Part shown: in pieces, positions 1 to 41,354 of the stretch
Layout of the letters: the number at the start of each line of letters is the position of its first letter
Numbering within the stretch: position 1 is the first letter of the stretch
Assembly: GCA_026390345.1 (NCBI GenBank)
Contig: JAPLGD010000031.1
Coordinates: forward strand, 1 to 41,354
DNA: 41,354 bases
From: Candidatus Bipolaricaulota bacterium
GTDB taxonomy: Bacteria; Bipolaricaulota; Bipolaricaulia; UBA7950; UBA9294
Reading direction: 5' to 3'
Notes under the pieces: model-generated
What the model was told of the DNA's origin: nothing
Database searches by the model: none
What the model saw: the letters and a program-made list of their open reading frames with translations, nothing else
Position numbers and translations under genes: made by a program

Positions 1-13
1 CGCAGAAGACCGC

Positions 14-1096
14 TCAAGCCGCGGCGCCTCCTGGCTGACCTGACGTTTGGTCGTGAATCGGCTGGAGATGGAGCTCGTCGGCGCGGTGGCAGGCAACGAA
101 GTGTTCGTTCCCCAAGTCGCGGTACAACGGCGCGTCCTTCGCGCACACGTCGACCGCGTAGCGGCACCGCGGGTGGAAGTGACACCCCGGCGGCGGCGAC
201 ACCGGGCTCGGCACGTCTCCCTGGAGGATGATGCGGTCCACGGAGTAGTCCGGGTCCGGCACCGGCACCGCCGACACCAACGCCTCGGTATACGGGTGCT
301 TCGGGTCGGCGAACAGCCGCTCCGTCGACGCCAACTCGACGATCCTCCCGAGGTACATCACCGCCACGCGGCTGCTGATGTGCTTCACGACCGACAGGTT
401 GTGCGCGACGAACAAATACGTCAGACCGAACTCCCGCTGCAGGTCTTCGAGCAGGTTGAGCACCTGCGCCTGGATGGACACGTCGAGCGCCGACACCGGC
501 TCGTCGCACACCACAAGCTGTGGGTCGAGCACCAACGCCCGTGCAATCCCAATCCGCTGCCGCTGCCCACCCGAGAACTCGTGCGGGTACCGCTTCATGT
601 GCTCCGGCTTCAGCCCCACCGCCCCGAGCACATCTTGCACCCGCTTCTTCCGCTCTTCGCCGCGCGCGATCCGATGCACCAAGAGCGGCTCACCGACGAT
701 CCCCCCCACCGTCATCCGCGGGTTCAACGACGAGTACGGATCCTGGAAGATGATCTGCATGTCGCGCCGCAGTGCCTTCAGCTCGCTGCGCGACGCCTTG
801 ACGACGTCGACGAGCCTCGCTTCGCCCGCCGTCCCTCCGGCCATCCTCCGGCTGCGGAACACGATCTCGCCCTTCGTCGGTTCCACGAGACGAAGAATCG
901 ACCGGCCGGCCGTCGTCTTGCCGCACCCGCTTTCCCCCACGAGGCCCAGCGTCTCCCCCTCGCGGATGAACAGGTCGATCCCGTCAACCGCTTTCACCGC
1001 CGCCTTCACTCGTCGGAACGAGCCCTTGCGTACGGGGAAGTGCTTCACCAGTCCCTTGACATCCAACAGCACCGTGTCGCTCTGTGCCACCGCCAT
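14..1096 (-). CDS. Oligopeptide/dipeptide ABC transporter ATP-binding protein (DppF/OppF-like)
   Basis: In-frame ATG at 1096 ([22 protein letters not shown]) inside the longer ORF 14..2194; Walker [12 protein letters not shown], signature [14 protein letters not shown], Walker [16 protein letters not shown]-terminal oligopeptide domain [14 protein letters not shown] overlap with the upstream gene. Confidence 0.93.
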
Positions 1097-2094
1097 CACC
1101 TCTTCCCCTCGTAGAGCCAGCACGCCGCCGTATGCCCCGCCGCCACTTCCTCGAGCGGGGGCATCTGCGTCTTGCAGATCTCCATTCGCTGCGGACACCG
1201 TGGCTCGAATCCACACCCCGGCGGCGCGTCGCTCGGGTCGGGCACGACGCCTTCGATCGGCACCAGACGCTCCTTGCGCCGCTTGAGCGACGGGATCGAG
1301 TGCATCAACCCCTGCGTGTACGGGTGCTGCGGCGCGTGGAAGATCTCCCGCACAGGCGCCGCTTCGACAATCCGCCCTAGGTACATCACCGCCACGTCGT
1401 CCGCCATCCCAGCGATCACGCCCAGGTCGTGGGTGATGAACTGAATCGCCGCCTTGAACTCCTTGCGCAGCGCGTTCATCAGCTCCAACACCTGCGCCTG
1501 GATCGTCACGTCGAGCGCCGTCGTCGGCTCGTCGGCAATCAACAGCTGCGGGTTGCACGACAGTGCCATCGCGATCATCGCCCGCTGCCTCATCCCGCCC
1601 GACAGCTGATGCGGGTACTCGTCCACCCGCTGCTCGGGCAACGGAATCCCCACTTCGTGAAGCATCCGGATCGCCTGCTTCCGCGCTTCCTTCTTCCTCA
1701 GCCGCTGGTGCAGAATGATCGCTTCCATAATCTGGTACCCGATCGTGAACACCGGGTTCAAGGACGTCATCGGCTCCTGGAAGATCATCGCGATCTCGTT
1801 CCCGCGGATCGCTCGCATCGCCCGCCCCTTCGGCGGCAGCTTCGCCAGGTCCGTCGTCTTCTCCCCACGGTGGTACAGAATCTCCCCGTTCGCGATCTTC
1901 CCAGGAGGCGACTGCACGAGCCCCATGATGGCGAGAGCCGTCACCGTCTTCCCACACCCGCTCTCCCCCACCACCCCGAGCGTCTTCTCCCGCTCGATCG
2001 TGTACGTCACCCCGTCCACCGCACGGACGATCCCATCCTCCGTCCCGAATTGCACTTCGAGATTCCGTATCTCCAGAAGCGCAGAGGATGTCAT
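1096..2094 (-). CDS. Oligopeptide/dipeptide ABC transporter ATP-binding protein (DppD/OppD-like)
   Basis: Likely start [16 protein letters not shown] at 2094; Walker [12 protein letters not shown], signature [15 protein letters not shown], Walker [16 protein letters not shown]-terminal GCGFEPRCP. Confidence 0.93.
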
Positions 2095-2248
2095 CGACGC
2101 TCGGGCCTCGCGGGGACGCACCCGTCCGCTTCCTCGGCCGGGAAGTTGCTCGACGCCAGGAACCTTCTCGTGTTGGCCGCGGCCCATGCCACATCGGCGA
2201 TCTGCGACGACGTCGCGGAGATCCTACCAGCCGGTTTCCCTGCGTAGC

Positions 2249-4132
2249 TCACGTCTCCTCCCTTCCTTCGGGTCCTACGACCTCGGATGAAGCCAGCCAG
2301 CCGCAGAACGGCGATAGACCGGCCTTTCGCAGCCGTTCGTCACTCGGACCTCGATCGTTCCACCCTCGGATGTCGTAGTACACGTCCAGCTCCGCCTGGA
2401 ACGCCCGCCGGTCGAACGACGCCCCCGCAGAGGCTCCTTCCGGCAGCGGCTCGTAGAACCGCGACGGCAGGTCATCGTGACGGCGGCGGTACCCGGCCAG
2501 CCCCGAGCCAAGTCGCAAGAGGTCGAAGTTCCTCGCCCCGATCGCGAGCATCTCATCGACCGAGACCTCGAGCCCCGTTGCGTGCTCGAGCAGCCGACGG
2601 ATCTCGGGGTAGTTGTACCGCGCGCCGACCATCTGGTTCGTGAACGCGCACATCACGAGCGAGTTCGTAAACGATCGAACGTTCTCGTAAACCACGGCGG
2701 CCCCCGCCTTCCCCTCGAGCCGTCGCCGATCGAGGGATCCCTTGACCCCAAGTTCGGGCGTCGGGTCGGCCATCTCGATCATCGGATCGTGCATCCCCTC
2801 CATGTGCGTTGCCCCCCGGGGACTCGCCGCGTACGAGAGCCCGAACCCGGGCTTGCCTCGCGGGTCGTGCATCGGAAGCTCCACGCCCTTGATCGCCTGA
2901 ACCAAAGACGGATCGCCGATCGAACGCGCCCACTCGACCGGTCCATCGGCAATCTCGTCCCCCATTCCCTCCCGAAGCGCAATGCGGCGGACCCATCGCA
3001 CGACCGCCGCCGGGTCACCCCAGCGCACGTCTTCCTCGATCAGGCCCCGCTCCGACGCCTCCATCAGCGCCGCAATCGCTACACCGCAAGAGATCGTGTC
3101 GATCCCTAGAGCGTTGCACAGCTGGTTCGCAAGGGCGATCGCCGGCAGGTTGTCGCACAGGCAGAGCGAGCCGAACGCCGCCAGGGTCTCGTACTCCGGG
3201 CCGCCGTACTCCGGATCCACGGCCTCGCCCTCGTACGACGCTCGAACGACCCGCTTGCACCGAATCGGACAGCCGAAGCACGTCTCGCGCCCGACGAGGA
3301 TGGTGTCAACCATGGCTTGGCCGCAGATGGCCGCCGCGCCCTCGAAGGTTCCTCGCTGGAAGTTCTTCGTGGGCAGGATCCCCGTCTCGTTCAGCCCGAG
3401 GACCCCTCGAGACGTTCCGTGCGTCCCGAGGCTTTTGAGCCCGGGATCCTCGGCGAGCGCCCTAACGAAAGCGGCGCGCGCCGTGGCGTACGCCGCCTTG
3501 TCGTGAAGGGGCTTCTCAGTGCTTCCCTTCACGACAATGGCCTTCAGACGGGCTGCCCCCATCACGGCCCCGAACCCGGGCCGCCCGATGGCCCGCGACT
3601 TGTCGTGGATGATGCACGCCATCTGCACACGCCGCTCGCCCGCCGGGCCGATGACCGCCACACGGGCCCCCGGATGGCGCGCCGAGAGGATCTCCGTGGC
3701 CGGCCCCGTCTCCATTCCCCACAGGTCCTGAGCCTGGCGCAGTTCCGCGCGCCCGTCGGCGAGAAGCAGGTAGCACGGCTCCGCAGAGGCTCCACGCAGA
3801 AGGATTCCGTCGTATCCGCTTCGACCGAGCTCGTGCCCCACGAACCCGCCGGCCGACGCATCCATGATGGTGCCGCTCTTTGGAGACCGCCCCACCACAG
3901 CGTGCCGCCCTGCCCCCGCAAGCCCCGTCCCCTGGAATGGCCCGGTGGCGAACACGAGCGAGGGCTCCTCAGGGTTCGACGTCCCCGGCCGCGCCGAATC
4001 GAGAATCAGGCGCGCCCCCATCCCGCGGCCGCCAAGGTGGAGGGCGTACCACTCCTCGGGAGGCGTCACATCGCTCAGACGTCCGGAAGACAGGTCGACG
4101 TCCAAGTAACGACCGAACACGCCTTTCATCAT
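2249..4132 (-). CDS. Aldehyde ferredoxin oxidoreductase family protein (AOR 1)
   Basis: MMKGVFGRYLDVDLSSGRLSD...GGRGMGARLIL; GRSPKSGTIMDASAGGFVGHELGRSGYDGILLRG; CxxCxxxC in ETCFGCPIRCK; late Cys in LVMCAFTNQM. GGAGG upstream of ATGATG. Confidence 0.92.
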   Translation of the reverse strand: MMKGVFGRYLDVDLSSGRLSDVTPPEEWYALHLGGRGMGARLILDSARPGTSNPEEPSLVFATGPFQGTGLAGAGRHAVVGRSPKSGTIMDASAGGFVGHELGRSGYDGILLRGASAEPCYLLLADGRAELRQAQDLWGMETGPATEILSARHPGARVAVIGPAGERRVQMACIIHDKSRAIGRPGFGAVMGAARLKAIVVKGSTEKPLHDKAAYATARAAFVRALAEDPGLKSLGTHGTSRGVLGLNETGILPTKNFQRGTFEGAAAICGQAMVDTILVGRETCFGCPIRCKRVVRASYEGEAVDPEYGGPEYETLAAFGSLCLCDNLPAIALANQLCNALGIDTISCGVAIAALMEASERGLIEEDVRWGDPAAVVRWVRRIALREGMGDEIADGPVEWARSIGDPSLVQAIKGVELPMHDPRGKPGFGLSYAASPRGATHMEGMHDPMIEMADPTPELGVKGSLDRRRLEGKAGAAVVYENVRSFTNSLVMCAFTNQMVGARYNYPEIRRLLEHATGLEVSVDEMLAIGARNFDLLRLGSGLAGYRRRHDDLPSRFYEPLPEGASAGASFDRRAFQAELDVYYDIRGWNDRGPSDERLRKAGLSPFCGWLASSEVVGPEGREET

Positions 4133-4196
4133 CGGCGGTCCTCCGGGAGCGACCCGCCTCGCACGTCCTGCCTCGCCGCGCGGTGCTCCCTTTGCG

Positions 4197-5063
4197 TCAT
4201 ACCAGACCCTCACGGATCGTTGCCGGCAGCAGCCGCGGGGATGCAGCGACCCGGATTCCGGCGCGTTCGAGGATCTCGGTCTTCTGCGCCACGGATCCCT
4301 GTTTCGCGCTCATCAGGGCGCCGGCGTGGCCCATCCTCTTCCCGGCAGGCGCCGTCCGTCCTGCGATGTACGCACAAGCAGGCAGGTCGTAGTCCGCAAG
4401 CGCGGCGGCAAGCCGTTCCTCCTGGGTTCCACCGATCTCGCCGACCACGACCAGTCCCTTCGTGTCGGGGTCGGCCGCGAACCAAGGCACGAACTCCGCC
4501 ATGTCCGTCCCGATGATCGGGTCTCCGCCGACGCCCACCATGGTGGTGACGCCCATTCCCGCAGCCTGCAGGATCCCCGCCACTTCGTACGCGAGCGTGC
4601 CGCTTCGCGAGAGCATTCCGAGGCGCCCGGGCGAGAAGACGTTGACCGGCATGATGCCGAGCTTTCCGAATCCCGGAGAGATGATGCCGGGCGTGTTCGG
4701 CCCGATCATCACGGCTCCGGATTCGCGGCAGGCCTCTCGGATCTCGAGCGTGTCGTACACCGGAACGTGCTCCGCGATCACGACAATGAGGCGCAGCCCC
4801 GCCTCAACAGCCTCCAGGGCCGCCGCCCTCACGTGGGGCCCAGGGACGAACGACACGGAAGCGTTCGCCTGAACCCGCTCGACGGCCTCACCGACGGAGT
4901 CGAAGACGGGAAGGCCGTGGAGGTCGGCGCCCCCCTTCCCCGGAGTGACGGCGCCGACGAGGCAGGTACCCGCCTTCAGCATCCACTCGGTCTGCCGCGC
5001 ACCGATGCGGCCGGTCCCTCCCTGAACGATGGCCCGCGTGCTTGAGGTCAGAAGAATACTCAC
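4197..5063 (-). CDS. Succinyl-CoA ligase alpha-like subunit (ADP-forming acyl-CoA synthetase)
   Basis: [60 protein letters not shown] histidine motif; ATGA overlap with the SucC-like gene. Confidence 0.9.
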
Positions 5064-6199
5064 GATCTCACCCCCAGAAGACGCGCCAGCTTCTCGACTG
5101 CCTCTTCGGTCTCAATGCCACGCACCGTCGGAATCCCGGCCGCCTCGAGGAGGCCCCACGCCTCCTCCTGCTCGTTGCCGAACAGCTTCACCACCACGGG
5201 AATCCCCATGTCTCGGGTACGAACCGCGGCGACAAGGCCCCGCGCCGCCTCGACCATCGGGTTGATCCCCCCGTAGAGGTTGACGAGCACGCCGCGCAAC
5301 CCCGGCTGATCGAGCACCAGGTCGAGGGCTCCCTGTACGAGATCCGCCGTGATCCGGCCGCCCGTCTCGAGAAAGTTGGCCGGCCGAAGCCCCGCCGCTT
5401 GGAGAAGGTCCATGCTTGCCATGCCGAGTCCGGCACCACTGGCGAGGATGCCGACCTCGCCGTCCAGTTCGACGAACCCATTCAGACCCAACGCTTCGGC
5501 GCGGGCCTCGCGATCGCTCTTGTCGCGTCGGGACGCCTTCGCCGCGGCGATCCCCTCGTGCCGGTAGAGCGCGTTGTCGTCCACCTCCACCCGGGCGTCG
5601 GCCGCCACCAGACTCCCATCGCTCGCGATGAGGACGGGATTGATCTCCGCCAAGAGAAGGTCGTTCTTCCGAACGCAGGCGTAGAGCGACTCGGCAAGCT
5701 GGCCGATCGCACGGCCGAGCTTGGTCAGGCCTTGCTTCTCGAGGAACGACCGCAACGCGGCGAGGTCCGGGCCGCGCCGGACGGCCACCGGCAGGCGCAG
5801 CACCTTGTCCGCCGGTAGGGCTTCGACCTCCATTCCCCCGCTCGAACTGAAAAGGAGCCACAGCTGCTCGGACGCGTAATCGAGGAAGTACGAGATGTAG
5901 AGCTCGCCCCTCGCCGGCACGCGGCGTTCCACAAGCAGGGCCTCGATGCGAAGATCTCGAAGCGACGACCCGAGGAGGCGTCGGGCCTCCTTCTGCACCG
6001 CCGCGTCATCCCCCGCCTGCGCGACTCCGCCGGCCTTTCCTCGTCCACCCCCCAGGACCTGCGCCTTCAGCATCACCGGGTAGCCGAGGTCCCGTGCCGC
6101 CGACTCTGCCTCGGCGGCCGATGTCACGACCTTCCCTGCCGGGACCGCGATGCCGCACTCGGCGAAGAGCCGTTTCCCCTCATGCTCGTGAAGTTTCAC
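5060..6199 (-). CDS. Succinyl-CoA ligase beta-like subunit (ATP-grasp)
   Basis: GTG start (VKLHEHEGKRLFAECGIAVPAG); KAQVLGGGRGKAGGV; LLAEINPVLI; VELDGEVGILASGAGLGMASMDLL. Confidence 0.9.
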   Translation of the reverse strand: MKLHEHEGKRLFAECGIAVPAGKVVTSAAEAESAARDLGYPVMLKAQVLGGGRGKAGGVAQAGDDAAVQKEARRLLGSSLRDLRIEALLVERRVPARGELYISYFLDYASEQLWLLFSSSGGMEVEALPADKVLRLPVAVRRGPDLAALRSFLEKQGLTKLGRAIGQLAESLYACVRKNDLLLAEINPVLIASDGSLVAADARVEVDDNALYRHEGIAAAKASRRDKSDREARAEALGLNGFVELDGEVGILASGAGLGMASMDLLQAAGLRPANFLETGGRITADLVQGALDLVLDQPGLRGVLVNLYGGINPMVEAARGLVAAVRTRDMGIPVVVKLFGNEQEEAWGLLEAAGIPTVRGIETEEAVEKLARLLGVRS

Positions 6200-7079
6200 A
6201 GCGAAGGCTGAATCCCTCCTTCTCGATCGTCGTCCATTCCTCATCCACCGCCCTCTGCAACTCTTCGTACACGTCGTCGGACAGGTGTGCAAACCGGGAC
6301 TGCGGCGCGAAGAACTCCTTCACCGGCTTTCGCTTCTTCGGAGAGAGCGACAGCCGCAGCACCCCGTGGTCCAGCTCATACAGCTTCCACAGCCCACTCT
6401 CGACCGCGGTCCGAGCCAGCTCGACCGAGTTCGCCGACGGGAATCCCCACCCGAGCGGGCACGGGCTCATGATGTGCAGGAACGTGGGGCCCTTGACCGC
6501 GACGGCCCGCTCCACCTTCCGCGTGAGATCCGCCGGGTATGCCGGACTCGCCGTCGCCAGGTACGGAATCCCGTGGGCGGCGACGATCTTCGCGATATCC
6601 TTGCGAGGCTCGGCCTTGTACCGGCCGAGGGCGCCTCCGGGCGTCGTGCTCGTCTGTGCTCCGCGGGGAGTGGATCCGCTGCGCTGGAAGCCGGTGTTCA
6701 TGTACCCCTCGTTGTCGTAGCAAATGTAAACGAAGGAGTGTCCTCGCTCGATGGCCCCCGACAGCGCCGCCAGTCCGATGTCCACGGTCGCTCCGTCCCC
6801 TGCGAATCCAACTAGCGTGACCTCTTGTCCTTTCGCTTTCGCGCTCGCTTCCAGACCGGTGAGGAACGACGCCGTGCTGGCGAACGCCGTTCTCAAGACC
6901 GGCACGTTGAACGTGGCCTTTGGGAAGCTCGTCGCCACGGCGCCCATGCAGCACGCGGGGATAACCATGATCTGATTAGGGCCGATCGCCTCCGTGACAA
7001 GCCGTGCGATCAGCACCGCGCCGCACCCCGCGCACGAGGAGTTGCCCGGCATCACAAGCGGGGTCTCATTCCTTGCCAT
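6180..7079 (-). CDS. 2-oxoacid:ferredoxin oxidoreductase beta subunit (TPP-binding, PorB-like)
   Basis: GNSSCAGCGAVLIARLV; GFAGDGATVDIGLAALSGAIERGHSFVYICYDNEGYMNTGFQRSGSTPRGAQTSTTP is the classic PorB TPP motif. Confidence 0.94.
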   Translation of the reverse strand: MARNETPLVMPGNSSCAGCGAVLIARLVTEAIGPNQIMVIPACCMGAVATSFPKATFNVPVLRTAFASTASFLTGLEASAKAKGQEVTLVGFAGDGATVDIGLAALSGAIERGHSFVYICYDNEGYMNTGFQRSGSTPRGAQTSTTPGGALGRYKAEPRKDIAKIVAAHGIPYLATASPAYPADLTRKVERAVAVKGPTFLHIMSPCPLGWGFPSANSVELARTAVESGLWKLYELDHGVLRLSLSPKKRKPVKEFFAPQSRFAHLSDDVYEELQRAVDEEWTTIEKEGFSLRCETSRA

Positions 7080-8274
7080 CAGGGGTCCTCCCGTCTCGAT
7101 ACGCCTTCACCCCAAACCAGGTCTCGAGAGGGACCGGACGGCCCTGCATCGAGGCATCCGCCCACTCGAGCGCCTTCTCCAACTCCGTCGGCCCGACCGG
7201 CGCGCCGCCGAATCCGCCGACGGCGCTCAGGACGACGGGACGACTCTCCCGACCGTACAGCGCTCCCTTCACCTCTCCCGCCAACGGGCCGCCGCAGCCG
7301 AACGAGTACGCCCGATCCCACACAACGGCCACGCGGGCCCCCGCGAGAGCCTCGGCCATTTTCGCGTCGGGGAACGGCCGATAGCTGCGAACCGAGATCA
7401 CGCCCACCTTCCTCCCAACGGAACGCCAGGCCCGGACCATGCTCCGGATCGTCGATGCCGCCGAGCCAAGGGCCACGAAGACGATCTCCGCGTCACTCAC
7501 CTGCTCGAGCGAGAGGAGACCTCCGGAGTCTCGACAGAACTGCTCGGCGAACGCTTCGCCAACCTCCTCGATCACGACGAGCGCCCGGCGCGCGGCGTCC
7601 TTCTGCAGCGCGCGGAACTGAATGTAGTGCTCGGGGGACACGACGCCGTTGATCGTCTTTGGGTGCTCAACGTCGAGCCAGTCCACGGCCGGGCGCGGTG
7701 CCAGGAATCGGTTGACGACCTCGGGCTCCGGTACGACAACCGGTTCGTACGTGTGCGACAGAGTGAACCCATCCAGGTTCACCATGACCGGCAGCTGAAC
7801 CCGCGGATCCTCGGCGATCCGGAAGGCCTGCAGCGTCATGTCCAGCGCGTGCTGGTTCGTCTCTGCGAACAGCTGCAGCCACCCGGTGTCGCGCTGCGAG
7901 ATCGCATCCTGATGGTCCCCGTAGATGTTCCACGGGGGCGCCACGGCGCGGTTCACGTTCGCCATGACGATGGGGACCCGCGCCGAGGCCGCCCAGTGCA
8001 TCATCTCGTGCATGTACAGGAGCCCTTGCGACGACGTAGCCGTGAAGGCCCGCACGCCGTTCGAGCTTGCGGCGATCGTCGCTGCCAGTGCGCTGTGCTC
8101 GGACTCCACTTGGACGAACTGGGCCTTCATCTCCCCGTCGGCGACGAACTTCGCAATGGCTTCAATGATCCTCGTCTGCGGTGTGATGGGATACGCCGCC
8201 ACCACGTCCACCTGCGCCAGCCGCGCGGCGTAGGCCACCGCCGACGTAGCCGTCATGTTGCGACCCGACGTCAT
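7066..8274 (-). CDS. 2-oxoacid:ferredoxin oxidoreductase alpha subunit (PorA-like)
   Basis: VDVVAAYPITPQTRIIEAI; VESEHSALAATIAAS; FTATSSQGLLYMHEMMHWAASARVPIVMANVNRA; GDHQDAISQRDTGW. Confidence 0.94.
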   Translation of the reverse strand: MTSGRNMTATSAVAYAARLAQVDVVAAYPITPQTRIIEAIAKFVADGEMKAQFVQVESEHSALAATIAASSNGVRAFTATSSQGLLYMHEMMHWAASARVPIVMANVNRAVAPPWNIYGDHQDAISQRDTGWLQLFAETNQHALDMTLQAFRIAEDPRVQLPVMVNLDGFTLSHTYEPVVVPEPEVVNRFLAPRPAVDWLDVEHPKTINGVVSPEHYIQFRALQKDAARRALVVIEEVGEAFAEQFCRDSGGLLSLEQVSDAEIVFVALGSAASTIRSMVRAWRSVGRKVGVISVRSYRPFPDAKMAEALAGARVAVVWDRAYSFGCGGPLAGEVKGALYGRESRPVVLSAVGGFGGAPVGPTELEKALEWADASMQGRPVPLETWFGVKAYRDGRTPDGKE

Positions 8275-9134
8275 GCTCCCACCTCACCACTCCGAATCGC
8301 CTTGACCGGACATTCCAGGGCGCAGATCCCGCACCCCTTGCAGTACATCAGGTCGATCGTCACCCCGTCCTCGGTCAGCACAACCACACCTTCCGGGCAG
8401 GCAGTCACGCAGCGCCCGCAGCGCACGCACCGCTCCGAATCGACTACGGGGTCGGTAACGCGCCAGCTTCCCGTGCGCCCGGCCCCTCCCTCGCCCGGGT
8501 ACGCCGTGGCAACAATCGGGTAATCGTCGAGGTAGGCAAACGCAGTCTCACCCTTGGCCGCCTCGGCCGTTGCGGATGCAGCCAAGTCGGCGACTTGGAC
8601 CGAGTCCCACGCGCGCCTCGCGGCCTCAACGTTCTTCTCCGCGTGCTTCGCAGGGAACCACTCGCGAATCGCCGTCTCCATCGCCGCTTGACCGACAATC
8701 CCATCGACACGGCACCACGCACCCAGCATGGCCGTGTTCGGAATCTGCCTCCCGAACAAACTCGCGGAGATTCCCATGGCGTCGACCCATGCGATCCGCA
8801 CGGCCACGCTCACGGCAACCTTCGGACACTCGCGCGCATTGACGACGAGCAGTCCACCCGGCTTGATCCCGAGGACCGTGTCGCGCCGTTCCAGGAGCGT
8901 CGCATCCATCACGACGACCGCGTCCGGGGCCGTCACGGGAGTTCGGAGCAGAATGGGACGATCATCGATTCGCAGGTACGAACGAACGGGGGCGCCGCGT
9001 CGTTCCGGCCCGAACTCCGGAAACGCCTGCGCGTTCTTCCCGTCCTTCAGCATGGCATTTGCCACGATGCGGGCGGCGGTCAACCCGCCCTGCCCGCCCC
9101 GCCCATGGATCCTCACTTCTTTCACGTCGACCAC
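8271..9134 (-). CDS. 2-oxoacid:ferredoxin oxidoreductase fused gamma-delta subunit (PorG + 2[4Fe-4S] ferredoxin)
   Basis: EVRIHGRGGQGGLTAARIVANAM (PorG); C-terminal CVRCGRCVTACP and CKGCGICALECP clusters. Confidence 0.93.
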   Translation of the reverse strand: MVDVKEVRIHGRGGQGGLTAARIVANAMLKDGKNAQAFPEFGPERRGAPVRSYLRIDDRPILLRTPVTAPDAVVVMDATLLERRDTVLGIKPGGLLVVNARECPKVAVSVAVRIAWVDAMGISASLFGRQIPNTAMLGAWCRVDGIVGQAAMETAIREWFPAKHAEKNVEAARRAWDSVQVADLAASATAEAAKGETAFAYLDDYPIVATAYPGEGGAGRTGSWRVTDPVVDSERCVRCGRCVTACPEGVVVLTEDGVTIDLMYCKGCGICALECPVKAIRSGEVGA

Positions 9135-10099
9135 ACCTCTGGGTTCACCAAGTATTGAGGCCGCCTCCCGGCCAAGACGTCGAGGAGGCCCGCCGCGGCG
9201 TCCACCGCCATGCGCACCATCGCCTCATGCGTGTGCGCGGACATATGCGGGGTCAGAACGACGTTGTCCATGCGGAAGAACGGGTGATCCGCCGGCGGCG
9301 GTTCGACCGCATACACGTCGGTCCCCAGTCCGGCGATCCGCCCCGTCTCAAGCGCTCTCACGAGCGCAGGCTCGTCCACGACCTCGCCCCTCGCCAGGTT
9401 GACGAGGAAGGCCGTCGGCTTCATCCACCCGAGTTCGCGCTCGCCGACCATCGCTCGCGTCTCCTCCGTAAGTTGGCAGTGAAGGCTGATGAAGTCGCAC
9501 GCTCGGAGGAACGCCTCAAGGTCGCCGACCAACTCAACACCCTCCGGAGCGTTCTCGGGCTTCAGGTACGGATCGAACCCGAGGACCCGCATCGAGAAGG
9601 CGGCTCGCGCCTTCCGTGCCACCTCACGCCCGATCCGGCCGACTCCGACAATCCCGAGGGTCTTCTGCCAGAGCTCCGTCCCGATGTACTCGTTGCGTAC
9701 CGAGAACCGCCCCTCGCGCGCCGCGCGATCCGACGGCACGAGTTTCTTCGCAAGCATGAGCATGAAGGCGATGGCATGCTCCGCCAGCGGCTCAAGGTTC
9801 GAGTACGGCCCGTTGACCACCGGAATACCGAGTTCGGTCGCCGTGTTCATTGCAATGCGGTCGACGCCGACCCCGTGACGTGCGATGACCTTGAGGTGCT
9901 TCCCGGCCCGCACGACGGCATCGGAGATCTTCGCCGTGCGCACGACAAGTCCGTCGCAGTCTGCCACCATGCGTACGAGCGTCTCTTCCTTGGTGTCCGG
10001 AGCGGACACCAGTTCCATACCTGCATCCCGCAGGAGTTGCATGCCCTCCTCGGCGATCGGTTGTACGAGGAGAACCCTCTTCTTCGTCTCCGTCTTCAT
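9122..10099 (-). CDS. D-2-hydroxyacid dehydrogenase / phosphoglycerate dehydrogenase-like protein
   Basis: GVDRIAMNTATELGIPVVNGPYSN; GIVGVGRIGREVA; FLVNLARGEVVDEPAL; VLTPHMSAHTHEA. Confidence 0.9.
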   Translation of the reverse strand: MKTETKKRVLLVQPIAEEGMQLLRDAGMELVSAPDTKEETLVRMVADCDGLVVRTAKISDAVVRAGKHLKVIARHGVGVDRIAMNTATELGIPVVNGPYSNLEPLAEHAIAFMLMLAKKLVPSDRAAREGRFSVRNEYIGTELWQKTLGIVGVGRIGREVARKARAAFSMRVLGFDPYLKPENAPEGVELVGDLEAFLRACDFISLHCQLTEETRAMVGERELGWMKPTAFLVNLARGEVVDEPALVRALETGRIAGLGTDVYAVEPPPADHPFFRMDNVVLTPHMSAHTHEAMVRMAVDAAAGLLDVLAGRRPQYLVNPEVWST

Positions 10100-10108
10100 C
10101 TCTTCTCC

Positions 10109-10216
10109 TCACCCGGAGCGCCGGTCGCGTGGCACGGACGCGGTCTCTACGAGTCGCACCCCGAGGAGCAGGAGGACGAGGGCAGCGAATCCCGCCAACG
10201 TCCTGCGCCTCGCCAT
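10109..10216 (-). CDS. Candidate 35-aa single-pass membrane small protein
   Basis: MARRRTLAGFAALVLLLLGVRLVETASVPRDRRSG; basic N-terminus followed by a hydrophobic segment, in the 218-nt gap between two operon genes; weak upstream GGAG. Confidence 0.35.
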   Translation of the reverse strand: MARRRTLAGFAALVLLLLGVRLVETASVPRDRRSG

Positions 10217-10278
10217 GCCACTCCGACACCTCGGGCGTTCCCGACGATCCATTCCCCTCACCCAACTCTCTTCGTCTC

Positions 10279-10302
10279 CGGGCGCTCCCGCAGGAGCGCC
10301 CG
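10279..10302 (-). other. Mid-operon stem-loop downstream of the long DUF3830-like gene
   Basis: CGGGCGCTCC-CGCA-GGAGCGCCCG perfect 10-bp stem, 4-nt loop; no U-tract. Confidence 0.55.
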
Positions 10303-10317
10303 CATGCCCGCGCCGCC

Positions 10318-11118
10318 CTAGCGGAACAGGTCGGTGACGGCCTTCCACGGAATCTCGGTGTCGATCCAGAAGCACAGCCGGTACACGTAGCGGATCGCGA
10401 GCTTCAGGATCTCGTCGAGCTCGGCCGCGCTCTTGAGCGGCGTCTTCAGACACTCCGCCACTTCGCCGATCACCTTCGACGAGTCCTCGAACCGGTAGTA
10501 GCGCGGCCACTGCTCCGCGTACGCCGCCAGAACCCCGCCCGCCACCTTCGACATCGTCACCGTGTCCACCGCTCCGCTCTGGTGGATCACCCGAAGCCGA
10601 GTGAGCGCGTCGGAGACACCGCGGACTTCGGCGTCCGCGTAGATCTTCACGGACCCGCTCTGCTCAAACGCCCCCAACACCTTCGACAGGTTCGAGACGT
10701 CGCGCGGCTTCTTCAGCCACATCGCGTTGATCTCTTTCTCGAGCAGGCCCTTCGCCTCTGCGTAGGTCTTCGTCGCCACCTTACGCCTCCTACCCTCCAT
10801 GTTCGTCTCCACAACCCCAAACCGGCACGTCGGTCCCAACGGACCGTTCGGACCCGGGGTGTCATACCACAGGTTCAGGGTCTGCATACGCGCCCACCAC
10901 CCAAGGTCTCCCACCCGCACCGGCGCGAAGTTCTCCGCCGGTGCCTCCAGCTCAAGCTGCGCCATGAACTCGTGATTGCACAGCTTGGCGTGGTGCACCG
11001 TCGACTCGAGCGGCATGCTCTCCCACAGCGCCTTGCAGATCTGCGGAGCCTCGTCCCACAGCAGCCTCACGAGCGCCTTCTCCCCGGCAATCTCGATCAG
11101 CATCTTCCGTTCGTCCAT
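10318..11118 (-). CDS. DUF3830-like (putative cyclophilin-like fold) protein with C-terminal extension
   Basis: N-terminal ~110 aa aligns by eye with the 133-134 aa proteins at 15901..16302 and 22540..22944 (AP...LP...HAK pattern); about 150 further residues look helical. Confidence 0.65.
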   Translation of the reverse strand: MDERKMLIEIAGEKALVRLLWDEAPQICKALWESMPLESTVHHAKLCNHEFMAQLELEAPAENFAPVRVGDLGWWARMQTLNLWYDTPGPNGPLGPTCRFGVVETNMEGRRRKVATKTYAEAKGLLEKEINAMWLKKPRDVSNLSKVLGAFEQSGSVKIYADAEVRGVSDALTRLRVIHQSGAVDTVTMSKVAGGVLAAYAEQWPRYYRFEDSSKVIGEVAECLKTPLKSAAELDEILKLAIRYVYRLCFWIDTEIPWKAVTDLFR

Positions 11119-11133
11119 CCCTTCTCCTTTCCC

Positions 11134-12123
11134 CTACCGGGTCCGTCCGTGCGGGACGACGCCTCGATTGACCAGGTGCGTCGGCGCATGTCCCTCCAAC
11201 AGCTGGTTCACCTGCTCGACGATCGAGCCCTCGGAGTTCGCCTTGGACTCCTCCGTATTCCACGCCATGTGCGGCGTGATCAGGACGTTGTCGAGCGTCG
11301 TGAGCGGGTGCTTGGGCTCGATCGGCTCTACGGCCAGTACATCGAGTGCCGCCCCCGCGATCTTCTTCTCCTTCAGGGCGCGGTAGAGACCTGCTTCGTC
11401 GACGATCCCTCCGCGCGAAACGTTGATGAGCAACGCGCTCGGCTTCATCCGCGCCAGCGAGTCGTAGGAAATCAGGCCACGCGTTTTCTCGGAGAGAGGC
11501 ACGTGGATGGACACGACGTCCGACCCCGCCAGGAGCTCGCCCAGGGTCGCGCTCGCCGCGCAGCCGGCGACGGGACTCTTCGCTCCGACAAGGGGGTCGA
11601 AATACGATACAGCCATCCCGAGCCCAAGGCCCTTCTGCCCCACGAGTTGGCCGATCTTCCCGAACCCGACCAGTCCCAGCCGCCTCCCTCGCAACTCAAT
11701 CCCCTTCAGCAGTCGTCTCCCGTTCCAGTTCTCGGATCGCACGCAGTCGGCGCCTTGCGGGATGTGCCGCGACAGCGAGAAGGCAAGGCCGATCGCGAAC
11801 TCCGCGACCGCGTTGATGCAGTAGTCGGGCAGGTTCGCCACATAGATGCCGAACTCGGTCGCGGCCTGGAGATCGACGTAATCAACGCCGATGCTGCAGG
11901 CCATGATCCCGCGCAGCCAACGCGCGCCCGCAAGCACCGAGCGCGTAATCTGAATGTCGACGTCCGCGATCAGGACGTCGGCGTCGGCAACGGCCGCCGC
12001 CAGTTCCGTCTCGTTCCGGCACTGGGGGTTCCGCACCTCGGCCACACTCGAGAACGTCCGCTGCTCTCGCTCAGCGTTGCTGTACGGCTTCAGGAGCACC
12101 GGTTTCTTCCCCGCCATATCCAC
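11134..12123 (-). CDS. D-isomer-specific 2-hydroxyacid dehydrogenase
   Basis: GVDYVDLQAATEFGIYVANLPDYC; RLGLVGFGKIGQLV; LINVSRGGIVDEAGL; LITPHMAWNTEES. Confidence 0.9.
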   Translation of the reverse strand: MDMAGKKPVLLKPYSNAEREQRTFSSVAEVRNPQCRNETELAAAVADADVLIADVDIQITRSVLAGARWLRGIMACSIGVDYVDLQAATEFGIYVANLPDYCINAVAEFAIGLAFSLSRHIPQGADCVRSENWNGRRLLKGIELRGRRLGLVGFGKIGQLVGQKGLGLGMAVSYFDPLVGAKSPVAGCAASATLGELLAGSDVVSIHVPLSEKTRGLISYDSLARMKPSALLINVSRGGIVDEAGLYRALKEKKIAGAALDVLAVEPIEPKHPLTTLDNVLITPHMAWNTEESKANSEGSIVEQVNQLLEGHAPTHLVNRGVVPHGRTR

Positions 12124-12135
12124 CCTTCCTTGCGT

Positions 12136-12993
12136 CTACGTCTTAGCCGTCCGGGGATCGACTAGATCCCGGATCCCGTCCCCAATGAGGTTGAAGCCCA
12201 GGCAGGCCACGAGGATGGCGAACCCAGGGAACGTCGTGTACCACCAGGAGTAGAGGATGTACGACCTCGATTGGCTGATCATCGCGCCCCACTCGGGGCT
12301 CGGCGGCTGGGCGCCCAAGCCGATGAACCCGAGAGCCGCCGCGTACATGATGGTGGTTCCCACGTCGAGGGTTCCCTTGATCAGCACCGGCTCGAAGCAG
12401 TTCGGTAGCAGATGCCGGACGAGGATGCGCAGTCGGCCGACTCCGAGCGCCTTGGCGCTCTCGATGTACTCGCTGCCCATCGCCTGCAAGACCTGGCCCC
12501 GCATCATGCGCGCGTACCGCGGTACCCACACGATGCTGAGTGCGATCATCGTGTTGATGAGGCTCGGCCCGAGCGCCGCGGCCAACGCCATGGCCAGGAT
12601 CATGTACGGGAACGCGATGAGCACGTCGACGATTCGCATGACGATCTGGTCGAGCGCGCCACCGTAGAACCCCGCCAGGGCGCCCGCGAAACTCCCAATG
12701 GCCGCCGCGAGGAACACGACGACGAACCCAGTGATCACCGACACTCGGCTGCCGTAAATCACGCGGCTTAGGAGATCTCGTCCCAACGGGTCCGTCCCGA
12801 ACCAGTGTCCCTTCGACGGTGGTTCCAGGCGATGCGCCAAGTTGCTCTTGAACGGGTCGTAGGGCGCCAGCTGGCCAGGGAAGACAGCCATGACCAGGAC
12901 GCCGAGAACGATCAGAATCCCGACGACGAGCAGTGGCTTCCTCCAGATCCGGCGGACCTGCCGCCTCCAGCCTTGCATCGGTTTCGTCCTCAT
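12136..12993 (-). CDS. Dipeptide-type ABC transporter permease (DppC-like)
   Basis: Likely start MRTKPMQGWRRQVRRI; HWFGTDPLGRDLLSRVIYGSRVS; EYIESAKALGVGRLRILVRHLLPN; GLGAQPPSPEWGAMI. Confidence 0.92.
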   Translation of the reverse strand: MRTKPMQGWRRQVRRIWRKPLLVVGILIVLGVLVMAVFPGQLAPYDPFKSNLAHRLEPPSKGHWFGTDPLGRDLLSRVIYGSRVSVITGFVVVFLAAAIGSFAGALAGFYGGALDQIVMRIVDVLIAFPYMILAMALAAALGPSLINTMIALSIVWVPRYARMMRGQVLQAMGSEYIESAKALGVGRLRILVRHLLPNCFEPVLIKGTLDVGTTIMYAAALGFIGLGAQPPSPEWGAMISQSRSYILYSWWYTTFPGFAILVACLGFNLIGDGIRDLVDPRTAKT

Positions 12994-13013
12994 CCCGTCC
13001 CCATCCCGTCTGC

Positions 13014-14021
13014 TCAGCTGTAGCTGATGCGTGGATCTACCCAGACATACATCACGTCGACGATGAGGTTGATGAAGGCGTAGAGCGCCGTTGAGATGAT
13101 GGCGAACGCGACGATGGCCTTGTAGTCGAGAGCCATGATCGAGTCGACGGCGTAACGCCCCATCCCCGGCCAGGAGAACACGACCTCGGTCACTACCGCA
13201 CCGCCGAGCAGTGTCCCTGCGACTTCTCCAACCATCGTCAAGATCGGGATCCACGCGTTCCGCAGGATGTAGCGGCTCACGACCTTCGATTCCTTGAGGC
13301 CCTTGGCCTTCGCCGCCTTGACGTAGTCCAACCCGACGATTCCGAGCATGCTCGCACGCGTGATCCGGGCGACTCGCGCGATCTGCGCAAAGGCAAGAAC
13401 GAACCCAGGCATGAGGATGTGGAGAGCGCTGCTGCCCAACGCGGCCCAGTTCCCCGTCACGAGGCTGTCAATCAGGTAGGACCCCGTGATCGAGCGGGGA
13501 GGACTGATGTTCACACCAATCCGTCCCCCTCCCGGCAACCAGCTCAACCTGAGGTGGAACAGGATGATGAGGAGCAACCCAAGCCAGAAGACCGGGGTCG
13601 CCACGCCGAGCAGGGACACCGTTCGTGTGGCGTGGTCGAGGAGCGTGTTTGGACGCACGGCGGACACAACCCCGAGGAGCACGCCGACCACCACCGACAA
13701 GAAAAGCGCGAAGATGGTCAGTTCCACCGTCGCCGGCAGATACGCGCCGATGTCGGCGATCACCGGACGCCCCGTCACGAGGGACGTGCCCAAGTCGCCG
13801 CGCACCAGGTTTCCGAGGTACATAAGACACTGGATGTACACCGGCTTGTCGAGACCCCACTGCTGCCGCAGCTCGTCGTAGATGCGCGGATCGGCCTCCG
13901 GACCCGCTAGAAGGAGAACCGGATCGCCGGGCGCCAGGTGCATGATGCCAAACACCAGGAGCACGCCCGCAAACAGCGTGGGGATAAGGAAGAGCAGCCT
14001 ACGAACGATGTACGCGATCAT
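13014..14021 (-). CDS. Dipeptide-type ABC transporter permease (DppB-like)
   Basis: MIAYIVRRLLFLIPTLFAGVLLVFGIMHLAPGDP; DYVKAAKAKGLKESKVVSRYILRNAWIPILT; VFSWPGMGRYAVDSI. Confidence 0.93.
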   Translation of the reverse strand: MIAYIVRRLLFLIPTLFAGVLLVFGIMHLAPGDPVLLLAGPEADPRIYDELRQQWGLDKPVYIQCLMYLGNLVRGDLGTSLVTGRPVIADIGAYLPATVELTIFALFLSVVVGVLLGVVSAVRPNTLLDHATRTVSLLGVATPVFWLGLLLIILFHLRLSWLPGGGRIGVNISPPRSITGSYLIDSLVTGNWAALGSSALHILMPGFVLAFAQIARVARITRASMLGIVGLDYVKAAKAKGLKESKVVSRYILRNAWIPILTMVGEVAGTLLGGAVVTEVVFSWPGMGRYAVDSIMALDYKAIVAFAIISTALYAFINLIVDVMYVWVDPRISYS

Positions 14022-14150
14022 GACAGGTCCTTCCCGATCCCTCGCCTAGAGGAGGGCTGGGGCGGTCCCTCCAGGGTCCCTCACGCCCCAGCTCTCAGTG
14101 CCCGTCACTCCCCACGTGTTCTCTCCCACAGCCGCTCGACGGGGCTGAGA

Positions 14151-14179
14151 CGGGCCTCTTCCTTGCGGGAAGAGGCCCG
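14151..14179 (-). other. Intercistronic stem-loop between SBP 1 and DppB 1
   Basis: CGGGCCTCTTCC-TTGCG-GGAAGAGGCCCG, perfect 12-bp stem, 5-nt loop. A second 9-bp stem GCTGGGGCG/CGCCCCAGC lies at 14056-14092. Confidence 0.75.
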
Positions 14180-14211
14180 GACTCCCCTCTCCCTAGGTGC
14201 TTCGCTTCCTC

Positions 14212-15792
14212 CTAGTCCTTGCTCACGAAGTAGAAGCAGGCGCGCCTCAACGTGTCGTAGACGAATCCGTGCACGTTGCTGCGCATCGCGAACGCCACTG
14301 GGATCTGGTACAGCGGAATGTTCACCGCCGCCGCCGTCCCGACGGCATCGAGGAAGGCGTAGAGGTGCTGGCGCGTGGCCGGATCCCAGATCGTCGTACC
14401 GTATTCCACCAGTTCCGCAACAATCGGTGGCGCGTCGACCCAACGGAAGCTGTACTGGCCGACTGCGGCCGGATGCGGGGGCGCGAGGTACTTGTCGAAG
14501 ATCGACGACGGGTCGCCCGTGCCCGAGGTCATCGTCATCAGGGACATGTCGAAGTCGGCGTTCAGCTGCTTCTCAAGCTCCGCAGACCACGCGAGGGACT
14601 GCAGGGTCAGCCGGATCCCGATCTGGCCCAAGTACTCCTGGATGAGCACGGCCTCCAGGTCGAACTCGGCTCGCCGCTCGGTCGCCCAGATCAGCGTTGC
14701 ATCGAAGCCGTTCGGATACCCGGCCTCGGCCAAGAGCTGCTTCGCGAGCGCCACATCGTAGGTTGGTCGCTGGCGCGTCGGGTCGTAGCCGATCATTCCC
14801 TGCGTCGCAACCCCGTACATCGGAAGGACGTGCCCCCTCTCGACCCCGTTGATGATCGAGTCGACGTCGATCGCGTGGCTGATCGCCTGCCGCACCTTCT
14901 CGTTGTTGAACGGTGCCTTGCCGCCGTTGAACTGAATCTCGGCGAAGGCCTGGAGAGGGTAGTACTCAACTTTGATGCCCGGCGCCGTCGCGAGCTGCCC
15001 GAGCAGGTCCACGGGGAGCTGCTCCGCAATGTCGACCTCGCCGCTCTGGAGCATGATCGCGCGCGTCGTCGCGTCCGGTACGATCCGCATCACGAGGCGG
15101 TCGACCTTGGCCGCGCACTTCACGCCCTCGACACCGCCCCAGTACTTCGTGTTCTTCGCGAGGATCAGGCGCTCGCCTGGGACGTACTCGGCGAACTGGA
15201 ACGGGCCCGAACCGCACTCGTTGCTGCTGAAGTACTCAGTCGCCCACGGGTCCGCCGCCGTCGCATGCTGCTGTACTGCGGTCGGCGATATGATCCCGTA
15301 GCACGCGTACACAAGCTCCGTCAGGAAAAGCGGATACGGCTTCGACAGCTTGAATCGCACCGTCAGGTCGTCGACGACCTCGATCGTCGAGTCCTTTCCC
15401 ATGTACCGCCACTGCGCAACGGTGTGGTTCCCGATCCCGACGATGCGGTCGAAGCTGAACTTCACCGCGGCCGCATTGAGCGGCGTTCCGTCGTGGAAGA
15501 CGATCCCGGACCTCAGCTGGAACGTCCACTGCGTGTAGTCCTCTGAGGCCTCCCACCACTCCGCAAGAAGCGGATACAGCGTACCGCCGTCGTCGGAGAA
15601 GACGAGCGTGTCATAGACGAGGTTCAGATTCTGGTACCGCCCCGAGTTCCCGCCCTGATGCGGGTCGAGGAACTTCGTTCCGAGCGACGGCCGCGCGTAC
15701 ACGAGATCGGTCGCGTACGCCGCTGCGACGAACGCAAGCGCCGTCGTCACGCCCAAGAGAAGCACTAGGGCCATCCTTACACTACGCTTCAT
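14212..15792 (-). CDS. ABC transporter substrate-binding protein, family 5 (SBP 1)
   Basis: Start MKRSVRMALVLLLGVTTALAFVAAAYA (signal peptide), preceded by GGAAGGGAGGAAGG; QWTFQLRSGIVFHDGTPLNAAAVKFSFDR; VRQAISHAIDVDSI. Confidence 0.93.
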   Translation of the reverse strand: MKRSVRMALVLLLGVTTALAFVAAAYATDLVYARPSLGTKFLDPHQGGNSGRYQNLNLVYDTLVFSDDGGTLYPLLAEWWEASEDYTQWTFQLRSGIVFHDGTPLNAAAVKFSFDRIVGIGNHTVAQWRYMGKDSTIEVVDDLTVRFKLSKPYPLFLTELVYACYGIISPTAVQQHATAADPWATEYFSSNECGSGPFQFAEYVPGERLILAKNTKYWGGVEGVKCAAKVDRLVMRIVPDATTRAIMLQSGEVDIAEQLPVDLLGQLATAPGIKVEYYPLQAFAEIQFNGGKAPFNNEKVRQAISHAIDVDSIINGVERGHVLPMYGVATQGMIGYDPTRQRPTYDVALAKQLLAEAGYPNGFDATLIWATERRAEFDLEAVLIQEYLGQIGIRLTLQSLAWSAELEKQLNADFDMSLMTMTSGTGDPSSIFDKYLAPPHPAAVGQYSFRWVDAPPIVAELVEYGTTIWDPATRQHLYAFLDAVGTAAAVNIPLYQIPVAFAMRSNVHGFVYDTLRRACFYFVSKD

Positions 15793-15900
15793 GAGCCTTC
15801 CTCCCTTCCCATTCCTACGCGACTGTCCTTCCAGGATTCCGTTCTTCCGCGGCACTGGACCGTCGTCGGCCTTCCGAGACCGCACCACCTCCCGCCCCGC

Positions 15901-16302
15901 CTAGTCCTTGACTAGTCTGATGTCGGCCTTCTCCGTGCCGCGCAACCACACCCGATTGCCGACCTCTTCCAGTGTCTTCAGGTCCTTCGTCACGCGCCCG
16001 AACAGGTTGAAGTTGTACTTGTTCGTGATCTTCGGGCCGTAGTAGATACAGATGGCGCGCCAGTTCGGCATCACGTTGAACGCGACGTCTCCCTGCGCGG
16101 GGACAACGTTGTTCTCCTCGGGGACGTCCATCGACATCGCCTGGACGTACACCTCGTCCCCCGAGGACTTCGCGTGCCGAACCTCCAGTCCCACCAAGGG
16201 CAGCGCCTTCAAGAGCGCCGCACACGTCTTGGGAGCGTCCTTCTCCAGAAGCTCGACGATGAACTTGCCCCCGCGTTCGAATGTGATCTCCACTCTCTTC
16301 AT
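15901..16302 (-). CDS. DUF3830-like (putative cyclophilin-like fold) protein
   Basis: MKRVEITFERGGKFIVELLEKDAPKTCAALLKALP...HAKSSGDEVY...GDVAFNVMPNWRAICIYYGP; paralogue at 22540..22944. Confidence 0.75.
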   Translation of the reverse strand: MKRVEITFERGGKFIVELLEKDAPKTCAALLKALPLVGLEVRHAKSSGDEVYVQAMSMDVPEENNVVPAQGDVAFNVMPNWRAICIYYGPKITNKYNFNLFGRVTKDLKTLEEVGNRVWLRGTEKADIRLVKD

Positions 16303-16318
16303 CTTGGGAATCGCCCCT

Positions 16319-17206
16319 TTACGCTTGTGGAATAGGTTTCACGAGATCGGCGTACGTTTCCGGCCGCCGTTCCAGGGGGATGTGCTTGCGCCGCGACGCC
16401 CGCACGGCCTGGACCCTCGCCGGATCCACGAACCCGTACGCAATCCCTTCCGAGAAGCTCGGTACCCTGGCGATGATCTCCCCGCAGAAAGCGATCGCGC
16501 TGCCACCGGGGTAGAAGAGGTCGGCCCGAGGCTCGCCGTAGAACGCCTCCGGATGGACCGGCACATTCTTCGCCCAGCCGACACCGCAGGCCGCAGCCAC
16601 GTAGGCGTGCGTGAACCCCGAGTAGCACGCCACTTCAGTCCCCACGCCCGGAAAGCGAGCGCTGAAGTTCAGAGGCCAGAAGATGATCTCGGCCCCCTTG
16701 ACCTCCAGAATGCGCGGGACCTCAACCGCGATTCCCTCCATGTCCAGCATGATCCCGACCTTGCCGAACTCCGTGTCAAACACTCGGTACTCCGGGTCGA
16801 CCGGGGTGATGCCGCACCCCAACTCATGTTTGGCCGGGGCGTTCTCCGGGTGGGACTTGCGGATTCTTCCCAGCAGGGAGCCATTCGGACCGAGGAACGC
16901 GCACGTCGAGTAGAGCCGCCCGTCGTCGCCGGACTCCACAAGGGTTCCGGCGATGACGTAGATCTCATGTTCCGCGGCCGCCGCGGCAAGCGCTCGGACG
17001 CTCGGTCCGTCCGGGACGGGCTCCGCGATCCGCGTCAGCTTGCCGACGTCGTCCGAGGTCGGGACGCCCGTCAGGAAGTAGTCGGGGAAGCACACAACCC
17101 TCGCGCCGCCGGCGGCCGCCCGTTCGATGAGCGTCACGGCTCCCTTCAGGTTGCGCTTCTTGTCGCTTCCGAGCGCTGACTGAGCGACGGCGATTCGCGT
17201 CTCCAT
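16319..17206 (-). CDS. Carbon-nitrogen hydrolase (nitrilase) superfamily protein with atypical catalytic residues
   Basis: RIAVAQSALGSDKKRNLKGAVTLIERAAAGGARVVCFPDYFLTG; LGRIRKSHPENAP; FGKVGIMLDMEGIAVEVPRILEVKGAEIIFWPLNF; overall nitrilase layout retained. Confidence 0.82.
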   Translation of the reverse strand: METRIAVAQSALGSDKKRNLKGAVTLIERAAAGGARVVCFPDYFLTGVPTSDDVGKLTRIAEPVPDGPSVRALAAAAAEHEIYVIAGTLVESGDDGRLYSTCAFLGPNGSLLGRIRKSHPENAPAKHELGCGITPVDPEYRVFDTEFGKVGIMLDMEGIAVEVPRILEVKGAEIIFWPLNFSARFPGVGTEVACYSGFTHAYVAAACGVGWAKNVPVHPEAFYGEPRADLFYPGGSAIAFCGEIIARVPSFSEGIAYGFVDPARVQAVRASRRKHIPLERRPETYADLVKPIPQA

Positions 17207-17218
17207 GCTCGCTCCCCC

Positions 17219-18418
17219 CTACCCAACCTGGGTCATCTTGGGAGCCTGGACCGGGCAGATCCACGTGCAGATCCCGCACCCGTCGCAGGCGTTCTGGTCA
17301 ACGACCGCCTTCTTGCTCTTCATCGAGATCGCCGTGAAGAAGCACGAGTCGACGCACTTCCCGCACCCGACGCACTTCGCCTTGTCGATGGATGCCTTCA
17401 CCGGTGGGTCCTGTACAAGCTGCGCCTCGGACTTGAGGTCCTTCAGGAGCTTCCCGCGGAAGTCCTCGAGGCTCTCGTACCCGTGGCGCTCCATGTACCC
17501 CTCGATCCCGTTCGTCATCTCGCCGATGAGGCCATACCCCTTGGCGTAGAGAGCGCCGCACACCTGCACCGTCGTCGCGCCGACGAGGATGTACTTCACA
17601 ACGTCCCGCCAGTCTGACACACCGGACACGCCCGAGAGCGGGACGTTGACAGCGCGCGAGAGGCGCGCGATCCACGCCAGTCCCACCGGCCGGTTCCACG
17701 TGCCACCCATGCCCCCGAAGGCCGGTTGGAGCAGGAACTCCTCCTTCTCGGCGTCGATCTCGAGGACGGGCCGACCAAACGTTCCGATCGCCGTGATCGC
17801 GTCGGCCCCCGCTTCGACAACCTTCGGGCCGACTTCGGCGGGGTCCTCCCAATCCGCCATGAGCTTGCAGATCACCGGGACCTTCGCCACGCTCTTGACC
17901 GCCGACACGATCCCAGGGTCCGTCTGGTTGTGCTTGATCTTCGGAAGGCAGTGCATGTTCAGCTCAATGGCGTCTGAGCCCGCATCCTGCATGATCTCGG
18001 CCAGTTTTTTCCAGTCGTCGTACTTGTACGGGGCGGCGCAGATGCTGGCAATGATTGGCATCTCGATCTCTTTCTTGAGCTGCCGAATGCCTTCCGCGTA
18101 CTCGTCCGGCGTGGGGTAGCGCTCCCCGTATCGGAATACGGTGAAGTAGCCGTCCTTTGCGGTCAGGGCGGGATCGTAGCCCGTCCCTGCCTTGTTGATG
18201 ACCGCAAACCGCGGCCGTGGGTTCTTCCCGTACCGTTGGATTGGCTCTCCCGGCTTCGACACCGGGAAGACCACGGACTTGATCACTGCGCTGCCGGCTC
18301 CCGCCTTGTCCAGACGACGCAGGTTCATCGGCCCGATCGTCGGCGTCGCCGACGCCGCGATGATCGGGTTCCGCATCTTGACGCCGCAGTACTCGACTTT
18401 CAGTGACACGTTTCTCAC
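17219..18418 (-). CDS. PreA-like (dihydroorotate/dihydropyrimidine dehydrogenase family) flavoprotein with C-terminal 2[4Fe-4S] domain (copy 1)
   Basis: VKMRNPIIAASATPT; VPLSGVSGVSDWRDVVKYILVGATTVQVCGALYAKG; CVGCGKCVDSC and CDGCGICTWICP. Confidence 0.88.
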   Translation of the reverse strand: MRNVSLKVEYCGVKMRNPIIAASATPTIGPMNLRRLDKAGAGSAVIKSVVFPVSKPGEPIQRYGKNPRPRFAVINKAGTGYDPALTAKDGYFTVFRYGERYPTPDEYAEGIRQLKKEIEMPIIASICAAPYKYDDWKKLAEIMQDAGSDAIELNMHCLPKIKHNQTDPGIVSAVKSVAKVPVICKLMADWEDPAEVGPKVVEAGADAITAIGTFGRPVLEIDAEKEEFLLQPAFGGMGGTWNRPVGLAWIARLSRAVNVPLSGVSGVSDWRDVVKYILVGATTVQVCGALYAKGYGLIGEMTNGIEGYMERHGYESLEDFRGKLLKDLKSEAQLVQDPPVKASIDKAKCVGCGKCVDSCFFTAISMKSKKAVVDQNACDGCGICTWICPVQAPKMTQVG

Positions 18419-19218
18419 TCCTCTCTGATCCTCTTGGTTTCCGGTGCCTCGACGTCCGCCTCGATCCGCCCGACGTGCTGAAGCATCAAACGGACTGCTC
18501 TCTCCGTGTCCTGTGAACGGATGGCCAGCAGAATCTGGTGGTGCTCCTCAATCAGCCACTGCACGACCCGGGCCATGTCGTCCCCCATCTCCCGCAAACG
18601 GCTGTCCCGAACCACGCTCCAGAGGCGCTCGGTCATGACCTGGTAGAGCATCCAGTACTCGAGCTTCGCAAGGAGCGTGTTCCCGGTCGCCACAGCGAGC
18701 GACATGTGGAAGACGCGATTCGCCTCAAGGTAGGCCTCAATGCCACCGCGGTTCATCGCGTCGGCCAGGCGCCGAAACGCGAGATCGATCTGCGCCGCCT
18801 TGCCCGGAGTCAGCTCCGGGACGAGCGTCCGCAGGACCACTTCCTCCACCACCACGCGAAGCTGAAAGAGCTCGTGTGGGCTCTCCGACTCGGCGAGAAG
18901 GAGGAGCCCAGACCCCTCCTCCGCCTTCTTCTCCTCGGCCGCCACCGGGTACGCGCCGACTCCCGGCACAATCCGAATCCTCCCCGCCATCCGCAGGGCC
19001 ACGAGGGCCTCGTGGACGGGGGATCGCGTCATCCCGAGCGAGTCGGCGATGTCCCTCTCGGACGGGAGTTTCGCGTTCGGATTCGCAGATGCGAGCAGCT
19101 CGATGATGTACGTAAAGGCTGTGACGCTCTTCTTGGCCTCCCCGATTGGAGCTTCGGGGCGCAAGAATGAGGGATGAGACGCCATGCCGCTGGTTGCGTT
19201 GGACCCTCGGTCGCTCAT
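18415..19218 (-). CDS. GntR family transcriptional regulator, FadR/FCD subfamily (regulator 1)
   Basis: LPSERDIADSLGMTRSPVHEALVALRMAGRIRIVPGVGAYPV wHTH; FCD-like C-terminal region with FHMSLAVATGN and EEHHQILLAIRSQD. ATGA overlap with the PreA-like gene. Confidence 0.92.
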   Translation of the reverse strand: MSDRGSNATSGMASHPSFLRPEAPIGEAKKSVTAFTYIIELLASANPNAKLPSERDIADSLGMTRSPVHEALVALRMAGRIRIVPGVGAYPVAAEEKKAEEGSGLLLLAESESPHELFQLRVVVEEVVLRTLVPELTPGKAAQIDLAFRRLADAMNRGGIEAYLEANRVFHMSLAVATGNTLLAKLEYWMLYQVMTERLWSVVRDSRLREMGDDMARVVQWLIEEHHQILLAIRSQDTERAVRLMLQHVGRIEADVEAPETKRIREE

Positions 19219-19235
19219 ACTGGTATGCCAGTATG
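19216..19235. promoter_or_regulatory. Operator A: CATACTGG-TATG-CCAGTATG
   Basis: Perfect 8-nt inverted arms with a 4-nt spacer, overlapping both the -10 and the start codon of regulator 1; related to operators B and C. Confidence 0.7.
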
Positions 19236-19258
19236 CCGGTCACCAGAGACCTTGTCAA
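19230..19258 (-). promoter_or_regulatory. Promoter of the minus-strand operon (TTGACA - 17 bp - CATACT)
   Basis: Reverse complement of 19253-19258 is TTGACA, 17-bp spacer, reverse complement of 19230-19235 is CATACT; predicted start a few nt before the ATG at 19218. Confidence 0.7.
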
Positions 19259-19474
19259 CCCCGGCACACTCGGGAACGCCTCGGAAGAAATCTCGGCTGC
19301 CCTGGAACCAAACCAGCCGAAGCAACGGGCATCCACCTCCCGGACGCGCCGCCTTGCCCCGGAGCGCAGAACCGCCACGCGCATGCTCTCACCGAAGCCC
19401 GCCGGACGGATCTCACGAATCGAGACTACTGAGAGCCGCATTCTCCGCCGCCGGACGGTCCGCCTTCAAAAAAG

Positions 19475-19503
19475 TGGACGACGTCCGGTTCCCCCCTGAT
19501 AAT
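19475..19503 (+). promoter_or_regulatory. Possible promoter for the aminotransferase gene (TGGACG - 17 bp - GATAAT)
   Basis: 4/6 and 5/6 matches to sigma70-type boxes with a 17-bp spacer, about 60 nt before the preferred start. Confidence 0.4.
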
Positions 19504-19564
19504 GCCTGGCAAGGGCCCAACCGCGCCGTTCGGCCGGTGGACCCTTCCGGGGGTGAGCAGAGCT

Positions 19565-20788
19565 ATGGTGTTGGGTGTTTCGAGTCGCGTGTCCTCGCTC
19601 AAAGACTCTCCCATACGGCGACTGACTCCGTGGGCCAACGCAGCGAAGGAGCGGGGAATCCACGTTCACCACTTGAACATTGGGCAGCCGGACATCCCGG
19701 TTCCTGCGTCGTTCATGGACGGAGTGCGCAATGCTCCGGTAGGGGTTCTGTCGTACACGCCCGCCGCTGGCATGCCCGAAACCATCGGCGCCCTGGTGCA
19801 CTTCTACGAAGAGCTGGGGATCCACCTCGCTCCAGAGGACCTTTGCGTCACAATCGGCGGAAGCGAAGCGATCAGTTTCGCTCTCCAGACTGTGGCTAAT
19901 CCTGGCGACGAGATCCTCGTCCCCGAGCCGCTCTATCCGAACTACATCGCCCAAGCGATCGCGTGTGGGCTTCGCGTCGTCCCCATCACCACGACTCTCG
20001 ATCGCGCGTTCCATCTTCCGCCGATCTCCGAGATCGAGCGCCGAGTCACGCGCCGAACGAGAGCGATTCTCTTCTCCAACCCCGGTAATCCAACGGGCGC
20101 CAGCTACTCGCGTGGCGAGTTGGCGGCACTGGCCGAGCTAGCTCTGAGACGCGATGTCTACTTGGTCGCCGATGAGCCATACCGCGAGATGACGTACGAC
20201 ACAGAACCGGTCAGCGTCCTGGCCCTCCCGGGACTCGAGCGGCACGCGATCCTCCTCGACTCGATCTCCAAGCGCCTCCCTGCGTGTGGCGCGCGGATCG
20301 GCTGCCTTGCTAGCCGGAACCAGGAGGTCATGAAGGCTGCATACCGGCTCTGCGGCACCCGAGTCGCGCCGCCGACCCTCGAGCAGTACGGCCTGATTGC
20401 GTTCCTCCGCGACCCCGATCACCAGCGTGAGATGCGGAGTATCGTCGACACGTTCCGCTCTCGGCGCGACATCATGTTCGCGGCTCTCCAAGCGATCCCG
20501 GGCGTCGTTTGCTCCAAGCCCGAGGGTGCGTTCTACATGTTCGTTCGATTCTCCGACATTGCGGACGCCGAAGAGTTCGCGAAGTACCTCCTCACAGACT
20601 TCGAACTGGACGGGGAGACCGTAATGCTGGCCCCCGGGGCGGACTTCTACGCTACGCCTGGACTGGGGAGGAATGAGGCGAGAATCGCCTACGTCCTCAA
20701 CGAGACCGAGCTGGCGCGAGCGGCCGCCGTGTTGAACGCGGGATTGGAGGCCTACACCCGGCGCGTATCAGCCGACTTCCGCCCCTAG
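19565..20788 (+). CDS. PLP-dependent class I/II aminotransferase
   Basis: Preferred start MVLGVSSRVSSLKDSPIRRL after GGGGGTGAG; NIGQPDIPVP; VTIGGSEAISFAL; ILFSNPGNPTGASYSRGEL; DSISKRLPACGARIG (PLP lysine context); ARIAYVLNE. Confidence 0.92.
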   Translation: MVLGVSSRVSSLKDSPIRRLTPWANAAKERGIHVHHLNIGQPDIPVPASFMDGVRNAPVGVLSYTPAAGMPETIGALVHFYEELGIHLAPEDLCVTIGGSEAISFALQTVANPGDEILVPEPLYPNYIAQAIACGLRVVPITTTLDRAFHLPPISEIERRVTRRTRAILFSNPGNPTGASYSRGELAALAELALRRDVYLVADEPYREMTYDTEPVSVLALPGLERHAILLDSISKRLPACGARIGCLASRNQEVMKAAYRLCGTRVAPPTLEQYGLIAFLRDPDHQREMRSIVDTFRSRRDIMFAALQAIPGVVCSKPEGAFYMFVRFSDIADAEEFAKYLLTDFELDGETVMLAPGADFYATPGLGRNEARIAYVLNETELARAAAVLNAGLEAYTRRVSADFRP

Positions 20789-20796
20789 AGAGAGAA

Positions 20797-20825
20797 CGGT
20801 TTGCCGGTCCCTGCCCGGCAAGCCG
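20797..20825 (+). terminator. Stem-loop just after the aminotransferase gene
   Basis: CGGTTTGCCGG / CCGGCAAGCCG, 11-bp stem with one G-U pair, 7-nt loop; no U-tract. Confidence 0.45.
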
Positions 20826-21045
20826 ACACCGCCAAGTGCAGGGCTCGCCCTACATGCGCTTGCTTGCCCGCGATCCTCTTGCACTGTGACTCCAACCGCT
20901 CGTCGGGCCATTGCGCGGGCTCGCGAGGGTATCGATCAGCGCCTCCAAGCATGTTCCATGCACGCACGCGGCAAAGGATCTTCCATTCTCTCCGCCCGCC
21001 CGTCAGTTTGGTGAACTGTCGTTCTATTCCCCCAGGTGCTCTCCC

Positions 21046-21074
21046 TAGACAGAGGGGGGCGATAACTGTATTTT
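21046..21074 (+). promoter_or_regulatory. Promoter of module 2 (TAGACA - 17 bp - TATTTT)
   Basis: Sigma70-like boxes with a 17-bp spacer; predicted start near 21081, adjoining operator B. Confidence 0.55.
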
Positions 21075-21081
21075 GGTCTAT

Positions 21082-21106
21082 CGGTATGCCGGCATACCGG
21101 TATACA
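21082..21106. promoter_or_regulatory. Operator B: CGGTATGCCGGCATACCGGTATACA
   Basis: 18-bp perfect palindrome at 21082-21099 overlapping a 10-bp palindrome ATACCGGTAT at 21094-21103; related to operators A and C. Confidence 0.7.
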
Positions 21107-21288
21107 GGAACGGGGAGCCACGCTCCCCGTCGGTCGAGCAGGAGGTGGAAGATCTCAAGTCAGCAGAGACCGCACCGACAGCCTCCTCCTATCCTCGTTC
21201 GTCCACTCCACCTAATCACTCTCCTTCGGTGCAGGGGTTGGCCCGCGTGACGCGGGGTTCCGTTCGCCTAATAGGGAAGGGAGACAGC

Positions 21289-22467
21289 ATGGTGTCGTTC
21301 GTCGGTCTCGAACTAAAGAATCCAATCATCGCGGCGTCCGCCTCGGAAACGTGGAACGTCTCTGACCTGTTAAAGGCGGAGAAGGGCGGAGCCGGAGCAG
21401 TCGTTACCAAGTCCGTGGGCTATCACAGCAAGACGGAAGCGCGGTTTGTCGGGCATCCGCGTCCTCGATATCGCCTAGTGAACAAGGGCTTCTCCTGGGA
21501 TCCCGCGCTTGATAAGGAAGGCGCGTTCTTCAGTCTGTACCGTCTCGGCGAGATGCAGGCCCCCGAAGAGCCCGAGCAGTACGCAGATGTCGTCCGCGCC
21601 GCAAAGGAAGCCCTTTCGATTCCTCTGATCGTCAGCCTCGCCAACGTCTGGGTGCCACCCTACAAGGAGTGGGCGAAGACGGCGAAAATCATGGAGAAGG
21701 CGGGGGCCGACGCCTTGGAGCTTGACCTGTCAGCACACCCGATGCCGAAGGCGACGGATCCGAATATTGTGCGTAGCGTCCGGGATGCGGTGAGTCTCCC
21801 GGTCATCGCGAAGATGATGATCGGAACCGAGGATCCTAAAGAGATGGGGCCGCAGCTTGAGAAGGCGGGGGCCGATGCCATCTGCGCCATCGGGACGGGA
21901 CCCGGTCTCTGTTTGGAGGTCGACGTACAGGCCGAGAAGCTAGCGCTTCAGCCCAGCTTTCTCGCAACCGGCGGACCGTGGTACCGACCGATCGGACTGG
22001 CTTTCATCGCGCAGCTCGCGCGGTCGGTGAACATTCCGCTTTCCGGGGTAACGGGTGTCGTGACCTGGGAAGACGCCGCGAAGTACATCATGCTTGGCGC
22101 CACAACGGTTCAAGTCTGCGCTGCCATCTACGCCCACGGGTACGGGACCCTCGGCGAGATCGCCGACGGCCTCGCGCGATTCATGCACGCAAAGGGGTAC
22201 TCGTCCGTCGAGGCGTTCCGGGGGAAGCTCCTCGATCAACTCGTTCCGGATTGGGGCAACCTCGAGCTCGATGCACCCGTGGCCGCAGCCGTAGAAGACC
22301 GGAAGTGCACCGTCTGCGGTCGCTGTATTGACACCTGCTTCTACGACGCGATCTCGTTGGCTCCGAGCCGCAAGTCGGTGGTGATCGACAGAGGCAAGTG
22401 CGATGGCTGCGGTCTGTGCGTGTCCAGGTGCCTCGTCGGCGCGCTCTCGATGAAGCGCTTCGACTAG
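21289..22467 (+). CDS. PreA-like flavoprotein with C-terminal 2[4Fe-4S] domain (copy 2)
   Basis: MVSFVGLELKNPIIAASASETWN; IPLSGVTGVVTWEDAAKYIMLGATTVQVCAAIYAHG; CTVCGRCIDTC and CDGCGLCVSRC; AAGGGAG upstream. Confidence 0.88.
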   Translation: MVSFVGLELKNPIIAASASETWNVSDLLKAEKGGAGAVVTKSVGYHSKTEARFVGHPRPRYRLVNKGFSWDPALDKEGAFFSLYRLGEMQAPEEPEQYADVVRAAKEALSIPLIVSLANVWVPPYKEWAKTAKIMEKAGADALELDLSAHPMPKATDPNIVRSVRDAVSLPVIAKMMIGTEDPKEMGPQLEKAGADAICAIGTGPGLCLEVDVQAEKLALQPSFLATGGPWYRPIGLAFIAQLARSVNIPLSGVTGVVTWEDAAKYIMLGATTVQVCAAIYAHGYGTLGEIADGLARFMHAKGYSSVEAFRGKLLDQLVPDWGNLELDAPVAAAVEDRKCTVCGRCIDTCFYDAISLAPSRKSVVIDRGKCDGCGLCVSRCLVGALSMKRFD

Positions 22468-22539
22468 GCTGCAAGCCGCCCGCCGGGGTGGACACGAAGT
22501 GGCTCCGGCGGCGTACCTAGCAACGGAAAGGAGTGGACA

Positions 22540-22944
22540 GTGAAGAGGTTTGAGATGCAGTTCGAAGGCGGAGACAAGTTTACGGCCGTTCTGCTCGAGG
22601 ACCAGGCTCCCAAGAGCGCCAAGGTCTTCTGGGACAATATTCCCCACGAGGCTATCGTCAAACATGCTAAGTTCTCAGGTGAGGAGATCTACTTCTTCCT
22701 CAAGGACGGAGCAAATGTGGAGGCGGAGAACCGCCTGGAACCGGTCGCCGGCGACATCTGCTACGAGGCTGCGGGACGTCCCGTCGTCGTGATCTACTAC
22801 GGTAACAGCATCCACGTCTGGGCTCACGGCGACCACCACCTGAAGAACCGTTTCGCCCATATCGAGGGCGACCTCGCTGCTCTGCACAAGGTAGGAGAAC
22901 GGGTCCACGTGGGGGCAGAGAAAGTCAAGGTCCGGAGGCTTTGA
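22540..22944 (+). CDS. DUF3830-like (putative cyclophilin-like fold) protein
   Basis: GTG start after GGAAAGGAG; MKRFEMQFEGGDKFTAVLLEDQAPKSAKVFWDNIPHEAIVKHAKFSGEEIYF...GDICYEAAGRPVVVIYYG. Confidence 0.75.
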   Translation: MKRFEMQFEGGDKFTAVLLEDQAPKSAKVFWDNIPHEAIVKHAKFSGEEIYFFLKDGANVEAENRLEPVAGDICYEAAGRPVVVIYYGNSIHVWAHGDHHLKNRFAHIEGDLAALHKVGERVHVGAEKVKVRRL

Positions 22945-23007
22945 GCGCCGCCCCACAACCGTTGGCGCTCCAGCACACGCAAACGATCTGAGAAAGGGGG
23001 ATCCGCA

Positions 23008-23505
23008 GTGAACGTCAAGGTCGCTGTCCTCTACTACTCGAAAACCGGGAACACGAAGAAAATGGCCGAGCACGTGGCCCGCGGCGTTGAGAAGGCGGGC
23101 GGAGAAGTCGTCCTCCGCTCCTTCGAAGACGCCACCGTGGACCTGTTGCCGGAATGCGACGGGATCATCCTCGGAGCTCCAACGTACTTCGGGCTCCCAG
23201 CAAGCCCCTTGCAGGCGTTCGTTGACGCATCGATCAAGTACATGAGGAAGCTCGAGAACAAGGTCGGCGGCGCCTTCACCTCCTCGATCCGTCGCGCTGG
23301 CGGCAACGAAACAACGATCATGGCCATCCTCCAGATGATGCTCGTGCACGGGATGATCGTTCAGGGGACCACCGAGATGGACCACTATGGAGCCGTAGCG
23401 ATTGGTGAGCCCGACGCGTTGGCCGTCGAGCAGTGCGAGCATCTGGGGATCCGCGTTACGAAACTCGCTCAGAAGCTGAAGGCTTCCTTGGCAAAGGAGG
23501 TCTAG
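23008..23505 (+). CDS. Flavodoxin / WrbA-like FMN-binding protein
   Basis: VAVLYYSKTGNTKKMAEHVARGVEKAGGEV; CDGIILGAPTYFGLPASPLQAFVD. Confidence 0.85.
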   Translation: MNVKVAVLYYSKTGNTKKMAEHVARGVEKAGGEVVLRSFEDATVDLLPECDGIILGAPTYFGLPASPLQAFVDASIKYMRKLENKVGGAFTSSIRRAGGNETTIMAILQMMLVHGMIVQGTTEMDHYGAVAIGEPDALAVEQCEHLGIRVTKLAQKLKASLAKEV

Positions 23506-23508
23506 GGG

Positions 23509-25332
23509 ATGCACGGAGGGTACACAGGCCGCGTCCTCGAGGTCGATCTGAGCCGCAGCGAGTGGGCCGTCTCGGATCTCGACCCGGCCATGGCCGCGGA
23601 CTACATCGGCGGCCGCGGTTTCACGAGCAAGATCCAGTTCGACCGGACCACGCCGAAGACGGATCCCCTTGGCCCCGACAACGTTCTCATCTTCGCGACC
23701 GGTCCGCTCACGGGGACTCCCGCCTCCAGCACCGCCCGGTTCACGATCGGCGCCCGGTCGCCGCTCACCGGACTGCTCGGCGACTCCAACATCGGAGGCT
23801 TCTGGGGCCCCGAGCTCAAGTTCGCTGGCTTCGACATGGTCATCGTGACCGGCAAGGCCGAGCACCCCGTCTACCTCTGGATCAACGACGGCGCCGTGGA
23901 GATCCGCGACGCCGCCGCGCTCTGGGGAAGGACGGTCTTCGAAACCGAAGACGCGCTCAAGCGGGAGCTCGGAGACAAGGTTCGCATCGCCTCGATCGGT
24001 CCGGCAGGCGAGAACCTGGTCAAGTACGCCTGTGTCATGTCAGAACGGTTCCATGCGGCGGGAGAGAAGGGCATGGGCGCGGTGATGGGCTCGAAGAACC
24101 TGAAAGCCATCGCGGTTCGAGGGTCGCAGCGCGTTCCCTTGGCCGACGAGAAGGGGTTCAAAGAGGCCGCCAAGGCCGTGCTCGCCACCATCATGGGCGA
24201 CCCCATCGCTGCTCTCGTCCCCGGGATCGGGACCCTCAGGTACGTCAGCGGCTCGCACCGCCGGGGCGCCCTGTGCACGAGGAACTGGCAGACGGGGGTG
24301 TTCGAGGGGATCGAGAACATCCGCGGCGAGAGAATCGTTGAGAAGTACAAGATCGGCAACCACCACTGCTACGCGTGCCCCATCGGCTGCGGCCAGATCG
24401 TCCGCCTTCCGAAGGAGCTCTTCGGCGGGATCACCGTGAAGCCCGAGTACTACCCCGTTGTGTCCTTCACGTCGGCCTGCGGCAGCGACAACGTCGAGGC
24501 CGCGCTGAAGGCCATTCACCTGTGCAACGCCTACGGGCTTGACGCGGGAGAGGCGGGCCACGCGATCGCGTTCGCCATGGAGTGCGAGCAACGCGGGTTG
24601 CTGAGCGCCGAGGTCAAGGGCCGCGTTGCTCTCAACTGGGGCAACTACGCGTCGATCCTCGAACTGGTTTCGATGATCGCGCTCAGGAAGGGGCTGGGCG
24701 AACTCTTGGGCGAGGGGCTGCGGACGGTGTCGCATGAAGTCGGCCGCGGCTCCGAGCGCTTCGCCGTTCAGGTGAAGGGCGCCACCCTGCCGACCGTCGA
24801 CCCTCGCGCCACCAAGCTCTACAACCTCCGGTACGTCACGGCGAGCCGCGGAGGAGATCACCTCCGCGGCCAGGGGATCCTGGGGGACAGCCTCGACGCG
24901 ATGCCGATCGCGAAGGCCATGGACAGCGTGATCTTCTACGAAGAGCTCTGCGCGTGGGTCGACATGTTGGGCGTCTGCAAGTTCACCTACCACATGGACT
25001 CCTCAAACGTTGACAGCATCAGGAGAAAACTCGACGGTCTTGAGCGTCTCTTCGTGGCCGCGGCTGGCGTTCGGCTCGACGACGCCCCCGAGCGCCTGCG
25101 GCAGCTCGACCGCGTCCTCAACGCGCGGGTGGGCGAGTCGCGAAGAACCGACACACTGCCGGCGCGGTTCCTCGAGGAACCGCTCCCGGACGGCCCCCGA
25201 AAGGGCGAAGTATTCGACATCCTCGACGAGTCGCTAGGCGAGTACTACAAGCGTCACGGATGGGACACGGCCACCGGCCTGCCCAAGAATCAGAAGGAGG
25301 TGGTGCCCCAGGATTCAATGGCATCGTCATAG
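23509..25332 (+). CDS. Aldehyde ferredoxin oxidoreductase family protein (AOR 2)
   Basis: MHGGYTGRVLEVDLSRSEWAVSDLD; YIGGRGFTSKIQF; STARFTIGARSPLTGLLGDSNIGGFWGPELKFAGFDMVIVTGKA; HHCYACPIGCGQ; LGVCKFTYHM. Confidence 0.93.
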   Translation: MHGGYTGRVLEVDLSRSEWAVSDLDPAMAADYIGGRGFTSKIQFDRTTPKTDPLGPDNVLIFATGPLTGTPASSTARFTIGARSPLTGLLGDSNIGGFWGPELKFAGFDMVIVTGKAEHPVYLWINDGAVEIRDAAALWGRTVFETEDALKRELGDKVRIASIGPAGENLVKYACVMSERFHAAGEKGMGAVMGSKNLKAIAVRGSQRVPLADEKGFKEAAKAVLATIMGDPIAALVPGIGTLRYVSGSHRRGALCTRNWQTGVFEGIENIRGERIVEKYKIGNHHCYACPIGCGQIVRLPKELFGGITVKPEYYPVVSFTSACGSDNVEAALKAIHLCNAYGLDAGEAGHAIAFAMECEQRGLLSAEVKGRVALNWGNYASILELVSMIALRKGLGELLGEGLRTVSHEVGRGSERFAVQVKGATLPTVDPRATKLYNLRYVTASRGGDHLRGQGILGDSLDAMPIAKAMDSVIFYEELCAWVDMLGVCKFTYHMDSSNVDSIRRKLDGLERLFVAAAGVRLDDAPERLRQLDRVLNARVGESRRTDTLPARFLEEPLPDGPRKGEVFDILDESLGEYYKRHGWDTATGLPKNQKEVVPQDSMASS

Positions 25333-25369
25333 GATCAACGATCTGTGGAGCTCATCTTAGGAGGCGTTC

Positions 25370-26962
25370 ATGACCATGCGTAAGCTGTTGAGCATAGCCG
25401 TCGTGCTAACGGCAGTGCTGTCTTTCGCCGCGCTCTCCGCGGCTGCGGAAGTTGTCGTGACCTACGGCCGAACGTCCGTCGAGCCGGGGGATCCTCTCGA
25501 TTGTCACTTCGGCGGAGGCGCGGCAAGCTACCAGAACTACCCCCTGATCTACGAGGGACTCGTCGGGTACAACAACATCACGAACCGGATCGAGGGGCTC
25601 CTCGCTTCGAGCTGGGAGGCGTCGGAGGACTCCAGAGTCTGGACATTCCACGTCCGGCAGGGAATCAAGTTCCACGACGGGACGGACCTCAATGCGGAAG
25701 CGGTCCGCTTCAACTTCGAGCGGATGATCACCGGGGTCATCAACGACATGGCCCAGGTCAACTACGCGGATCCGACGATCGAGGTGCTGGACGAGTACAC
25801 GATTCGGCTGAGCTTCCCTGAGCCCTTTGCCACGTTGCCGACGGAGTTGACGTACAACACGTACGGAGTGATGTCTCCAACGTTCATCAAGACCAACGCA
25901 ACCCCGTCGGACCCGTGGGCGGTCCAGGCGTTGCGATCGCGCGCGGTCGGCACCGGCCCGTTCGTGCTGGTAGAGTACCGCCCCAACGAGTCCATGACGT
26001 TCCAGAAGTTCGCCGGCTACTGGGGCGGCGTCCCCGGCATGCGAACCTCGCCCAAGTACGACAAGCTGATCATGCGGATCATCCCGGACGCCACGACCCG
26101 CGCGCTCATGCTCGAGACGGGGGAGCTCGACATCGCTGAGGGCATCCCGACGGACCTGCGCAACAAGCTCGCCAAGAACCCCAACCTGAAGGTCGAGTAC
26201 TATCCGCAGGCGAACGCGTGCTCGTACCTGATGATGAACGGCACCAAGGCCCCGTTCGACAACTTCAAGGTGCGCCAGGCGATTGCGTACGCGATCGACT
26301 ACAACGCCATCCTGCAGGACCTCGAGGGCGGCCACCAGCAGCCCATGCACGGCGGGATGCCCCAGGGCATGCTCGGGGCGGATCCGAACGGAGTCACGTT
26401 CCACCGGGATCTCGCGCTGGCCAAGACGCTGATGGCGGAGGCCGGCTACGCGAAGGGGTTCAAGACCTCGCTCGCCTTTTCGGACCAGCGATGGGCTGGA
26501 TTCCCCGCGATCGCCGAGGTCGTCCAAGCGAACCTCGCGGAGATCGGCATCGACCTCGAGCTCCAGGCCATGACGTTCACGGCGCAGAAGGACCTTCGCA
26601 CCAACAACACCCACCTGCTTGACTTGTATACGGTTTCCTTCGGCACCGGCGATCCTTCGTCGTGGGCGAGGAGCGTTCGACACCCGTCGGATCCCATCTT
26701 CGACCCGTACTACGAGTACTGGTGGGCGACCAACCCGAACGTGGCCCTGACCACGGACTTGGAGGAGCAGGGCCTTGTCGTCGCAGACCCGGACAAACGG
26801 GCTGCTATCTACCGTCAGCTTGACCAGCTTGCGATGGCCGACTTCGCCGTCGTCCCGCTGTTCCAGATCAGCACACCCTACGTGATGCGCAGCAACATCT
26901 ACGGGTACGTGTTTGACCACTGGTGCCGCGGAAGGCTCTGGCAGATCGAAAAGCGAGGCTAG
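25370..26962 (+). CDS. ABC transporter substrate-binding protein, family 5 (SBP 2)
   Basis: Signal peptide MTMRKLLSIAVVLTAVLSFAALSAAA; VWTFHVRQGIKFHDGTDLNAEAVRFNFERM; VRQAIAYAIDYNAIL; AGGAGG upstream. Confidence 0.93.
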   Translation: MTMRKLLSIAVVLTAVLSFAALSAAAEVVVTYGRTSVEPGDPLDCHFGGGAASYQNYPLIYEGLVGYNNITNRIEGLLASSWEASEDSRVWTFHVRQGIKFHDGTDLNAEAVRFNFERMITGVINDMAQVNYADPTIEVLDEYTIRLSFPEPFATLPTELTYNTYGVMSPTFIKTNATPSDPWAVQALRSRAVGTGPFVLVEYRPNESMTFQKFAGYWGGVPGMRTSPKYDKLIMRIIPDATTRALMLETGELDIAEGIPTDLRNKLAKNPNLKVEYYPQANACSYLMMNGTKAPFDNFKVRQAIAYAIDYNAILQDLEGGHQQPMHGGMPQGMLGADPNGVTFHRDLALAKTLMAEAGYAKGFKTSLAFSDQRWAGFPAIAEVVQANLAEIGIDLELQAMTFTAQKDLRTNNTHLLDLYTVSFGTGDPSSWARSVRHPSDPIFDPYYEYWWATNPNVALTTDLEEQGLVVADPDKRAAIYRQLDQLAMADFAVVPLFQISTPYVMRSNIYGYVFDHWCRGRLWQIEKRG

Positions 26963-26970
26963 GATCGCGC

Positions 26971-26999
26971 GGCGGAGCGAAGACCCTCTTCGCTCCGCC
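26971..26999 (+). other. Intercistronic stem-loop between SBP 2 and DppB 2
   Basis: GGCGGAGCGAAG-ACCCT-CTTCGCTCCGCC, perfect 12-bp stem, 5-nt loop. Confidence 0.75.
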
Positions 27000-27033
27000 C
27001 GCTTCTTCTCGGAAACCTAGCGAAGGAGAACGC

Positions 27034-28107
27034 ATGACGAGGTTCGTGATCAGGCGAATCTTCGCCCTCTTCCTTGTAGTTGTCGCGGGAACCGTGGTTA
27101 TGTTCGTCATCACCCACCTCGCCCCGGGCGACCCGATCCTCCTCTTGGTCGAGTCCTCGCAGGCGAAGGCGTACAACATCAGCGCCGCTCGCGCAGCCAG
27201 CATCGAGCGGGGAGAAGCGGCGTCCGGAGGGCTCCAGGCGATCCAGGACATCAAGGCCCGCTGGGGCCTGGACAAGCCGATCTACGTCCAACTCGGCATC
27301 TACCTGAAGAACATCTTCACCTTCGATCTCGGCAAGTCGATCCTGACGCAGCGTAGCGTGGCGGGCGACATCGCGAGGTACCTCCCCGCGACGCTCGAGC
27401 TCACGCTGATCGGCGTGTTGGGCTCAGCCTTTCTGGGCATTGCGGCGGCCCTCGTCTCCGTCGTGTACAAGGGCCGCCTGATCGATCACGCAACTCGGGT
27501 GTTCGCGTTGCTCGGCGTCTCAACACCGGCGTTCGTGCTGGCCTTGCTCCTCCTCCTCGCGTTCTACCTGAACCTGAGGTGGTTTCCGAGCGGAGGCAGG
27601 ATCGCCCTGGGCATCGCGCCCCCAAAGACGATCACGGGGCTCTACCTCGTGGACAGCCTGCTAACGGGAAACTGGGTCGCGCTGCAGAGCAGCTTCATTC
27701 ATCTGGTGCTCCCGTCGTTCGCCATCATGTTCGGAGGCATCGGCCGGGTGGCTCGGATTGCCCGCGCCTCGCTCCTCAACGTCGCCAAGCAGGACTTCGT
27801 GACCGTCGGACGAGCGAAGGGACTGCCGGAGATCGTGGTTCTGCTCAGGTACACGCTCCGCAACTCGCTCATCCCGATCCTCGCGACGCTCGGAGTGGTG
27901 TTCGGCTACCTGATGGGCGGATCGATTCTGACCGAGACCGTGTTCTCGTGGCCGGGGATGGGAAGGTACATCGTGCAGTCCGCCATCACCCTCGACTACA
28001 AAGCCGTCACCGGGTGCGCCCTGGTGATTACGTTCATCTACGGACTCGTCAACCTGCTGGTGGACGTCTCGTACGCCTATGTGGACCCGAGAATTGTCTA
28101 TGACTAG
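27034..28107 (+). CDS. Dipeptide-type ABC transporter permease (DppB-like, module 2)
   Basis: Preferred start MTRFVIRRIFALFLVVVAGTVVMFVITHLAPGDP after CGAAGGAG; RNSLIPILATLGVVFGYLMGGSILTETVFSWPGMGRY. Confidence 0.92.
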   Translation: MTRFVIRRIFALFLVVVAGTVVMFVITHLAPGDPILLLVESSQAKAYNISAARAASIERGEAASGGLQAIQDIKARWGLDKPIYVQLGIYLKNIFTFDLGKSILTQRSVAGDIARYLPATLELTLIGVLGSAFLGIAAALVSVVYKGRLIDHATRVFALLGVSTPAFVLALLLLLAFYLNLRWFPSGGRIALGIAPPKTITGLYLVDSLLTGNWVALQSSFIHLVLPSFAIMFGGIGRVARIARASLLNVAKQDFVTVGRAKGLPEIVVLLRYTLRNSLIPILATLGVVFGYLMGGSILTETVFSWPGMGRYIVQSAITLDYKAVTGCALVITFIYGLVNLLVDVSYAYVDPRIVYD

Positions 28108-28140
28108 AACGGATCGTTCCGGACACCTGAGGGGGGAAGT

Positions 28141-28968
28141 ATGAAGGCCGCGCTGCGCCGCCCGATGATGATCGTGGGGATGGTAATCGTCGCCGTCGTG
28201 ATCCTCGCCGGAGTGCTCGCCCCCGTGATCTCTCCGTACTCCCCGAGCAAATTGAACACCTCAGATCGACTCAAGCCGCCAAGCGCGGAGCACCTATTCG
28301 GCACGGACAACCTGGGACGCGACATCTTGACCCGCGTTCTCTACGGCGCGAGGATCTCCGTCGCGATCGGCCTGATCATCACGATCACTTCTGCCCTCCT
28401 GGGCACGGCCCTCGGGGCGCTGGCCGCCTACTACGGGCACTTCCCGGAGCAGCTGATCATGCGGTCGGTGGACGTGCTGATCGCGTTCCCCGTGATCGTG
28501 CTCGCCATCGTCCTTTCGGCCGCTCTCGGAGGCGGGCTGCTGGCCGCTGTCATCGCAATGGTGGTCGTGTTCACCCCACGCTATGCGCGGTTGGGCCACG
28601 CCCAGGTTCTCAGCCTGAAGAACTCGTCCTTCGTCGAAAGCGCGCGGGCCATCGGTGTCGGAAACGGCCGGATCCTCTTCAATCACATCATGCGCAACGC
28701 GCTCGACCCGATCATCGTGCAAGCCACGTTGGACATCGGATTTGCGACGATCTACACGGCGGCCCTGGGGTTCATCGGTCTCGGCGCTCAGCCCCCGACG
28801 CCCGAGTGGGGGTCCATGATCAGCACATCGAGGGACTACATGACCCTCGCGTGGTGGTTCGTCACGTTCCCCGGCCTCGCCATCATCCTCTCCGTGCTGG
28901 GGTGGAATCTCCTCGGAGACGGGATGAGCGACATCATGAACCCGCGCGAGAGGACGGAGAAGTCATGA
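28141..28968 (+). CDS. Dipeptide-type ABC transporter permease (DppC-like, module 2)
   Basis: HLFGTDNLGRDILTRVLYGARIS; SFVESARAIGVGNGRILFNHIMRNALDP; GLGAQPPTPEWGSMI. Confidence 0.93.
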   Translation: MKAALRRPMMIVGMVIVAVVILAGVLAPVISPYSPSKLNTSDRLKPPSAEHLFGTDNLGRDILTRVLYGARISVAIGLIITITSALLGTALGALAAYYGHFPEQLIMRSVDVLIAFPVIVLAIVLSAALGGGLLAAVIAMVVVFTPRYARLGHAQVLSLKNSSFVESARAIGVGNGRILFNHIMRNALDPIIVQATLDIGFATIYTAALGFIGLGAQPPTPEWGSMISTSRDYMTLAWWFVTFPGLAIILSVLGWNLLGDGMSDIMNPRERTEKS

Positions 28969-29124
28969 GTCACGGGCATCGTGCCGGGCGCGGCACTCTG
29001 ATTGACTCGGAGTCGGACGCCCGTTCCGCCTAATGCCTCGGCCGTCGCGATATGCGTTGACACGGGACCATGGGGCCGCTCCCCACCTGGTGGAACGGCT
29101 GCCAGCAGAACGAGGAAGGGAAGG

Positions 29125-29883
29125 ATGATGAAGAAGCAGCTTGAGGCTGTCTGCGACCGTCTGAGGCACCACGGGTTCCGGACCGTGGTTGTCGCCGACG
29201 CGGCAGAGGCTCGGGAGGCGGTGCTGCGCCTCGTCGCTCCCGGCAGCACGGTCGGCGTTGGAGACTCCGCGACCCTCCGACAGATCGGCTCCATCGAAGC
29301 GCTCGAAGAGCAGGGGTGCGCCGTCGTCGACCTGTTCTCCCGCCGGATCTCAGAACTCACGAACGCCAAGAGCATCTCCATGGAGAAGCGGAAGAACATC
29401 GCGCGGCTCGCGATGCACTGCGACGTCTTCCTCACCGGCACGAACGTCGTGACCGAGTCCGGCGCGCTCGTCAACATCGACGGCTACGGCAACAGGGTCG
29501 CCGCCATGATCTGCGGCCCGAAAGAGGTCGTCGTCGTGGCCGGACGCAACAAGATCGTCGCCGACGTGGAAGCTGCCCTGGTCCGACTCAAAAGCGTCAT
29601 CGTGCCCGCCCACGCGCGGACGAAGTGGAAGAACACTCCCTGCGCGGCCACCGACCGGTGCAGCGACTGCGACTCCCCCGAGCGCCTCTGCGGCGTCACG
29701 ACGATCATCGAGCGGGCGCCCGGATACCTGGACGCCGCCCACGTCGTCCTCGTCGACGAAGACCTTGGGCTCGGCTGGGATCCGAGTTGGCCGGAGGACC
29801 GCATCGCGAGGATCCTCGCATCCTACGAGGCCGAGACGTGGCTCAAGCTTGGATCTCGGAAACCCCGGGACACCGCATCCTGA
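29125..29883 (+). CDS. LUD-domain (LutC/DUF162-like) protein with C-terminal Cys motif
   Basis: STVGVGDSATLRQIGSIEALEEQGCAVVDLF; GTNVVTESGALVNIDGYGNRVAAMICGPKEVVVVAGRNKIV; CAATDRCSDCDSPERLC. Confidence 0.82.
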   Translation: MMKKQLEAVCDRLRHHGFRTVVVADAAEAREAVLRLVAPGSTVGVGDSATLRQIGSIEALEEQGCAVVDLFSRRISELTNAKSISMEKRKNIARLAMHCDVFLTGTNVVTESGALVNIDGYGNRVAAMICGPKEVVVVAGRNKIVADVEAALVRLKSVIVPAHARTKWKNTPCAATDRCSDCDSPERLCGVTTIIERAPGYLDAAHVVLVDEDLGLGWDPSWPEDRIARILASYEAETWLKLGSRKPRDTAS

Positions 29884-29968
29884 AACGCCCGTCCCGACGC
29901 CGCGGCGCCAAGATCTTCTCCTGCGTCCGGTCACAAGCTCGACTCCGGTCCAGCTGGCTCGAGCCTGA

Positions 29969-31201
29969 CTACTGGCTCAGAAGCCCTGCGCTCGCGGTGT
30001 GCTCAGGGTTCTGCCGGAACATCGGCCAGCTCGAGTCGGCCAGGCCCGCCGCCGACGTTTGAATCGAGTACACCGAACCGTCTCCGGCCCCGAAGAACAG
30101 CCGACCGGAAGCAGCATCGAAAACGGGTGAGGACACCACACCACCGACGTCATCCAGCCTCCATGCCAACTCCCCTGTCGGTGTCAGCGCGTAGAACCCT
30201 CCTCCGTGGCATCCGAAGAAGATCGAGCCGTCTGACAGGACGAGCGCAGCAGACTCCACCCACCCCGCCGGCTTGAACGACCACACGAGTCCGCCGTTGT
30301 CATCAATCGCGTAGAACGTCGCGTCGTCTGAGCCGATCAGCACGGTGCCCTCAGCATCAACGACCGGCGATGCCAGAACCGGTCCTCCGGTCTCGAAGCG
30401 CCACTTGAGCGTGCCATCCCGAGTGACCGCATAGACCGAATGGTCGTCGGAACCGAAGATCACGGAGCCGTCCGGGCCGATCGCAGGCGAAGACCGAATC
30501 CACGTCCCCGTCCTGAATGTCCACTTCAGGTGCCCCTGGGAGTCGACGGCGTGGAGGGAATAGTCAAATCCCCCGAAGTATACGGTCCCGTCCTCAGCAA
30601 TGGCCGGCGAGGAGAATACCGGTCCGTCGACGAAGTGAGACCACAGGAGTTCACCGTCGGAGGTGAAGGCGCACAGCGCACTCCCATCGAGCTCGCGATC
30701 GGTGTACCCCACATAGATCCTTCCGTCGGAACCGATCGCCGGAGAGCACTCAACCGGGCCGCCCAGCGAAACGCTCCACTTGAGCCCGCCGGCCGCGGTC
30801 AAGGCATAGAGCCGACCGTCCTCCGAACCCACAAAGATGGAGCCGTCCAGTCCGATCGCTGGCGACGAGTCGACCCTCCCGCCAGTGAGGAACCGCCAGC
30901 GCAACGTGCCGCCGGGCTCGATCGCGTACACGTACCGGTCCCGCGATCCCACGAAGACGACTCCATTTGGCGCAACAGCCGGAGAGGACGAGATCGCATC
31001 GCCCGTCTGAAAGCGCCATGCGACGCCAGGCGGTCGGGAGGGTTGAGAAGCCGACTCCTCGGAGATCCCGGCAATGCCAATCAACAGGGCAGCCATCAAG
31101 ATAGCCACGACGCATCCTCGAGCGACGCGAAACCGGAACACCCCGTCTCCTTCCCGGCTCGGGTCGCAGCCCAAGCCGCCCGTCTCCGCAGGCTGACTCA
31201 T
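29969..31201 (-). CDS. PQQ-like beta-propeller repeat protein with N-terminal signal/TM segment
   Basis: Preferred start MSQPAETGGLGCDPS after GAGGAG; hydrophobic CVVAILMAALLIGIAGI; eight ~40-aa repeats of W-x-F-x-TGG-x-x-x-SSPAI-x-x-DG-x-x-x-x-GS. Confidence 0.85.
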   Translation of the reverse strand: MSQPAETGGLGCDPSREGDGVFRFRVARGCVVAILMAALLIGIAGISEESASQPSRPPGVAWRFQTGDAISSSPAVAPNGVVFVGSRDRYVYAIEPGGTLRWRFLTGGRVDSSPAIGLDGSIFVGSEDGRLYALTAAGGLKWSVSLGGPVECSPAIGSDGRIYVGYTDRELDGSALCAFTSDGELLWSHFVDGPVFSSPAIAEDGTVYFGGFDYSLHAVDSQGHLKWTFRTGTWIRSSPAIGPDGSVIFGSDDHSVYAVTRDGTLKWRFETGGPVLASPVVDAEGTVLIGSDDATFYAIDDNGGLVWSFKPAGWVESAALVLSDGSIFFGCHGGGFYALTPTGELAWRLDDVGGVVSSPVFDAASGRLFFGAGDGSVYSIQTSAAGLADSSWPMFRQNPEHTASAGLLSQ

Positions 31202-31331
31202 CCCATTGCTCCTCGCATTTCCTGTCTCCCCGCGCACTCGGTTCGGTCTCTGCCAGCCCGTCGAGGCCGGAGACGTAGACCGAGGGGATCCCGTTCCCGA
31301 TGACTCATCCGAGTCCTCAGAACACCGGCAT

Positions 31332-31360
31332 TTGCTTGTGGCCGAGGCTACTTGCATAAT
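31332..31360 (+). promoter_or_regulatory. Possible promoter of regulator 2 (TTGCTT - 17 bp - CATAAT)
   Basis: -10 box ends 6 nt before the ATG at 31367, consistent with a leaderless or near-leaderless transcript. Confidence 0.5.
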
Positions 31361-31366
31361 ACTCTT

Positions 31367-32113
31367 ATGTCAGATGCGAACACCAGCGACCTAGCCAGAA
31401 GGGTGCCCGATTCATGGGACACCTGGCAGTACGGCATCTTTCCTCACCCGAAGAAGAGCGAACTCGCGCTTCAGTACCTGGACGAACTGCTGCGGGACTA
31501 CCCTACCGGGAAGAAGCTGCCGTCGGAACGTGAGGTCGCCGCACAGCTCAAGATCACCCGTTCTCCCGTACGAGAGGCACTGATTGCCCTTCAGATGGTC
31601 GGGAAAGTGCGAATCGAGCCGGGAGTCGGAGCCTTCTCTGTCGCAGAGGACTCGGGATCGTCGGAGAAGTCCGCCTTCTCGCTCTTGGCGGAAAGCGAGA
31701 GCCCGTTCGAGATCAGCGAACTGCGGAAGGTGCTGGAAGGCGCGATCCTCGCCGCCGCCATCGCCGAACTGACCCCCGAGTCGCTCAAGAGCATCGAGAG
31801 AGCGTTCCAGGGCATGGTCGATGCCCACGCAACAGGAGACATGGACCGCTTCCTCGATGCGCACCGCGAGTTTCACCTGTCGATCGCCGTCGCTTCGGGC
31901 AACAGCATCTTCGAGAGGCTCGCTCGGTGGATGCTCTGCTACGTCATGACCCAGCCGATCTGGGAGATGGTCATGCACCGCCGTCTGCGCGAGACGTCGA
32001 CGCGCATTGTCAACTCGATCGACGAACATCGCGAGATCCTCGACGCGATTCGGGCCCGCGACTCCCAGCTCGCCCAGGCGCTAATGGCGGAGCATTTCGC
32101 CGGCGTAGGCTGA
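31367..32113 (+). CDS. GntR family transcriptional regulator, FadR/FCD subfamily (regulator 2)
   Basis: LPSEREVAAQLKITRSPVREALIALQMVGKVRIEPGVGAFSV; FHLSIAVASGNSIFERLARWMLCYVMTQPIWEMV; close paralogue of regulator 1. Confidence 0.92.
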   Translation: MSDANTSDLARRVPDSWDTWQYGIFPHPKKSELALQYLDELLRDYPTGKKLPSEREVAAQLKITRSPVREALIALQMVGKVRIEPGVGAFSVAEDSGSSEKSAFSLLAESESPFEISELRKVLEGAILAAAIAELTPESLKSIERAFQGMVDAHATGDMDRFLDAHREFHLSIAVASGNSIFERLARWMLCYVMTQPIWEMVMHRRLRETSTRIVNSIDEHREILDAIRARDSQLAQALMAEHFAGVG

Positions 32114-32126
32114 CCGACAACCCAGT

Positions 32127-33209
32127 TCAGGCGGCCGCCGCCTGCGCCAACAGCGCCCGCAGGAGTTCCGTCGCCTTCACCATGTCTGCGACCGCGATGT
32201 GCTCGTCCGTTGTGTGCGCCGACTTGCCCCCGTACCCGAGCAGCACGGTCTCAACTCCCCGCATGTTCAGGATGAGCGCGTCCGACCCGCCCCGGGAGAT
32301 CTCCGTCCGCGGCTCGAACCCGACCGCCGCGATGGCCGCCTTGGCCATTTTCACGGTGGGCGCGTCTTCCGCCAGACGAGACGCCTCGTACTCGACAGAC
32401 ATCGCTACCTTGACCGTCGCCCCCGCCTCGCGCGCCGCGTCCTCGAACGCCCGCTTCATCGCTTCCGCTTGCCGTAGGCACTTCTCGTGGTTCAGGCTGC
32501 GGCACTCTCCCTGGATTCGAACCTCCGCCGGAACGCCGTTTCGGATGGCTCCCCCATGGATGATTCCCAAGTTGGCTGTCGTTTCCTCGTCGATTCGCCC
32601 CTCGGGCATCCGGACGATCGCCTGCGCTGCGACGCGGATCGCCGAGATCCCGGCCTCCGGCCGGAGGCCGGCGTGTGCGGCGCGCCCGGTAATCGTGACA
32701 TCGAACGCGACATGGGTCGGACCCCCGATCGTCACGGTGTCGAGGCGGCCTGAGTCGACGACGAACCCTGTTCGGGCCGAGATGAGCGACATGTCGAGGT
32801 TCCGCGCTCCCACGAGGCCGATCTCCTCCCCTCGCGTCAGGACGATCTCGAGGGGCGGGTGCACGTCTGCGGTCTCCACAGCTTCGACGATCTCGGCGAT
32901 CGCCGCCTTGTTGTCGGCGCCGAGGACCGTGTCCCCCCGAGATCGGATGACTCCGTCCACAATCATCGGTTCGATCCCGACACCCGGCTTCACGGTGTCG
33001 GCATGGGCGCCGAGCAGGATTGCGCGGGTGCCGCCGTTCCCTTTGGCGGGCACCCGCGCAATCAGGTTTCCGTGCCCGTCCACGATGCACCGACCTCCGA
33101 GTCTGCGCGTGATCTCGCCTCGCATGTAGTCGATGAACCGGGCTTCATTGCCGGACTCGCTGTCGATCCTCACCATGTCGCAGAACGCTCGAATCATACG
33201 GTCAGACAT
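32127..33209 (-). CDS. M20-type metallopeptidase (PepT/ArgE-DapE superfamily)
   Basis: Preferred start MSDRMIRAFCDMVRIDSESGNEARF; LLGAHADTVKPG; VLGADNKAAIAEIVEAV; LTRGEEIGLVGARNLD; KSAHTTDEHIAVADMV. Confidence 0.88.
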   Translation of the reverse strand: MSDRMIRAFCDMVRIDSESGNEARFIDYMRGEITRRLGGRCIVDGHGNLIARVPAKGNGGTRAILLGAHADTVKPGVGIEPMIVDGVIRSRGDTVLGADNKAAIAEIVEAVETADVHPPLEIVLTRGEEIGLVGARNLDMSLISARTGFVVDSGRLDTVTIGGPTHVAFDVTITGRAAHAGLRPEAGISAIRVAAQAIVRMPEGRIDEETTANLGIIHGGAIRNGVPAEVRIQGECRSLNHEKCLRQAEAMKRAFEDAAREAGATVKVAMSVEYEASRLAEDAPTVKMAKAAIAAVGFEPRTEISRGGSDALILNMRGVETVLLGYGGKSAHTTDEHIAVADMVKATELLRALLAQAAAA

Positions 33210-33456
33210 ACGTCTCCTTCGCCCGGATCCCAGGACCGAGTTCCCTTTTCTCGTTCCGCAACCGCACCATGCATCCCGGCAACCCACATCGGGCGCGCTC
33301 GGGCTGCCCACGGCGCGGACGAGCGCGGTATCGCCCGACGCGCCTGTGTCCTACGAACAGCTGTGTCGGATGGCCGGTAGGGTAGCCGAGGTGTCAACGG
33401 CGCGCAAAGCGAGCCGCATCCTACGGCCACCGGTTACGTTCTACCTGACCGCAGGA

Positions 33457-33485
33457 TTGACCCCCCCAGAAGGGTGATGTAGTAT
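33457..33485 (+). promoter_or_regulatory. Promoter of module 3 (TTGACC - 17 bp - TAGTAT)
   Basis: Sigma70-like boxes with a 17-bp spacer directly abutting operator C. Confidence 0.6.
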
Positions 33486-33503
33486 CGGTATACTGGTATA
33501 CCG
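33486..33503. promoter_or_regulatory. Operator C: CGGTATAC-TG-GTATACCG
   Basis: 8-nt perfect inverted arms with a 2-nt spacer; related to operators A and B. Confidence 0.7.
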
Positions 33504-33646
33504 GTTCGCCACGGCCCGCTTCCTGCGACGGCCAAGCGCACAGCGCCTTTACGAGGGGGCAGCGGCGGGTCGCCGAACAACGACCAGAGGGAACAGAGCG
33601 AAGGAGAACCAGGCGGCTGGACCTACCCAGCAAGGAGGCAGTGCAG

Positions 33647-35191
33647 ATGAAGCGCGCAGGCCTAGTACTGAGCATCCTCGTCCTTCTCGTCGCCGCAAGC
33701 GGCTTGGTCGGACAGGCTGCCGAGAGCGTGCTGCGAGTGCGGTTAGCGAACGAGATCGTCAACCTCGACTACGCCAACTCGCAGTCCGTGAGCGACACGG
33801 TCGTGCTCTATCAGGTGATGGAAGGGCTCGTCGAGATGGATTGGACGTCTTCCGAGATGCCGATCCCGATCCGCGGGCGGCTCGCGAAGAGCTATGAGAT
33901 CTCCGAGGACGGGAAAGAGATCCTGTTCACGATCTACGAGGGAATCAAGTTCCAGCGCGGGTACGGAGAGCTCACGGCTGAAGACGTTGCCTACTCGATG
34001 AAGCGCATCATGGATCCCGCCGTGAAGTCGCGCATCGCCACGTACTACGCGGCCGTTGCGAGCATCGACGTCGTCGGCCCCTACCAGGTGAAGGTCACGC
34101 TCAAGGACTCTAGCGCCCTGACGTTCATCCAGGCGTTGACTTGGAACGGCGCAAGCTACATCACGAGCAAGAAGGCCGTCGAGGAGCTCGGCGCAGACTT
34201 CAACCGCCGCCCGATCGGAACCGGCCCGTACCAGTTCGTTAGCTGGAGCCCGGGGACCGGCGTCTACCTGGAGGCGTTCGACGAGTACTGGGGAGCCCCG
34301 GCGTGGGGGTTCGGGAAGCCTGGGTATGACAAGATCGAGATGCTCCTGATCGCCGACGACATGATCGCGCTGGACGCGCTTGAGACCGGCGAGCTTGACG
34401 TCGTCGGACTCGTCGGCAAGGGCAGCGTCGAGCGGGCTCAGCAGATGAAGGACATCACGCTGTCGCACGCGGCAAGCGGCTCGTGGCAGCACATGGTGTC
34501 GTTCAATGTCAAGCGGCCGGCCATCAGCGACGTCCGCGTCCGACAGGCTCTTGCCTACGCCCTGGACTTGAAGACGATCGCCGAGCGACTCGGCCCCATG
34601 GAGAAGTACTGGCCCTGCCCGTTCAACCCGTTCGTCTTCTCGGCGACCGATGAGTTCTGGAAGTACGACTACAACCCAGCCAAGGCCAAGGAGCTTCTCG
34701 CCGAGGCCGGCTACCCGAACGGGTTCACGCTCAAGCTCATCTACCCCGCCGTCTATCTGTGGGGCGACGTGGCGCTTGAGACGGGCCACTATTGGGAGCA
34801 GATCGGCATCGACGTGGACTTCGAGGTCATCGAGTACTCCCTGTACGCGACGGTTCGACGCGACGGCAACTGGGACGCTTCAGTCGCGTCGCAGACCGTG
34901 TTCTCGCCGTACCTGTACGCCGAGCTCTACATGACGACCGCGTTCCGGAACTACACCGGCTACGGGACGCCTGAGCTCGACGCGCTGATCCTGAGGGCGG
35001 CGGCGACCCCCGACGAGGCCCAAGCGGAAGTGCTGTGGCGCGAGTTCCAGCAGATCGTCACGAATGACCTTCCGTACATCTGGGGCCCCGCTCAGGTCGC
35101 GTGGTTTGCGATCTCGAACCACGTTGCCGGGGTCATTCCGGTTGCGTTCTCAACTCTCGTGAACCTCGCAGCGGCTCATCCCGCTCCGTAG
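33647..35191 (+). CDS. ABC transporter substrate-binding protein, family 5 (SBP 3)
   Basis: MKRAGLVLSILVLLVAASGLVGQAAES signal peptide after AAGGAGG; VRQALAYALDLKTIAERL; AKELLAEAGYPNGFTLKL. Confidence 0.93.
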   Translation: MKRAGLVLSILVLLVAASGLVGQAAESVLRVRLANEIVNLDYANSQSVSDTVVLYQVMEGLVEMDWTSSEMPIPIRGRLAKSYEISEDGKEILFTIYEGIKFQRGYGELTAEDVAYSMKRIMDPAVKSRIATYYAAVASIDVVGPYQVKVTLKDSSALTFIQALTWNGASYITSKKAVEELGADFNRRPIGTGPYQFVSWSPGTGVYLEAFDEYWGAPAWGFGKPGYDKIEMLLIADDMIALDALETGELDVVGLVGKGSVERAQQMKDITLSHAASGSWQHMVSFNVKRPAISDVRVRQALAYALDLKTIAERLGPMEKYWPCPFNPFVFSATDEFWKYDYNPAKAKELLAEAGYPNGFTLKLIYPAVYLWGDVALETGHYWEQIGIDVDFEVIEYSLYATVRRDGNWDASVASQTVFSPYLYAELYMTTAFRNYTGYGTPELDALILRAAATPDEAQAEVLWREFQQIVTNDLPYIWGPAQVAWFAISNHVAGVIPVAFSTLVNLAAAHPAP

Positions 35192-35213
35192 GCGAGCAGC
35201 CCAAAAGCCAAGG

Positions 35214-35248
35214 CCCGGGCACGTCCGCATGGAGCGGACGTGCCCGGG
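35214..35248 (+). other. Intercistronic stem-loop between SBP 3 and DppB 3
   Basis: CCCGGGCACGTCCGC-ATGGA-GCGGACGTGCCCGGG, perfect 15-bp stem, 5-nt loop. Confidence 0.8.
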
Positions 35249-35277
35249 ACCTAGCCGGCATGTTAGGATGACAAGCG

Positions 35278-36225
35278 ATGGCCCTTCTCAAGTACACTTT
35301 CTCACGGACCGTGCGCGGCGTTGTCTCTGTTTTTGTCATCGTGACGATCGCGTTCTTCGCGATCCGACTGGTTCCGGGGGACCCCGTCGACGTGTGGCTT
35401 GGGGACTACGCGACGCCTGAACTCATCGCGCAAACGACCCAAGCGTGGGGACTCGACAAGCCGCTCGTCGTGCAGTATTTCGTGTTCCTTCGGCAGCTCG
35501 CGAAAGGCGACCTCGGCACATCCTTGCGCGCCAACGCGTCCGTGACGTACTTGATTGGCGAGGTCTTCCCCTACACGGTGCGTCTGATGATCGCGGGAGC
35601 CGTGCTTAGTGTGTTCTTCGGCGTGCTTGTCGGGGCCTTCGCGGCCGTGCGCCACAACTCGTTCGGGGACGTAGCATCGATGACGGCGTGCATGATCTTC
35701 CTATCCATTCCCGGTTTCGTGCTCGGATACCTCCTGATCTACCTCTTCGCCGTCACCTGGAGGATCTTCCCCGTCATCGGAGGCGAGAAGGCCCTGAGCG
35801 CCGCGGCGCTTTGGAGGCACCTGACGTTGCCGGCCTTGTCGCTCGGGCTCGGCTACGCGGGCACCATCGCGCGGATGACGCGCTCGACGATGGTCGAGGT
35901 CCTGAACTCCGACTACATCCGGACAGCAAGGAGCAAGGGGCTGCGCCAGTCCACGATCGTCTTCAAGCACGCGATGCGAAACACCCTCACGTCGCTCGTC
36001 AGCATGATCGGCGTCCAGATCATCGTCATGCTCGGAGGCCTCGTGGTCACCGAAACGGTGTTCTCGCGCCCGGGACTGGGACGGCTCTACTTCACCGCGG
36101 TGAGCGCGCGCGACTACCCCTTAATGCAGGGCAGCATCCTGGTCATCGCGGTGTGCGTCGTGGTGGTGACGTTCCTGGTCGACATCAGTTACGGGATCAT
36201 CGATCCGCGAATTCAGTACACCTAG
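35278..36225 (+). CDS. Dipeptide-type ABC transporter permease (DppB-like, module 3)
   Basis: FSRTVRGVVSVFVIVTIAFFAIRLVPGDPVDVWLG; DYIRTARSKGLRQSTIVFKHAMRNTLTSLVSMIGVQ; VFSRPGLGRLYF. Confidence 0.93.
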   Translation: MALLKYTFSRTVRGVVSVFVIVTIAFFAIRLVPGDPVDVWLGDYATPELIAQTTQAWGLDKPLVVQYFVFLRQLAKGDLGTSLRANASVTYLIGEVFPYTVRLMIAGAVLSVFFGVLVGAFAAVRHNSFGDVASMTACMIFLSIPGFVLGYLLIYLFAVTWRIFPVIGGEKALSAAALWRHLTLPALSLGLGYAGTIARMTRSTMVEVLNSDYIRTARSKGLRQSTIVFKHAMRNTLTSLVSMIGVQIIVMLGGLVVTETVFSRPGLGRLYFTAVSARDYPLMQGSILVIAVCVVVVTFLVDISYGIIDPRIQYT

Positions 36226-36249
36226 GGGACGAAGCGTGGCGGGGGAACC

Positions 36250-37092
36250 ATGAAGCGGCTTCTGAAGAGCAAGATGGCGGTGAGCGGAGGGATCGTTGTC
36301 GTCTTGGTGTTGATCGCCAGCCTTCTGGCCCCGTGGGTCGCTCCGTACTCCGTCAAGGACTTCACCCGCGACCTCCTCGCCCCTCCTTCCGTGACGCACC
36401 TCTTCGGGACGGATTCGTTCGGGCGAGATGCCCTGAGCTTGGTTCTTCACTCCGGGCTTGAGACGCTCGGCATCTCGCTCCTCACGCTCGTGATCTCCGG
36501 GCTCATCGGAATCGTCTGCGGAATCGTCTCCGGGTACGTGGGCGGATGGACCGACAAGACCCTCTCGATGGCCATGCAGGGCATCATGTCGTTTCCGTCG
36601 ATGATGGTGGCGTTGCTGGTCATGGGGATCTTCGGGACGATCGGGCGCGCTTCGCTCATCGGAGCCATCTCCGTAACATTGATCCCGCGGTTCTCGATGA
36701 TCATGCGCGGCGCGACGATTCCGGCTCGCGACGCCGAGTACGTTACCGCCGCCCAGGCTGTCGGCTTGTCCCGCTGGCGCATCCTCTGGCGCCACATCGT
36801 GCCGAACCTCGTCACGCCGATGGTCGTCGTCTGCAGCACCTACCTGCCGTCCATCATCCTGCTCGAGGCCTCCCTCAGCTTCCTGGGGTTCGGCGCTCCC
36901 CCCGACGCGCCGACGTGGGGCCGCATCGTCTCCGAGGGCGGGAAGTACTTCCGAATCGCGCCGTGGCTAGTCATGTTCCCCGGCACCGTCATCGCCGTGA
37001 CGGTCATCGGCTTCAACCTGCTCGGCGAGGGAATCCGCGATGCGGTCGATCCACGGATCCGGGGGAAGCTGACCGCTAAGTCCATCCGCTAG
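36250..37092 (+). CDS. Dipeptide-type ABC transporter permease (DppC-like, module 3)
   Basis: HLFGTDSFGRDALSLVLHSGLETLGIS; EYVTAAQAVGLSRWRILWRHIVPNLVTP; GFGAPPDAPTWGRIV. Confidence 0.93.
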   Translation: MKRLLKSKMAVSGGIVVVLVLIASLLAPWVAPYSVKDFTRDLLAPPSVTHLFGTDSFGRDALSLVLHSGLETLGISLLTLVISGLIGIVCGIVSGYVGGWTDKTLSMAMQGIMSFPSMMVALLVMGIFGTIGRASLIGAISVTLIPRFSMIMRGATIPARDAEYVTAAQAVGLSRWRILWRHIVPNLVTPMVVVCSTYLPSIILLEASLSFLGFGAPPDAPTWGRIVSEGGKYFRIAPWLVMFPGTVIAVTVIGFNLLGEGIRDAVDPRIRGKLTAKSIR

Positions 37093-37144
37093 GCGGTCTC
37101 CCGAGCGAGGCCGGCAGCGCATGTTCGAGAAAGGAGCCAATGCC

Positions 37145-38830
37145 ATGGAAACCACGCTTCTTCCGATGCAGGGGCCGAAGGAGGCCGTCCACGGGAAGAG
37201 AGCCGTCTGCAGCACGGCCCACCCGATCGTGACCGACACCATCATGAAGACGATGAAGGCCGGCGGGAATGCCGTTGACGCCGCCATTGCAGGGAGCATG
37301 GTACAGGCCGCCGTCGAGCCGGACATGAGCAACCACGCGGGGACCGTGACGTTTCTGTACTGGGAGGCGAAGTCGGGGAAGGCCTACCAACTGAACAGCA
37401 CCGGCACGCTCGTTCCGGGGCTCCCTCCGTTCCGTCCGCTTCCCGCCGGGCTCGGCATGCTCGTCCCCGCAGGCGTCGAGCCCGCGCCGTGCGCGTGCAT
37501 CCCCGGATTCATGCCGGGCATGAAGGCGCTCTACGAACGATTCGCCACGAGACCCTGGGCGTCCCTGTGCGAGGACGCGATCTACTGGGCCGAGGAGGGC
37601 CACCCCGTCTCCTCGTTCGAGTTCGGCGTTCTCGAGTCGGAGATGCCGTCACACGCCTACTTCCCGGAGAGCCGGGAGCTCTTCATGCCGGACGGGCACA
37701 CCCCGCAGGTCGGGGAGCGGTTCCGCAACCCGAAGCTCGCCCAGACCCTGAAGCGGCTCGCCCAGGAGGGGCCTGACGACTTCCTCACCGGCGTGTGGGC
37801 GCAGCACTTCGTGAAGGTCGCGAACGACCTCGGCTGGCCCATCGAGATGCGCCACATGACAGCCATCCCGCCGCGGTGGCAGGAGCCGTTGCGCTATCCC
37901 CACCGCGGGTACGAGATCCTTCAGCTCAGTCCTCCGGAACGCACCGGGCTCTTCAGCGCGTACGTGCTCGGCATCCTCGAGCACCTCGGCGTCACCGAAC
38001 TCGGCCACTACACGGAATCGGCCGAGAGTCTCTACTACATGGCCCACGCGCTGCGCTGGGTCGACAACGAGCTCGTCTACCTGCAAGATCCGCTGATCTG
38101 GGACGTTCCCCTCGAGCCGTGGCTGTCGACCGACTACCACAGGATGGTCGCCAGCGTCCTTCGACACAGCAAGCCGAAGATCGATCTGACCGATCATTTG
38201 CGCCTCTACTACGGCGCTTCCCGCCTCGTCGCCGCAGGGCTCCCCGTCGCCGGCCCGGGAAAGCCGCACCCCCCAATCGGAAGCTGCGAACTGAGCATCG
38301 TCGACCGCGAGGGAAACTGGGTCCAGATGATGCACACAATGCAGTCGGGCGGGATCCCCGGTGTGGTCATCGACGGCGTCCCCATGAACGGCTCGAACGC
38401 CGTCCCCACGATGAAGTCGCGGCTTTGCGTCTCCGGCTGGCTGACCGGAGGAGGTCGCATCCGCTGCGTGATCGGAAACACCATCGTCCTCAAGAACGGC
38501 AAGCCGTGGCTTTCGCTCGGTACGCCGGGGAACGTCCACGTCACCGTGCCCCAGGTTCTGTCGAACATCCTCGACTACGGGTACGAGCCGTACGAGGCGA
38601 GCGTCCTTCCGCGCATGCTGCCGCTTCGCGACGACTACGTCCTCGAGATCGAAAGTCGGCTCCCGCCAAAGGTCATCGCGGATCTTGCGCGGCTTGGCAT
38701 TCTCATCCACCCGCTCGCGCCCTACGACTACCACAAGGGCTCGTACCAGATCTGCTGGAAGGACCCGAAGACAGGGACGATGAGCGCATGCACCGACCCG
38801 CGAAGGTGCGGGAAGGCCGACGGATTCTGA
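37145..38830 (+). CDS. Gamma-glutamyltransferase (GGT)-family Ntn-hydrolase-fold protein, divergent active site
   Basis: AGGNAVDAAIAGSMVQAAVEP; CIPGFMPGMKALYERFATRPWASLCEDAIYWAEEGHPVS; GSCELSIVDREGNWVQMMHTMQ; NTIVLKNGKPWLSLGTPGN. Start chosen after GAAAGGAG; 37121 also possible. Confidence 0.85.
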   Translation: METTLLPMQGPKEAVHGKRAVCSTAHPIVTDTIMKTMKAGGNAVDAAIAGSMVQAAVEPDMSNHAGTVTFLYWEAKSGKAYQLNSTGTLVPGLPPFRPLPAGLGMLVPAGVEPAPCACIPGFMPGMKALYERFATRPWASLCEDAIYWAEEGHPVSSFEFGVLESEMPSHAYFPESRELFMPDGHTPQVGERFRNPKLAQTLKRLAQEGPDDFLTGVWAQHFVKVANDLGWPIEMRHMTAIPPRWQEPLRYPHRGYEILQLSPPERTGLFSAYVLGILEHLGVTELGHYTESAESLYYMAHALRWVDNELVYLQDPLIWDVPLEPWLSTDYHRMVASVLRHSKPKIDLTDHLRLYYGASRLVAAGLPVAGPGKPHPPIGSCELSIVDREGNWVQMMHTMQSGGIPGVVIDGVPMNGSNAVPTMKSRLCVSGWLTGGGRIRCVIGNTIVLKNGKPWLSLGTPGNVHVTVPQVLSNILDYGYEPYEASVLPRMLPLRDDYVLEIESRLPPKVIADLARLGILIHPLAPYDYHKGSYQICWKDPKTGTMSACTDPRRCGKADGF

Positions 38831-38890
38831 AGAGAGCGGAGCCTCCAGCAGTCCGCTCCGCGGGCTGCGTGGTTCCACCTAGCCGAGAGT

Positions 38891-38917
38891 GAGGCCGCGG
38901 GCAATGCCCGCGGCCTC
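38891..38917. terminator. Probable bidirectional terminator between convergent genes
   Basis: GAGGCCGCGGGC-AAT-GCCCGCGGCCTC perfect 12-bp stem followed by GGCATTT, between the GGT-like gene (+) and 38947..39876 (-). Confidence 0.6.
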
Positions 38918-38946
38918 GGCATTTGGCCTCCCACGCCGTTCTGCGC

Positions 38947-39876
38947 CTACTCGCCGTAGTAGCCGATTCTCCGGTACGTAGCTTCGGTCTCCTGCCAGTG
39001 CGGGTCCTTCCCACCCGAGACCCAGATCGACTTGACGCGCTTGGTCCAGTTCCCAACGTCGTCGACCGTGTACTCGTACGAGGTCTTCGTCGGCGCCGGC
39101 GGGGACGTGAAGACGACGAAACCAAGAGTCAACTGCCCCGACGTCTCCTCAAGGGTGACGTTCCCTCGAGCGTCGTACTCGTACGTGGTTGTGAACGGCG
39201 AGTCCTCGGCTCCTTGGGAGTACAGCGACACCTCGACGGGGCGTCCCTTCGCATCAAGCTTCTTGATGCTCCACGACACGAGTTCGCCTCCCGCGTCGTA
39301 GCGGTCGGCCCTCTCTTCTCCCACCTTGTACGTGTAAACGAGCTTGGACGTGGGCGTCCCGGCGGCGTTGGACTCGGAGACGGTGAGGAGCTTCCCCGCT
39401 GCATCGCGTTCGTAGACGATCGTCTTCTGGAGCTGCTTCCGACCGGAGCGGACCTCGGCCGTCGTTCGCTTGCCGCCGTCCTCGTGAACGTACGTCGTCT
39501 CCTCGGCAACCCTTCCCGCCTCGCTCGCGATCTCTTCCTCCACCAGGAAGCCGTCCTCGTAGGTGTACGTGTGCACGGCCCCCAGTCCGCCCGGCACCCC
39601 ATACTGAACCCACTGTCGCAGGAGGCCGTCTTCGCCGAACCCCATCGTCTCCACCGCGCGTCGCGGTCCCTCGACAGGCCCCGATGTGCTCTCGAAGAGC
39701 TGCGCCGTCTCGACGATGACCATCGCGACCTTCCCGACGAGCCCCAGATCCTGGGAAGAGATCCCGTGCAACAGGTCGGCCGTCTCGTGGGTCGTCCAAC
39801 TGATCGACGGCAGAAGGATCATCGCCGCTGCGCACAGCCCCGCTGTCAGGCACGCCCCGCGTCTTGGGTTGTCCAT
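38947..39876 (-). CDS. Secreted hypothetical protein with RHS/YD-like repeats
   Basis: Preferred start MDNPRRGACLTAGLCAAAMILLPSISW (signal-like); repeated YxY/YDxxG patterns (VYTYKVGEERADRYDAGGELVSWS; TTYEYDARGNVTLEE; KTSYEYTVDDVGNWTKR). Confidence 0.65.
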   Translation of the reverse strand: MDNPRRGACLTAGLCAAAMILLPSISWTTHETADLLHGISSQDLGLVGKVAMVIVETAQLFESTSGPVEGPRRAVETMGFGEDGLLRQWVQYGVPGGLGAVHTYTYEDGFLVEEEIASEAGRVAEETTYVHEDGGKRTTAEVRSGRKQLQKTIVYERDAAGKLLTVSESNAAGTPTSKLVYTYKVGEERADRYDAGGELVSWSIKKLDAKGRPVEVSLYSQGAEDSPFTTTYEYDARGNVTLEETSGQLTLGFVVFTSPPAPTKTSYEYTVDDVGNWTKRVKSIWVSGGKDPHWQETEATYRRIGYYGE

Positions 39877-39931
39877 GATCCCCCTTTTCGGAGCCGTCAA
39901 GCCGGCCCCACGCATACGCGCTTTCGATCCT

Positions 39932-40717
39932 TTACCGCCCGGCCGTGCCGGCTTTTCGGGCCTCCTGCATTCGGAGGATTGCGTCCTCCAGCGGCTTGAG
40001 CGAGACCTCCTCAGACGATCTCTTCTCGTAGTAGCCGAACGGGTTGTCGAGGTCGCCGATCAGGAACAGGAGGAAAGCGAGCAGGAACACGATCACGCCG
40101 ACCAGGAACAGTGATTCGAAGACGGGCCCGGTATTCGAGAGAACAAGCGCAAGGGACAGAAGGACCGTCGTCAGCTCGGCGATCAGGTAGCCGGACGAAA
40201 TGAACGACGTCTCACGGATTGTGTGGATCCGGACAAGCGCACGTCGCAGCGCGTGCTGCTCCTGCTTGATGCGTGCGATCGACGCCGCTTGCGCGGGCGA
40301 TTCCAGCGCGAGGAGCCGGGGGCTCAGATCGGCAAGCGCGCTCATGAGTTCTGACGTGCGACGCTTCTTGTAGAACCAGTCCTGCAACAGGCCTGCCAGT
40401 GCCTGGACGCCGTCGGCCAGAGAGGCGTCCCCGCCTCCGCGGCGCGCCATGTTCGTCGCCTCGTCGTGCATGATCTCGAGTGACGTCGCCACCTCTCCGG
40501 GGAGCTTCTCGCTCTCCTTGAAGTCGGCAATGACACCGCCGAGCAGAAACCCCATCAGGAAGACATCGGCCGCCACAAGGCCGGAGAGCAGGGCGTTGAG
40601 CGACAAGACCTCCCAGCCGAGCGCGTGCGCACCTGCCTTCAGCGCGACCACGACCGCAACAACCACGAGCGCGCTTCCCACAATGCGCGCGTGCTTCCTC
40701 TCGATGCGCCGAAACAC
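39932..40717 (-). CDS. Hypothetical membrane protein with several TM segments
   Basis: GTG start (VFRRIERKHARIVGSALVVVAVVVALKAG) after GGAGGTGG; hydrophobic segments AADVFLMGFLLGGVIA, LIAELTTVLLSLALVL, LFLVGVIVFLLAFLLFLIG. Confidence 0.7.
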   Translation of the reverse strand: MFRRIERKHARIVGSALVVVAVVVALKAGAHALGWEVLSLNALLSGLVAADVFLMGFLLGGVIADFKESEKLPGEVATSLEIMHDEATNMARRGGGDASLADGVQALAGLLQDWFYKKRRTSELMSALADLSPRLLALESPAQAASIARIKQEQHALRRALVRIHTIRETSFISSGYLIAELTTVLLSLALVLSNTGPVFESLFLVGVIVFLLAFLLFLIGDLDNPFGYYEKRSSEEVSLKPLEDAILRMQEARKAGTAGR

Positions 40718-40856
40718 GACCCACCTCCGTCCCGCTTCGCGGCCAGCCCGAGCCGGCCGATCCGCCAACAGGGTATCCGGGAGGAAGGCAACCGCCTACC
40801 TCGAACCGCACGGACACCGCCTGCTTCGGCTCCCGAGGCGACAGGTACGGGAAAGA

Positions 40857-41354
40857 CTAGAGGGGAATCCGATAGTCGGACTCCAGTTCGCGCAGGGCCT
40901 CGATCCGCCGGGCGTAGTACTCGTCGTTCAAGCCGCCGTAGCCCCAATGCGACGCGTTCTCGGCGTGGACGCCCATGTGCCAGATGTGCCGCGCACGGAC
41001 GAAGAGCGGCACGGCGGCGAGATCGAGATCGCTCACGGAACGCGCGGCGCGGTAGGCGGAGAGGAAGGCCTCCCAACGTGGGGTCTCCTGATCTTGCAGC
41101 CGCGCGCACCACCGGAACACAGCGAGGTCGTAGGCGCGGTATCCGAACCCGCCGCCGTCGAAGTCGTAGAACGTGAGAACGCCTTCTCCGCCTACTTTCG
41201 CGTGGCAGCCTTGCAGGTCGCCGTGGCAGACGCCGCGCTCAAGCGCGGCCTCCGGGAGGCTAGGGCGCACTGCGCGGTTCCCCGGCCGATTCGGGGCCAG
41301 TGGCCTCTTGCTTCCCCTCGTCTTCGGTACGTGTTGCACGCAGCGCCCTTCCTG
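40857..41354 (-). CDS. APH/phosphotransferase-family protein, N-terminus truncated by the window end
   Basis: VCHGDLQGCHAKVGGEGVLTFYDFDGGGFGYRAYDLAVFRW; reading frame remains open to the window edge. Confidence 0.7.
   Translation of the reverse strand, partial: QEGRCVQHVPKTRGSKRPLAPNRPGNRAVRPSLPEAALERGVCHGDLQGCHAKVGGEGVLTFYDFDGGGFGYRAYDLAVFRWCARLQDQETPRWEAFLSAYRAARSVSDLDLAAVPLFVRARHIWHMGVHAENASHWGYGGLNDEYYARRIEALRELESDYRIPL

Follow-up and report, generated by a model that had tools for sequence, protein, structure and literature searches.

A rarely carried island of Bipolaricaulota with three uptake modules, a ferredoxin-linked branch and a putative private regulon

Gene content and distribution of the island

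The window (the whole stretch of 41,354 nucleotides analysed here) belongs to a Bipolaricaulota MAG near Candidatus Bipolaricaulis, from an anaerobe not yet in culture, with a genome of 1.98 Mb (G000). We found that it carries an island of about 40 kb in which, according to Pfam and NCBIfam, three Dpp-type uptake modules are associated with a branch made of 2-oxoacid:ferredoxin oxidoreductase (POR), SucCD-like and AOR proteins; the gene content claimed in the preliminary description (three uptake modules and ferredoxin-linked enzymes) was thus borne out. The genes are the following:

14..2187, minus strand: OppF (14 to about 1090) and OppD (1096 to about 2097), ATPases
2249..4132, minus strand: AOR1, aldehyde:ferredoxin oxidoreductase; Glu313, His448 and Cys motif retained
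4197..6199, minus strand: SucC-like (5060-6199) and SucD-like (4197-5063) acyl-CoA synthetase subunits
6180..9134, minus strand: POR; gamma-delta fusion 8271-9134, alpha 7066-8274, beta 6180-7079
9122..10099, minus strand: D-2-hydroxyacid dehydrogenase 1
10318..11118, minus strand: DUF3830b, fused with the downstream ORF by a 64-bp deletion
11134..12123, minus strand: D-2-hydroxyacid dehydrogenase 2
12136..14021, minus strand: DppC1 (12136-12990) and DppB1 (13014-14021), permeases
14212..15792, minus strand: SBP1, solute-binding protein family 5
15901..16302, minus strand: DUF3830a; Pfam 2e-16, fold and profile match to Pictet-Spenglerases
16319..17206, minus strand: nitrilase-superfamily protein; degenerate catalytic triad (E-K-C to D-K-D)
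17219..18418, minus strand: PreA1, DHOD-like flavoprotein with two 4Fe-4S clusters
18415..19218, minus strand: GntR1, NanR-like GntR of FCD type; Pfam FCD 1e-20, GntR 4e-9
19502..20788, plus strand: class I/II aminotransferase
21292..22467, plus strand: PreA2, paralogue of PreA1 (47%); NxSC motif changed to DLSA
22540..22944, plus strand: DUF3830c, missed in the preliminary description
23008..23505, plus strand: flavodoxin-like protein, also missed there
23509..25332, plus strand: AOR2; Tyr in place of Glu313 in both species
25370..28968, plus strand: SBP2 (by Pfam), DppB2 and DppC2 (by sequence, homology to DppB1/DppC1)
29002..29883, plus strand: LUD-domain protein
31352..32113, plus strand: GntR2, second GntR of FCD type; Pfam FCD 5e-25, best NCBIfam model NanR, below cut-off
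32127..33311, minus strand: M20 peptidase, PepT-like, above the NCBIfam cut-off (TIGR01883)
33641..37092, plus strand: SBP3, OppB3 (by homology) and OppC3
37121..38830, plus strand: hydrolase of the GGT superfamily, scoring below the GGT cut-off; without the conserved Thr nucleophile

The minus-strand run described earlier does comprise 18 genes (19218 to 14), and about 12 of its 17 gaps are overlaps or measure at most 25 nt, but larger gaps (about 219, 191, 152, 109 and 65 nt) are also present, so that a single transcript can only be presumed. OppD and OppF are presumed to be common to the three importers because no other ATPase pair was found in the window. SBP1 and SBP2 are 43% identical.

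The island was found in two of 100 Bipolaricaulota genomes, the window genome and that of one other species (G076), where the same genes, about 70-95% identical, are spread over three contigs with a rearranged SBP3 module; since the same genes are kept there, the clustering outlives rearrangement. The co-occurrence in relatives that had been anticipated is thus conserved in one other species, whereas 98 of the 100 genomes of the phylum lack a strong PreA-like match. A set of PreA, DUF3830 and AOR genes is present in two copies in the island, in an order preserved in G076. A donor search (389 genomes, about 300 bacterial genera) yielded only DHOD-like proteins about 30-35% identical, whose neighbourhoods contain no recognisable AOR or DUF3830 homologues, and tblastn against plasmids gave only proteins about 30% identical, mostly annotated as PreA. 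The genus also has a second AOR-DHOD-FCD-GntR locus, which includes a carbamate kinase and a carbamoyltransferase.

The ferredoxin-linked energy branch

POR contains the alpha, beta, gamma and delta domains and reaches no equivalog cut-off in NCBIfam. Oxalate oxidoreductase was rejected, the OOR models scoring below cut-off and more weakly than the pyruvate and isovalerate types. An energy branch in which POR and the SucCD-like enzyme lead from a 2-oxoacid through acyl-CoA to ATP is probable. This branch makes the earlier scheme, in which an imported peptide or amide compound is converted to a 2-oxoacid and fermented, plausible in its later steps, but the aminotransferase is not conserved, being missing between GntR1 and PreA2 in G076.

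The AOR residues are given in PfAOR numbering (Glu313, His448, CxxCxxxC), and the roles of Glu313 and His448 are taken from PMC13328260. No match to the MoaA C-terminal domain (PF06463) or to MoaC (PF01967) was detected in G000, G076 or a third species devoid of the island (G077), so that AOR activity is not assured. Most AOR-bearing Bipolaricaulota lack MoaC, and this absence raises the question of how the AORs of the phylum obtain their cofactor.

As in archaeal-type peptide fermentation, the island combines an oxidoreductase with PorA, PorB and PorC-D domains, a two-subunit CoA ligase and AOR. It differs in its bacterial host, its fused gamma-delta subunit, its SucCD-like instead of AcdAB-type ligase, its two PreA-like and three DUF3830 genes and its private regulon (see below). 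The island could nevertheless serve ordinary peptide or amino-acid fermentation, with three peptide importers, M20 and GGT-like peptidases, transamination, POR, an ADP-forming acyl-CoA synthetase and an AOR that cleans up aldehydes as in Pyrococcus, the PreA, DUF3830 and nitrilase-like proteins being side activities. Indeed, the M20 protein exceeds the cut-off of its PepT-like model, existing models of Candidatus Bipolaricaulis have it fermenting peptides and amino acids by means of POR and acetyl-CoA synthetases (PMC6092417), and the role ascribed to PfAOR is the detoxification of aldehydes that arise from peptides (PMC13328260). We consider this reading somewhat unlikely, given that the aminotransferase is missing from the corresponding place in G076, that general peptide use would not be expected to come with a private regulon and that the PreA-DUF3830-AOR sets, by their two copies and conserved order, are not accessory.

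PreA-like, nitrilase-like and GGT-like proteins

PreA1 and PreA2 share a DHOD-like FMN domain and two 4Fe-4S clusters with PreA and dihydropyrimidine dehydrogenase (DPD). However, the island has no PreT, and PreA1, which alone was scored, reached 204 bits against NF006183 for a cut-off of 335. Moreover, at the positions of N609, N668, S670, C671 and N736 of pig DPD, which we take to be the pyrimidine-site residues, PreA1 has Y, N, H, C and G and PreA2, without the Cys, has L, D, S, A and G, whereas canonical bacterial PreA retain N609, N668 and N736. On these grounds canonical pyrimidine reduction was rejected. The nitrilase-like protein, formerly a candidate for the entry step, has lost both the catalytic Glu and the catalytic Cys in the two species (Asp-Lys-Asp), and a nitrilase entry step was rejected in view of the lost Cys. 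Finally, the GGT-like protein scores 173 bits against TIGR00066 (cut-off 358), and the position of the Thr is occupied by Ser or Cys; an HpxW-type oxamate hydrolase was also rejected, 5hft (presumably HpxW) being only a mid-list match.

DUF3830 proteins and amine-carbonyl chemistry

The DUF3830 proteins of the island score above the gathering cut-off of PF12903. DUF3830b and its downstream ORF are two separate genes in G076, and the AlphaFold model of the fusion (pLDDT 42) was too poor for use. A 15-member DUF3830 profile matched KslB at E 3.9e-7 and McbB at 6e-6 (range 3.9e-7 to 1e-4); with a profile made from window-type members alone, KslB was reached at E 0.03 only. The predicted DUF3830 model, of moderate quality (pLDDT 66), matches the Pictet-Spenglerase fold. 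Like KslB, McbB and cucumopine synthase, DUF3830 is thus a predicted cyclophilin-like domain, with significant profile and fold matches, and its invariant His and Glu align opposite a His and a Glu of KslB. Unlike KslB and McbB, it is a single 133-residue domain without the helical bundle, and its setting is catabolic, not biosynthetic as for the Pictet-Spenglerases. As judged from profile and predicted fold, DUF3830 is a homologue of the Pictet-Spenglerase/cucumopine-synthase domains, whose enzymes couple amines with keto acids or aldehydes. This homology suggests chemistry on amine-carbonyl adducts and lends support to the idea that the DUF3830 proteins perform the entry chemistry; that this step makes or breaks an amine-carbonyl bond is a tentative and rather doubtful proposal. 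No paper naming DUF3830 was found in the literature searched.

DUF3830 adjoins Dpp transporters and hydantoinase A/B in other Bipolaricaulota, and urate-degradation or hydantoinase genes in haloarchaea. The hydantoinase A/B-DUF3830-M24-DppABCDF cassette of Bipolaricaulota resembles the island in having DUF3830 beside a dipeptide-type importer, but it has no recognisable AOR, POR or PreA-like gene comparable to those of the window, and its regulator is an XRE-cupin protein. More speculatively, and with little probability, DUF3830 proteins might be carbonyl-amine adduct lyases, which would make them a catabolic branch within the Pictet-Spenglerase/cucumopine-synthase fold. Their substrate in the island would be an imported adduct resembling an opine, a ureide or an imine; its cleavage would release an amine together with a 2-oxoacid or an aldehyde, from whose oxidation by POR and AOR the cell would gain energy. 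The haloarchaeal proteins would have adducts of glyoxylate and urea as substrates, for example allantoate or ureidoglycolate.

The haloarchaeal urate and hydantoin clusters and the hydantoinase A/B-DUF3830-Dpp cassette, together with the AOR-DHOD-carbamate kinase locus of the genus and the sequence resemblance of the nitrilase homologue to ureidopropionase-type enzymes, would also suit a ureide, purine or pyrimidine-type catabolism, in which a PreA-like reductase and DUF3830 convert a cyclic ureide to ammonia and a 2-oxoacid for POR. This is improbable, as the window contains no amidohydrolase, hydantoinase, carbamoyltransferase or carbamate kinase, the pyrimidine-site residues of PreA are changed and the nitrilase Cys is lost.

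A triple-repeat operator at three promoters

An operator composed of three tandem 8-bp repeats, (YGGYATRC)x3, occurs at three positions:

19215..19238, minus strand: Operator 1, CGGCATAC-TGGCATAC-CAGTATGA, 2 mismatches; overlaps both the GntR1 start codon and the -10 of its operon; promoter TTGACA-17-CATACT, 19258-19230; conserved in G076:C187 7620-7643
21082..21105, plus strand: Operator 2, CGGTATGC-CGGCATAC-CGGTATAC, 0 mismatches; just 3' of the PreA2-module -10; promoter TAGACA-17-TATTTT, 21046-21074; conserved in G076:C187 8051-8074
33486..33509, plus strand: Operator 3, CGGTATAC-TGGTATAC-CGGTTCGC, 2 mismatches; immediately 3' of the SBP3-module -10, within the M20/SBP3 divergent gap; promoter TTGACC-17-TAGTAT, 33457-33485; conserved in G076:C92 751-774

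Each operator sits on or directly past the -10 of a sigma70-like promoter, and in G076 the triple repeat is present at the three orthologous promoters and likewise only in the island; it was not found in G077. With at most three mismatches allowed, the 1.98-Mb genome contains three sites, all inside the window, and a reversed-pattern control gave zero matches. The single octamer GGTATRCC is mildly over-represented (42 against 27.5 expected; 1/100 shuffles). One operator type at the three modules, as proposed in the preliminary description, is therefore retained, in the form of a NanR-type triple direct repeat and not of a plain GGTATRCC-type palindrome.

GntR2, absent from that description, is 46% identical to GntR1 and was not found in G076 (85% complete). 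As in the sialoregulon of E. coli NanR, whose operators coincide with promoters (PMC8012715), an FCD-GntR regulator is encoded in the island, and the sites lie at or 3' of the polymerase-binding hexamers. The three tandem GGTATA-type repeats, with an 8-bp unit and in three operons, recall the (GGTATA)3 operator of NanR (PMC8012715, PMC4494728). Unlike in the NanR regulon, no sialic-acid catabolic genes are present among the window genes, the units are YGGYATRC (one may be weak) and both regulators fall far under the NCBIfam NanR subfamily cut-off (60 and 90 bits against 260). Because the same triple repeat occupies the -10/+1 region of three promoters, a local NanR-like FCD-GntR, GntR1 and/or GntR2, is most likely the repressor of the three modules, and the sequence argues strongly for one shared local regulon. 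That the modules are independent, their operator reflecting chance or a generic FCD-GntR preference for GGTATACC, is very improbable: binding to related boxes is common among FCD regulators (PMC4494728), octamer enrichment is only mild and further FCD-GntR genes lie elsewhere in the genome, but in the whole genome the triple repeat occurs in the island alone, it recurs at the orthologous promoters and each copy is placed at the -10.

Proposed mechanism and significance

On balance, and with some reserve, we favour a catabolic island that is carried by few genomes and has its own private regulon; it would work as follows. GntR1 and/or GntR2 would block the three promoters until the repressor is released by an acidic inducer, which would probably be either the substrate itself or some intermediate. 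Three family-5 ABC importers, probably with a common OppD/OppF, would take up a small compound resembling an amide, a peptide or an opine, to be opened by the M20 protein, the GGT-like hydrolase and the three DUF3830 proteins, the last being the best candidates for the entry step. The D-2-hydroxyacid dehydrogenases would lead to a 2-oxoacid, which POR would convert to acyl-CoA and reduced ferredoxin, and the SucCD-like enzyme would yield ATP. AOR1 would oxidise the matching aldehyde, and low-potential electrons would be used or supplied by the PreA-like flavoproteins, joined in module 2 by the flavodoxin.

For a phylum without cultured members, the island defines a putative private regulon that can be tested, and a chemical hypothesis is supplied for DUF3830, a domain of unknown function. 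If true, it would represent a new route by which anaerobes gain energy from amine-carbonyl adducts.

Operators and promoters

The preliminary description had placed a GGTATRCC-type palindrome at the promoter of each module. A common type of site is indeed present before all three, but the single octamer is just mildly enriched (42 occurrences with at most one mismatch in the window against 27.5 expected), the complete site being composed of three 8-bp units in tandem. The pattern (YGGYATRC)x3, with at most three mismatches, was found in the whole of the window's genome (1.98 Mb, 92% complete) only at the following positions, not counting hits to these sites in shifted, overlapping registers or on the reverse strand:

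19215-19238, operator 1, before the GntR1 operon
21082-21105, operator 2, before the PreA2 module
33486-33509, operator 3, before the SBP3 module

In G076, the second species carrying the island, this pattern was likewise restricted to three places, orthologous to those of the window; no match was obtained in G077 (same genus, without the island), and the reversed pattern, used as control, gave none in these three genomes. A looser 16-bp pattern revealed an additional, single-mismatch operator-like site before the M20 peptidase gene of G076 (contig C92, locus L116, 619-634), in the M20/SBP3 gap and 133 nt from site 3, with no counterpart found in the window. A sigma70 scan of 39 kb gave five distinct promoter-like pairs. 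Three of these have their end either inside one of the three operators or no more than about 12 bases away from it, and the -35/-10 arrangement can be made out in G076 too.

The NanR regulator of E. coli, whose repeat is TGGTATAW (PMC4494728), binds (GGTATA)3 as three dimers downstream of the polymerase site (PMC8012715). The operator/promoter layout of the window is that reported for NanR and both GntR1 and GntR2 are of the same FCD type, whereas both score below the cut-off of the NanR model (NCBIfam). We therefore suggest that this control system is NanR-like in its working, yet not a member of NanR.

Gene content and conservation

Genes of the window (contig C85 of its genome; GC 64.7%; approximate gene starts) were assigned with Pfam and NCBIfam, in this order within each group:

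minus strand, GntR1 run: GntR1, PreA1, nitrilase homologue, DUF3830a, SBP1, DppB, DppC, D-2-hydroxyacid dehydrogenase, DUF3830b fusion (10318-11118), second D-2-hydroxyacid dehydrogenase, POR gamma-delta, alpha and beta, SucC-like, SucD-like, AOR1, OppD, OppF
between this run and the PreA2 module: aminotransferase
PreA2 module: PreA2, DUF3830c, flavodoxin, AOR2, SBP2, DppB, DppC, LUD protein
after the LUD protein: beta-propeller protein (PQQ-like, 29969-31357), GntR2, M20 peptidase
SBP3 module: SBP3, OppB, OppC, GGT-like hydrolase

The gene list first drawn up from the sequence was thus borne out in content, GntR2, DUF3830c and the flavodoxin having been overlooked. The expected co-occurrence in related genomes held for G076, but among 100 phylum genomes only two, G076 and the window's, gave strong PreA-like matches. 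The G076 island is spread over three contigs (C187, C80 and C92). Identity is 78-95% for most matches and 70% for the beta-propeller protein; a PreA1 counterpart, 93% identical, lies on a contig of Candidatus Bipolaricaulis STB_77, taken as the same genome. Since gene order inside modules is the same while OppF adjoins the SBP3-GGT module in G076, the island is rearranged yet kept together. At MAG completeness of 85-92%, G076 has no aminotransferase gene in the GntR1-PreA2 interval, and GntR2 was not found in this genome, contig ends falling at its expected place.

Relative to G076, where DUF3830b and the ORF after it are two separate genes, the window lacks 64 bp. This deletion, either genuine or due to misassembly, removes the C-terminal part of DUF3830b and fuses the remainder to that ORF. 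At a G076 contig end (L093, 9261-9413), a second, upstream copy of the 3' end of that ORF represents a tandem duplication or an assembly repeat.

Across 389 bacterial genomes, only DHOD-like proteins of about 30-35% identity were detected, with no AOR or DUF3830 homologue recognised beside them. In other bacteria, DHOD-like ferredoxin proteins (L041, L045, L047) form a different, uncharacterised association, their neighbours, identified by eye, being a FAD-dependent oxidoreductase and an alcohol dehydrogenase-like protein.

Enzyme residues

The nitrilase-like protein, earlier put forward as a possible entry enzyme, has Asp in place of both the catalytic Cys and Glu in both species, and we no longer retain it in that role. 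In PreA1 and PreA2, N609 (pig DPD numbering, from the alignment) is replaced by Tyr and Leu, N736 by Gly in both, and the NxSC motif reads NMHC and DLSA, respectively; these changes are conserved between the two species, whereas canonical bacterial PreA keeps N609, N668 and N736 in the same alignment. In pig DPD, N609, N736 and the NxSC motif belong to the pyrimidine site. AOR1 retains the Cys motif together with Glu313 and His448. In AOR2 of both species Glu313 is replaced by Tyr, this Glu being kept in ten other Bipolaricaulota AORs. The Thr nucleophile of GGT corresponds to Ser or Cys in the homologue.

DUF3830 homology and context

A 15-member DUF3830 profile retrieved the known DUF3830 structure 3kop (8.5e-43), then TM1367-like proteins, the Pictet-Spenglerase KslB (3.9e-7), cucumopine-synthase-like proteins (4.5e-7 and 1.2e-4) and McbB (6e-6). 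True cyclophilins were not among its hits, even with E allowed to reach 10. A profile built from just the four window-type members reached KslB at 0.03 only. Both enzymes use tryptophan, which KslB couples to 2-oxoglutarate (PMC12513458) and McbB to oxaloacetaldehyde (PMC7024544). Foldseek with a moderate model (pLDDT 66) ranked KslB and 3kop at the top, and the His and Glu that are invariant in DUF3830 have a His and a Glu of KslB as their counterparts in the alignment.

In Bipolaricaulota, about a dozen loci (L054, L082-L092), several ending at contig ends, have the conserved order hydantoinase A-hydantoinase B-DUF3830-M24 peptidase-SBP-DppBCDF, often with an XRE-cupin regulator; the window's genome holds one (C56). 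On haloarchaeal plasmids, DUF3830 adjoins genes for urate oxidase, HIU hydrolase, OHCU decarboxylase and a Zn-dependent hydrolase or, alternatively, hydantoinase A/B. This context agrees in direction with the profile and fold matches. Glyoxylate forms amine-carbonyl adducts, among them allantoate and ureidoglycolate. Because of the KslB/McbB homology, the ureide/hydantoin context and the nature of these adducts, we raise, as a speculative and rather improbable reading, that DUF3830 makes or breaks amine-carbonyl adducts.

AOR cofactor supply

AOR (PF02730) is present in 81 of 100 Bipolaricaulota genomes and MoaC (PF01967) in 33, 12 of them without AOR. No MoaC was detectable in 60 AOR-bearing genomes, 23 of which are at least 90% complete, including the single-contig G004 and G005. 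Neither MoaC nor the MoaA C-terminal domain was found in the window's genome, the latter being missing from all three genomes tested. Both proteins serve in making the pterin cofactor on which these AORs would depend.

Another FCD-GntR locus (G000:C109, L150, in the window's genome; G077:C56, L152) has the order AOR-AOR-SsnA-like amidohydrolase-DHOD-like-GntR-carbamate kinase-carbamoyltransferase, apparently an N-heterocycle or ureide route yielding carbamoyl-phosphate.

Proposed working of the island

The sequence itself shows the genes present, the state of their key residues and the placing of operators on promoters; all metabolic steps below are inferred. The imported substrate may simply be a peptide, a phylum member having already been modelled as a peptide fermenter (PMC6092417). 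Whatever the compound, a NanR-like repressor would, without inducer, sit on the triple repeats at three start sites; with inducer, importers and enzymes would be made together. The imported compound would be opened to a 2-oxoacid, perhaps also an aldehyde; POR would turn the 2-oxoacid into acyl-CoA while reducing ferredoxin, ATP would come from the SucCD-like pair, AOR1 would deal with the aldehyde and the PreA-like flavoproteins would balance electrons.
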